64,000 bases of DNA, from NCBI GenBank assembly GCA_031213475.1, contig JARUPZ010000012.1:6608878-6672877 (forward strand), read 5' to 3'. Position 1 is the stretch's first letter. Each line of letters opens with the position of its first letter. The position numbers were made by a program, and so were the translations under genes. The notes below the pieces were generated by a model. It worked only from the letters and a program-made list of their open reading frames with translations. It did not search any database and was not told where the DNA came from. Origin of the DNA: Nereocystis luetkeana (lineage: Eukaryota; Sar; Phaeophyceae; Laminariales; Laminariaceae). Positions 1 through 64,000 of the stretch are shown here, piece after piece.

Positions 1-540
1 CGCTCCCCCCTCCCACCCCCTGCCCTGCTGATGAAGGTGGCGCACTACCCGAAAAAGGAAGAAGAGAAAAATAAATAAAATGAAAATCACGGAGAATCAG
101 CGCAAGAAAGAAAAAAAAACATAACAAAAAAAAGAGAAGACAAGGGAAGACTGTGTGAAGACGTCTTAGTCGGTTGGGCTAAAGGTAAAAGGTTAACCAA
201 TCGCCTATACCCAATCTAAGCCTCATAACACTCTCCCCCCTGGAACGCGGATTTTACTGGTCGACGCGCCACCACACGCGGTTCCAGCTTCTGGGGATCC
301 AGAAGCATTTTTCAGGTTCTTGACATGAGGAAACTCACTCTTCTTTAAAAAGCGATATCATGGTGAACGTGAGACACTCACGACCAACGGCTCATGTCCT
401 GCCGTCGACGCCATTTGTGAGGGTGTTAGTCCGTTGGGCTAAAGGTAAAAGGTTAACAAATCGCCTGCCCAATCTAAGCCTCATAACAAGACCACGTTCG
501 AACCAGCTGCACCAGTTGGTGGCACTAGTAGTATAGTCAT
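1..540. other. Intergenic; holds a ~62-bp direct repeat
   Basis: No gene is supported here. The stretch is A-rich at its start. A ~62-bp sequence starting around AGTCSGTTGGGCTAAAGG occurs twice in direct orientation, at 168-230 and 427-488, with a few substitutions and a short gap. Because the minus-strand LINE relic ends just to the right, these could be duplicated LINE 3' ends, but that is inference. Confidence 0.4.
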
Positions 541-1440
541 CATGTTCTACTTCCTGGTCGGCCTGGTGCCTTGCTACCCTGTCTGCCATCTCCTTCCTAC
601 TTTCGTCCACCGCAGTTTCCCTTCTACTCCAGGACCTCCTGTCCCCCCCCCTCTCCGCATTCCCTTGGTTGAGTTTTCTGCCACTTCTCTTGTTGTTGCC
701 CCCCCCCCCCTCATTCCCTTGGACACCTTCCACGGCGGATGCGCGGCGCTGTGTGCCTACTCATCTCAGCCTCAGCCTCGTGCCACCCCACCATGAACCG
801 TTCGGCTGCTTCAAGGACCCCCCGGTACCACTTCCCCGTCTTTTTGGCTGCAGTGGACCACACCGCGGTCTCAGCTCCAAACACCAAGGGGGCAACTTGC
901 GTTGACCCTTCGTTGGCTCGGAACTCCCTAAGGTCTTCGACTATGCATCTATGCCAAGTCTTAAACTGTCCGCCTGGTCTCGGGTTCTCCCCACCAGCTA
1001 ATCGTTCCGAACAGCATACCCGGCTGGGTAATCGGTCCTTGCTTTGCCGTGCCACCCCCCCCGCAAAGAAGAGCCGCCGTTTACGGATGTGGTCGTTTCG
1101 ATCGATGCTCTCGCAAAACGCGTGCCATCTTGAGGGCCTTCGCGTACGAGAGGGTGGCATGGTCAGTACGAAATCGGCGCTGGAAGCCAATGACTCGCAA
1201 CACGGGAGGACTACTTGGTGGTGAGCCGTTCGAAGCTTGTCAAAGTGTTCCGCTCTGAGGGTCCACGTCACAAATCCGTACAGCAGGGTCTCAATCACCT
1301 CGGCCTTCAGCATTCGGACTTTTAGGCTTAAAGGGGGGCGGTCGCCCTATCATACAACTCCGGGTCGAACCGTTTGAGGCATACTCGCATGAGACGGATC
1401 CGTCGGTCGATTTCGAGCGACAGCGTTCTCGTGGATAATG
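540..1440 (-). mobile_element. Decayed LINE, C-terminal part of the reverse-transcriptase polyprotein
   Basis: The minus strand reads as the C-terminal region of a non-LTR retrotransposon polyprotein. The best block (about 1313-711) contains ETLLYGFVTWTLR, then LRTAHHQVV, IRKRRLFFAGGVARQ and KTWHRCIVEDLREF, a pattern familiar from LINE-type endonuclease/RT proteins. The upstream part (1440-1335, EIDRRIRLMRVCLKRFDPELY) sits in another frame and is separated by a stop in a C-run, so the copy is broken. It is not the same family as the poly(C)-tailed LINE elsewhere in this window. No endonuclease or catalytic RT motif remains. Confidence 0.65.
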
Positions 1441-1529
1441 GGCAATACTACTGTTATACGCGTACGAGCAGCAGTGCAACACGGGTGATCAATCTACTAC
1501 TGTAACAGCAGTACCATCTACTACTACTA

Positions 1530-1637
1530 TTACGGGGGGCCATATTAAATAGGACCTACGGCTTATATAATAATCCATACAGTTACGTATTTTTACCAGC
1601 AATATTTGGTCCTATTTACTATGGTCCCCCCCCGTAA
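1530..1637 (-). mobile_element. MITE family A, copy A1
   Basis: Palindromic element with ends TTACGGGGGG and CCCCCGTAA and flanking TA on both sides. The core contains GGTCCTATTTACTATGG. The internal asymmetric segment is in the reverse orientation. Confidence 0.85.
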
Positions 1638-1649
1638 TACTATTATTAT

Positions 1650-1665
1650 TACCTGGTACCTGGTA
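1650..1665. repeat. Two nested TACCTGGTA scars
   Basis: The 16-mer TACCTGGTACCTGGTA consists of two 9-bp scar motifs sharing one TA. It lies 13 bp beyond MITE A1. This is the pattern expected if a TA created by a first scar was hit again. Confidence 0.6.
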
Positions 1666-1875
1666 CATTATTACGCATTGGTTGGCGGCAATGGGAATGT
1701 CATTCCCATTGGTTGGCGGTGCATTTTCAGTCCAGGAGTTCGTTGTTTGTCCAGAGGCGTTACAACAGCAGTACTTGCGGCTGGAACTTGGATGAAACAT
1801 TTTTTTTCAAGAATTTTTCTTCAGATTTTGTTTGTTTGTCGATACGACTACTACTTACTACTACGAGTACAGCTA

Positions 1876-1980
1876 TTTCGGGGGACCTAGAGTAAATAGG
1901 ACCTACGGTTGACACAAAACATGTATGTTTGACTATTTTTACTAACAATATTTGGTCCTATTTACTATGGTCCCCCGTAA
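1876..1980 (-). mobile_element. MITE family A, copy A2
   Basis: Same palindromic element as A1. The right end CCCCCGTAA is intact. The left end has decayed to TTCGGGGG. Confidence 0.8.
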
Positions 1981-3800
1981 AAGCTACACGGCGACTTCGA
2001 CGACACACATGACGACATCGCGGCACGCGACAATACAATCTGCACAAGACCTCCGTAGCTGCTGAAGACGACGCAATCGTGCCGCTGCCGATGGCACCTA
2101 CAAATCATACCCAGGTACTTACACAGACATTAGTATCATATTTATTTACTGCTCTGCTGTTGTTGTTGTAACAGTTGTTGTTCAGTTTTGTTGTTGTCTG
2201 TAGACGAGATATAGCGAGAGGACAACAACGAGAACGAAACGACAGCAACGTTATACTGCTGCAGCTGTATGTACGAGGTACTATTAATAATAAAATAATG
2301 CCTGCCTGCCAGTGTTCAACACTTTGTGCCCGCCAGCAACGACCGTTACAAAGTAGTCTGATTCTACTGTATGCAATAAAAAATGGGTGTACATGCAGGT
2401 ACTACTACCACTGCTAGCTCTATGTACAGCAGTAGCAGGGGGGTCCGTGGAACGCACGTAAAAAGCAAGGAGCGAGTAATCGTGAATTGGGAGGGAACAC
2501 ACACTACCGCAGTAGCTGGAGAAGAGCGAAATGGAATAACTGGAACCTTTCTATAACTTTTTTTTAATTGAAACTACTACCAAGTTAACACCATACCTGG
2601 TACTACTTTGTGTACGCCCAAGAGAAGTAGCCGGTGTAGGGTAATGCCGTGCGCGGGACACATACAGTAGCATGCCCTGCCAGATTTACCACTTCTTGAG
2701 CAGGTTCTCGTTGTTACTGGTTTTGCGTACGGCATAGATCGGAGAAGAGCAGCTTTTATCAATTCCAGTAACAAAGGATGCTGCCAGGTGGGGACCGCGA
2801 TTCCCATCCGTCTCCTGTTTTCTCACTTGGAATACGCCTCCCACGTGATACGAAATACCTGATACAATCCAATCCCGTAAGATCTGGTAAACAAGTAATT
2901 TTTGCTGACCGTCCAGGGCAGCACCATACCACTAGCCCACTCTGATGAACCGTACATGCAGATATATATAGGAAAATCGTGGAAACCCGGTTCCACGAAC
3001 TACTGTAGAAAATGAGTAGAATATGCGGCTCCTTCAAACCCACTCTCACTACCGACACGATAAACAACAGCTCTTCTTCCAAGTACTACTGACTGTACTT
3101 GAATCAGGATGCATTCGATTGAGTAGAATATTTAGAAAAAAATACACGATTCTTCAAAAATTAAGATGCAGAGACCCCAGCCATACCTCTCACTGGGACG
3201 CAAACAAAACCACGAATATATATACCACGTTCGCTCGATATTCTTGTGGCACCCGTTTTAATCTCCAAATAAACAACACGCAAAAATCCAAACTACTGTA
3301 GCTACCGTGCCGATGAAAAACAAAAGGTGTAAAGTCTTGCGTGTACTCGTAGGCAACCCCCGGCTGCACTCGATAAAAAAAGTCAACGAGGTCACCGCCT
3401 CCTCCTCCTCTCTAGAAACCCCTCTCGTTCATGGCTGCGTCGGTATATTAATAAGAACCTAGACATGGACCAACTTCACTCATAGACCCTTTTAGAAGTG
3501 CACTCCCCCTTCGGAGAAAAATTGCTTCAAATCAGAGACAGACATGTTTCTCTAGTACAGCAGTGCAGTTCCAAAAGGGATATGCCAGCTTGACATCGGC
3601 GGCTGACGTTATCATAAAGGAAGCATAACACCATCGGTCAACACAAAATGTCAACCGAAGAGTTATGTTTCGATCATAAATAACTCAATGGAGACCAGAC
3701 ACGCATTAATTTCTAACTCCTCTCGACCCCCCCACCCCTCCCCCGGAAAAAAAAGCCTCCACTCAAGCTGGCACGTCCGCAAGCACGCGGAGTAGTCCTC
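1981..3800. other. Intergenic, no gene recognised
   Basis: Short ORFs on both strands show no recognisable domain. The stretch contains a TATTAATA scar candidate (2282-2289), a TACAGCAGTA (2425-2434) and a TACCTGGTA (2594-2602). A loosely repeated motif with GAGTAGAATAT occurs near 3013 and 3121. Confidence 0.5.
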
Positions 3801-5065
3801 TATGAAAATAAAAAAGCTGTCACAAACAAGCAACAACTACCAAGACGAACTCCTTTCGCTTCCCCACGCTGCCAACGAAGCTAAACCAACAGATGATTTA
3901 GGGGGCATCTCTGGGGCACACGCACGTAAATACAGACATAAAATCTCTATATGGGGCTTGCCCCTCCTTCATCCCCTCCCGTACCCCCCTCCCCCCTCCC
4001 CCTGTCCAAGTCATGGAACAGGCCCTCGAGTTCGATTGTATGTGTTCCAGCGCTGGGGCGTACCACTCCTTGTCCGGCAAGGCAAGGACTGTTTTTGTAT
4101 AACATCAATAACTAAATGTTCCTTACATTTTCGAACAAGAGATAAAGTGCCGTATACATTCCGGCCCGAGAAAAAATTCTCCCGTGAGCGGTCCACCCAC
4201 CCACCCAACCCATGCATCGTTGTTTTCACACCGTACCGTAACTATAGTGACGGCAAAAAGCGAGAAACGAAAACAAGGATCCTTCCTTTCTGGCCGCACC
4301 AAACACAAGAAAAAACAAAAACAAAACGCAACCACCACCGGGAGGGCGTTGTCGCTTCCACCTCACCACCAAAGCAAGCTCGATTCCCTGCACAGCTTAT
4401 TTCTTTCAGGAAAAAAAAAACCCAAAAAAACAGCCTTCCCCTTCTCCCCCCGTCCCCCCAATTCGAACATTTCTTGGGAAAAACCGTACAAACACGACCG
4501 GGGGTACCTCTCTGTAGGTTCAAAAGTTTAGGTTGACGTTTGAGCCGCTCGAGGTCTTCTTAAGTCTAACGCATTCTCTTTCCTCGACGATTTGTTTTTT
4601 TTTTTGCTCGCCGGTGGCACCGATGATACCGCTCGGCTCTGTGCGCAGATCTCGTTCCTCCCCCAGCCCCCTTTGTGTGACGACGCATGGCAATTAAAAA
4701 AAAAAAAAAAAAAAAACACGCGGCACCCCAGTCTCAACGAGATGAAACCAGCTGTGAGCCATCTTAAAAAGAGCTCAACACGTTTATCCACCAGCCGCAC
4801 GAGCGTAACAAGCTGGAACGAGCTCAACCAGCAGCAACAAGCTAACGATCCCAACAAGCTTGGCCAGCTTAACGAGCTGAACAAGCCGAAAACAATCCGA
4901 ATAAGCTGGCCGAACGAGCTGAACAGGACACTCTTAACCCTTTCCGGACAACCGCAGTCCCGTTTAGGGGAAAAAAACTCAGAACTTGTCTGTTTTTTCC
5001 CCCCAAAACGGCGGAACAAGCTGGAGAAAACAGGGCAGTTCACGGGTCCGGTCAAACTCTCGCGG
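3801..5065. other. Intergenic, low complexity, degenerate AACGAGCTGAAC repeats
   Basis: A 244-codon plus-strand ORF (3802-4536) is proline/lysine-rich, matches nothing I recognise and is probably chance. At about 4795-4925 a diverged ~12-bp unit like AACGAGCTGAAC recurs, interrupted by other sequence. Bases 4934-5025 are a partial family P MITE. The region may include TPT 3' UTR sequence, but no evidence decides this. Confidence 0.4.
4934..5025. mobile_element. Partial family P (TTAA, piggyBac-like) MITE, P1
   Basis: Begins TTAACCCTTTCCGGA and runs into CGCAGTCCCGTTTAGGGG, as in the complete copies near 17 kb and 49 kb. The right inverted repeat is eroded after CCCCAAAACGG. Confidence 0.55.
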
Positions 5066-5200
5066 GTCAGGCCGGGTCGGGTCGGGCAAGGCTGACCCGA
5101 TCTGACCCGTGAGGGTTTGAAATTTCCTGACCTGACCCGACCCGACCCGATCCGACCCGACCCGATCCGATCCGACCCGACCCGACCCGACCCGTGAGGT
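5066..5200. repeat. (CGGGT)n / (ACCCG)n inverted pentanucleotide repeat
   Basis: A run of GGGTCGGGTC is followed within 20 bp by a longer run of CCCGACCCGA on the same strand, so the two arms can pair as a hairpin. The bordering phrase CCGTGAGGTTT recurs in the second locus at 45090-45265. The unit therefore looks like a dispersed repeat and not an isolated microsatellite. Confidence 0.7.
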
Positions 5201-6319
5201 TTAAAAAAAAGTTCCTGGCCCGAAAACGACCCGTGGATCGAGTCATGACCCGCAAGAGCCCTGGAAAAAAAAAAAAACGTTTCGATATCGGCAGTCTTTC
5301 CAGCTGTACCAATCTGGCCGTGAAATATGAGGAACGTTGGGTCTTCCTATTAATCAACAAACGGTCCTTATATTTCCACCCCCCGTCCTTGCGTCTTATC
5401 CACCTTGCTGGTTCCTCCCCGGCGCGTTTCCGCGCGTCCCCTCGCTCGTCATCTCCGGACAGAGCGATCGACGACCTCCCCCTTACACCAACAAAAGGGC
5501 TGCCCGCCGATACAGAGAGCCAAGCCCATCGCACACTCGGGGTGCTGTCTCTCGCCGAGGGCCACGCCCGAACGACTTCTCCGGGTCAGTTTTTTTTTTA
5601 TTCATCGACCCCTCTCTCCTCTATAAATATGTTGGGTGCTCCTCTTTTCTGTGATCGATTGTGTCAACCTATAACGCCTCTGCACGCGTCACGCAGCTTT
5701 TGAGCAAAAAACCCTCTTGCCCCGCCGCCCGCACAGGAAGACGTTGTTTTTTTCATTTTGATAGATGCAACCAACCAGCCAACCGATAGCCAAACACAGC
5801 GCTACCACAGTTGCAGACTCGCGGTCGCTTGCAATATTGACGCCCGTTCGTGATATTCATTGAACGGGCGGGGGGGGGGGGGGCACTGCTGCCATTTCTC
5901 ATTCCTATCCGCAGTAGGGGAGGGTGTGTGTGTGTGGAAGGGGTGGTAGGTTCTGTGTGCGGCGTCTCAAACGCTTGTTTTTACATCGAACCCGACAGCT
6001 GCAGTCTTCCCTCCTCCTCCCCTCCCCGCCTACCCCCCCTTCCCCACCCCCCCCTTCGTTAATTCACAAAGTACCCGCTGGCATCGCTGTTTAAATCCTA
6101 ACAACGACCGCAACGCTTAACGGCGGCACTGTTCGGCGCGCGGGTGAAGACAACCCGTCGTCATACACTCCCACCTCTCCAAACAGCTCTTCCGTGCCTT
6201 CGGAACGAAGCAACAAAAAAAAAAAGCACGCCGTGCGGAGCGGCGAAGCAAAAAATCTCGCGACCGAGAAAAAAAAACACACACACACACACGGACGTAA
6301 AACACACACACACGTTTGT
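5201..6319. other. Region downstream of the TPT stop codon
   Basis: No protein gene is recognised. It contains G- and C-rich runs and a short CA/TG tract at 6281-6313. On the minus strand this is immediately 3' of the TPT stop, so at least part is probably its 3' UTR. No polyadenylation signal could be fixed by eye. Confidence 0.4.
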
Positions 6320-9300
6320 TCACGCGGCGGCCGACGGGGCAGCAGACGCGGCTGCGGCTTGCGCCTTCTCCACCTGCCCCCCCTTATTAGCGGCGCCGCT
6401 CTCCAGCTTCGCCTTCGTCATGGAGTAAGCCATAACGCCTCCGATGGCGGTGATGCACCCCGTGAGCCCCAGGGGGGTGAACTTGTGGTTGAGCACCACA
6501 ACGCTCACGATGATCATCACCACGCGCTTTAGGGTGTTGCCGAGGGCGTGCGTAACGGGGTGAATGATGCTCAGCGCGTAGAAGGAAACCTCGTTGTATC
6601 TGTCGGAAGGGCGTTTGTGGTGTATAGTTACGAGATGGGAGAAGCCAGGGCCGGGGGGGGGACGGGACGGGACGGGAGGTGGGGGAGGGGGGGGGGGGGG
6701 GGTACTCATTTGTTGCTTGCCTTAGCCATTGGACCATTGACCGCGCATCCCTTCCGAGAAGGAGCGGCCGGGGCGGCGGGGGGGGGTTACTTATTTACTT
6801 ATTTGCTTCAAGCCAAGGTGACAATTGACCACGCATGCCTTTCGAGGCGGAGCTAGTCCTACTCCTGATACGAGGCGCCTTTGACAGCGGGTCTTTCATG
6901 ACAAGCATTCCATATATGACATAGCGGCACTTTTGCTTCGGGGCGGGGGGTCACGGGTGCGGCCGTGTGCCTGTATCAGTGGCCAATCAGAACACAACAT
7001 CCAAACTTATCGTGGTTCGCTTTGCTTGCAGGCAGGCCGACAGATGGCGGCGGACGCTCAAGCAGGGGCGTACCATTGCCATCGGCATTCTCGCACAAAG
7101 GCTTTTGCGACAGCGGGAGGGCGCAGGACACAACTCTAAAAGATGTGTCCGCCTGCGATACGAGCGTTCCTCGCCCAGAGCACCCACTACGACTCGACTG
7201 GAACCATTCTTCCCCCCGCGGTTCAGTGCTCCGACCACACTAACCTTCCTACCTACATCCTTCTCTCCTTCCCTCCATCCTTCGCTCTCTCTCTCCCTCT
7301 CCTTCCCCCTCCTCCCCCCCTCCCCCACGACCATGCATAACATGAGTACCCCCCTCCCCCTCCCCCTCTCCTCCCCCCCCCCCCGCGCCTCTCTCTACCC
7401 CCCCCCCCCCCCCCCCCCGTGCCCCTCCCTTCCCTGCCCCCCGCCCCCCATTTCTCCCTCCTTCCGACCAAGGACTCACAAATAGAAGAACAGGCCGCTG
7501 AGGAAGGCGTTTTTCACCAGAGATCGTGGGCTGTGCCCGGCACTCACAGCCGCGCTCCACACGCTCACCGCCTTAGGCCCCTCGACGCCCATAGCCAAAG
7601 GCGTCAGCACCAAGCACCCCAACATGGTCATCACGGCGTACAGGTTCCCCGCATCCATCGGTGCTCCACCCTGAGGAGCGCCAGTGGACGGAATACAGCC
7701 ATCAGGAGAGGAGAGGAGGAGGGGGGAGGGGGGGGAGGAAGGAGGAGGGAGGGGGGTAGGGTAGGAGATAGGGGGGGGGGGGGAGGGAGGAGATAGGGGG
7801 AGGGAGGAGATAGGGGGAGGGAGGAGATAGGGGGGGGGGGGGGGGGGGAGGAAAGGAGGAAAAGGGCGGGGGGGGGGGAGGCGGGACAAGGTAGGGTACG
7901 GAGTTATGAGCCAAGCCGTGTGCCGGATAAGCGAACCAACGCGTCCGAGCAAGCAAAAAGAAGGCTGGAAACAACTCAGGATGGTTGGTTCGTGGATGTT
8001 TTTACGCCTCCTGTCACCTGACCGTGAACACTACTGCCGCAGTACAACCCATACCCTTTTTCACTACGTACTGCGAACATGAATCTACTCTCAATCCCAA
8101 GCAAAGTGTCCCTGAAACGCCGGTGGGTGTGCAGCACCAGTAGTACAGTAGCTCTACTGTGAACGATGAAAGGGTCAACCAACCCCTTCAGACCAGGTCG
8201 CACGTCGCCGGGAACATAACTTTACACTCCAGACAGCAACCGCCCTGGTAGTCAGTAGCCACGAGCTCGTTAGTTGCGTGGGACGGGGGGGGGAACTCTG
8301 TGCTATATATAGAGTAGCTGAGTGGAAACCCGGGGTCATGTTGCGGTAGTACTGTACTTCTTTTTGCGTGAGCCATCTTCGTCTCGTATATATATATATA
8401 TTAATGGCTTTTCGGACCTTCCCAGGGCTCCTTGAGGTCGTAAAAATTTTTACGTGAGAAAAAAAAACACATACACACACAGCACAACAACAACAACTAC
8501 AACCATTGCTGTGTGAACACGGGGGGGGGCGTGTTTTTTGGGGGGAGTCCATCGTGGACTCTGATTGACTGTGGGACCCCGCAATGCTTGAAAAGGGGAC
8601 TTGGGGACATACTTTGGACGTACAAAATAGTACCAGGTACTGCAGTAGCAGTACCAAGGAAGGCCGCGAGCTTTTTATACGATTTGCTACCGTAAGCTCC
8701 AATCTCGTCGAACAATACAAGTTCGGCGTCGAATGCGAGAGCGGGGGTTGTACTCGGTATCATGCATGGCCGTGGTCGAGTGACCAAATACCCCCTCTCG
8801 TGGAGGCGTGGGGGCGGGGGGGGGGGGGGGGGTAAGAAACGCCCCGGGCAAGATGCGCCATCATTGCCCACCGCCTGTAGCTACGCGTACCATCGCTGCC
8901 GGCAACACTCTGGGACAACCTGGGCTGCGGTACGAACTGCCGCGAGAACAGCAACCACAATACACACAAAACGGGACGCGATGTATATAGATACACGGGT
9001 AACCATTTTTACAAGAAACAGCACCTCAAGAAAAAGAAGACGCAACACCCCAAAACACACAACAACACCCCACGACAAAACCACGTCAGCACACCCGACG
9101 GTGTACGACGAGGAAGAAAACCGAGCTCTCACGCCCCCCTGCCTGCCCGCCCGCCCGCCCGCCCGCCCGCCCGCCCGCCCGCCGTACAAGAACAAAGCGA
9201 CCAACAAAGCTTACAGCAAATAAAAAGGCCACCGCCACCACCACCGCCACCACCACCACCACCCCCACCACATCCCCACCCCTACCTTCTCGTCCCTCGC

Positions 9301-12234
9301 CATGTACATCTTCCCGAGCACGCTCCGGGACGCCGCCGACGCGTTGGAGGTCATCGCCGCGGCAAAGGCGAGCACGCTGAAGCTTATTTCGCCCGCCGAA
9401 GCCATCGCCACGCCCCCGATCACGGGCAGGAGGGTGAGGTACACCGGCCACGGCATCGCCGACCCCGCCAGGAAAGACAGCCCCGAGGTGAAAAGGGGCT
9501 CTGCTCCCTTCACCACCTGTCGGCGCACATGAGACGCGATAGGTAGGGGGGGGGGGTACTTATTATCGTGCATGGCCGTGGTCGTTTTGACCATAGACCC
9601 TCGCATCCCTACAATGCCGGGACGGCGCACGTCGGGTTTCCACCGACCAGGCAGACATTGCTAGGGGGGGGGGGGTACTCATTTGTTGCTTGCCGTAGTC
9701 GTTCGACCATTGACCAGGCCTCCCTTACGAGACGGACGGGGGGGAATCTCATTTGATGCTTGCCTTAGTCATTTGACCATTGACCGCGGATCCCTTTCGA
9801 GACGGAGCACCGTTTCTGCTCCTGATAGAGACACCTCCAACAGTAGGGCGCTCATGACGTTGTTTCCATATATTACATGGTAGTTTTTTTTCTGATATCA
9901 TGTCGTCCCCGTCTTCTTTGGCCGCCTGTGGCTGCCACCATCTATTTCCTAACATAGGGATCATTTTCTCGCTGCTATCTATTACGGGGGACCATAGTTA
10001 ACAGGACCTATGGTATACATAAAAACCTATATATTTAACCATTTTTACTAACAATATCTGGTCCTGTTAACTATGGCCCCCCGTAATAGTGTACCAGACT
10101 CCTCCAAGTCACATTCGTCTATTTCCCTCATCTCCTCTTCTAACACCTCCCCGTTCCTCCTCGAAACATTTTCACGTTCTCCTACCATGTGCGTTCTACT
10201 CTCTATTGCTTTGCCGGCACGGGCACATCTGCGCATCTACTTCCTCCTCCTCCTCCCGGCTACTGGCATACTTATTTCTTCTTTCTGGCAGGTGCAGGTC
10301 TCCCACACGAAATCGCAGTTTCAGCGTTTTCGCGAAGTCCATTGGGCCGTGCAAATACTTGTTCGTCCCTATCCCTTCGCTTAACCCTCCGAACATCTAC
10401 GGGGGTAGGAGGGGGGGGGTCAACAGGCTACTGCTAATTACCCATAGTTGCCGATACACGGGTAGGCGTCAACAGGCTACTGTTAACTATCAATAGCCGC
10501 ATATGCACGTGTAGGGGGGGGGGGGGGGATCAACAGGCTACCGTCAACTACTAACAGTTGCAGAAACACAGGTAGGGGGGAGTCAACAGGCTACTATTGA
10601 ATAAAAACTGTTCGAGACACACAGGTAGGGGGTAGGAGTGCAAGGGGGGGGGGGGGGGGGGGGGTCAACAGGCTACTGTTGAACTATTCATAGCTGCATA
10701 TACACCGGTAGGAGGGGGGAGTCAATATACTTTTGCTAATTATTAATAGTTGCAGATACACCGGACGTCAACAGGCTACTGTTGACTATAAATGATTAAC
10801 TACCAGGTATAAATGGTTGTATATATAGAAGGGTAGGGGGTAGCTGTGGGAGGGGGGGGGGGGTCAACAGGCTACTGTTAACTATTCATAATTGTAGATG
10901 CACTAGTACAGGATGGGAAAGGGAGGGGGGGGGGGGTGTACTCGATAGGAGAGATGCACTCGATCTCATGCATGGCCGTAGTCGTATGACCATAGACCCT
11001 CGCATCCCTACAAATGCCGGGACGGAGCATGTCGGGTTTTCACCGACCAGGCAGACATTGCTTGCACCAAGCGCGAAGCGCCGTGAGGTGTCTGGCGAGT
11101 CGCATGAAGGGTGAGCTGCGTCCTACTAAGGACGGCTTTTGAGGCGGGCTTGCATATGGATGACAGCTTCAATGAGTTGATTTAATTTCCCGTGTAGGCG
11201 TCTCCAGAGACAGCAATGGTAGCACTACGTTGCTGCCTCTTGGATGCCTTACCATAAACACTACGAGATACGATCATTCCCACTTGTGCGGAGTAAAGGC
11301 TGTTCACCTCGCACAAACGTTCTAACTCGGCAACCAGCTGTGGGTGTTGGGGGAGGGGGGGGGGTCAACAGGCTACTGTTAACTATCACCAGTATTACGG
11401 GGGGCCATAGTTAACAGGACCAAATATTATTAGTAAAAATGGATAAACATATACCTGGTAGGTTTTTATGTATACCATAGGTCCTGTTAACTATGGCCCC
11501 CCGTAAAATAGCTGTAGATACAAGGGCAAATAAGGTAGCGAAGGGGTGGGGGTGCAGCTCTAAGAGCGCTGAAGCCATCCTACCACTGCAAGAACGACCC
11601 CTCACTACGCAACTCGAAGCCGTCCTCCCTGTAAAACATCGAGCGCAGTTCTAAAAAGTGTGCCGACAAAAAAAAAAACTCACCACGTTAACCCTTTTGG
11701 GACAAAACTGCAGCAGTCCCGTTCTGGAGACGGACTGCTTGCCACCATTTTAGTGGTTACGGGGGGATCGTAGTAAATAGGACCAAATATTGTTAGTAAA
11801 AATTGAGAAGCATACAGTTTTTTGTATGTACCGTAGGTCCTATTTAATATGGTCCCCTGCAATAAAAGGCTAAAAGGCCCTTTTATTAATAGTGCGTACT
11901 GCAGTATTGTCCCAAATTAAATAAAAGGCTTAAAAGTCCTTTTACTAATATTACGGAGGACCATAGTAAATAGGGCCAAATATTAATATTGTTAGTAAAA
12001 CTAGCGAAATATGTAGGTTTTTATGTGTACCGTAAGTCCTATTTAATATGGTCCTCAGAAAGAGTGCGTGCTGCACCGTGCAGGAACCCCAAGGCCGACT
12101 CTAATTCCAAGCGATTAGTCACAACAACGGGGAAGCGTAGTCCTGAAACGGGGATAAAATACTTCCTGTTAGGTGACCAGAGGTAATGGCAAGACGCTCA
12201 TCACCACGCCCTTGCGCGCGTCTGTCTGTCTGCC

Positions 12235-12271
<37 letters not shown>

Positions 12272-15200
12272 GCCTGTCTGTCCGTCTGTCTGTCTGTCTG
12301 TCTGCCTGTCTGCAACCTTTGCGGAGGCCCCGCTCACCTGCACGAACCCGACCGCGCCTGCCCCGATGCTGACCACGGCCGCGACGTGCGCCATCGTGTG
12401 CGCCGCCGCCACGGGAGTCACTCCCCGCAGCTGATGCCATTGCGACGGAGGGAGGCGAAGGAAAGAGGGTAGGGCGGAGGAAACAGGGAGGGAGGGGACG
12501 GGGACGGGGACGAGGGGGGAGGGTGAAACGGGGAGGGAGGAAGGCAGGGAGAACAAAGGGCGTCACGTCAGAGCTCGAGCGTCGCGGTTGGCAGATCGAC
12601 CGTCGGCCCGAGACAGCTTCGTTGACATGGTCGTTCGATGCGCTGCGTCACGGCATGGGCGAGCGAATGACACCTGCTTGCGAATGGGGCCACTGGACGC
12701 GCCAGCGTGCGGGGGGGGGTTCCAGTGCTTCCCTAGATCGGTGTGCGCTTTGTGGGAGCGGGGGGGGGGGGACTCTGCCAATGAGAGGCAAATATAATTG
12801 GCGTTCTTCTACGTGTGCTAGTTGGCGGTGAAACTTTCTGCCTACGAAAGGGCAAACTATAACACAATGATTTCCACTGCACGAAAAGTCTAATTGGTAC
12901 CTAACAGTTTAAGCTCATCGTCACGACCCACAAAAACGCCTCAAAGTCGGCGCCAGCCCCCCCCCCCCCCCGACCGGCCAAGTCCCCTCCTTTCCCCTTC
13001 TATAGAAGAAGGAATACGGGACAACAGCAAAACACGAAATTTTCCCGGCCCTGCTCTGCCGCGATGTCTCGTCTAGAGCGGCTGCAGGCTGCGCGAAAAG
13101 CTCGTCAAGCCCACAATCCGCACACTTTTGAAACTGTCTACAAAAGCCTAAACAGGGGACAACGGGACATCGGTACACAAGAGCATTCGCGCAGACGACG
13201 ACGACCCCCCCCCCCTACCCGATGCTACCTACCCGTCGCGCAGGTGCAGAGCTAGGGGCGCGCCCGCGGGGGGGGGGGGGGGGGGGTACTCATGTGTTGC
13301 TTGCCTTAGTCATTTGACCATTGACCACGCATCCCTTTCGAGACGGAGCACCGTTCCTACTCCTAATAGAGACACCTCCAACAGTTGGGCGCTCATTACG
13401 TTGTTTCCATATATTACATAGAAACTTTTTGCTAATCTTATCCCCTTCCTGTTTGGCCGCCTGTGGCCACCATCTATCTCCTAGGATAGCGATCGTTTTC
13501 TCGCTGCTATCTAGTGTGTCAAACTCCTCCATGTCACATTCTTCTATTCCCCTCATCTCCTCTTCTAACACATCCCGTTCCTCCTTGTATATTTCACATT
13601 CTCCTACTATGTGAGTTCTACTCTCTATCGCTTTGCCACACGGGCACATCTGTGCATCCATTTCCTCCTCCTCCCGGCTACTGGTATACCTCTTTCTTCT
13701 TTCTGGCAAGTCCAGGTCGCCTACACGAAACCGCAGCTTCAGCGTTTTTGCGAAGTCCATTGGGCCGTACAGATACGTTTTCATTCCCATTCCTTCCCTC
13801 AATCTCCCGTATATCTCTAGGTGTTTTTCCGATTCCACCTTGTTTGTTAGCGCTAGCCTTTCCCTTCTTTCTATTCTTTCTTCTACTTCTGCCTTGTACT
13901 TCCCAAACTTCCCGGCGAACATCACCTCTTCTTGGTTTCCCCCTATATCCTTCCATACTTTCTCAACTACGCTATCCCACCTTATTCCAGTTCGCCCTTT
14001 TGTTACTTTCTCCCATATAGCTTTATCAACTATGGCCGGCAACCTCTTTTTTGGCATGTTCCTTACTTTATATTGCCATTTCAACTTTCTCATATCCCTG
14101 TTTGTCTTGAGTGGGTGCATTCCCAGTTCTGCTCTTAATACTGTATTACTAGTCGTACTTGAGCATCTTAGAATTTTTTTAGCTGCTGTCATCTGTACTG
14201 TTTCCAACTGTTTTACGAGTTTCGCATTCCCTTCCCATACTCCTCCTGCATATTCTAGCTTTGGTACTATCACATTCATCAGGATACATCTCTTAATCCT
14301 GGTGTCAAGGTGCGAGTCTGTTGAGATCGCATCCATCTTGCCTACGTGTGCTTTACCGGGGGGGGGGGGGTACTCATTCGTTGCTTGGCTTAGGCATTTG
14401 ACCATTGACCCCCACGCATCCCTTTCGAGACGGAGCACCATTCCCACTCCACATTAGTAGCGACCTCTAACATGTTGGCGCTCACTACGCGTTTTCCATA
14501 TGGCACAAAGAAACATGTCGCTCATCTTGCACCCTTCGTTCTCCCACTAATATCTAATATAGCGTACCAAACTTTCACATGTCTATACAGGGGAGATCGT
14601 TTTCCTTGCTGCTATCTAGTGCATCAAACGTTTCCACGCCTATAATGCTGTAGAGGGTAGGGGGCCGTTTTCTCGCGACTATCTATATAAGTAGCGTACC
14701 AAACTTTTCCGTCTCTATACGTAATACGTAGGGGGGGGGGGGAGGGGGGGGGGGGGGGGGGACTTTTTCTCGCTGCTGGTTGTCGTGGACTAAACTCTTC
14801 CACATGTCTATAGTAGGGGAGTATAATATTACGGGGGATCATGTTAAATAGGACCTACGGTAGAAACAAAAACCTATACATTTCCCTTTTATTACTAACA
14901 ATATTTGGTCCTATTTACTATGCCCCCCCCCCGTATATTCACCTTTGCTGCAGAGAGAGCAGGGGCTTTCCTCAAACCCGTGAGCCAGAGCGTCCACACG
15001 TACGGCACCCCGACCAAGAGCTGAATCGCCGCCAACGTCATCGGCAGAGGCAGCGCTGCAGAGAAGGAAACGCCAAAGCGTGGGACAGGCATCATAGTCA
15101 CGTGGCCAGGCAATCTCTTTGTTCAGGTTCGGGCGTGGAGGCCACAACCTAACTGGTAGGTGGGTAGCGCGGCGTCGTCACACTCCCGGGGGGGGGGGTC

Positions 15201-18200
15201 AGCAACGAAACTACTAAATCTCAAGAGTGCCTTATAACCCTATAGGCCTGAGCCAATCAGAGCAATACTAACCCTGTCCCTGAGCCAATCAGACTCAATC
15301 CCGAAGAAGTGGTACTGGTAAGCTCTACCGGTATGGTCTTGCGTACGCACTACGATGGTATACCCGAACCCGTATCCCCTACGTTCCTCCCTCTCACCGT
15401 TCAGCCTTCAGCGCGATTGGAAGGGGTCCGTAAATACACGCAACGGGAGGGAAAACGAGCACACCGGACGCCGGGCAGACAAAGCAAGCGCAGGCGGGGG
15501 CGGGCGAGGGCCGACAGGGGAGCCAGAAGACAGAGCCAAACGACATGTCAGCGGCGCGAGGATCGATGGCCATGGATGGTGAGGTTGAGGTCGGCGTTAC
15601 GGTCGGGGCAAAATAAAGAACGGAAGATATAGATAGCAGCTACGACTACACCCGCGGCCGATGACCATGTTGCTCGACCACGCGTACAAGGCAACACAAG
15701 AGAGCACCAGGTACGCGACAGCGCCTCTACCCTTTGAAACCAGGGATGGATGTGCATGTTGCGGCTGAAAAGAGTGTGAACGGCGCCCCGCGAAGGCCAA
15801 ACAAAAATCTTGAAAGTCGATAGTCCAGGGGGTGTAACACCATAATCCCCTTGCAGGCAAAAAATAGGGGTTTCCACTACGTAAGGAGCCACTTCCCACC
15901 GGGAGCGGTTATAAAAAAAAATCCGCGGGCGGCAAGATTGTTGCAAACCAACGGCAAACGGATTTGCGAGCGCGAGCGTACGCGTAACGCGCACCAGGCA
16001 TACAATATGTATCCCTGCTTGGGAACCACAGCAAAAACATCCGACGAAAACGTGGGTGACAACTTCTTCCGAAGGTTAAACTTTTTCAGTACCGTACTTT
16101 TACAGAAAAACATACTACGGGGGACCATATTAAATAGGACCTACGGTAGACACAAAAACCTACATATTTCGCTATTTTTACCAACAAGATTTGGTCCTAT
16201 TTACTATGGTCCCCGGTTATACCTAGTACTTGTACTGCTGTACCTGGTATCTACAGTAGCTCTAATTCCAAGTGATGTGTTCCCGAAACGGAAGTGCCAG
16301 TGCCAAAGTGGTGATTAAATTGGAGGTAATACATTGTGGCTCGACCCTTGCACGCCAGCATAAGAAAACCATCTATTACGGGGGGCCATGGTTAATAGGA
16401 CCAAATATTGTTCGTAAAAACGGTTAAATATATAGGTTTTTATGTATACCATAGGTCCCATTAACTATGGTCCCGCGTTATATTGATATAGTAGTAAACT
16501 ACGGGAATTAGTGCCGCAGGCAGGACTCGCCTTGCCTCACATAAGAATTTGAGCTTCTGGCTTGGAAGTTCACGAACGTTTTTGGGGACAAATGACTCAA
16601 AATAGTGTGGGGTAATATTGGCAGTCCTAATTACCTGGTACAAAAACATGAAGCAAACAGCTTTGAAATCGAGGAATATCGTCGAAACTCAAGCTGTGTG
16701 TGATACTTCGATCGCGTGTATTAACTCTTTTCGGACTGCAGTCCCCTTTCGAGAACAAACAAGCCAAACTCCAAACATTTTGTCCCCAAAACTGCGGTTC
16801 TCAAAGGGCTGAGGGTTATACACGCCCTCATGCAGGATCTACTTTGCACCGGTCTGCTAAGGTGGCGTCTGTACAGACAGCAGTATACCACGGTGAATGT
16901 GTAAGGCAACTTTACGCTCACGAACGCGAATCGAGTCGTCCAGCATGCATCGTCATCATCCAGCATGCATCGTCATCCAGCATCCAGCCTTCATCTACGC
17001 ATACTTCGCATCATCGCACTCTTCCCGCACCTGGTACACTTTATCAACTCCCTTTTAGAACCGCAGTCCCGTTTTGGGGACAAACTACTTGAAAATTCAG
17101 TGAATTGTCCCCAAAATGGGGACTCCAGTCCTGAAAGGGTGAATAGTACTGCTGCTGTACCTGGTATCTGTGTACCTGGCACGTGCTACGGCTGTGTTGT
17201 GTACCATAGTACCACAGAGATACTCCTATTAACCCTTTTAGTACTGCATTCCCATTTTGGGGGACAAACTACTCAAATTCCAAGTACTTCGTCCCCCGAA
17301 CGGGACTGCAGGTCCAAAAGGGTTCATATAACTCCATAAAATCAAAGCTGAACCACGAAACTGGGTGCAAACACAAACGCTGCGAGTTTACGAGTATTTT
17401 GTACCAGGTACATGTTTCGTCATACACAAGTCGTACCTGGTTCGTAGAGAAATAAATGTATATCGCCCCGTTTCTCTCTACGATCTCCGTCTTGTACAGG
17501 TATTAATGACAACTGTACGTTGGAGCGCACGTTCCAGTAAAAAAATGAGCAGCTCGAGCTTCCATGGACCAAGAACGGGGCATATTGAAATCCCTCATTG
17601 CTAGGCTGTCATGCACTGCTGTTGCAGTACCAGAGTACCTGGTATACCCCAACTAATCAGCAAGTACCAAGGCATACGACTCGTGCGTACCAGGTACCAG
17701 GCACCTTACCTGTGTGCAAGGGTCAGCGGCAACACGCTCCCTCCTGCGAACGCACAGAGCGTGCCTACCAGTATCATGCGCCAAGCACGGAGCGTACTGA
17801 ACTATTTCCCTGATAGGCGATCATGTACTGCTGTCGTGCCGGGTATACCGTAATAGCAAGGTATATATACATGATACGGGTACGATATGGTACAACAAGT
17901 CTACTGCTGTAAGCGTCAGCGAAACGCGCTCCCTCGTGCGGACGCTATCGGTAAACGGGCGACTACGAGTACGAGCAGGTTTGTATGCATGCTGCTTGGT
18001 TAACTTCAAAAACCGGTTCAACCACCACCCACCCCGCCCCAGCGGCAGCATTACATGTCGCTCGCAAGAAAGCTCACGACATGACACCAGCAGTCAACAA
18101 CATTGAGAGTGCGATGGAGCGCCAGCCCGGCACTGCTGTGAGAGCTGAACTGAAACGCCCCTGACGGGTGTGCAGCGCATGAGCACTTGCTTGTAGTCAG

Positions 18201-18953
18201 TCTTGATATTAGTACGAGTAAAGCTGAACCGCGGAGGACATCACCAACCAACCCTCACGTGAACTTTGTGCAGAGGTTGTATCCCACGTTGAACGTGTAC
18301 CAGAAGAAGAAAAAAGTGGCCACCCGCAGGCGCTGCGATCGCTGCTCCCCTGCTCCGACCTCCACAGCAGACTCAGGCTCGGCTATTAAGCCAGCCCCTG
18401 TGGTGGTCCCGGGTGTTGCTTCTCCTGCTGCTGCTGCTGCTGCTGCTGCTTCTCCTGCTGCTGCTATTGCTGCTGCTCCTGCTGCTCCTGCTGCTCCTGC
18501 TCCTGATGACGGGGGTTGCTGGGGAGGAACCTTCGAAAGCGACGGTATCGGGCCCTCTGTCGCCACCATTCGCGTCCCGACGCGCGACTTGGCTGCCCTC
18601 GCCCTAACCACCCCACCACGGGAGCTTCCCCCCCCCGAGGATCGTCGGCATTCGCCACTACGAGCGCCAGCCCAGCCGCCGGTAGAGAAGCTCGAGACCC
18701 GGCTGGCAAAAAGCAGTGTTATCAAGGACACGCTTGACACTGCTCGTACGATCCGAGTTTTCGGGTGCAATCTTCTCGTCCGCCGTATTCTCGCGTCGAC
18801 TCGGCCCTCCTTCTCCTCCACCACCGACACCGACGAGACGTGCGCCATCTTTGCCGAGGGGTGTTCATCTCTTCCGAACGGCGTGAAGGGGATTTTGGTC
18901 GTTCGTCGCGATAGCATGCTTGTGTGTTCCGCGTTCATCATCATCATCAGCAT
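6320..18953 (-). CDS. TPT: Plastid triose-phosphate/phosphate translocator (TPT family), six exons seen
   Basis: An antiporter of the drug/metabolite transporter superfamily that exchanges triose phosphate (or a related C3 phosphate) for phosphate across the plastid envelope. Exons on the minus strand: 18848 or 18953-18259, 15055-14943, 12430-12338, 9516-9286, 7670-7480, 6599-6320. Exon 1 encodes a long N-terminus with a hydrophobic stretch ending SLITLLFASRVSSFST, a bipartite-presequence pattern, then an Ala-rich linker, then the first helix FFFFWYTFNVGYNL. Later blocks match the family: LPLPMTLAAIQLLVGVPY, VVKGAEPLF with the phosphate-binding lysine, and GNTLKRVV with the Lys-Arg pair known to bind phosphate. 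The protein ends in a soluble tail, KAQAAAASAAPSAAA. All junctions agree in phase except exon 1 to exon 2, which is off by one base, so a short exon may be missing. The start is uncertain: Met at 18953, 18917 or 18848. The introns are full of L, B and A elements. Bipartite targeting suggests the innermost envelope membrane; that is inference. Confidence 0.9.
6654..6775 (-). mobile_element. LINE family L, 3'-end fragment L1a with poly(C) tail
   Basis: On the minus strand: a partly decayed ...GGGATGCGCGGTCAATGGTCC..., then GCAAGCAACAAATGAGTA and a long C tract. The tail lies about 55-105 bp upstream of the acceptor of TPT exon 6, in the host gene's sense orientation. Confidence 0.7.
6778..6915 (-). 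mobile_element. LINE family L, 3'-end fragment L1b
   Basis: A second, more diverged copy of the same 3' end, with TTTCGAGGCGGAGCTAG and the upstream segment CCATATATGACATAG shared with the longer copies at 9.8 and 13.4 kb. Confidence 0.6.
7256..7470. repeat. Pyrimidine-rich (C/T) tract in TPT intron 5
   Basis: About 200 bp of almost pure C and T on the plus strand. It includes a fragment ATGCATAACATGAGTACC (7333-7350) that resembles a family B or L end inserted antisense to TPT. Confidence 0.6.
7701..7890. repeat. Purine-rich tract with GGAGATAGGGGGAGGGA repeats
   Basis: About 190 bp of almost pure G and A. A ~17-bp unit, GGAGATAGGGGGAGGGA, is repeated about four times at 7760-7830. Read on the minus strand it forms a very long polypyrimidine tract ending 30 bp upstream of the TPT exon 5 acceptor. 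Such mirror-like purine tracts can form triplex DNA. Confidence 0.7.
8740..8790 (-). mobile_element. Family B retroposon, 3'-end fragment
   Basis: Contains GGGGGTTGTACTCGG then CATGCATGGCCGTGG, the poly(C)-tail end of family B read from its opposite strand. Sense orientation relative to TPT. Confidence 0.5.
9141..9184. repeat. (CCCG)n microsatellite
   Basis: Repeats of GCCC/CCCG continue for about 40 bp in TPT intron 4 near (GCCACCACC)n-like sequence at 9228-9275. Confidence 0.8.
9545..9662 (-). mobile_element. Family B retroposon, 3' fragment
   Basis: Read on the minus strand it runs from GTCTGCCTGGTCGGTGGAA through GGCCATGCACGATAAT to a tail of C residues. The tail lies about 25 bp upstream of the acceptor of TPT exon 4, in sense orientation. 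Confidence 0.75.
9664..9735 (-). mobile_element. LINE family L, 3'-end stub
   Basis: G tract followed by TACTCATTTGTTGCTTGCC and GACCATTGACC, the reverse complement of the L 3' end. It directly abuts the next L copy. Confidence 0.7.
9738..10400 (-). mobile_element. LINE family L copy L2 (3' part), interrupted by MITE A3
   Basis: Minus-strand LINE sequence collinear with the larger copy at 13.27-14.36 kb. It includes the segment encoding the CPCG...H....C zinc-knuckle-like motif. MITE A3 is inserted at a TA dinucleotide that is empty in copies L3 and L6. The copy is broken by frameshifts. Confidence 0.8.
9982..10086 (-). mobile_element. MITE family A, copy A3 (target-site duplication proven)
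   Basis: Ends TTACGGGGGACC and GCCCCCCGTAA. Flanks are GCTATCTA on the left and TAGTGTACC on the right. The empty site in LINE copy L3 (about 13507-13520) reads GCTATCTAGTG. The target was therefore a TA dinucleotide, duplicated on insertion. Confidence 0.95.
10400..10920. repeat. ~60-65 bp minisatellite with internal G tracts
   Basis: About eight imperfect copies of a unit built from a G tract, then TCAACAGGCTACTGTTAAC, then TATNAATAGTTGCAGATACAC. A further copy lies at about 11350-11390, beyond a family B insertion, and is continued after MITE A4. One unit carries a TACCAGGTA scar at 10801-10809. Confidence 0.8.
10801..10809. repeat. TACCAGGTA scar in a minisatellite unit
   Basis: The sequence ACTATAAATG just upstream reappears here as ACTACCAGGTATAAATG. 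A TA has become TACCAGGTA. Confidence 0.7.
10924..11350 (-). mobile_element. Family B retroposon, near-complete copy B1
   Basis: On the plus strand it begins with a G tract, TGTACTCGATAGG and CATGCATGGCCGTAGTCG. It passes through CACCAAGCGCGAAGCGCCG and CACTACGAGATACGATC, and ends near CAACCAGCTGTGGG. Read on the minus strand it ends in poly(C). It sits inside the 10.4-kb minisatellite. Confidence 0.8.
11395..11506 (+). mobile_element. MITE family A, copy A4, carrying a TACCTGGTA scar
   Basis: Complete palindromic copy. At 11452-11460 it reads ACATATACCTGGTAGGTTTT. Copy A14 at 60 kb reads ACATATAGGTTTT. The only difference at this point is a 7-bp insertion turning TA into TACCTGGTA. Confidence 0.95.
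11452..11460. repeat. TACCTGGTA scar inside MITE A4
   Basis: Direct filled/empty comparison with the other A copies (for example A14, A9 and A13) shows a 7-bp insertion at a TA dinucleotide. Confidence 0.85.
11688..11745. mobile_element. Partial family P MITE, P2
   Basis: TTAACCCTTTTGGGACAAAA and CAGTCCCGTTCTGGAGAC correspond to one arm of family P. Confidence 0.5.
11757..11862 (+). mobile_element. MITE family A, copy A5
   Basis: Diverged copy starting TTACGGGGGGATCG with core GGACCAAATATTGTTAG. The right end has decayed to GGTCCCCTGCAA. Confidence 0.8.
11951..12060 (+). mobile_element. MITE family A, copy A6, with a TATTAATA scar inside
   Basis: Starts TTACGGAGGACC. At 11981-11988 the core reads CCAAATATTAATATTG where other copies read CCAAATATTG. 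TA has become TATTAATA, the scar left by MITE A itself, so one A element apparently inserted into and left another. Confidence 0.8.
12219..12313. repeat. (TCTG)n microsatellite
   Basis: About 23 units of TCTG/TGCC tetranucleotide, immediately beyond the donor of TPT exon 3 (12337) on the minus strand. A similar array is at 44690-44795. Confidence 0.9.
13266..14358 (-). mobile_element. LINE family L copy L3, long open C-terminal ORF and poly(C) tail
   Basis: The best-preserved coding copy. The minus strand is open for more than 330 codons, from GKAHVGKMDAISTDS to the 3' end. It contains the RT-distal region (ECGGVWEG-like segment VPKLEYAGGVWEGNAK, LRCSSTTSNTVLRAELG) and a CPCGKAIESRTHIVGEC zinc-knuckle-like motif. 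The catalytic RT domain is absent: the copy is 5'-truncated and abuts the poly(C) tail of L4. The 3' end is ...AACAAATGAGTA followed by about 20 C. It lies in TPT intron 2, sense to the host gene. Confidence 0.85.
14361..14760 (-). mobile_element. LINE family L copy L4, diverged 3' part
   Basis: The G tract and TACTCATTCGTTGCTTGGC mark the 3' end (minus sense). The adjoining GACGGAGCACCATTCCCAC and CGCTCACTACG match L2 and L3. Beyond about 14530 the similarity fades. A G tract at 14731-14760 may mark yet another fragment. Confidence 0.6.
14829..14936 (-). mobile_element. MITE family A, copy A7, next to a splice donor
   Basis: Palindromic copy with ends TTACGGGGGATC and CCCCCCGTA. Its right end lies only about 6 bp inside TPT intron 2. 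The donor of exon 2 is at 14942, with the intron beginning GTGAATATACGGGG on the minus strand. Confidence 0.85.
16113..16219 (-). mobile_element. MITE family A, copy A8
   Basis: Ends CTACGGGGGACC and TATGGTCCCCGG with a typical core. It is followed immediately by TACCTAGTA, a one-base variant of the scar motif. Confidence 0.8.
16376..16480 (+). mobile_element. MITE family A, copy A9
   Basis: Ends TTACGGGGGGCC and GGTCCCGCGTTA. Core GGACCAAATATTGTTCG then AGGTTTTTATGTATACC. Confidence 0.85.
16721..16819. mobile_element. Family P MITE, P3
   Basis: TTAACTCTTTTCGGACTGCA at the left and an inverse GGGCTGAGGGTTA at the right, with GGGGACAAA-type arms between. Diverged. Confidence 0.65.
17043..17145. 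mobile_element. Family P MITE, P4
   Basis: Inverted arms CCCTTTTAGAACCGCAGTCC and GGACTCCAGTCCTGAAAGGG around a GGGGACAAACTACTTGAA centre. Confidence 0.75.
17229..17325. mobile_element. Family P MITE, P5
   Basis: Left end TTAACCCTTTTAGTACTGCA. Right arm GGGACTGCAGGTCCAAAAGGG followed by TTCA, a decayed TTAA. Confidence 0.8.
18418..18504. repeat. (CTG)n repeat coding for poly-Ala/Gly in the TPT leader
   Basis: Interrupted CTG/CTC trinucleotides. On the minus strand they encode an alanine- and glycine-rich linker between the presequence and the first transmembrane helix of TPT exon 1. The tract probably varies in length between individuals. Confidence 0.8.
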
Positions 18954-19246
18954 GTGTTTGTGCCAGGTGCAACAAGCTAAATGCAGCGCGTGCGTTGTGT
19001 GTTGCGAAAAAGTGGTGGGCTTCCCACATCACGCCATTGAAGAACATGCAACTCCTGAATGATTTAAAGATTTGTTTTCGGTTTAAAATTTCGATCGACA
19101 CCATGCATGACTCAACCAACGTAATAATAACGCGAGTACTGCTGTATGCAAGTACACGCGAGCACGCGGGCACGCATTACGAAAGAGGGACATCGCTCGC
19201 CGATACCGCAGGCCTAGCAATAGCAGAGCTTCTTCGCCACTACAGT
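18954..19246. promoter_or_regulatory. Short shared 5' region between divergent TPT and ADH genes
   Basis: The TPT reading frame opens at or below 18953 on the minus strand, and the dehydrogenase ATG is at 19247 on the plus strand. At most about 400 bp therefore separate the two start codons. No TATA box is evident. A TACTGCTGTA at 19137-19146 and a TACAGTA just before the ADH ATG belong to the short-motif class discussed as possible transposon scars. The bidirectional promoter role is inference from geometry. Confidence 0.4.
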
Positions 19247-22200
19247 ATGCGCGCGTTCGTGATCGAGAACGGCTTGGATGATGCGGGCGAGAAAAAGGCC
19301 TCGGGTTCCATCGAGGAAAACATGAGTGCCCCCGTGCCCGCGACAGGAGAAGCCTTGGTACGCGTGCTGCGCGCTGGAGTGTGCAATACGGATCTGGAGC
19401 TGCTGGAAGGGTATGAGAATAGGCAGCCGCACGGCCTTTTTGAGCTTGATTCCCATAGCCCTACCTTAGTGCATACATCCTCGTAGTGCAGCAAGTCAAA
19501 AGCTCTGAGACATAGGGATCTGTGCTGTGTCTGGGTTCAGAATGATTCTTCTCAGATCCTTCCGCCGCAGCCGAAGAAGCGGGGAAGCACTGCTTGCTGC
19601 TGTTGTTGTGGGCTTCCACTTCGTTCTGCTGTTGTACCACAGAGCAGCATTTGCCTCGCATGTTGCTACTACTACAGTACTGCTGTATGTTGTTGCTGTC
19701 CATTCATCATGTACACATCTATTTATTTAGTACACATCACGCCTATGGCTACGTATGATCTGACATAATAATTCTTACTAAAAAATACCCTATTCTATAC
19801 CAGGGTACCTTATAATAGTGACGGTACAGCAGGTCAATCCGTCGCGGGAATACATTCACTCGTGCAGCACAGGAGCTGCAGCAGGAGCAGTAGCAGCAGT
19901 AGCAGCAGCAGAAACGTAACTAGCACAGCAGCAGCAGCCGACAATCCCAGGCGGTCCCGGAGCCACAATCCCGGGGCCGACCTGGGCCACAGGCACAGAG
20001 CCAGCGTTGCTGCTGGCTTTACATTTCAGCACCCTACACTGATGTCGTAGCAATATCGGCTGATTACAATCCCACGGCTACGAAGCGACCTAAAATGGCT
20101 CAATATGACCACGTATTTACTATTAGGAGGCAATACGGGGCGAGTCGCCGAATATAGGTGCTGCACCTTTATCTGTACTTGTATCTGTAGTGGGGATGTT
20201 ACATATATTCAGACGATTCCGACACAGAAAAAAAAACCAGAGGGCACCCTAAGGCACCGCCCCTGCCCTCGCCACACAAGGAGTCCGTTTTTCTCGCAAC
20301 TGCCACTACAGCTCTCCGTGCAATGTATGGTTCTTCAGATATTTCGTTGAAGTTCGACCACAGTTGGAAGAGTACGCTGAAGCCGGCAGCAACGACGAGA
20401 CCTCATGCCCCCCACAGCCCCCCCACCCCTTCCCCCCCGTTCAAATACACCCCTCCTCCGAGGCGAACCCACTACCTCAAATGATCACTCCTACCCCCTT
20501 TCCCTTCCCCATGTTCAAAGCCATCTCTGCTCCTTCCTGAGCCGCCTTGACGGCACCCCATGCATTACTATCTAGGATAGAGTGGAGTAATCGAAGAGTT
20601 TGGTGTGGCCCGCGTGTGGTTCCAGTGTTATGAGAAGGAATATAGTGTTGCAGTACCATACGGCAAATATTATAATAGTACGTTGTCTTTTCTTCTCACT
20701 CTGTACGTACCGCGTATAGGCCAACGGAGCGAGTGGCTCTGTACCTCACTCAAAATTGGACGTGAAAACAACAAATAAATGGAGTAGACAAGCCTAAAGT
20801 TGGTACAGAAGGGAGGTAGACTTGGTGCATGGGTTTCCTTTTGTTTCCGAGTTTTTTTCTTCTTTCGGGAAAGTTATGAGTGATCAATGTTGAAGATCAT
20901 GCTGCACATTGTCGGATGGCAAGATAAATAATAATAATAATTTGTTGGTGCAATGTAACCAACAAAAAACCATGGTGGTACACATCACGAAAGCCAAAAC
21001 CGAAAAAGCTCAACCCCCTTTATCGCACGAGGCCCCAGTCTGCGCCGCCCAAAACTGGCGCTCATGAGGGTACATGCCCAGCCAGAAGAGGTCGTAGGCC
21101 AAGCAAGCCGACGTGAAAGGTGCACCGCAGAGCAAAACTATTCGGATATCATGTTCGGAGATCATTAAGGCGTTCCTGGTGTTTGAGCTCGTGCTGTGTC
21201 GTAAGTGTATCCTGTGCGTCGGCTCCCGCTATGTGCAGGTGCGGCCTGCCCAAAACTTTGCGCAGGACGTTTGTCATCAATTTTCATTTTCAACCTTGCA
21301 CGTCGGCCTAGGCCAACCCGGCCACAGACCTATAACCCTAACCCTTTTGGGGGCCTCGAGGTCGGCGAGGGCAGTACTCATAAGTTGTTTTTTTTAGTTT
21401 CTGACATGGTGACGAATTTGGTCCCGTATATATGTTTTTTGGTTGACCTCTACATGGACCAATAACATTGTCTATCGACAGCTGTTGTCACCCATCAATA
21501 GACATCGCCATCCACAATGCAATATAGTGGCGTGTTTCCACAGTCAGTAGACTATTTCCTCGTCCTGCCTTCATATCGTGCAATGTTGGATACTGGCCAA
21601 CGTTGCCGATCGCCGACGTATGTATGAGGTCGAACTATTCAGAGCAGGGCGAGGAAGGACAGAGGAGGCTGGTGCTGCAGAGGTGTTCATACATGTTCAG
21701 CATGTGCTCCCTCGTGATTTCGGCTGAGATGCAATTTCAACTTACGTAGAACTTACTTACGTAGATAACACTACCAGGTACACTACTGCCAGGTGAGGCG
21801 TGCTACGACCAAGAGAGGCGGGTGTGGCCCTCTTTTGGTCATTTTTTTTCTGGCTAACCGGGCTCCTTAACCCGATTTCGCTGAAAAATCGTTCATGTTT
21901 TTGCAATATTTTTTCGTGATATACCTACTTTAGGTAGGCTTCGGGGCCGTTCATGGGACTGTACTTTAAACTCTGCTGAAACTCGGTTTTGGGCTAGGGA
22001 ATAGCACTCCTCGAGTAATTGGACCCACAAAAATTCAGGTGGCACCTGTCGTCAGGATTACCGTGGGCCGGGTAATCGATCGATCTTTTGCCCCCATATT
22101 TTAGCTCAGTAAGTAACACCTTTGCATTTGACTTCGTCGAGGACACGGGTTCGAATCTCACTTGGAACGTTTCTATGGTAGAGGCGCTTGCGCGTGCGTC

Positions 22201-25200
22201 CCTGAAAGCATGTAGCTCCCTGGTTCCCCAGGTAGGTATTGAAACGAAGCGGGTAGGTCAGCGTACGGCCGTATACGGCACCGACGCCCCAAAATATCCC
22301 GCCGTTCAGAGGGTGGGGAGAGTGTTGCAAGGAATACCCTGGGCTGGGAAATCGATCGATCTTTTACCTTTATAGCTCTGTGGGTAACACCTTCACGTAT
22401 CACATACCCCTCCTGCAACACGCGCCAGGTATGCGGTAAGTCCACAATACAGTTTCTTCTTTCAGAGTGACCAGGAGTGATCCGCTTTGAAGCTCATGCC
22501 ATGTACACATTGTCGCATGGCAAGAACACTAATGATGTAGATGGCCTCCACCAAAAGCCATTGCGGCCGGCAGTGTCTATCGACAGACACGTTCCGCAGG
22601 CTATTGTGGCCGACCACGGGCATCTACATATGTTTCTCTCCTCGTCCATTTGTCGAAGCAGTAGACAATTTTTGAGTCCAGTGTCCATACAGGGTGTCGT
22701 TTTGCCTTACGTGTTATTTCGGTAGTGCAGGTATCGGCAATATTCTCAATGGCGCCGGCGTCCCGCACAGTGCCGGTATATTGGGCTGGCACTTACCGGC
22801 ACCTCTGACAGTCCTCGCCACATGTACTACTGTACCACACTAGTTTGTAGTTTATCCTTGGCCGTGCCCGTGCCCAAAGACCCACCCTGAGGCGTCATCC
22901 TGTCGCATTCGCATTCGCCTTCGCTCCCAACATGGTTGATCGTTCTCCAACCAGGTACATGGGGTTCACCGGGATAGTCGGGCACGAGTTTGTGGGAATC
23001 GTGGAGAAGATTGCCGGTTCCCCCGCCGGTTCCGAGGGAGGCGAGAGTGGGCAGCACTCCCACCTCGTGGGAAAGCGTGTGGTCGGAGAGATAAACCTAG
23101 GTGGGGCGATCTGAGACGACTACGTATAGTTACGAAAATAGATGGTTGGCTTCACGACGCCACTTTTTACTCCAGTGCACACGGTTCACGGTTCGTTGGT
23201 GGCTATTGGGCTATGACAGCCCTACAGCAGCCCATGTAGGTTGGTTGGTGATAGCCTTGTTACGGTACCTGTAGTTTTCGGAGGGGGGGTTGGTATATAT
23301 GATGCCCTGTTAGGGTGTCGACGAGTAGAAAGAGCGGTTTTACGAGAATAACACACACGCACTACTTTTACATGCGTACCGGTACCAGATGACTGCATCG
23401 TGGAGAGGAGGAGCGGTGCAGCCCGTACTTGAGGCGTACATCGCTGTAAATTATCTACCTTGCACAGCACAGTAGTCGCTGAGGCTATTGCTGGTATAGT
23501 CCGACATTGTATCACCAGGCACGCATAAATACGTTTGCCGCTGGTGGTTCATGTAGTCTATTGGAGACTTTCGAAAAAGAGACTATCCGCTGGTCATCGC
23601 GATCCTGTACGACACACCTTGCCTGATGGTGTAAGTTGAACAAGGCTCTCTCGTCGTAGCGAGAGCCGCGCTATTTTTGTACCCGGTACTCCGGTAGGTA
23701 CCAGGTGAGGGAAATGGTCACAAGGGGGGTATACCCCCCGCCATTTTTCAGATGTTCCAACCATGTTACGCCGTTAATCTGCGCAGAGCAGATTCGCGGC
23801 GGAACACCGAAGCTATCCATAGCGGTCAAAAGGGGCATCTTTTCTGTCAAAGGGGGGGAATTATAGTGAAAAAAGGGTCAATGGGGGTGAATTATATTAT
23901 TCAAAGGGTGTTACATACCAGGTATGATAAATACAGACACTAATAATAGCAGAATTAATTGCGGAGGCATAACCCCCCCTCAAAGTGGAGGGCAAAAGTG
24001 GGGTTCCTCGAACACCTTCCTGCGTCACGGTGCCGTCGGCACCGAACACGAAAGATTATTTTCAAAAGAAAGAGGTGTGCATGCTCTACATGGGCTGTGG
24101 GCGTCCTGCCCGCGCCTCAGAATTGAATATTAGGCAGGTTGTGGGGTACTCCCTGTCGCCTCTCGGGCACGTGTTTTTCCTACTGTACCCCCCCCCCGCG
24201 TTCAGCTGAAAAGGGCGGGGGTATACCCTATTTTTTCGGGGCTATCTCCTTTCTTCGGGGGTATACCCCCGTTTGGCTATCTATGCGTATATCGTATATC
24301 GGTACCTATTTTTGGCGGGGGTATACCCCAGTTTGGCGAGATGTATACCGGCACCCCCCTTGTGGGCAGGGGTGTACCCTCTCTTGGTGGGAGTATACCC
24401 CATTTCGGGGATGTACCCCCCTATAGGCGGGGGTAGATCCCATTTCGACAATTTGCCGTATTGCAACATCGTATCGACATAAAAAAATATGGGGTAGTTT
24501 GAGAGTTGACGAGCTCCGTCAGCGAGACAAAATTGGGCCATGCCATAATCGAACCCAACCCAAATAGCTGCCGTAGGGCGGCTCATCGATATAAACAACT
24601 GTTACGTGGGGGAATGGAGCATCAGAACCAAATATGGTGTGTATAACGTATAAATTTACGGGAATATATTTGTCTCTGGGCCCATCGTGGGTTCTGATTA
24701 CTACTGCATTATTATTATTTCTCTTGCCATCCGACAATGTGCAGCATGATCTTCAACATGGATCACTCATAACTTTCCCGAAAGAAGAAAACCTCGGAAA
24801 CAAAAGGAAACCCATGCACCAAGTCTACTGCATACTTCGTATATATATACATACCAGGTACCTGGTACCAGGTATATTATATGGCCCCTCCTGTGGGTTC
24901 TGAATACTACATGGTGTGGCCTCTCATAATCGTAAACAGTCCGTTTCGCTTGAGTCAAGTCTGCCCCGCCCGCGTTCGTCGCCGCCCACGATAGTGATAG
25001 ATGTGGTACGTAACTGTCGGATATTTCTTGTCGAACGTTCGATGAATGGCGCATGGGTTTCCTTCTGTTTCCGAGGTTTTCTTCTTTCGGGAAAGTTATG
25101 AGTGATCCATGTTGAAAATCATGCTGCACATTGTCGGATGGCAAAAGAAATAATAATGGTATCGTATCGAACGTGTTTCGCCCTCCGTCCCCTTGGCATC

Positions 25201-28200
25201 CCCGTAGTTTTCGTTCTGACCGGCGGATTGGTAAAAATAAAGCTCGAGCTCATCAATTACCGAAATCGTACAGGTCGGTATTTTTTTGTTGTTGTACCTA
25301 TAATGTATCGTACGTATCAAAGTAAATCGATTGTCGTCAATATCCAACAATAGTAGTATCCAACACTAATTGATGGTGTGTGCGTTTTCATGTGTTTTTT
25401 TTTATTGTTGGCAGCCTGCACGCGGTGTCACGTGTGCGAAGCTGGCGGGGATCGCGCCAGGAACCACTGTCCGGAGCGGACGGTCCTTGGCATTCTCGGC
25501 AAGCACGGAACGTACGCCGAGTTTCTCACGCTGCCCTGCAGGAACCTCTACGTGGTGAGCGGGCTCGCAGAAGAAACGGAGAGCAGATACGTAGCGTATG
25601 ATATGATACGTACCTGGTATGATATATAACAGGTAGTTATCAATATTAAAAATCCCTTCTAAATATACTGGATACAGTATGGGCCCGCCAATAAAAGCAC
25701 AATGATCTGAGCATATATACTGCTGCGACTCCATCCTTGACCAATCTTGAGCATAGTCTTACTATCTCGGTAAATGGTGGGGGTGCATATTCAAGTGAGT
25801 GCACGCAGGGAAGGAGAATTGGTTCGATGAAGTTAGTGGCATTCGATGAATAATGTCAGCTTCTTCAATTTGATTGAATAACGCCCTGCACATTGTCAGA
25901 AGGCAAATAAAAAAAAAAATAAAAAAAAAATAGAGGGTTGAGTGTAACGATCGCCGCTGAGCACGATTTTATTCATCCAATTTTCCTTGCGCCCCCGATA
26001 AAGTGAGCCTTGTGCAATGATTTTTTTGTTTTGTTCCAAACGTTTCCAATTTTTCTAAGTTCCCAAATTTCTGAATTTTGCTCTTGACCTTTTTTTTTCT
26101 TCTTCTTTGTTGTCAGCGGGCGGTAAGATTGGTAATTTGGAATTTTGGGGAAAACGAATAACAGCAGCGATCAGGGCTTGAAAATAATCGTAGGTTAGTT
26201 CCTGTTCGTGGGTCTACACTACAGAGTGCCTACACTACAGTTGCATACCAGGCACCAATCTCACAGCAAGCCTCAGGGCGGATCTCCTTTCCAGGCGTTA
26301 CTTATCAAGCTATACGTAGCCCGCAAGGTAATTCTTGAACCGAGTAGTTTGCGATAGCTCAAGATCCTCGCAAGATTTGTCGATATACCATTGGTCGATA
26401 GGAAGGGAATACCAAGTTTGTGCCGTACTTTCGACGTTTATTTCACGGCGCATCACTGGTTGACTGTGCCGAGTGCAGCTGCACGCATGCTGCCCTTTTT
26501 TCCCGTCCCGGCGTGTCGACTGCTACTATAGACGGTGCCGCTAGTCTTAAAACAATTTGGAAGGCCTGGCCGCCTCTCAGTCGGACTATACTTGAACATA
26601 TTTAATAACATCAGCTGTGAGACCGAAAAAATCCCAGAAACTCATACAAGGCACCAAATATTTGCAGGCGGATTATACATGGTTGTACTATTAATAGAAG
26701 AGGACAGAACACCTGGGAGAGTAGAGTAGAGAAAAGAAGGAGCTCAAACCCTACAATACTAGCAATCCTTCGTAATGACGCCTGCCAAGGTGTACCAGGC
26801 GAAGCAATCCTCTGCAATGTGTTAGCCGCCCTTTTTTTTTACGACGCATACTGATACAGATGCAAACGAATAACCGGTGGCATATAAATACGTGCAAAAC
26901 GCCCCCCAAAACATCGCGTGTGCGAGCTTTTCCCTGACAACCAGCAACAAAACTCTGGGCTGGCATACACGTACGTACTGCCGTCCTTTCCTGTGTTCTG
27001 TGTTGTTCGTGTTTGCGCTCGTGTCGGACGGCGGTGCAAACGGCTCCGCAGGTTCCTGACAGCGTCAGCGACGCGGCAGCGGTGTTTGCAGAGCCTCTCG
27101 CCGCCGCCTGCCGAATAGTAGAGCAGGGGCTCGCACCCACGGATGCCAAGGCGGCGGTCCTGGGCGACGGAAAGCTCGGCCTCCTCATTGCCGAGGTCCT
27201 GGCGCGGAGGGGAGCTCCCTCGGCGGCCGCGATTTCCGCGTCAACGATTTGCGGTGGCGGCGGAGGAGTGGGCGAAACGGAAAGCGTGACTCGTGGTGCG
27301 TCGGTCGGGGGGACGGGGACCACGACGCTGATCGGGCGGCACAGGGAGAAAATGGAGATGTGCTGCGCCGGAGTCATCGACGCGGGGGTGAACGTGGGGG
27401 GGGAGTGCAAGGTATGACGGGAGATTATCATTTCTGGAAAGATTGCCACGGCACACAAGGGGTGGTGGCTTATTTTCTGAGTTTTGTTTTCCCACAAGAG
27501 GGGCTCAATATATCACCCGAAGCGTGAAAGAGATCGAACACGTTCGCTCGCCCAACCTGACCAACGTTTCTGCGCGCACCTCGTGAATCGGCCAAACCTG
27601 GCAGGAGCACTTTCCCGCACCGGCTCTGATTCGCGTGGACGCCTGTGATCAGCCTGCGATTACTTCGTTGACCGGAGCATTCGACGTGGTTGTTGACGCT
27701 ACTGGTAGCCCCCAGGGTTTGGCTTCCGCGTCGGAGCTCTGCCGGCCACTGGGGTAAGAGGGTGGCGGTAGAGCAGGCTGTGTCGGGGGAGGGGAGGGGG
27801 CTGCGGGGGGAGTCGCAGTTGGATTTGTCCAGGCGTTTTATGTTGTTGACGGCGTCTGGGTCACTTTAGAACTTTGTATTGGGTTCTCGGGCGTTGAGAT
27901 CGAACGCAAGAACGTTTCGCCACCGGTATCTCACTATTTAATTGAGTTCTCGTCGATCTGTGTCGTGAAGTGTCGTGCAAGTGCCACGCCAAAACAATGC
28001 GCAGTAGTAGCCGGAAGTGGCGCTACACAAGTGAATATTACTGGAGAGTCCACCTCGGCGTTGGTCGTTTTAGTATCACTGACACTTCCCTCCCTCTCCC
28101 GCGCGCGCGAGAGAGAGATATTTTTTTCTGCTCCAACACCATCGCTGTCCCTCTAGCGGTCGATAGTGAGCTGACTATCGAACTGCTCCGCACAGCATGA

Positions 28201-31200
28201 GTCATTCTGGCTCTCGACAGAACCGCTGCGCCCCCCAATAAAAACATCTACTCGCAGCAGCGGAATGCTTTACCCGAATTATATGCGTGTGCACACGGAC
28301 GGTCTTCACGCGCCTTAACGTTCGAACAGGACGGTGGTACTCAAGTCCACCTGCGCCGCCGGCGCGGGCTTCAACGCCGCCCCCGTTGTGATCAACGAGC
28401 AGAGAGTGATCGGGTCTAGATGCGGCCCTTTCGACGCCGCGCTGCGGCTGCTGGCAAGCCCGGGAGGCATCGACGTCGAGCGCTACATTTCAGGTGACAC
28501 AAAATCACATCACCGGGGTAACGGCGGAGTTTTTTTGGTCCCTCTCTAATTCAGGTTCGTTTCGTTTTTTGTTTTTTGTTTTTTTCCTTCCGGCAGACGG
28601 TTAAGCATGTAGCTTATCCCCTTCGGGAGCACAGAGGGACAAATTGACGAAAAAGCGTGACGTTTACAGAAACAGGCCACGGCGTGTGATTAGGGGATGG
28701 CGCAAGTTGGTACCCGAGCTACAACGCAAGGAGTCGTACGGCACGTACGCGACATGATCCCTGCCCATACAGCTGGGCGCCCGCGCTGCTCCTAGATGGT
28801 TGACAACCTCGAAGGTGCCGACCATCGCTGTCGGTCGCTATCAAGGGGCGCTAAAAGAGGTTAAAGTCACGACACTCCTTAAGCTTTCTCTCACCCCTTT
28901 TTTTTGTGCTGGCTGCATCGAAAGTCACAGACAACGCCGCTCTTGATGTGTAGATTAGGAGAAGTTGGTGTGGGTGCACACAGCTGCATCTTTCGAGCAA
29001 AAACCTTACTCGAGGATCATATTTTACACTTCCACAAACGTAGACGAGTGCTTGTTATGTGCTCTTCTGTGGAGGAGCGATTGTGCGCCCCCGAATCACG
29101 TGGCACTACTGCTGTGTCGCGCCATGAGCGGTCCCCAACAAAGCGTGCCGTTGAGTCCAGTAAAGCTGTGCGCAAGCAAGCATTCGCGGTATTTAGCGTT
29201 GCCAAACCTTGCTGTTTGCGCATCAAGCACAGGCGTTTGCCTCAGCCACGGCGGCAGCAAGTGGGAGTAATATACGCAGGTGAGACGCGCTCAAAACGTG
29301 TTCACACGGCTTTGCGATTAAATACGTACCGTCGTGTCCTTTCTTTGTCGCGTTTGGTACTTCCTAGGGGAAAGAGTATCGACGAAAAGTGACGGTTACA
29401 GCGTGGGCCACACGAAGCGACACAGAGTGACGGTTTCAGCATGGGCCACACGAAGCGACACAGAGTGACGGTTTCAGCATGGGCCACACGAAGCGACACA
29501 AAGCGACGGTTACAGCATGGGCTACACGAAGCGACACAAAGTGGCGGTTACGGCATGGGCCACTCGAAGCGACACAAAGCGACGGTTACAGCATGAGCCA
29601 CACGTGATGTGGGGCATGCATCTGATTTACAACGGACTGGTGCTACGGTAGGGGGGGTACAAAGGTCGCCGAGACCTCCCCCCCTCCCCCATGCACACTG
29701 TGGGCGTAAAAAAATTATTGTGGGTACATTGAATAATGTCTTTAGCAAGCCCCACGAGGTGTCGACAACCTCTCAAATCGGTAGGCCTAATGGTGTGCTA
29801 CTGCTGTACGTACCCGGTGAATAGTTCAACGTCTCCACAAGGGTTTGTTTACGCCCCGGGACGGGGGGGATTCCCAGCCACTTGCGTGCCCCAATTTTCA
29901 CTACCGCATTTAGGTCGCTCGGGCGAGTGGCTCTGTACTTCAAGCCAAGCTTGGGACTTGAAAATAATTCATGGGCGAAGCGTAGCAAAAGATCCCATGG
30001 CAGTATGATCGCGAAACCGAAAAACAAGTAGTTACCAGCGCGAAGCGAAAAACCTACAGTACGGACGGCTGAAAGTAAACAGGGCGGTCACCCAGACAAG
30101 TGGGTCAGAGTGCCTCGAAACAATAATACCTGTCGTCAAGTATTCGGGTCATTGGGTAACGTCTTTTCATTCTGTCTTGAGATCATTGGGTTCGGAATTC
30201 TCTTTCGTTTGTGGATGGTGTGCGATTGAAACAAGCACTAAGCATTGTCACGTGGCAAGTAAAATAATACTATCACGGGGGACCAGAGTAAATAGGACCA
30301 AATCTTGTCGGTAAAAATAGGTAAATATCTAGGTTTTTGTGTGTACCGTAGGCCCTATTTAATATGGCCCCCCGTAATACCCCAAAGACGCCGCCCTACT
30401 GTAGCTTTGCTGTCTCTGGCTGTGGCCACGCCAGAAAAAAATCGGAAGTCATGGGAAGCGGTCACCCATTGCAACTCCGCCTTTACACAAGTGGTTTTTT
30501 GTAGGCTGCAGCTCATCCCTCGTGCGACTTGCCAAACAGCTCACGGCGCCTCGCGCTTTGGCGCAAGCAATGTCTGCCTGGTCGGTGAAAGCCCGACGTG
30601 CTCCGTCCCGAGCTTTATGGGATGCGACGGTCTATGGTCGTACGACTACGATCCATTCATGTCATGAGTCCATGAGTACACCCCCCCCCGCCCCCCACTG
30701 TACCCTTGGTCAACGCACGGAGACCTGCGACACGTGCGCGAGCAGCACGATACTGCCGCAGGCGTACCGTTGCGCGCTCCCACTATTAATAGACAGTTGA
30801 TACTGATACCGAAGTAAGTGAGTATCCTTGGAATGTGGCAGGGGCCTTGGAATGTGGCAGGGGCAAGCAATCAATCGATGTTGATCGACTGGAACAGCGT
30901 GACCAACAGATGTAACGGCAGGCACTTGGAATCGATTCGATTTTTATACCACTCTGGACGGGAATGTAAGGAGTGTTTGGTACTCGTATTCATGTCCAAA
31001 CCCCTTCTTACATCTACATCCAGGAGTGGTTCGTACGTACCAGCTGGGCAGGGCGAACGATCTAAATACAAAAAGACGCCAAATTATCAGAAAAAAACAA
31101 AATGAAAAAATAAAACAGTGGGGGGGGAGGGTGTTTTCTGGACGAATCTACGAAGCGTTTCTTTCTATTAAAATTGTTTTTACTTTTGCTTTTTGTGTAC

Positions 31201-31486
31201 CCCCCCTGTCCGGGGTTCGAAAATGGATAGTGGGGAGAGTGAGGTTTCGGATTGTTTTACGTGCACTCGTCACCTGAATCCCCCAAAACGGTTGAAGATA
31301 CCACCTTGACGCCTTAACATGCGGACTATTTTTCAATGTTGGTGTTTTTCGCTACTACTGCTGTGTTTTCGTTGTTAACGGGCAGGTGTCTTTCCTCTGG
31401 AAGAAGCCGGCGCCGCTTTGGACGCTGCGAGGAAAAAGGGCGCCCTGAAGGTGCAGATCATCTGCTCCCCGGCCGCTAGGTACTGA
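19247..31486 (+). CDS. Zinc-dependent medium-chain alcohol dehydrogenase, seven exons, complete
   Basis: An NAD(P)-dependent oxidoreductase of the MDR superfamily; the substrate is unknown. Exons: 19247-19410, 22955-23100, 25415-25554, 27052-27411, 27605-27753, 28330-28493, 31386-31486. All phases match and give 407 residues. Visible motifs: start MRAFVIENG; GVCNTDLELLEGY with the catalytic-zinc cysteine; GHEFVGIVE with the zinc histidine and glutamate; a structural-zinc cluster CTRCHVC...HC followed by PERTVLGILGKHGTYAEF; FAEPLAAA; the nucleotide-binding loop VLGDGKLGLL; FDVVVDATGSPQGLASA; TVVLKST; GSRCGPFDAALRLLA; and ending ALKVQIICSPAARY. The segment after C-H-V-C is three residues longer than the usual spacing. 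Exon 4 has a Gly/Thr-rich insertion after ISASTI. The product has no obvious plastid presequence, so cytosolic location is likely. Introns hold family E repeats, tRNA-like repeats, B7 and MITE A10. Confidence 0.93.
20813..20942 (+). repeat. Family E repeat, copy E1
   Basis: Contains GCATGGGTTTCCTTTTGTTT, AAAGTTATGAGTGATC and GCACATTGTCGGATGGCAAG followed by a TAA-type tail. The tail suggests the 3' end of a SINE or LINE. Diverged ends occur near 22465-22525, 25855-25925 and 30210-30270. Confidence 0.6.
22068..22170 (+). repeat. tRNA-like sequence (possible tRNA-derived SINE head) T1
   Basis: TTTTAGCTCAGTAAGTAAC resembles a tRNA D arm (A box), and GGGTTCGAATCTCAC at 22147-22161 resembles a T arm (B box), at roughly tRNA spacing. 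The D stem does not close properly, so this is probably not a working tRNA. A related segment starts 265 bp downstream. Confidence 0.45.
22335..22400 (+). repeat. Related partial tRNA-like repeat T2
   Basis: Shares GGG then AATCGATCGATCTTTT and TAGCTCTGTGGGTAACACC with T1. The T-arm half is lost. Confidence 0.4.
23725..24450. repeat. Cluster of GGGGTATACCCC palindromes in ADH intron 2
   Basis: The palindrome GGGGTATACCCC or one-base variants occur near 23728, 24216, 24258, 24317 and 24385, with half-sites between them. Several sit in a degenerate ~20-60 bp repeat containing TATACCCC-TTTCGG. Confidence 0.6.
24718..24832 (-). repeat. Family E repeat, copy E2
   Basis: Reverse complement of E1/E3, including CTTGCCATCCGACAATGTGC and GGAAACCCATGCACC. 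Faces E3 as an inverted pair about 210 bp apart. Confidence 0.7.
24852..24874. repeat. Three nested TACCWGGTA scars
   Basis: TACCAGGTA, TACCTGGTA and TACCAGGTA overlap by TA (starting at 24852, 24859 and 24866). This is the longest nested run in the window. Confidence 0.7.
25043..25156 (+). repeat. Family E repeat, copy E3
   Basis: Closely similar to E1: GCATGGGTTTCCTTCTGTTT, GAAAGTTATGAGTGATCC and CACATTGTCGGATGGCAA. Confidence 0.7.
29392..29612. repeat. 38-bp tandem repeat, about 5.7 copies
   Basis: The unit contains ACGGTTACAGCATGGGCC and ACACGAAGCGACACA. Copies differ at a few positions. It is in ADH intron 6. Confidence 0.9.
30273..30377 (+). mobile_element. MITE family A, copy A10
   Basis: Left end TCACGGGGGACC, right end GGCCCCCCGTAA. 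Core GGACCAAATCTTGTCGG. In ADH intron 6. Confidence 0.85.
30390..30690 (+). mobile_element. Family B retroposon, copy B7
   Basis: Sense copy: GTCTCTGGCTGTGGCCAC, then CAAGCAATGTCTGCCTGGTC, GACGTGCTCCGTCCC and a tail of C at 30678-30690. About 700 bp upstream of ADH exon 7. Confidence 0.75.
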
Positions 31487-34400
31487 GAGAAAGACAAAAC
31501 GTTGGCAGTGAGACAGCGGGGCAACCTCGCTCCGTATGCCCGAGGAGCCGCTCCCGCATACCAGGTAGCTTTGTTGCTGTGCTGGTGATGCCGAGCCAGG
31601 TGTCGCCAACGCTAAAATATACGCGATCTCGCTCTCCGAGGTTGTGGCCTTGGAGTGATGGTGCAATTTTTTCGTTCTTACGTACAGTATGGCGCGTTAA
31701 TTGTTTATTTAATATGGCGAGTTGTGTGTATGGAGCGACGAGGCGAAGCGCTGCAATTCATTCGGGCATTGTCGTCGCGCATCCCACATATATATGTCAA
31801 GCCGCTAGTAGCTTCGGCGGAAAAATATGCCGCAAGCAGGGGTTCAGGTGCGGAACCCAGCGGCAGCAATTGGTTGAATGTTAGAGGGCACGGCGCGACG
31901 CTTGTCTATTATACAGATTGGGGCTGCGGGCAACGTCGACAAATAGACACCGTCGCCCAAATCGACGCAAGCCGACGAATGTTTGGGGTGCTGGATTCGA
32001 TGTCTTGATAAACAAAAACGCACAGGCTGCAACCGGCCTAGGTCAAAGGGGTGCGATGACACCCCTACCTTGTTTGGTCCCAGGTCAGGAGTGCAGGAAC
32101 GTTGAGCTGTTAATAGTGGTTGACCAAACAAGACGTAAACCTTACGAGGGGGCTGCCAGTCAACTTATGTATTAACACTAAGTACATTCTTGCCCCGCCC
32201 GCCCGATATTTTTCGCGGGAAAATTCACGCACGTAAGAAGAGTGGCCGGGGAGGGTCGTACGTGGACCATTGCCGTAGACGAGGGGGGGGGGGGGGGGGG
32301 GATACTCATGCCATGCATGGCCGTGGCCGTATGGCCTTGGGGGGGGGGTATTGATAGGCATCATTCGATACCTACTCCACGCGACGGTTGTCCGATCTCG
32401 TATCGCGCCGCTTTATTCGATGCCCTGTTTGTTTTGTGTTACCTGGTAGTTCACTGTTGTTATATGTGGGGTAGGCGTGTGCGACGTTTACCTGTCGTTG
32501 TTTGCCTCTCCCTGTTGAACTGAGTGAGCACGTACGGTTTTGCTGTCCCGCCATGTTGCCTCAAGCGGGTACGAAAATGGCGACGTCTTCCGCCTCACGT
32601 CTCGTAGATTGTGGAGTAATTTGGTTCGGTGCTGTGTGGCGTGCTATAAGGGCGACTACAGTAGTGCAGTATATATATATATATATACGTTGTCACAGAA
32701 ATATCGCATGTTGGGTCTTTTGCTTTCTTTAGGTGCAGTCTATGGCAACATCCGTTTTGGTTGGCGTCCCGTAAGGACTGGGGTAATGTCGGGGACGCGG
32801 GGTATCGGCGCCGCGTGTCCCCCGTGTGTCCCCCATGACTGGCCCCTGACACCTCTTACAGACCCCGTGGCAACAGCAGGAGAAAAATACAAAAAGAGAT
32901 AGACAACTACCGACATGCCGTCTGAAAGAAGAGCACAGCGAGTGGGCATGCTTGCATCCGAAGGAATGCCCTCTTGATGTTTGGTGTCAGCGGCAGGAGC
33001 GCGACTTCGAACCTGCCCAAATATACACTCAACCATTTGCTTACTTTGTACTGCAACCAACCAACAAATAAACGGGTTCTATGCAAATATGTACATACAG
33101 TAGCTGCTGACTCCTACAGTACGTATAACAACGGGGTTTCTGTTTGTATGTATCATACCTGGTATATTGTAGATGGTGAGCCTACAATGAGGTCTAGGTT
33201 CAGGATGAGAAAATGCGACACAGGCATGAATCTATTCGTGATGTACCCGAACGACCACCCTTTAGTCTACAACGGATAGAACAAGATTACGTACAACACA
33301 CCTACGATATACTAATAATCGAGAACAACAAGACCATCTTCAAGTCTGGCCACGATCCGACCGAGTCGAGACGTGCGCTCGCACGTGTCCCAGAGAGGTA
33401 GAACATGCTTCTGACGCTAGGTATATGTGTGTTGATGGTGGGTATCTTGGGGTTTCATGTGGGCGAGAGGTTGTGAGGATCCGTGGGAGGAAGGACGGCT
33501 CCGCAGTGTGGCGCGCGGTATCAATCCCCCTTTGGAGCAATGCTCATTGTGTGTAATGTAACTTAGTAGGTCAGTGGACTATGCGATAGAACCTACACTA
33601 AGGATGTGCAGTGTTTGATTAACACCTTGCTTCCTATTTGTTATTAGAGTGCACGCTGGAGACATTATGAATGGGTATGATAGTATGCTCCTGGATACTA
33701 CTGCTGTTGTAGTACGTGGCGGGGGGAGAGCCCCGGGGATCGGTGAGATTCATCGAACCCGAAAACATATATTTTGTTGGTTGTTTTATACCAGGTATAG
33801 CATAGTCCATTGGCCCACTTACAGTCACGCGACTAAGTAGGCCCGTGGACGATGCTGTATAACCAGCAGATGCCGTTCGGCGGGCATCAGTCAGCGGAAG
33901 CGAGTGTCCCGCTGTGTAAAGGATTCAATATATGCGGCGGGCGTTGCGTCCTCAAAACACAGCTGTACATTCTGTAGCACCTGGTGTATGTGCTCTCATA
34001 AGGGCAAGCATAGCAGGAGCTGCACAGACACAGCAACAAGCTGCAGAGATATTTTCTTGCTATTCGTCTACATAGATGCATCTGTAGGCGCGCTTGGATA
34101 CCCAATATATCACCCTCCGGTGGAAACCAGGGCTGCTTGGAGCAAGCGGGACAAAATATATTTGAGTTTTGGCGTTCTTCGATTTCAGGTCGTCTGGTAA
34201 TCGAGTGCTTGAGTTGCTGACAACGAGCACCAGTCTAAGCGTTGGTTCCTGGAGATGTGGGGTCACTGGCAAATCCAGCAGCCACCACAGGGGTGGCTTG
34301 TAACAGGTACGGGGAGGGTCTTCTGACGCAGCCCGGTGCTTCCCCCAATGCAGTGCGCTAACGCGTGGACGAGGCTCATAACCTCTTAGATTTCAGGTCG

Positions 34401-35810
34401 TCTGGTGATGACTGCTGTCCTCAAGTTTTACGACTAGGACTGGTCTCACACGCCTGACCGATGACGATCTTTAGAGGCTAGCGCGAGAAGCTGCGGTTAG
34501 ACAGCCCTGGCTGCACTGGTGATGGACCTGCGCAAGACGATGGCATCTCAGTTGTTAATTGTCGCTTTCGGGACTTGTTGATGCTCCATCATGGATGAAC
34601 TGGCAAGAGTTCAGATAAAGAGGGGTGAAGGAGAGTGGCATCGCAGGGGGATTGCGCGCTCGTTCCCGTCCCACGGGAACTGTCAACAGATCTCGCTACA
34701 ACTTGCGCTAAACTATCAACTGTCAATTCAAACGACGTACTCGTAGCGGTGCAACTATTGATTCGTCGAACCGTAACTTACAGGTCTCGTTGTGCAACAA
34801 GATACGCACACTGCATACACGTACGCGAGTATACGACATGGCTTGTCATCTTGTCATATCGCTGCTGCAGAGCATCACTATAAGGGTGTGTCTTAACCCT
34901 CCGAGAGAGCATGGGAACGAGCGGAACGGAACGAGGCTGCTCGTGGTCATTCGTTCCGTTCCTATCTAAAAAAACGTGTTTGGATCCACGCAGAATCCTG
35001 GGCCTCGCCAGCCGAATCGGCACGAACGGTATCTTTTGCACATGCCACGACCAATTGGTATCCACATAATCTTCGGTGGTGTCCATCTACATCAAATAAT
35101 CTGCTATTTGTTCCCGTTCGGTCGGGCCGTTCGGTCCTCCCAAACAAGAAAAAGGGGTGCAACACTTCTTCTTCCTCTTCCTAGATATACGGTTTTTCTC
35201 GGGCTGCACTGAATCTATTCGTTTCCCTAAACCAATCAACACCAAAACTCATGCGGCAAATAATATTCCATTCGGCTCGTTCCAATGCTCTCTGGGGGGG
35301 GTTAAGACATACCCTAATAGGATACTATCTCCTACAGAGTGCATCCATTCCTTGACACGAGCAATCCCACTTACAGTAATGTATACTGCTCACTATATTA
35401 GGCTGGTACTGCTGCAGAGTATTGATACATGATACAATCTACGATACTACTATTAATACATTAATACCGCATATGAGTAATCTAACTGGCCTCTGGCCCA
35501 GCGTCTAGGTATTATCGCCTCGTGGTTGCCTTGAACCCGTCCGCCCTGTGTGCCGTAGGTTGAAGCACAGCACTAACTACCTGCACTGCTGCCTGTGTAC
35601 GTGGCACGCGGAAGGCGGTAGAGGATTCTGCGGTTGTGTCCCAGGGTTCAACGTTCAACGTTCCCAAAATCTTCGCTGGAGTCACCCCTAAATACTAACG
35701 CCATCACGTCATGTGCAACCCCTGCTTCGACATCTCGATCCCCGAGTACAATACATCGATATTCGATGTACTTTGCACACAGAGTGCTCTTCAAGGGAAG
35801 CGCGCCAAAG
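31487..35810. other. Intergenic between ADH and the Omp85 gene
   Basis: No gene recognised; the ORFs here match nothing. It holds TACCWGGTA scars at 31559, 32440, 33156 and 33789, TATTAATA at 35451, a G-tract B-like fragment (ATGCATGGCCGTGGCC) near 32308-32350 and an (AT)n run at 32671-32687. The phrase ATTTCAGGTCGTCTGGT is repeated near 34184 and 34391. The first few hundred bases are probably ADH 3' UTR. Confidence 0.5.
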
Positions 35811-38800
35811 ATGACACGGAGGAGGATGAGCCCGAGATCTCTTCTAATGTCGTCCTTGGCCGCCATTCTGGTGGTGGAAACGATGCTGATCGGTGGTGTC
35901 GATTCCTTTGCGACAGGTGTTTTCCGTCCATCTTTGGGTCACAACATCAACATCAAGCTTTCAGATGCTGTTCGTGCGTTGAGCCAGCAGGGCAGGAGAG
36001 GCCTAGTGCAGGCAAACGAGGCAGCAAGCCTAGCTTCTGCGGCGTCCACAACCGTCGCGATGATAACACAGCTAGCGGGGGCTCCCCTCCGCTGCTCATC
36101 GGCCCTCCTTGCTACGGCTGGGTTTCGCACTAGGCAACATGGACGTTGTTGGCTCCGTGCTCAGCGCGGTTTGCTCCCCCTGCCGGATGGTTCGTCGAGG
36201 GACCGTCTTGACAGAGACAATGCCGGCGGAGGAGGAAGAGGAGGAGGAGGAAAAGGAGGAGGAGGAGGAGGAGGAGGTGGAGGGGGCGGTGATGGCGAGG
36301 GGGGTGAAGACGAGGGAAACGAAGGACGACACCAGCAACCGGAGTTGCTGATTGCTGCTTCTGGGTTGGCGGGAGCGTTGGACGGGCTGAAGGAGGCCCT
36401 GCAGAATCTTCGGCTGCCTTGGGCTCGCCAGCAGGTGCAGGCAGGCAGACACATGTACCCACCCCAGACACTGACACAGTACAAGTACGGGTACCAGGTA
36501 CAGCAGTATCGTTCATCGTTCTATCATGACCTTTTTTCGACGGCAACGCGCCTGGCGTGTCAGGAATCCTTCGGCAATGCTGCAGGGCACGAATCGCTGC
36601 GATCGGCGCTCGTTTACGACGAAGCTGTTACGTTGGTCGCCGGGGAGTGCGCGAGTAAACCCTCGCCCTTGCCCTTGCCCTTGCTGCTGTATAAGCAGGA
36701 CAAACACCTCCGACTACGGGGGGAGCTTAATTAACCCATACCAGGGTATAGCACTGCAGTCCCGTTTTGGGGACAACCCAGTCAAATTTTTAGGTAGTTT
36801 GTCCCCAAAAACGGGACTGCTGTGGTTCTAAAAGGGTTAAGAGCCATCCCCGTGTTTTAAGCCTTGCGGCTGGCGTGCGTTTTCCGGCCGCATGCGTCCT
36901 CTGCAGCACATCACCCAGCTTCCACAGACCGGCGTGCAACGGCAGCGAGACCCCGTAGCGGCGTCTTTCGTGGTAAAAGCTGTCAACCATCACGTCAAAC
37001 GCCGTCGCTGCAGCTCTCACAGCCCTGCACACCGACAACTACTGGTGCAGCAGTAGTAACCCTTACCCGATAACCCTATCCCTGACTCCAACCCGAGACG
37101 CAAGACCTGGCATCCGGGGATGGCTCCGAATGTCCCCGTAGTCGTTCGATCTCGCCGAAAGTACTGCTGTCGTGACTATCAATTGCCCCGTAGGGTACAC
37201 TGCTGCGGTACACGTACCCGTATTACGCGCGGCTCAAGTGTTTCACACCTGGGATAGATAATCGATTCCTACTTGATTATCTAGATCTTCCAGGGCGGAT
37301 ATTTACTGATCTGTGATATGTATGAGCTGTATGATCTAGCTCATGTTGCCGGGGGGAAGCCGTATAACCTGCGTGGTCTACAGCATGTTTTCCCCCAGGG
37401 GTTGGATCTGTGCTATTAATACAGTAAACAGACCCTGTACAGCCTATCCTAACGGCAGATTAGGATCTAGATTGTCTGCAGCAGCACTGCTTGTGGTCGA
37501 TCATGATCTGTTCGGTGTGTAAATTGTTCGCCGCGCGAGATCGACGACCCACCACCGCCCGCCTGATATGTAGTCGGTGTGCATAGCGCGTGGCTCCCTC
37601 TCCTTACCTCTCTCTGTCTTTGTTTGTATGATACCAGGTATGGTTCACTATTGATAGAGCTATGATAGGTGGATTCGCGTTTTATAGGCGTGACTCTTCT
37701 GTCATGTGTGGCACTTCTACTGTAGTACGAACGATAGCAAGCACAAGCAAGCAGCAGCAGCAGCAGCAGCGGTATTGATGTTTTTAGCAAAAGAAGTCGA
37801 CGAGGTACACCTTCAGTTAGTTGAAGTTCACGTTGACGACTGCCGTTGTATGCTTCTATCGGAATACACCTCTGGGATGAGCTCATACTGCTGTACATTC
37901 GTAATTACGTGAGTACGAGATCATACCTGGTAATTATGTACAGGCACATACAGTTTACGAGTAGAGCACTTTCACTGAATCCCTTTACTGCTGCAACTCC
38001 GCAACTTGCCTTCGGGGGCAGTCCACCTGAACAGCAAATAGGGCCATTTTGCAGCAGTCAGTTTAACCTCTTTTCACCTCACATCTCCGTTTTGGGCAAC
38101 GAACTTTTCGGAATTAGACGACTGCATGATTGTTCCTTTGAGCAGTTACGGAAGCTATTAATAATAAATGCCTGGCGCTGTGGGGCTGGAGCGACGAAAT
38201 TGTGAGAGCGCACTGATTTTACCTGACTTTTGCTGAGAGCGAGGAGCGAATGGCCCGCGTTTTCCCTAAAACCGCTGACTGTTTTCTTTTCTTTTTCTTA
38301 CGGCTGCTCGGTGTCAAAAACACGTCTCTTTCGGCAGGACACCGCAATGGATGCCGAACGAGAGAGCTCCGAGCGGTCACAACAGGGCTTGCACGAGGAG
38401 CTGGCGAAGGTGGGAGCGTGCGCCGCCTTCTTATCACTCGTTGTTGCAACATTACTATGATCATGATATACACGTGTGATGTGCGTCCTACCCAACCCAG
38501 CACACATCAACATGTACAGCATGTACACCAGTACAAGACACCTATAAGCAAACCTTTTTGGGAGCCCGAGATAACAACGACCATGGCAATGGTTGGTAAC
38601 TTTTGGGGTTATCAACCATCTACGATCAGCGTCAGCGTCCAGCACTACGGGTAGGGATCGTGTTGCGCCCGTGCCGTACGACTTCTATCATCAATTGTAA
38701 CTCGGAACGCCAACCATTGTGTCAATCCCCTGATCGCGCATTGGCCGTTGCTGTAACCCTCTATTTTTTCTCCATCTGAAATTCGGACAGGGTTAAGCTA

Positions 38801-41800
38801 AGAAGAAACGAGCCCTACGAAAGGCAGGCCGAGATTTTTGTACGAAATATAAATATATGCACGAAAGCATTAGATTTTCCTCGTGACAAACTTTTAGCTG
38901 TTAATAGGATAGGGCGCGCCCCTTTCCATGAACTACGTAAGTCCGGGCTCGGCAGGCTTGCTCTGTTTCTAGCTGCTGCGTAAACCTGGTGTTGAATTGT
39001 TGCAGTAGGTCTCCTGTGCTGCCGTAGGTGTGAATATGATGTAGAGAGCGGCAAGGCCCACCATTGGTGGCGGTTTTATACTGTAAAGAGGCTTGACTTC
39101 GCCCAGGGGTGCGCGATCGTTTTTTCACCCCTCGATTTTATTTTTTTTCCCAGAACGGGAATGCCGCCATTACCGAACAAACGAAATACTTTCGGACTCT
39201 TCTGATCGAGAAAAGAGAGCCTTCTTTCCGAAGACAGAAAATATTTTGATGTTCAACTTTGCCACCCTTGTTATACCGCTGCGAAACGATCGTGCGTACC
39301 CCTGTACGGACTCAATGCTCTCTACGGCGTACCAATGCCACACCGCTGCGAAACGATCGTGCGTACCCCTGTACGGACTCAATGCTCTTTACGGCGTACC
39401 AATGCCACAGACGGGATGGCAATGCCGGACCCTGCTAGCAGAACTCGATGCTTTACGTCTTTGATCATGTGGCGCCAGCCCTCCCGATGATTTACGTTTT
39501 TGTTTTGATTGCGCCGGCCCGGAGCCTGCTCGCAGAGCTCGACGTCTACTTCTTTTTGTTTTGTTTTGCGCGGATCGTTCCACCGGAACGACGCGTGCGC
39601 CCGCGTTCTGCCGTGTGGAGGAGGCTTTCTGTTCATATGCCGCCGCCGGGGGGGCTCAAAGGCGTGTGCTTCCGTAGATACTGATGTAGACCCCCTTCCG
39701 CGCAGCGCCGTCTCTCCCCTCCACGCACGATACGCTACCAGGTATACGATGGGTACAATCCAATAATGCAACAAGTACCCAGGTCGTGTATATTCGCATG
39801 GGAGTGATGCATGCCTTTTCGTAGTGACGATGTCAATGATGTGCTCACAAAAATCGTTTTTTCTCGCTCACTCAGCATTGTTTACCGACTTGGCCTGGCT
39901 TCGACAAGAGGAAAAATGGTTGATCAGTCCACGGTAACTCCTCAATACGTCTTCAATTTCCGAGAATTTTCCTGTGGGCGATCGGGGGGTTAGCGTTGTC
40001 GATAGGGTTGTGTACGTACCTGGTGCAGAGTTAGTGCTTGAAGTACAAGCATGGATCAACCCTTGTGGGAAGCTTGACCGAGGTATATGCAGTAGCCCTT
40101 CGCTCACTTTTCGCACTCCGGACCCTCTCGGGGCGTGTGCGGTTCCTCCGTGGCGCGAGGCAGGTGATGGTGGCAGACGTGGTGGTGGAAGAGAGCGTCA
40201 TCCCGAGGGATGTCCTGACGTCCGCTGCCGTGAAGAGCGGCCTTCTTGGCCGGGAGGTGTGTACCGGAACCACCGCAACAGCAAACACGTGTGGTATGCG
40301 CCGATGCTGGAATAGCTCTTTCAGGAAGTTTTGCAGTCGTACATACGGACATGATATTTTCTACTTTCTCGTTCAACGAGCATTGAATCGGCTCGGTTTT
40401 GATTCCCAAATTGAGCAGTTTTGAGTTTTGAACTGTACTGACACTGACAGCACTACTCACAGCAGTTTTGTGCTGTGCCGATACTACCTCTCTGCAGCGC
40501 TGCCGCTTCGGGTTGCTAGAAAAGATGCGCACATCCTCATAGAAACGTGCCCGACGCCTGTTTAATCCTCTCACGGCTCCCGTAAAACGCCTCTTTCGTG
40601 TCTTGCGGTGGATTGAACGTCAGCCCGGCTACGAAAGTGTCGTCGCTTAGAACAGACCCGACGGCAGCTTCGCTTCCCGTGTCTGTTCTGCTAGTTTGTT
40701 ACCATGTGCCAGGTATATATTATCTGTTCATTTTTTTCATTGGTTTGCTCTCTGAAGATGTGTTGTACATATCCCAGTCCGACTTGAATCGAGTGTCCTC
40801 GAAAAGCGCAAAGGTAGTCTCTCTTCTACTTTGAACCAACAAATATCCCCCTCCCCCTTCTTGAAGGCTCCTGCTGCAGTTACGCCTCCTTTCCTTAGCA
40901 AACCCTCGTTTACCCTCGTACTCCCATTAATTTTGTATTCTATGGTGTCTAGCATCAGCCGTCAGCCTTGATTCTGTCATCCATTTCTCCATTCTATATT
41001 CAATCGACTATCCGGAACACTACGTAGCCGTCAGCTCTCGTTAGTGCCATTCGTTTGCTTATTCAGTATCCCTTTAAACCGATTACCCTTCAAACAGTAA
41101 ACAACGGCAAGCTCGACATTGTCACTCCGCCCACCCAAGGTTCGTACACACGAGTACACAGATCGAGGGGGGTGTACTCGATATCATGCACGGCCGTAGT
41201 CGTATGGCCATAGACCCTCGCATCTCTACAATGTCGGGACGGGGCACGTCGGTGTTTCACCGACCGGGCAGGCAGGCAGGAGGGAGGGGGTTGTAGTGCA
41301 TTCCCAACCAATTTCTAACGACAAGATCGGTGCGTGTGCTGTACGTCGCCGTCTCGTCGTCTGGCTCTCCGCTTCGCTGTCCAGGCATCTGCCGAGAGGA
41401 TCAAGGCCTGCGCCGACATCCTGACCCAGTGGTACCAGTACGAGGGCTATCTGCTATCCTCGGTCTCCGACGCCGTCATCTCGCCCAACGGTGCGTAACT
41501 TCGTCGTGGTTATGTTTTGTCATCTATCGTTTGTCTTCTGTCGTGTAGCGTTTCGTCATCTATAGTTTTAGCGTTTTGTCGTCTGTCACGGAACGGCACG
41601 ATATACCCGGTAGCTGGTACCCGGTATCATTTCATGGTATTCGTTTTTGAGTGTACTATGTATACTTCCTTGATTATCGTTCATCTTTGTTCACCTTCGT
41701 TCATCGTTTGTCACAATCGTTTACGGTGTCCTGGTATCATTTTCCGGGTGTGGTACCTGGTACCCAAAGGTATCATGTGCTGGCATTATGGATAATTTGC

Positions 41801-44800
41801 CAGTTAACTATTCAACAATCATCATTTTGCCGTTCTTTCAATATGGTTTTTCGTTTATCAATTGAACCATTCATAATATTTGTCATTTTTGGAAGTTAGC
41901 TCACCGCGTGCCACGCACCTTTTCGCGATGTCTGTAATGCTCTGGGTGTTTTTAAAGCGTTGGGCGTGTTCGCACTACCATAACGAATAGGGTAAACTCG
42001 TCGTCCGATGCAGGTCGGGGGTCAAATTCGGGCGCAGGTACTCCAAGCACACACCCTTCCACGCACCCTCCTCTTGAAAAAATATCCCTGTTATTTTTTT
42101 TCGGTTCTGTGCCTTGTCCACCAACGCACACAATTGACCACACTTTCGAATACCTACGAGCGCGAGTTCCTATTTCGAGAGGCTATAGGCTATCCCACTC
42201 TGATCCAAATTATAAGCACCGTGTCGATTATATGTTAATGTACAAAGGGAGCTGGCATTCCGGGACAGAGTGGTAGTAATCAGGACCCTCGATGGACCCA
42301 AAATCCATATATCCCCCCTAGTGATATAGCACACCATATTGGTTCTGAGTATATAATACGTATTATACGGTTGATACACCATTATTTGGTTCTGATTAGT
42401 ATGGCTGATATGTCCCATTTTTTTTATTTTTTTTTATTTTATGGCTGATATGTCCCATGTTCCCCTGTAACAGCGAATACTGCCCTTACGACGTGCTATC
42501 GAGAACTTCACCATGGCTACATCTACCTACCTCACCCCTCGAGTATGATAATATGCACCTAGGTACACCCCCCCCCCCCCCCCTCCCCCTATGGTATGTT
42601 CATACAACTACGGCCGGGCATGACACCTTTTCCCCGCTCTCCGTCTCCAAAGGGGTGAGTGGTCAATGGTCTAATTAATGACTAAGGCAAGCAACAAATG
42701 AGTACGCCCCCCCCCCCCCCCCCCCCCTCCCCGCCTCCATTCAACCTGGCGCGTGTTGCTGCGGTACGTTGCCCTACCAGGAACGATCTCCTTCAGCGTT
42801 TCCGAGCCAGTGGTGTCGAGCACGGAGCCCGTCCAGCTCCTGTTTTTCAAGGTGCGGGAACGTGAGGGCAAGGCGTGCCTGAGGGGGGGGGGGGGGGGAT
42901 AATGCAAGCAGTACTGGTTCGGCTCACGTGGAGTGGCAACGCTACCACTGTGGCCGGTAATATAAACACCATTAGGCCTCTGATGTGAACACTGAACGGG
43001 GATAATATTTCCGGCCAGGAGTGGTACGTACTTCGAAGAATATGTTCAACTATAGTAGCGACACGTTTCCCGGGTTCTCACAAAGACAGGTAAGGAACTA
43101 GATGATCTACAGTAGATAGATAGATCATGATCAGCATGATTTGTGGATGATCTGTCCGAGGTGTGGGAAACCGTCTTGGCTATAGTAAAATCAAGTAAAA
43201 AAACTACCGCAGCACGGTTCGTTTGACGTTTTCTGTCATCATTTTTTGCCCTCTGAGGTCCGACGGGGGTGTGATTAGGCAGGCATGTTGCGGCCTTTCG
43301 ACCACCGTGTCTGAGGCGTTCTACGATAGAGGTCGCCCTAATTTTTCTGAGGCTCCTCAGTTGACCTTAAGGAGCTCCATACTAATAGTAAGCCACCCGA
43401 AAACTGACTTTGGCAAAAATCAAGTTGCAACCCGGCGAATATGGCCCCCAAGTATACGAAAATGTTATTTTTCGAAACAAGATTGAGTTTCAATTTTGGG
43501 TTAAGGGCTCTTATCGGGGATTTTTTTTTTTTTCAAATTTTTTGTTTTTTGTTTTTTTTTCTAATTTAATCTGCATCTGGTTGGCCGAAGAGTGAACGAC
43601 CAAGCAAGCAAATTAGAAAAATTGAATTTGAGTGAAAAGTCTTTTGGGACTTTTTTCGTGGGATTTTTTTTTATTTCAGTTTGGAATTTGGGAGTTCCTC
43701 GGTCTTGGTGTAGCATGTTCATGATGGTGGAGTCTGGAGCGATTCTTGGCCGCTTCGGTGACCACGATCGAGGCGATACAACGCGAACCTCAACGAGAGG
43801 TGACCGGAGCAATAGCCGCGCCCACGCCCCCACACCATAGAACATCGTACCCCGGCGGTGGCGCCTCAAAAGTAATCATGGCGACCGCAATCCCAATTTT
43901 TCGGCCTGCTCGATCGGCCAACAATCGCGAAAACCTAGCAAAAGAGCAAAAATGGAGGATACGCTCGAGACCTCGATAGTTGCATCACCGCTGCTGTTCC
44001 GCACGTGACGCTTGAGGGCTTCCTCCGCCTACCCAAGACACACTGAGAGTGATAGCTTCCTATCCTGCGCGACCAAAAAGAAAAAGAGGCTGGCGGCGGC
44101 GCGCACGCGGCAGTGCAAACCTTCGCTCTCGTCTACGCGCGTCGCTGTTTGTCGGCTGGGCGTTGTGTGGCGCGGCGCGTTCTTCCAGAATTATTTTTTG
44201 ATTGACAACTACTACTGTAGTACGCTGTTCCCCAATAGGACCCAAAAACTTTTTTTCGAAATCTAATTAAAATTCATTGAAATTAAATTTTTACTTCCAT
44301 ACGAAGTATAGCGTTTCCCGTTAAGATGGGCTCTAAGGAACCCCGTCATTCAGAAAACAGGTTAGCCAGAAATGTGTTACTTCTATCATAGAACGCGTCG
44401 TCTGCCCTGAACATTGACTACTGTGATGGAGACAGCCTGCTATTAAGGGTGGAGTTGCTTATTACGTGGGCGTGTTCCGAAAAAGCGCGTGTTGCTGAAC
44501 CTCTTTTTTCCAGTATGTGGGTGGATTCCGTTGTTTCATTTTCGCTTCGGCGAGGGCGAGTTTTGTGGGGGGGGGGGGGGTTCGCATCTTGTGTTTTTTT
44601 GTGTCCGAGGGTGCTTTGTGTCGGAGGTTTTACCTTGGCCAATTCTCCCTCGCGTGTTTCGTGTTCCTTATTCTGTTTATCTGAAGTCCGTCTGTTTGTC
44701 TGTCTGTCTGTATGTCTGTCTGTCTGTATGTCTGTCTGTCTGTCATTTTGTCTGTCTGTCTGTATGTCTGTCTGCCTGTCTGCCTGTCTGCCTGTTTGCG

Positions 44801-47800
44801 TCTCTTTCTCCGTTTCCCCCCCTCTCTCCTCCATGACCTCCTGCGGACGCAGCCGCTTAACGCGAAGGACCCGACCAGCGAGCTCGCCCCCGTCGACAAG
44901 GGAAAGACCAGACCGCAGACCGTCGCGAAGGGGCTGGGAATGAAGGTATATATATTTTTTACGTATCCCCTCCTCCGTGCCTGTTGCTGCTCGCGAGCGT
45001 GGCGCCTTCTCGTACTGCTGTGTGCACACGCGCGCAGCTCGGGCGGTTACCAACCGTCAAGCGACGAGCGGAATATATCAGGCCTGTTCACGGGTTGGGT
45101 CAAAACCTCGCAGGTCGGGTCGAAGCTCGCAGGTCGGGTCGGGTCACTTATCACCCGATCCCGACCCGACGCGTGAGATTTTGAAGACCTCTTGACCCGG
45201 CCCGACCCGACCCGACCCGTGAGATGTTGAAGAACTCCTGATCCAACTCGCGGGTCGGGTCGTTACCCGTTTACAGCCCGGGGAATCTATACAGAAAATC
45301 TACCTGGAAGGCGTGAACTAGGGTAGGGGTCCCGTAGCGTGACCGGGATAGAGGTAGCGGGTTGGGACGGGCGAGGTTTTGATGGCTGGTCGTCCAAGAG
45401 CAGATCGTCCCACAAGATGACCTTTTTTTTTGTCGACGTGCGTCGGTGTGGCGTATTCCGGTGGCGCAACCTTGGATGCGGCGGCTGCAGCTGGCGCTCA
45501 GTCGTCTTTTTTGGGGGGGGAATTGAAAGCATTCTTTGCGCGGCTCTCTATCCTGGCAGAAGGGCCGGGTCAGGAGTTGCCCCCCAAGTTTTTTTCTCGG
45601 CCGTGAGAATGGTAAGGACGCAGCTCGTTCGGCGGGCTTGCTCGCTATCACTACCTCAGCAGACGCATTTTCTCAATATGATTTTCTCAATGTGACAGCC
45701 CCCTGCCCCCCCCCCCCCCCCTCAATATGACAGCCCACTGCGCCCCCCCCCCCCCCCCCCCCCCCCTCCCCGCCCCCGCCGCACTTTTTGTGTTTTTGCT
45801 CGGTTGTTGCTGTGTCAGGGCGGGGATCACTTCAGGGTAGACCCGAAGCGATGGAAGGGGGTCATCTCGTCGGGGCTGTTCAATGGGGCGCAGCTGTCCG
45901 GTATGCTGTATGTAGCATTTTGGCGTCGCGGGCACACAGCAAGTGCACTTCTTGTTGCGTCGATGTTTCTGTGTAGACGCCGTGATACTATCTACGCGTG
46001 GGAAGTGGGGCGCCTTTCCCCTATGTACGACCACGTCGTCGTTTGTTGCTATGTACGTGAGTGAGAACGCTACGGTATTCCTCTATTCGCAGTGCCACAC
46101 ACCATCGGTGTCATTTTTTGCCCTGTGAGGAAAGCGGGGGGGGGGGGGGGGGTACTCGATAGGAGAGATGTACTCGATCTCATGCATGGCCGTAGTCGTA
46201 TGACCACAGACCCTCGCATCCTTAAAATGCCGGGACGGAGCATGTCGGGTTTTCGCCGACCAGGCAGACATTGCTTGCACCAAGCGCGAAGCGCCGTGAG
46301 GTGTCCGGCGAGTCGCATGAAGGGTGAGCTGCATCCTACTCAGGACCGCTTGTGAGGCGGACTTGCTTATGGATGACAGCTTCAATGAGTTAATTTATTT
46401 TCTGGTGTAGGCATTTCCAGAGACAGCAATGGGAGTACTATTTAACTTCCTCTTGGGTGTCTTACCTTGAACACTACGTAATACGATCAATTCCCTTGTG
46501 CGGAGTAAAGGTTCTTTACCTCGCACAAATGATCTAACTCGACAACCAGCTGTGGGCGATCGCCAAAAATAAAGAACGGTACCCTGGTTGTGTAGCTCAC
46601 GTAGTGAGCGGCATGTTTTACAGTGTCGTTGCCAACCGACGCCAACCCAACCTATATAAAATAGGGGGGGGGGGGGGATGTACTCGAAATCATGCATGAC
46701 CGTAGGCGTATGGCCATACGTAGACCCTTGCATCCCTACAATGCCGGGACGGAGCACTTCGGGTTTTCGCCGACCAGGTAGGTATTGGCTGCACCAAGCG
46801 CGAAGCGAAACGTGAGGTGTTCGGCGAGTCGCATGAAGGGTGTGTGAGCTGCATCCTACTAAGACCTGCGTATGAGGCGGACTTGCACATGGATGACAGC
46901 TTCAGTGAGCTGACTTGTTTTCCGGTGTGGTCACCTCCAGAGACAGTAATGGGTGTACTATGTACATAGATGCCTCGTGGGTGCCTTCACATGAACACTA
47001 CCTGATGCGATCATTCCCTTTGTGCGGAGTGAAGACCCGCCACCCCGCACAAATGATCTATAACTCGATCTCCAGCTGTGGCCGACTGGCCGACGGCCAA
47101 AAACAAACAAAAAACGGTACCCTGGTTGTCTAGCTCACGTACGTAGTGAGCGGCATGTTTTGCAGTGTCGTTGCCAACCGACGCCAACCCAATCTATATA
47201 CCTGGTACAACATGTAGGGGGCGTATTCATTTGTTGCTTGCCTTAGCCATTTGACCATTGACCACGCATCCCTTTCGAGACGGAGCAGTTTATAGTATAT
47301 AGAGGGGGGGGGTACAAGCTGTACGATGTCCTAGCAGCGTCAATCGCCTCCATATTTTTCGTTTCTCGGCAAAGCGTCGAGATGGCCTTAACATCGCCGG
47401 CTTCGTGGAGTCCCCCCCCCCCCCCCCCCTCCCGAAATGGATGCACAGATGTGCGCTTGTGGCAAGCCATAGAAAGTGGAAATCACATAGTAGGGGAAAG
47501 GAAGTATACAAGGAGGAACGGGATGTGTTAGAAGAGGAGATAAGGGTTACTAAACGAATGTGACACGGAGGAGTTTGGTGCACTAGATAGCAGCGGGGAA
47601 ACGATCGCTATCCTCAAAGATAGATGGTGGCCACGGGCGGCGAGACAGGAAGGGGATAAGACTAGCAAAACGTTTCTACGTAACAGAGGGAAACAAGGCA
47701 ATGAGCGCCCAAATGTTAGAGGTGACTCTATAAGGTGTAGGAGCGGTGTTCCGTCTCGAAAGGGATGCGTGGTCAATGGTCCAATGACTAACGCGAACAA

Positions 47801-48823
47801 TAAATGAGTACGCCGCCGCCCCCGCCCCCCCCCCCCCCCCCCTCCCCAACAGGCCTCCTCCGGGAACTCCTTCAAAGAAGCGTTTTACATGGGTTCGTTG
47901 GACCAGTTGCCGTCTATCGTATCCCTAATCTAGTCGAAATATGCCCCCCCCCCCCCCCCTCTCCCCGCTCCCAACGCCAATGATTTTGTTGTCGGATTTT
48001 CATCCATTGAGAAAGCTTACGTGGGTGATATGAAACCCCCTCGCGCTGCTAGTGCGCGGACATCGGTGCGTCGGCTCAGGCGTGCAAGCGATGTGCACAA
48101 TGTACCCGCCACCTCTTTGTTGCCCCCGCCCCCTTGACTTGTAGGTAAGTACCTTGCCCCCCCCCCCCCCCCCGCCTCCCTCTCAATCATACAACTACGG
48201 TCGTGCATGTTATCGAGTACACCCCCCCCCCCCCCCCCACCCCTTTTCTCTCCCGCCTCCCCTCCCTCCCCCCCCCCCCTTACCGTCCACCTCTCCTCCT
48301 CCCATCTGCTCCGTCCCCCCCCCCCCCCCCCCCCCCCTCCCTCCAACCCCCCCCCCGCCTCCCTCCCCGTGCATGTCTTTTTGGGTGGGTGCTGTCAAGG
48401 CGCCCATCGGAATGAGGGTGACACGGGGTGCACTTTGGACGTGAACGTGGAGGAGAAGAGGACCGTCGTCTTTGAGCCGGGGGTGACGAAGACCCTGTTC
48501 GACAGCAACTGGGCGGGCGAGGTCGGCTCGATTGTGTTACGCTCAGCGCGGTGCCGGGAAAGACTTACATTTTGGGCTCGCGAGGTTCCCGTGCCCACCA
48601 CCCGTACCGGCGCCGGCGGAAGCAAAGAGCTGGCTTCGAGATTGTTTGCTGTTGGTGGTGGTGGTGGTGGTGGTGGTGGTGGTGGTGTGGGTGTTGGTGT
48701 TGGTGTTGGTGGCGTTACTGATTCGGTTGTTGCTGTCCTTTTTGTCTCTTCTTCTGAAGTGAGGAAAATCTATACTTCTGTGGCAACGCGTCATGCGGTG
48801 CAAAAAGTTTTCGCGGATAAGCT

Positions 48824-48860
<37 letters not shown>

Positions 48861-51800
48861 TGTATATAGGGTATATATATAATTATACGCGCCGCTACTT
48901 TTTGTTTTCTCTGTAGCGCCTGCGCAACCGACTACGCTCTGGGTGAGCGCTTTTTTTTTTTGTCGCCGCCGTGTGAGTCCGGCTGCCTTTGTTATCTAGC
49001 GTCGAGAACGCAAAAACGGGCCAAGCTCTTCCCTCTCCTCACTTTCCTGTTCGTTCGTTCGTTCGTTCGGTTTTCGTTCGGTTTTTCATCACGCGCTCTC
49101 CGCTTGGTGCGCTCATCCGCCGATACGAACGGTGCGTTGTTGTTCTTGCTCGCCCGGCGCGACAACCCAGAGTTTTGCTGCTGCTGCTGCTGTCGGTTGC
49201 TTTGATTTGTCGTCGTATCGGTTGTCGTTGGCAGGTTTGCTTCGAGGATAAGAACGCCCTGGGGCGGAACACCCTGGTCGGCTTGGACATGCGCCGCACA
49301 ATGGCTTCGCCCTTCACCAGCTTCAGGTCAATACAGTAGCGTAACTCAGTGCCCTTAACCCCTTTAGAACTCCAGTCCCGTTTTGGGGACAAGCCACTCG
49401 AATTCCAAGTGATTTGCCCCCAATTGTCCCCAAAGCGAGACTGCAGCCCTAAAAGGGTTAAGGAGCCTATAGGGGGAGCCGCGTATTGTTTCTGAGGCTC
49501 CTCACTTGATTATAGTACACTTCGAAGTAGGAGATCAAGCGAATATTTTCCGTGTGATATACGGAAAAAGAGCCCCCCCCCCAAGTGTTGGAGGTGTCTC
49601 TCCTTGTTCGTGGAGCAAGTCTCAAGGAACTAAAAGTACGTATATAGTATGTGTAGTCGATTCACTGCCTCAACTATCCGCCGGAGGGGAAAAGTTCGAG
49701 TGTTGTCATTCGCGCACAAGACTGCAGGAAGAAAGTTAGGTTTTGTAGGAATGGTGTTACCTGTCGAAGGGGAGGAGGCGTGGTCAATGGTCAAATGAAT
49801 TCAGGCAAACATGTAAATGAGCACCCCACACACACCCACACCGAAAATTAACTCAACTCGTTGAAGCTGTCATCCATGTGCAAGTCCGCCTCACAAGCGG
49901 TTCTTGTTAATAGTACGTTAGTAGGATGCAGCTCACCCTTCTTCATGGGACTCGCCAGACACCTCACGTTTCGCTTCGCGCTTGGTGCAAGCAACGTCTG
50001 CCTGGTCGGTGAAAACCCGACGTACTCCGTCCCGGCATAGTAGGGATATGTGCGAGGGTCTACGGTCATGTATACGACTACGGCCATGCATGATATCGAG
50101 TACCCCCCCCCCCTCCTCCCCAAAGAAAATGCCACCTTGCACGCCGCTTGACAAAACCCCTTGCGTGGTCGCTTGCGCCCCACTTCAGCGTTCGGCTCGG
50201 CAACAACCGTTTCGGCCAGCCGGGCGCTTGGCAGGTGTCCTTCTTCAGAGACACCATCGCCCCCCACAGCGGCTTCGGGGGGGGTGGCGGCGGCTACGCG
50301 AATAACGCCATCGGCACGGCGTCGTCCGCCCCCGTCTTTTCCACGGCCGCCCCGGCGGGCACTCCGAGGTGCGCGCGTGCGTGCGTGCGTGCTTGTTGTT
50401 GATGTTGTTTTCTTCACACGAAACCTTTTTTTGTCCTATTGCGGGGGACCATTAAATAGAACCTACGGTACATCCAAAAGCCTATATATATCGCTATTTT
50501 TACTAAGAACATTTGGTCCTGTTTACTATGGTCCCCCGTAATGCCAAACGACACCGGTACGGTAGCACGAAGTGTCCGTCCTGATTCTTCATGTTACATA
50601 GAGTGATGAAATACCTGGTACAAACTGTATGGTATCAGGCTGTAATGCAAGCCAAGGGAAAAGCTGCAGCCTTCGATTTGTGTACATTGCCACACGAGCC
50701 GTATACGTACATGCCGAAACCTCCAGGTGGTTTCCACACAGATAAGGAGGCGGGACATGCACGCCCCGCGGTCTGGAGAGAACAGGGCGAAAAGCCGACC
50801 AGTCGCCGCGCGCAAGTGAAATCTGCGCGCAGACTGTACATATCCGCGCACCAGTGTAAGCTGCGCAGTGTCTTTTAAAAAGGTGCACAAAAAGGCAGGC
50901 AGGAAGCGAACGATCTCAACGTTCGATTTTTTTTCCAGGAATTCGACCCCTCACCCCACCCCCATCCCTGCAGCCGACCATGTGTGCGGGGAGGAGAGCC
51001 TTAACTCCGCACAAGGGAGATGATCGTATCACGTACTGTATGTAGTGTGTACTGTAAGGTACCTGGTATATGGTAAGGCACCCACGAGGCAGCTACATAG
51101 TATACCCATTGCTCTCTGTGGAAGTGGCCACACCAGAAACACAAATAATTTCATTCAATTGTCATCCGTTGCAAATCCGCCCCACAAGCGGTTTTTAGGG
51201 TCACTATCATCGGAGAGCTTTTTTTTTCCTCATAATTTCGAAAAAAAAATCGCGCGCCATTTTTCAATCCTCCATATTTTCCTGTTTTTTTTTTCCAAAT
51301 ATATGAAAATGAACGAACTTGTTTTTTTCGCTTCTGCATAATTCCACGAATAGTGACAGAACGCCTCCGTATATTGATGCATATCTCCACTTATTTCCCA
51401 ACTTTGGAAATTATGGAAAAAACGCTCTTCGATAAGAATGAGCCTTAGTAGGAAGCAGCTCACCCTTCATGCAACGCGCCCCAGCACCTCACGTTCCGCT
51501 TCGCGCTTGGCTCAACCAATTTATGTCTGGTCGATGAACACCCGACGTGCTCCGTCCCGGCATTGTAGGGATGCGAGGGTCTATGGCCATCCGACTACGG
51601 CCATGCATGAGATCGAGTACACCCCCCCCCCCCCCCGCGCAACAAATTCATCCACCTCGCTCTGCCCTGGACTAACGTACGTACGTCGCTCGATCGCGTC
51701 AACGCTTCCTGCCTTGCCACCTGTTTTGCACGCTCTGTGCGTGCCACCCTGGATTTGTCACCCGTCTGACGCCTCAGGGACCTCGGAATATTGGCTCGCT

Positions 51801-54800
51801 CGATCAAGAGCGCTCACCAAGGGAGCGTAGAGGCTAGAAACGCCAACTCCACGAGAGAGGCGGTGTCCAGCGGAGGCGGGAGGGGGGGACGGGGGGGAAA
51901 GGGAGGGGTGGCGGCAGACGCGGGCATGTCTCGCTGTCACGGCGTGATGCTGTCCACCTCTTGGCCTTTCTCTTTCGTGGGAATGACCCTGGGCGCCGGG
52001 TATCAGCAGGTGACCGCTTTGGGACGGAGGCGTGTTGTTCAACTTGAACTCTAAGTTGATGATTGAAATGGGGGCGGGGGGGGGGGGTTATTTTGGAGGG
52101 GTAAACGAGAACGGCAGCTTGCCTTGTGTTGACTGACGTGTTCGATTTTTTTTTCCGATCATTTTATTTTCGATTTTTTTTTTCTTTGCATTTTTGCGGG
52201 CGGGCATTTGGGTGTGTGGTGAGACAGACGGTGCCTTGATTGGGAAGCACGCTGGTGGCGGTTGGTATACCGCTGGCTGCTGTTCATACACAGCTATATA
52301 TTGCTGGCACAGCAGCTGTGTCGTGGCTGCGGTTGCTCCGCTGGCCACTGCTGATACACAGCTATCTATATATTTGCTGGCATGGCTGTGCCATAATTGC
52401 GGTTGATGTACAGATTGTCGCCCTCGATACACAGCTATTGCTGATAACACGGCTGTGTCGTGTTTTTTTTTTTTTCTTCTCGGGGTGGGGGTACCGTGTG
52501 TCCGCCTTTGAGGTCGTGTCTGCCTTTGAGGGAAAAAAAGGCTAAACAAGGCTCAGAGACTGCGCCATACGTACGCTCAGCTGTTTTTTCGGCTGCCTCG
52601 TCGGCTCACATTGCAGGGGGCTACATGAAAGGGACGCCGTCGTGGGTGGGGTCCGCGCCTCGGAACATGTTACGACCTCCTGTCTATAGATCATGATCTA
52701 TCTATCTATCTATCTATCTATCTATATATCTACTGCAGGGGATCTAGTTCTTCCCCTGCCGTTGTGAGAGGTTGTGCAGGATCTACGTACGGTACAGATC
52801 CCAACCTTGGAAGCATGTGCTGTAGATTATGCGGATTGTACGGGTCCCACCCGGCAGCATGAGCTAGATCATACAGATCATACATATCATACATGATCTA
52901 TCGGGAGTAGATATGTCTGCCTTGAAAGATCTAGATCATGATCTGTAGATGATCTGTACGAGGGGTGGTGGGTGCCCCAAGGCGGGGGTTCAGTCCCGAG
53001 ATTCAAGGCTGGGGCTAGGGCTAGGGCTCGACTCCTGTGTGTTCTAGAGCGAGCAGCACAGAGTACAAATCTCCCCCGCCCGATCCCTACCTGCCTACCG
53101 ATCTGCGCACGAGCCTGTGAACGCCGCTCCTTACGGCAGCAGCAGCAGCAACAACAACAGCAGCAGGGTGCACGACCCCCCCCCCCCCCCGCAAAGCCTC
53201 CCTACCTGCCCGCGCACGGACTTGTAACCGCCGCCCCCTGCTGCTGCTGCTGCTGCTGCTGTCGACCAGGTCTTGTCACCGCCGACCAACCCCCTCGGGC
53301 AGGAGGGCTCTCACGCGCCAGCTCACCCTGCCGTCACCGCCGCCGCCGCCGCCATTGGGAGCAATGGTGGCGGCGGCGGTGGTAAAGGCAGCGCTCGTGG
53401 TGGCGGCAGCCGTACACTGGATGTGCTTACGCTATCCGGCGGTCTCTCGAAGAATTGGCGCCTTCCTGGCGTGCTGCAACGGCTGGGTCGGGTTGGGCGT
53501 CGACGAGGGGGGCCAGGGGGGGGCGGGGGCGGGGCGGCACAGTCAGAGGGGGGTTATTCAGGAGGCGGCGGCGATGGGGGGGGGGCGGTGGGGGGCGAGA
53601 CGGGCGGGTCTGTCTCGACGTTTTTAGATTTGAAGACTGGGTGCCTGCTGGAGGGGGGCGTATCGCCACGGCCGTTCACGCAGGAGGTAAGCACGAGGGG
53701 AGGGAGGAGAGTGCTGAGTTTTTTTTGTCAATTAAGCTTTTGTGCTGCAAGCGTTTTTGTTTCTTTGTTTGTTTTCGTTCGGCTTGGGGTGCAGTTTGTT
53801 TTTCTTTTGGGTTGACTCCGTCGGCTAGTTTTGTACGTTGATTTTCCCGTTGGTGTTGTGCATCGAGTCGCGCGTTGATTTGTGCCTTGTTGGTTTTTAT
53901 GCGTTGGTTTGTCCGTTAATTAATCCGATGATTTTGCGCGTTGAATTGTTCGTTGATTGGTGTGTTAAGGTCCTTTCCACATACTAGGTACCAGTGTTTT
54001 GGTCGGGTGTTTACGCGCGATACCATGCTACTCGTCCTGTTGGCAGCAAATCCCATGCTTTTACCTCTCTCTCTCGCTGACACAGCCCCCAAGAACTGCC
54101 GCGCGTACCGCCGATTTGCTATTTTCTCTCTCTTTTTTTTTTTTTTAATATGTTGCATGCGTTGGTTTTGTTTTTCCTCGCTTGGCGTTATAGATGGCCA
54201 CGCTGATACACCACGTGCCTGTGGGACCCTCCGGAAGGGCTGACTTCTGGAACATCACCCTAAATGTTAGGCAGCAGGTGAGGAACAGGCGTTCTTGGCG
54301 GGAGGGGAGGGGAGGGGAGGGGAGGGAGGGGGGGGGGGAGTACCTTCGAGGGCGGCCGACGATTTTTGCACCTTTTCCCCCACCACCTTGAAAACTCGTG
54401 CGAACACGCGGTGCCCTGCCGGGAGAGGGCTAGGGAGCGATACCACCAGTTCCAGTTCCAGTTCCAGTTTTTTTGTTTTTTGTTTTTCCTTTTTCGTTTG
54501 TCCCGGGGCCGCGATGCACCGTCTGTAACTTTTTTGTTGTTGTTGCACGGGGCCTATTAACCCTCACCGGTACGCTGCTGCAATATTACGGGGGGCCATA
54601 GTTAATAGGACCTACGGTACACACAAAAAACTATATATTTCGCTATTTTTGCTAACAATATTTGGTCCTATTAACTATGGTCCCCCCGTATTAGTAGTCA
54701 ATGGTTTATCTCTCACACAATTCCGAGTGTTTCACCACCCTCCTCGCTCGCTACCCCCCCCACCCCCACCCCCCCGGGCCGAAGTTGTCGGTGAAAATCC

Positions 54801-57800
54801 GACGTGCTCCGTCCCGGCATGGTATTCAATAGGGATGCGAGGGTCTACGGTCATACGACAACGGCCATGCTTGACATGAAACACCCCCCCCCCTCCCCGT
54901 TTCTAGATGTATAGAAAGCCTACGACGCAGTATGGAGGAATAGATTATGGAAAAAACCGTGGGAAATAGGTATCAGAGGAAAGATGTGGAGAACGATTAA
55001 AAATATGACGGAATGTGCGAGAAGTGCTGTGATGCTGGACGGAGAAATGTATAAATATGTTGATATTTTACAAGGAGTTGCACAGGGATGTACGTTGTCA
55101 CCCAACCTATTCAAGATATATATATATATGTATATATATAAATATTATACGAAGTATATATATTGTATATTAACGACCTGATAGTAGCAGTTGAAGCAGC
55201 AAGACAGGGAGTCTCGGAGGGAGAAGAGTTGGTGTCGGGATTGGAGTTTGCGGATGCCTTCGTGAGGATATCAGACACACCCGAACGACTGCAGAAACAA
55301 ATAGAGAAGGCTCTAGAATACACTAGGGGATGAAGGGTTACGGCGAACGTCAAGAAATGCGCAGTAGTTGTTTGTAACGAAGATAAAGGTGAACCCGAGA
55401 AATTTCAGTTGGAAATGGGGAGAAGATGAATTGCCGATCGTAGACCAGTATTACGTACCTTTTGGCGTGGAGATATCGAAAGACTGCTCTTGGGATACAC
55501 ATATAGCAGAGGTAGCAAGAAAGGGTAAAGCACACGTAGGCAAGATGGATGCGATCTCAACAGACTCGCACCTTGACACCAGGATTAAGAGATGTATCCT
55601 GATGAATGTGATCGTACCAAAGCTAGAATACGCAGGAGAAGTGTGGGAAGGAAACGCGAAACTCGAAAACAGTTGGAAGCCGTACAGATGACAGCAACTA
55701 AAATAATCCCCAAGATGCTCAAGTACGACTAGTAATACAGTATTAAGAGCAGAAATGGGAATGCACCAACTCAAGACAAATATAGGTATGATAAAGTTGA
55801 AGTGGTATAACGTACCAGGTAAGGAACATGCCAAAAAGAGGTTACCGGCCATAGTTGATAAGAGCTGTATGGGAGAAAGTAACGAAAGGGCGAGCTGGAA
55901 TAAGGTGGGATAGCGTACTTGAGAATTTTTGGAAGGATATAGGGGGAAACCAAGAAGAGGTGATGCCCGCCGGGAAGTTTGGGAAGTACAAGGCAGAAGT
56001 AGAAGAAAGGACAGAAAGAAGGGAAAGGCTAGCGCTAAGAAGCATGTGGAATTGGAAACAAACACTTAAAGATATACGGGGGAATGAGGAAAGGAATAGG
56101 AATGAAAACGTAATTACACGGCCCAATGGACTTCGCGTAACACGCTGAAACTGAGCTTTCGTGTAGGTGACCTGGACCTGCCAGAAAGAAGAAAGACGCA
56201 TACCAGTAGCCGGTAGGAGGAGGAAATAGATGCACAGATGTGCCCGTGTGGCAAAGCAATAGAGAGTAGAACGCACATGGTAGGAGAACGTGAAAATGTT
56301 TCGAGGAGGAACGGGGAGGTGTTAGAAGAGGAGATGAGGGAAACAGACGAATGTGACATGGAGGAGTCTGGTACACTATTAATAGATAGCAGCGAGAAAA
56401 CGATCCCTATGTTAGGAGATAGATGGTGGCCACAGGCGGCCAAACAGAAGGGGGATAGGATAAGCATTTTTTTTTTGGTGTAATATATGGAAACAGCGTA
56501 ATGAGCGCCCAATTGTTGGAGGGATGCGTGGTCAATGGTCAAACGACTAAGGCAAGCAACAAATGAGTACGCCCCTCCCCCCCCCCCCCCCCCCCGGCTG
56601 CGCATTCTACCTGCCCCCTCCCTCTGCGGCTGGTGGCTTACGTTTTACTTCGGACACCTGTGCGGAAGGCCCAACACTGCTCGGATGGTACACCGCTGCA
56701 TCAAGTGCCGCCGTTTGGTGGGCAGCGGACGGTAAGCGCTCCGCGTATAGCTTGCACGTGTCGGACAGATCATATCAGATCAGTGTGCAGATCATATAGT
56801 AGATAACTGTGCAGATCACACAGATCATGTCAGATCACTGCGCAGATAGCACAGATCATATCACATCATATCAGTGTGCAGATCGCACAGATCAGATCAG
56901 ATTACTGTACAGATCATGTGATGTCAGTGTGCAATTTCCACACAGATCGTATCGGATCACTGTACATATCATACTAGATCACTGTGCAGATCATACAGAT
57001 CATGTCAGATCACTGCGCAGATATACGCACATCATATACCAACATATCAGTGTGCAGATCGCACAGATAGTATCATATCACTGTACAGATAATATCGGTT
57101 CACTGTTGAGATAGATCATACAGATCGTATCAGATCACTGTGCAGATGGATCATACAGACCATTTTCACGAATCTTGCTCGTCATCTGTAACAAATTTCC
57201 ACCGGCTTGATACACGATTCGGTGTTCATACATGCAGCATTTGAGGAACTGCACGTGATATATCTGCATGATCTATCTGCATGATCTATCTGCATGATCT
57301 ATCTATCTACCACTCTGCCCCGAAGTACGAGGACCGTTTGTATCAACTATCGCATGTATCCAAACGAAAAGTCTGGAGAAAACCTTTTACAAGGAAACTC
57401 TCGGAAAACTCTGGGGAGCATCCCGAGGAGTCTACCAGTTGTGCATGACTGTCCCGCGGAGTTTTACGCGCGTTTTACGACCAACAAAGTCAATTCCTAG
57501 AGCCCAAAAATATTTTCCATACTCGTAATAATAGTTGGTCAGTCGTAATGAGCGGGGGGGTGCACTCGATGGGAGAGGTGTACTCGATCTCATGCATGGC
57601 CGTAGTCGTATGGCCATAGACCCTCGCATCCCTACAATGCCGGGACGGAGCATGTCGGGTTTTCACCGACCAGGCAGACATTGCTTGCACCAAGCGCGAA
57701 GCGCCGTGAGGTGTCCGGCGAATCGCATGAGGGGTGAGCTGCATCCTACTAAGAACCGCTTGTGAGGCGGACCTGCACATGGATGACAGCCACAATGTGT

Positions 57801-58341
57801 TATTATAATTTCCGGTGTAGGCACTTCCAGAGACAGTAATGGGAGTACTATGTAACTGCCTCTTGGGTGCCTTGCCATAAACACTACGGTACCTGGTACG
57901 TGATACGATCATTCACAATTGTGCGGAGTAAAGCTTCTTTACCTCGCACAAATGATCCAACTCGACGACCAGCTGTGGGCGACCGCCGAAAAGAAAAGAA
58001 AAAAAATCCGGGTTCGGGGACACGAAAAATGCGAATGTTCCTCCTTGTATTCCGAGAACGTTCCTTGCATTCTCTTGTGGGACTGAGTGATGCAGGATCG
58101 TGCGATTGTGTCTACGATCTGTAGATGAGGCAGATGATCTGATGAGACAGATACGTTTTTTCCCGATGTGTAAAGCTTGCGCGAACGCGCGCGCTCTGCC
58201 CCGCCCCGCCCGCGATTTTCGTTGTTTGTTTAGGTGCGAGGTTTTGCCGAGGGGGAGCTGGGCCGGGCGAAGGAGTACGTTCTCACTCAGGCAGAAGTCA
58301 GGGTGCCTCTCCAGAATTTTCTCGGAAAAATCTCAGCGCAG
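35811..58341 (+). CDS. Plastid Omp85/Toc75-type outer-envelope protein translocation pore, 3' end not found
   Basis: A POTRA-plus-beta-barrel protein expected to import or insert proteins at the plastid envelope. Exons: 35811-36434, 38338-38409, 40164-40260, 40758-40813, 41385-41490, 42781-42851, 44853-44945, 45819-45900, 48400-48521, 49235-49326, 50189-50368, 51778-52009, 53270-53686, 54194-54277, 56669-56731, 58234-58341. All phases agree and give 833 open codons. The start MTRRRMSPRSLLMSSLAAIL is a signal peptide, followed by GGVDSFATG with Phe at the expected +1 of a heterokont plastid presequence, then a Gly-rich linker. POTRA features: WYQYEGYLLSSVSDA, SFSVSEPVV and TRPQTVAKGLGMK. Barrel: EVCFEDKNALGRNTLVGLD, SVRLGNNRFG, and the family hallmark VRGFAEGELGRAKEYVL in the last exon found. 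About 60-100 residues of final strands are missing. They may lie beyond the window or be displaced by the retroelement at 60.6 kb. Exon 3 to 4 is the least certain junction. Confidence 0.88.
36231..36290. repeat. GGA-rich stretch coding the Gly linker of the Omp85 leader
   Basis: GGA/GGC codons from about 36219 to 36310 encode a glycine-rich linker between the presequence and the POTRA region. The other plus frame reads poly-Glu. Placement in the protein depends on exon 1 being unspliced here. Confidence 0.6.
36731..36840. mobile_element. Family P MITE, P6
   Basis: TTAACCC at the left and AAAAGGGTTAA at the right. Arms CTGCAGTCCCGTTTTGGGG and CCCCAAAAACGGGACTGC. Near the left end an extra ATACCAGGGTATA interrupts the arm, a variant of the TACCAGGTA scar. 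Confidence 0.85.
37250..37485 (-). repeat. Family D repeat, copy D1
   Basis: Reverse complement of the sequence at 52.7-52.98 kb. Shared blocks include GGCARCATGAGCTAGATCAT and GAAAGATCTAGAT-type phrases. Family unknown. Confidence 0.55.
39274..39409. repeat. 68-bp tandem duplication
   Basis: Two nearly identical units starting ACCGCTGCGAAACGATCG. They differ at one or two positions, so the duplication is recent. Confidence 0.9.
41164..41280 (-). mobile_element. Family B retroposon, 3' fragment B8
   Basis: G tract, TGTACTCGATATCATGCACG and GTCGTATGGCCATAGACC. Antisense to the Omp85 gene, ~100 bp upstream of exon 5. Confidence 0.75.
42666..42728 (+). mobile_element. LINE family L, 3'-end stub L5 with poly(C) tail
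   Basis: GGTCAATGGTCTAATTAATGA then GGCAAGCAACAAATGAGTACG and about 20 C. Lies 53 bp upstream of the acceptor of Omp85 exon 6, in sense orientation. Confidence 0.8.
42852..44852. other. Omp85 intron 6 contents
   Basis: Contains a GATC-rich family D-like fragment near 43090-43160, T-rich stretches at 43520-43560 and the (TGTC)n array at 44690-44795. No further gene or complete element recognised. Confidence 0.45.
44690..44795. repeat. (TCTG)n microsatellite
   Basis: TCTG units interrupted by TATG and CCTG, about 60 bp upstream of the acceptor of Omp85 exon 7. Confidence 0.9.
45090..45265. repeat. (CGGGT)n / (ACCCG)n inverted repeat, second locus
   Basis: GGGTCGGGTC on one arm and CCCGACCCGACCC on the other, with GTGAGATTTTGAAGA and GTGAGATGTTGAAGA phrases between. 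Matches the organisation at 5066-5200. Confidence 0.7.
46140..46663 (-). mobile_element. Family B retroposon, long copy B2
   Basis: Complete-looking copy of about 520 bp: G tract, CATGCATGGCCGTAGTCG, CACCAAGCGCGAAGCGCCG, AACACTACGTAATACGATC, then a distal part GTAGTGAGCGGCATGTTTT and CCAACCTATATAAAATAG. Antisense to Omp85. Confidence 0.85.
46664..47215 (-). mobile_element. Family B retroposon, long copy B3, tandem to B2
   Basis: Collinear with B2. It ends with the same distal part, but its last segment carries TACCTGGTA at 47199-47207, at the point where B2 reads CTATATAAAATAG. Confidence 0.85.
47222..47290 (-). mobile_element. LINE family L, 3'-end stub
   Basis: GTATTCATTTGTTGCTTGCC and CATTTGACCATTGACCACG, reverse of the L 3' end. 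It directly abuts B3. Confidence 0.7.
47433..47842 (+). mobile_element. LINE family L copy L6, 3' part with poly(C) tail
   Basis: Sense sequence corresponding to the C-terminal coding part (CAGATGTGCGCTTGTGGCAA zinc-knuckle region) through AATAAATGAGTACG and a C tract. It carries the empty version of the MITE A site (GCACTAGATAGCAGC near 47579). Confidence 0.8.
48185..48370 (+). repeat. Family B tail plus long C/T tract before Omp85 exon 9
   Basis: CATACAACTACGGTCGTGCA and GTTATCGAGTACA are the family B 3' end in sense orientation. They are followed by about 150 bp that is nearly all C and T, ending 30 bp before the exon 9 acceptor at 48399. Confidence 0.75.
48652..48712. repeat. (GGT)n microsatellite
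   Basis: GGT/GTTGGT repeats in Omp85 intron 9. A (TA)n run follows at 48833-48857. Confidence 0.85.
49355..49461. mobile_element. Family P MITE, P7, TTAA at both ends
   Basis: 107 bp from TTAACCCCTTTAGAACTCCA to CTGCAGCCCTAAAAGGGTTAA. Long inverted arms and exact TTAA at each end. Inserted 29 bp inside Omp85 intron 10. Confidence 0.85.
49776..49835 (+). mobile_element. LINE family L, 3'-end stub
   Basis: GTGGTCAATGGTCAAATGAA, GGCAAACATGTAAATGAGCA then a short C/CA tail. Decayed. Confidence 0.55.
49850..50122 (+). mobile_element. Family B retroposon, 3' half, copy B5
   Basis: GTTGAAGCTGTCATCCATG through GCTTGGTGCAAGCAACG, GACTACGGCCATGCATGATA and TCGAGTACCCCC. The tail is about 70 bp upstream of the acceptor of Omp85 exon 11. 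Confidence 0.8.
50439..50541 (-). mobile_element. MITE family A, copy A11
   Basis: Left end TTGCGGGGGACCATT with a small deletion in the arm. Right end GGTCCCCCGTAA. Inserted 70 bp inside Omp85 intron 11. Confidence 0.85.
50990..51636 (+). mobile_element. Family B retroposon copy B6, interrupted at 51205-51435
   Basis: Distal part 50990-51200 and proximal part 51440-51636 match family B in sense orientation and end GATCGAGTACA plus C tract. The ~230-bp A/T-rich interruption is unique and may itself be an insertion. The distal part carries TACTGTA at 51034-51040, a second TACTGTA and TACCTGGTA (51060-51068) where other copies have short empty sequence. Confidence 0.8.
52240..52470. repeat. 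Imperfect ~75-bp repeat around ATACACAGCTAT
   Basis: ATACACAGCTAT followed by TTGCTGGCA and GGCTGTG recurs about 2.5 times. In Omp85 intron 12. Confidence 0.6.
52686..52730. repeat. (ATCT)n microsatellite
   Basis: ATCT tetranucleotide run adjoining the family D repeat. Confidence 0.85.
52735..52975 (+). repeat. Family D repeat, copy D2
   Basis: Inverted homologue of D1 at 37.25-37.49 kb, rich in GATC and ending GATCATGATCTGTAGATGA. Confidence 0.55.
53130..53262. repeat. (CAG)n, poly(C) and (CTG)n tracts before Omp85 exon 13
   Basis: CAG/CAA repeats at 53132-53166, a C run at 53174-53190 and CTG repeats at 53238-53261 immediately before the acceptor at 53269. The CAG and CTG arms are complementary and could pair. 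Confidence 0.7.
54586..54691 (-). mobile_element. MITE family A, copy A12
   Basis: Ends TTACGGGGGGCC and GGTCCCCCCGTA. Standard core. In Omp85 intron 14. Confidence 0.9.
54780..54895 (+). mobile_element. Family B retroposon, 3' fragment B10
   Basis: GTCGGTGAAAATCCGACGTG, GGGATGCGAGGGTCTACGG and CGGCCATGCTTGACATGAA then C tract. It abuts the truncated 5' end of LINE L8. Confidence 0.75.
55813..55821. repeat. TACCAGGTA scar in LINE L8
   Basis: L8 reads AACGTACCAGGTAAGGAACATG. The reverse complement of L3 reads AAAGTAAGGAACATG at the same place. TA has become TACCAGGTA, shifting the LINE reading frame by 7 bp. Confidence 0.85.
56377..56384. repeat. TATTAATA excision scar of MITE A in LINE L8
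   Basis: The site is occupied by MITE A3 in L2 and empty (CTAGATAGC / GCTATCTAG) in L3 and L6. L8 shares the flanking variant GGTACACTA with L2 but has only TTAA plus the duplicated TA. Confidence 0.85.
56755..57320. repeat. GATC-rich degenerate tandem repeat
   Basis: Phrases such as CAGATCATATCAGATCACTG and GTGCAGATC recur about ten times at irregular 30-60 bp intervals, starting 23 bp after the donor of Omp85 exon 15. TCTATCTGCATGATC triplicates near 57262-57300. Confidence 0.75.
57550..57995 (-). mobile_element. Family B retroposon, copy B4, with a TACCTGGTA scar
   Basis: G tract, TGTACTCGATCTCATGCATG, CACCAAGCGCGAAGCGCCG and CCAGCTGTGGGCGACCG. At 57890-57898 CACTACGGTACCTGGTACG replaces the shorter CACTACG(TA) of other copies. 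Antisense to Omp85. Confidence 0.85.
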
Positions 58342-58497
58342 GTGAGAAGAGCTTCCTTTTTTCTTGTGATTGCTGTTTCGATAGTTGTTTTTGTTCTCTA
58401 CAGGCAGATGGGTAAAACATCGCCACACTGCCACATACCCTTATACAAGTATGTACTGTACCAGGTATATATACATATATATATATATATATATACT

Positions 58498-58635
58498 CGT
58501 ATTACTATTATTATTGTTGTTGTTAGTAGTACCAGGTAGTTATTATTATTATTATTATTATTATTATTGTTATTGTTATTGTTATTGTTATTATTATTAT
58601 TATTATTGTTATTATTATTATTGTTATTATTATTA

Positions 58636-58707
<72 letters not shown>

Positions 58708-58764
58708 TTATTCTTATTATTATTATTATTCTTATTCTTATTCTTATTCTTCTTCTTCTTCTTC

Positions 58765-58808
<44 letters not shown>

Positions 58809-58812
58809 GTTA

Positions 58813-58865
<53 letters not shown>

Positions 58866-58870
58866 GTTGT
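58498..58870. repeat. Long (TTA/TTG/TTC)n microsatellite
   Basis: About 370 bp of trinucleotides, mostly ATT with blocks of GTT and CTT. It is preceded by TACTGTACCAGGTA and a (TA)n run, and a TACCAGGTA scar lies at 58530-58538. Confidence 0.95.
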
Positions 58871-59375
58871 GGGGCGGAGCCCCGGGCAGGTTCTCTCTCT
58901 TATTATGTGGTCGTGGTGTGGAGGACACACCGAGGTGGGTTTGGTGTCTCGAGTCTTCGAGGAACGGAGTGAGTCACCTATGTTGACCTTGAACTGGTGG
59001 GTAATGAGGCGGTACTATCTATAGGGGAAGGGGACCTGGTATCCACATCACCCCCCCTCTTTTTTTGAGACGTGCACTGCGCGTCTTAAATAAAAAGGCG
59101 TCGACTTGGGGAAACGGGGCGACTAGGCTAACTTCCTAGATGTGCGACATTAGCACCACGCATTGTTACCATATATCGACCGACAAATTTATCGACACCG
59201 TAAACTCGTGTTGAAAAACACGCACGAGAACAAGTTGATTAATTGCTACTGGGATATTGGGTATTATGTGGAATACGACGTACTTGAAGCCAGGGTGACA
59301 CTGTGTATACAGCTACCACCTGTGTACTTGGCTGCCAACATAAAAATTGTGACCGAGAACAGGGTTACCATACTA

Positions 59376-59480
59376 TTACGGGGGACCATAGTTAACAGGA
59401 CCAAATATTGGTAGTAAAAATGGTTAAATATATAAGTTTTAATGTATAACATAGGTCCTATTAACTATGGCCCCCCGTAA
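59376..59480 (+). mobile_element. MITE family A, copy A13
   Basis: Ends TTACGGGGGACC and GGCCCCCCGTAA between TA duplications. Core GGACCAAATATTGGTAG. Confidence 0.92.
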
Positions 59481-60002
59481 TAAAGATACTGGCCATTTGC
59501 TGTGTGGGTAACCTGTAGTACTAACTGTGTATTTTACCCTTTTCACGAAATGCGGACAGCTTGGCATTTCGAGTGGCTTCATGAAGATGTGACATGGGTC
59601 TGGCGTTCACACTTTTTGCTCTACAGCAGCAATGCTATGGGGATCGCCAATAACAATGGGTCATGGTATGACAGCGTTATTAAGACGTGGCACTGACTGT
59701 CTCAGTAAACAAACGTACGTTGTTGGTGTGCACCAAACCGACGCCAAGAAGAGAGAATGCCAATGAAGACAAGCGGCCTTCTTGCGGAATGTATATACTG
59801 TACAGAAAATGCACCTCTTTGGTTGACTTTACCAAGAACTCTCGGTAACTCCACACACGGAGTGTTTGTCTGTACCAGGACAAACACAGTAAACACCGTG
59901 ATACATTTTCTGGCAAATAAACAAAACGTTACCAGAATGGAGTGAGCGTTGCTGTAAGCCAAATATTAGCATGACTAAGAGTTGATGTTTCATCTAGAGC
60001 TA

Positions 60003-60107
60003 TTACGGGGGGCCATAGTTAACAGGACCAAATATTGTTAGTAAAAATGGTTAAACATATAGGTTTTTATGTGTACCATAGGTCCTGTTAACTATGGTCC
60101 CCCGTAA
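60003..60107 (+). mobile_element. MITE family A, copy A14 (near-consensus)
   Basis: Ends TTACGGGGGGCC and GGTCCCCCGTAA with CTA and TAG flanks. A useful reference for the family. Confidence 0.95.
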
Positions 60108-61226
60108 TAGTAGGTGCCCCTACTCTATCTGTAAGCTAAAAGTGAGGCAGTGATACAACCAAACACGCTTACTCAACCATCAAACTCTGACGATTATCAC
60201 CAAAAACAACTTGCAGCCTTTTTCACAGGGGGTCAACCTGGATATTATAAGATCTGCTCGACATAAATGCTGTCAGACACTAACTGTGTCGATGATACAC
60301 GTACTGTGTTGTACGACGCTTACAGCGGTACGCACATTCACTATACTGGTACAAAACAACAAAACTAGACGACAGACTACGTGTCATCCATAACTTCCGT
60401 ACTGGTAACTCAGACTGCGGCACTATCGGAGTGATTGCGTAGGCTCTGCCTCCACAGGTTGCTAGACCGGGGGCGCGGGAGTTAGTGTTTGCGATTCAGG
60501 TGAACTTTCCTGAATTTTCTCAAGGTATGAACGATTATGCTCGTGGCAGTGAGGAATTTGGCGACGATGATACCAACCATCGCATATTCGAACCCGCACC
60601 GCGATACCCTTACTCGGAATCGGACATTAAACGGGGAAGATCGACCTTTCCAACGCTCGTGGTTGACAAATGCTTTCAACTGTCCGGGGGCCAATGCATG
60701 CTTGTGATACGTCTCTTTCGAGATCTGGCATTGGTAACTGCGCGCCCTAGGAACATCTGATTGATATTTTCGAAATCAGGATCTGCGAAAGCACTGCGTT
60801 GGCGGTACGGTTCCGTTCTTCCCAGCTGTACTGATGTCTGTCTCTTTTGACTGGTCGATTTTCGAAACACGATAAACGACTGGAGACAATCGATGGCGTA
60901 CTTGGTATGGACCACGTCACGGGCTGAGTAACTTATTGTCGGGGTCATCTTGCGCATTATGGGGCTGATGCACCGACACTAAATCACCAGATTGAAACCG
61001 TTGAAAACGTAGGTGACCATTAGATGCTTCTCGAGCAGCAGAACGTTCATCAAGGTTTTGGCTTGCTAGTTCGTGCGCAAGCTGCAGATTTTCGACGGTT
61101 TCACGTGTACACTGTAAAGCTGTATCGGGAAGTTCTGCCTGAGGCTTTCCCATGATGATGTCAATGGGAGGCGTGGGCATGCGACCAAACATGAGGTAAT
61201 GGGGTGTCTCATGTATCGTACTACTA

Positions 61227-61235
61227 TACCTGGTA
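61227..61235. repeat. TACCTGGTA scar breaking the Gypsy integrase frame
   Basis: The minus-strand integrase frame runs through ...MAHNTAY and hits a stop right after the motif. The conserved continuation resumes at once in another frame. The shift equals the 7-bp insertion that turns TA into TACCAGGTA (minus strand). Confidence 0.85.
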
Positions 61236-63099
61236 GGCAGTGTTGTGTGCCATTTGGACAAACGGTAAGAGTTGTGACCAGTTTTCGTGAGCAACGTCAC
61301 AATGCATGGCTAGCACATTATGCATCGTACTGTGCTCACGCTCTGATACTGAAACACCTCGTGGCCGATATGGTGGGGTACGGGTTTTCTTGTAACCAAA
61401 AACTGTTTGTAACCCTCGGACACGTTGGTTTTCAAACTCTGCACGAACTTGGTCAGGATGCAACATTTGTGGAACACCAAATACCGAAAATACTCGGTCC
61501 ACAAGAATTCGTGCAATGGTGGTTGCTGCTCTGTTGCGAATGGGGGCGAGAATAACAAAGTGTGTCAAGTGGTCAATGGCTGACACAACATATTTGCAAT
61601 CTTGGGAAATCGTGTTGTATTCAACGAGATCGATGGCTACTCGCTGAAACGGCCGTTCTACTGGTGCATGACCCTTCGGTAACGGCGGTCGGCGGTGAGG
61701 AGTTTTACGACGTTGGCAGGCTTCACAACCGGTGCATAGTGGGCCACCAATAACGGTCGCGAACTCGGTCGAACGTTGCTTTGAAAGCTAAAATGTCCGC
61801 CAGGCGCGGGAAGGTCGTGACATGGCCTTCATCACAAGTGAGCGTAGTGTTTTCGGGACTGCTAGTTGGTCTCGGAAAGAACTACGCTCGCGTAGGTGAC
61901 CTGGCAAGTATGACCTGTATAGAACGCCATCGATGAGAAGAAAATTTACTCGCGGATTGAACTGTTTCTTTTCGTGGAAGAGGAGCCTGTTTAGGTTTTG
62001 TGAGATATTCGAAATAATGTTCGAATTCATACTTTAGCTCCGCAATCATCTTCTCGAATTCCAAGGTTGGAAATACTGGCATGGCGCTCGCGAACAGCTC
62101 ACGACCACTGTCGACTAGACTAAGTTCACTCAGATTGTCTGAGTGTACTTCATACGCACGTGGAGATGGTGGGTGATACGGTGACCCATCATCAGGTACA
62201 TTCCGACAGATAGAGGCTAACGTAGGTTGCGACGGTAACACGTCAGAAACAGATGATGCTTCGACAGTAGTATCCTCTAAAACATTACCGAACAAGCGGG
62301 ACAACGTATCTGGTACAACGTGTAATTTTCCTGGCTTGTGTTCGACGGTAAAATCAAAACCTTTTCAAAGCAATGGCCCAACGAGTTGACATGTTGGACG
62401 TGTCTTGCATGTAATACAGATGGGTGAGAGCTGCGTGATCGGTGACGCATTTGAAGTGTCTACCCCAAATATACTGCCGCCAATGTTGTAGAGCTAAGAT
62501 AACTCCACAGCATTCTTTCATCGTTGCCGAGTGATGCTTTTGACCTTTCGTAAAACGTTTACTGAAATAGGCAATGATGTTCAAATATGATACACTGGAT
62601 TCGTCATCGACTTTTTGGGCTAAAAATGCACCGACTCCGGCTTCACTTGCATCTCCATGTATCACAAACTCTTTCGAAAAGTCAGGGAAGTGTGATACAG
62701 GTGGAGATGACAGTACCTCTTTCGATTGGGTGATAGTCCTACTCTGAGCTGGACCCCAATGCTTCTCAAATTCTTGCCGTTTCGAAGATTGTTTCTTGGT
62801 GAGTTCGACCCAGGGAGCAGTGATTTCCGCAAAGTTCGGAACAAACCGGCGTACAAAATTGAGAGTACCTAAAAGCGATCGCAACTCCTTGATATTTTTC
62901 GGATCAGGCAATTCACTAATAGCTTCGATACGGTCACTACCAATAGTGGTACGTACCTTCAGCTGAAGTTGACATGGCCTAAATACTTTACTTATTTGGA
63001 GCCGAACTGCATTTTTGATGGTTTGAGTGTCAATCCAGCTTTCTACCATGCGGTCCAGAAGCTTTACGTGATGACTCCATGTAGCGGAACACGCGACTA

Positions 63100-63204
63100 T
63101 TACTTGGGACCCTAGTTAACAGGACCTATGGTGTACATAAAAATCTATATATTTAACCATTTTTACGAACAATATTTGGTCCTGTTAACTATGGCCTCCC
63201 GTAA
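63100..63204 (-). mobile_element. MITE family A, copy A15, inside the Gypsy RT
   Basis: Left end TTACTTGGGACC (decayed), right end GGCCTCCCGTAA, TA on both sides. It interrupts the RT a few codons after the MDDLL motif. Confidence 0.9.
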
Positions 63205-63919
63205 TAGATCATCCATACAACAAAACAAACCACCGGCTGATCCAGTATCGCCACGTGCGAGGGACATCATGCGTTGATATAACCAGGGTCTATTACAAAC
63301 ACCGAAAGGCACACGTTTGAAACAGTACTTGCCTTTCTCTGTGACAAAAGCGGTTGATTCGATGTCCGAGTCAGCCACAGGTAGTTGGTGAAAAGCGGAT
63401 TGTACATCAGCGACCGGGATGAACTTAGCTCCTCCGACGGCATCCAGATGACTTTCTATGTTGGGCATAGGCCAAGTCTTCCGAGCAATATGGCGGTTGA
63501 GTGTATTGCGATAATCAACCCAGAACCGTGGTGAAGGAACCATCAGCTTTAGTGACGATTGTAACAGGACTACCCCAGGCACTCGTGCGCTCCTCAATTA
63601 TTCCTTGTTTCAAGAGTTTGGTTACTTGTTCATCAATTTTCTCTCGGACATGGGGTGAGGTACGGTACGGCGCACGATCAACGGGACAGGTGCCTGGTGA
63701 CAATGGGAACGTGGCTTCGACTACTTAACCACAACCGTGCTCGTCTGGAGACAACGAGAAAACGGGGCGGTGTTTAGCGCACAACTGAGTAACTTCTGTG
63801 ATTTGTTTGGGCGTAAACGTTGTGTCAGCAAAAGCGAAGCTTGCGCAAGAGCTGGTTCCAACGCTATACGCGCCGCGACTAACTCCTCCAAATTCTCAGG
63901 TGAGGCTGCTACCGCACTA

Positions 63920-64000
63920 TTACGGGGGACCATAGTTAATAGGACCAAATATTGTTAATAAAAATGGTCAAATATATAGGTTTTTATGTATACCATAGGT
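63920..64000 (+). mobile_element. MITE family A, copy A16, cut by the window end
   Basis: Starts TTACGGGGGACCATAG with core GGACCAAATATTGTTAA and AGGTTTTTATGTATACC. The right arm is beyond 64000. Confidence 0.9.

Follow-up and report, generated by a model that had tools for sequence, protein, structure and literature searches.

The closest described parallels to the pattern reported here are the excision footprints of TA-targeting transposons. According to the available text of the reports, the footprint of the Tc1/mariner element Sleeping Beauty, TAC(A/T)GTA, equals its overhang (PMC7827188, PMC8151067, PMC3432063), and Passer and ZB target TA and leave footprints of 0-4 and 0-3 bp, respectively, with variants, Passer having the palindromic target consensus AAGTACTT (PMC9976928, PMC7913693). 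In Ectocarpus, 17 Tc1/mariner (TcMar) families with almost 12,000 copies are given in the accessible part of a recent account (PMC12477816). Here we analyse the 9-mer TACCWGGTA in a window of 64 kb, the whole stretch of Nereocystis luetkeana DNA under study, and in the 465-Mb genome from which it comes.

Abundance of TACCWGGTA in the window and the genome

An initial annotation of the window had listed 35 exact copies of TACCWGGTA and put the over-representation at about 70-fold. All 35 are found at the expected starts and a scan of the 64 kb shows no further ones; on the + strand they read CCAGG 16 times and CCTGG 19 times. They are given below without strand, by exact match unless repeat comparison is named, followed by two further TA insertions.

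1650 to 1665: two joined copies, TACCTGGTACCTGGTA (starts 1650 and 1657)
2594 to 2602: copy
8631 to 8639: copy
10801 to 10809: copy, no empty counterpart found
11452 to 11460: copy within a MITE-like interspersed repeat, sisters with plain TA (repeat comparison)
16241 to 16249: copy
16632 to 16640: copy
17158 to 17166: copy
17402 to 17410: copy
17636 to 17644: copy
17688 to 17696: copy, with an adjoining half copy TACCAGGCA at 17695
21772 to 21780: copy
23916 to 23924: copy
24852 to 24874: three joined copies in alternating orientation, TACCAGGTACCTGGTACCAGGTA
25611 to 25619: copy
31559 to 31567: copy
32440 to 32448: copy
33156 to 33164: copy
33789 to 33797: copy
36492 to 36500: copy
37632 to 37640: copy
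37924 to 37932: copy
39736 to 39744: copy
41754 to 41762: copy
47199 to 47207: copy within a repeat, diverged sisters without it (repeat comparison)
50612 to 50620: copy
51060 to 51068: copy within a repeat, sisters shorter by 28 bp, not 7 (repeat comparison)
55813 to 55821: copy within a repeat, sister at 14004-14128 with plain TA (repeat comparison)
57890 to 57898: copy within a repeat, sisters shorter by 12 bp, not 7 (repeat comparison)
58459 to 58467: copy
58530 to 58538: copy
61227 to 61235: copy ending an integrase-like ORF (61224-61787, - strand)
44300 to 44308: TACGAAGTA, a further 7-bp insertion at TA distinguishing repeat copies (repeat comparison)
3001 to 3007: TACTGTA inserted at TA, in the form of the classical footprint of Tc1/mariner (repeat comparison)

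The shuffled-composition control that the annotation had named as a possible refutation does not reproduce this count: 100 dinucleotide-preserving shuffles of the window gave a mean of 0.52 copies and a maximum of 3, so that the real number stands about 67-fold above them. Genome-wide, TACCWGGTA occurs 182,395 times and the reversed pattern 1,744 times. In 274 kb comprising the sample and the window, locus L016 left out, TACCAGGTA counted on both strands reaches 43.8 times its third-order Markov expectation, the highest observed/expected ratio among TA-N5-TA words with an expectation above 0.3. Chance and base composition are rejected as the source of the word by the shuffles, the Markov ratio and the reversed-word count taken together. 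The sample contains 121 single-base variants of it; for 11 control palindromes made by permuting its letters, the median is 36. The excess of one-mismatch forms there almost equals that of the exact word.

One part of the annotation needs correction. The variable central A/T had been read as a sign of mismatch repair, but, the middle base apart, the word equals its own reverse complement: TACCAGGTA becomes TACCTGGTA on the opposite strand, and randomly oriented copies give the same mix; alone, the mix is no evidence of such repair.

Insertion at plain TA sites

Comparison of repeat copies supports the view that TACCWGGTA copies behave like 7 bp inserted into a plain TA, with the TA duplicated. 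In the cleaner alignments the empty site is a plain TA (e.g., 11452, 55813, L003:1501, L015 and L028:5925), and the duplication of TA is a Tc1/mariner trait; exceptions are 57890 and 51060, where the differences are 12 and 28 bp. Plain TA as the empty site, as initially proposed, was confirmed for several repeats (those at 11452 and 55813, for example) but not for the 10.8-kb minisatellite at 10801 or the Gypsy integrase at 61227, for which 328 kb of sequence contained no empty counterpart. A word that in related species proved ancient and never gave way to TA or to a larger insertion had been named as a refuting result; within this genome, sister copies of several repeats do have plain TA in its place.

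In a repeat comparison blind to the motif, TACCWGGTA makes up 9 of the 14 TA-duplicating 7-bp insertions (7 of 11 without L085), and TACWGTA makes up 6 of the 11 insertions of 5 bp (5 of 10 without L087); counts are given with and without L085 and L087, as these loci were chosen for carrying TACCWGGTA. Among the 6-bp TA-duplicating insertions outside the microsatellite locus L016, five of seven are TATTAATA. When TA duplication is not required, the motif accounts for 5 of 24 7-bp differences and 7 bp is not the most frequent length; TA-duplicating insertions of 3, 6 and 9 bp are also more frequent than those of 7 bp, mostly owing to L016. We count the genome-wide excess over the reversed word, the plain TA at empty sites and the motif-blind comparison in favour of an excision footprint, and the 5 of 24 share and the commoner lengths of 3, 6 and 9 bp against it.

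A single TA was then scanned genome-wide, namely that of the 11452 repeat, picked because a TACCWGGTA copy occupies it. It carries 226 inserts of 2-32 bp, compared with 0 in the reversed control, although not all of them are independent because a scarred repeat copy can itself multiply, and one such repeat family was seen. Among the 100 of 226 inserts listed, 60 are 7 bp long, 54 are the exact single motif and 66 contain it. The same 100 include CTGG (6), CCCTGG (4), CCGG (2), CCATGG (1) and CCAG (1), as expected from imprecisely joined remnants of CCAGG on the left and CCTGG on the right, as well as CTTCGAAG (4) and CTCCGGAG (1), whose appearance suggests ends of other elements after fill-in. 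The variant spectrum would fit remnants of putative element ends. On the other hand, it is more uniform than the outcomes described for end joining, which counts against a footprint.

We consider it likely that TACCWGGTA copies are footprints left at excision by a cut-and-paste transposon that targets TA, acts in the manner of Tc1/mariner elements and makes a stagger of 3 or 5 nt. Such a transposon, with ends TA-CCAGG...CCTGG-TA, would insert at a TA and duplicate it; at excision, up to five terminal bases would stay on each flank, the remaining overhangs would anneal to give CC(W)GG, and CCWGG would be fixed between the two TAs by end joining. It is from the scars that we infer the former presence of a larger element, its end sequence, its stagger and its transposase, and scars gathered over a long time may vastly outnumber living elements.

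Within the likelihood given to this footprint we include a shorter stagger, possible but doubtful, in which a 3-nt overhang CCA is filled in at both ends and joined through a one-base overlap to give CCWGG. Staggers in this superfamily are usually 2-3 nt, according to the accessible part of one report (PMC2170065), and CCATGG (CCA+TGG) is one of the 100 listed inserts. However, among those 100 of 226, CCCTGG (4) and CACCAGGG (1) require at least a fourth terminal base, as do two joined forms containing either CCAGGG or CCCTGG, and a 5-nt CCWGG overhang, pairing at 4 of 5 places, accounts better for the uniformity.

Target preference and joined copies

The site preference is symmetric and extends 7 bp to each side of the TA, with positions -7, -6 and -1 favoured, and we count this symmetry in favour of a footprint. 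For instance, 65 of 95 TACCWGGTA sites have W at -7 on each side, against 26% of TAs, and a target-preference model reaches a held-out AUC of 0.795. TACWGTA and TATTAATA do not show this -7 preference, with W at 0.50 and 0.51 against a background of 0.49, a difference from TACCWGGTA that we count against reading it as a footprint. The symmetric flanks and the palindromic word are what a conserved binding or regulatory site maintained by selection might look like, but the word sits as a clean insertion in several repeats whose sister copies have plain TA, and it is not preserved, one-mismatch forms being almost equally in excess; we regard such a site as exceedingly improbable.

Apart from joined copies there is little clustering, so local hopping is not evident, which also counts against a footprint. 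Of 101 runs, 94 consist of one copy; joined copies number 9 against 3.7 expected even allowing for target preference. Their presence could suggest that the heptamer slipped or was tandemly duplicated, or that amplified repeats spread the word, and indeed one repeat family has TACCWGGTA in its body and bacteria carry heptamer arrays of the same word (bacterial genomes contain the thrice-joined form in 40 stretches; the viral contigs searched gave no match to it). We nevertheless find this very unlikely. The word is present or absent between repeat copies, most runs are single, and neighbours in 17 joins (the 9 counted plus 8 among the genome-wide matches listed) share orientation in 8 cases and oppose it in 9, which speaks against tandem duplication; for most copies tandem duplication is rejected.

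The proposed source element and known systems

The initial annotation had proposed, by analogy, a footprint with a CCWGG-ended source and a 5-nt stagger, and is partly supported. The TA-targeted 7-bp insertion and the spectrum at one TA agree with a footprint; as for the source, a search of 276 kb, a small part of the genome, turned up no TACCWGG...CCWGGTA-bounded element. DDE_1 (PF03184) has 28 matches in the genome, none linked to CCWGG ends among the stretches examined, and around 10 of the 28, examined as 9 stretches, there were no CCWGG-bounded inverted repeats; DDE_3 (PF13358) has no genome match at E 0.001. The transposase-gene stretches were examined as 5 plus 4; three of the latter four are identical at 100%. 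L091 and L093 have common stretches at 99.7-100%, yet no clear ends.

Pairs of TACCWGGTA 10-40 bp apart number 16,023, against 482 for the reversed word. A 26-28 bp candidate element, TACCTGGTACCAAA...TCCCAGGTA, picked among 100 of these 16,023 pairs listed, was rejected as the source: given 182,395 copies and a factor of 1/1024, about 178 occurrences would be expected and 227 are present, and in several of 20 stretches examined the flanks show a scar inside an ordinary repeat. Also rejected was a C4 pair 673 bp apart (L071), as the sequence beyond the word differs at the two ends.

The lack of a source element in the part of the genome searched, together with the strong dominance of one sequence, would suit a micro-insertion without any parent, in which a transposase- or nuclease-like dimer opens a TA that then receives CCWGG directly, through processes such as templated fill-in or the abortive transfer of short pieces of ends. 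We think this rather unlikely, because CCATGG, CCCTGG, CTGG, CCGG and other palindromic inserts at the one TA scanned resemble ordinary imprecise footprints, and the classical footprint TACWGTA is likewise found as a TA insertion. That a dimeric enzyme carrying or templating CCWGG adds 7 bp at TAs, with a five-base payload and never a larger element, seems to us improbable.

If the copies are footprints, one element family left approximately one exact scar per 2.5 kb genome-wide, with nearly as many one-mismatch forms as exact scars in the sample, and 7-bp insertions at TAs have contributed notably to sequence change in this lineage. The genome would then preserve the history of cut-and-paste transposition over a long time, most of the insertions themselves having been lost, and this history could be read by age (through decay), target preference and repair outcome. 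The five-base overhangs of the element would almost pair together, which may explain the clean repair, and CCWGG ends would offer a search key for the putative transposon. Among the papers listed by a literature search that did not reach subscription papers, no description of TACCWGGTA as a footprint was seen, and none of the titles listed for the 9-mer concerned it as a repeat.

In the text available, the footprints reported for Tc1/mariner elements have 0-4 bp between the TAs, a range rather than a strict definition, and the main class here has 5 bp; this and the lack of a CCWGG-bounded element in the part searched are counted against a footprint. The bacterial heptamer tandem repeats differ in being same-orientation arrays in 8 of 9 listed, with few isolated copies. 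The Ectocarpus TcMar elements share the brown-algal host group, a point in favour of a footprint, although the accessible main text of that account names no CCWGG ends and does not use the term 'footprint' (PMC12477816). Unlike Passer and ZB, the word described here favours positions -7, -6 and -1 and has a footprint of 5 bp. The likeness to Sleeping Beauty, as far as the available accounts describe it, lies in the duplicated TA target, the palindromic core and the central A/T, and TACWGTA itself is found as a TA insertion in this genome; the differences lie in a core of 5 (CCWGG) rather than 3 (CWG) and in the enormous copy number. Our best reading is that TACCWGGTA is probably the footprint of a TA-targeting transposon with Tc1/mariner-like action, here with a core of 5 bp.

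Abundance and distribution of the motif

A scan of the window, which is part of contig C12 in a genome of 465,085,209 bp, recovered all 35 copies of TACCWGGTA (W = A/T) claimed by the initial annotation and no further ones, and the over-representation proposed there is equally clear, with shuffles of the window yielding 0.52 copies against the 35 observed. Genome-wide, the motif occurs 182,395 times (about once per 2.55 kb) versus 1,744 times for the reversed word. It is present in 21 of 22 sampled stretches (20 of 10 kb at round coordinates plus two adjoining ones), the sole exception being L016, which is rich in TAC-type microsatellites. Outside joined copies, short distances between copies are only slightly in surplus (window and first 276 kb of contig C1). 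A Gypsy-type reverse-transcriptase ORF has named matches in Ectocarpus, and an alcohol-dehydrogenase-like exon matches a protein labelled Undpi1, which we take to mean Undaria, at 84% identity over 28% of the query; on these grounds a brown alga is very likely the host. Arrays of (TACCWGG)n were also seen in 40 bacterial stretches (L029-L068), several from the same MAGs; these are tandem heptamers, whereas the algal word is scattered.

In 264 kb, we counted 96 exact copies, 121 with one mismatch (control median 36) and 478 with two (control median 412), giving excesses over control of roughly 95, 85 and 66, the last of which is weak and falls within the spread of controls. These excesses are close to expectation for accumulation at a constant rate over a long period.

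Insertion at TA

According to the initial annotation, the empty site is a plain TA. When 103 copies or runs of the motif were converted to empty-site probes, the majority of flanks did not recur in the sampled sequence; wherever they recur cleanly, sister copies do carry a plain TA, but no empty counterpart was found in that sample for two of the cases put forward, the minisatellite copy at 10801 and the Gypsy integrase copy at 61227. In a repeat comparison blind to the motif (276 kb), five of 24 differences of 7 bp contained it, and differences of 4, 6 and 9 bp outnumbered those of 7 bp. Differences that duplicate TA (301 kb) comprised 21 of 6 bp, 17 of 3 bp, 17 of 9 bp, 14 of 7 bp, 11 of 5 bp, 10 of 4 bp and smaller classes, with L016 contributing many of those of 3, 6 and 9 bp. 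The motif makes up 9 of the 14 in the 7-bp class, or 7 of 11 without L085, a stretch fetched for carrying the motif that supplies three of the 14; TACGAGGTA, one change away, is another 7-bp insertion. TACWGTA accounts for 6 of 11 in the 5-bp class (one of the six in L087, from the same motif-based fetch) and TATTGTA for two, while TATTAATA accounts for 5 of 7 in the 6-bp class outside L016, two of the five lying within one repeat array. For the copies at 57890 and 51060, the differences are 12 and 28 bp, respectively.

Other TA insertions found by repeat-copy comparison
L020:2417, L021:3527, L025:9674, L026:270, L087:78, window 3001: TACWGTA, the classical Sleeping Beauty-type footprint form
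L015:8790, L015:8852, L070:5793, window 11981, window 56377: TATTAATA, a 6-bp insertion (TA-TTAA-TA), 8.2 times Markov expectation

TACGAGTA, which we take to resemble the Minos footprint, stands at 4.7 times expectation in the sampled sequence, and no insertion event with it occurs among the TA-duplicating differences of repeat copies (301 kb).

Thirty copies of the MITE-like repeat around 11452 include two with an insertion at one and the same TA, namely the motif at 11452 and a decayed insertion in L020; L085 holds a third. A genome-wide scan with both flanks of this TA fixed and 2-32 bp permitted between them gave 226 matches (reversed control 0), which can have common descent and are not 226 events; a number of separate events is nevertheless needed to account for inserts in either orientation, at two adjacent TAs and of several sub-types. 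Among the 100 matches listed, 60 have 7-bp inserts and 54 consist of one exact motif copy (33 CCTGG and 21 CCAGG, four of them at the adjacent TA); with joined copies included, the motif is present in 66, a share that may exceed that elsewhere because the TA was picked for being occupied by 11452. Other inserts among these 100 are TACTGG (6), TACCCTGG (4), TACTTCGAAG (4), TACCGG (2) and TACCAGA (2), with single cases including TACCATGG, TACCAG, TACTCCGGAG, TACTTCAG and TATCAACCTGG. These 100 include 8-bp palindromic inserts that resemble filled-in ends of other TA elements.

Palindromic inserts at the 11452 TA
G000:C3:7540874, C3:14161132, C5:9371140, C10:8570435, C15:4006542: CTTCGAAG (4) or CTCCGGAG (1)

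Target preference and search for a source

With both sides pooled, the flanks of the motif depart from those of TAs in general chiefly in having A or T at -7, A at -6 and a purine at -1. W occupies -7 on both sides at 65 of 95 motif sites versus 26% of background, and a position matrix separates held-out motif sites from other TAs with an AUC of 0.795. The motif matches this preference itself, as TACCAGG places T at -7, A at -6 and G at -1, so that an old scar would attract a new insertion alongside; joined copies number 9 versus 3.7 expected with the target preference. TACWGTA and TATTAATA words have no comparable preference at -7, which suggests that other enzymes produced them or that most arose by chance.

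The simplest account of the motif copies is that they are excision footprints of a TA-targeting cut-and-paste transposon with ends CCAGG...CCTGG. A search of 276 kb revealed no inverted-repeat element of the form TACCWGG...CCWGGTA, and the best 15 of 23 candidate pairs all start with a TA inside the word, that is, are full motif copies. The sequence searched makes up 0.06% of the genome, so that an element present in as many as a few thousand copies could have been overlooked. Profile searches of the genome gave no DDE_3 match at E 0.001 and 28 DDE_1 matches; in nine stretches that together include 10 of the latter, no inverted-repeat pair with CCWGG ends was present. C2 and two small contigs share one DDE_1-bearing stretch at 100% identity over 4.2 kb or more (L096, L097, L098), and these may be duplicate contigs of the assembly; another such stretch holds an inverted pair.

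Inverted DDE_1-bearing copies
L099:204-2091 and L099:3705-5592, inverted: 99.5% identity over 1,888 bp, a DDE_1 match in each

Mechanism and comparison with known footprints

Neutral scars would accrue at their per-genome rate of origin, and few active elements could be enough given a long time. A five-base end CCAGG would give overhangs pairing at four of five positions, whose trimming could produce the observed variants C+CCTGG, CCA+TGG, CC+GG and CTGG. A 3-nt CCA overhang would likewise account for CCWGG and CCATGG, but leaves CCCTGG unexplained.

CAG is the residue left by Sleeping Beauty (PMC8151067), whose footprint has been employed as TACAGTA/TACTGTA primers (PMC3432063), and the consulted portions of other papers report footprints of 2-4 bp and 0-3 (PMC7913693), 0-4 (PMC9976928) and 1-4 (PMC9632168), with ISY100 cleaving two nucleotides inside (PMC2170065). 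In the parts of the literature surveyed, we met no description of a dominant 5-bp footprint at comparable density. The analogy with Tc1/mariner drawn by the initial annotation departs in size, the main form being 5 bp versus 0-4 bp in those excerpts, and stands in behaviour. Without claiming membership of the superfamily, we regard the likeness as one of action: the algal motif acts as a Tc1/mariner footprint does.
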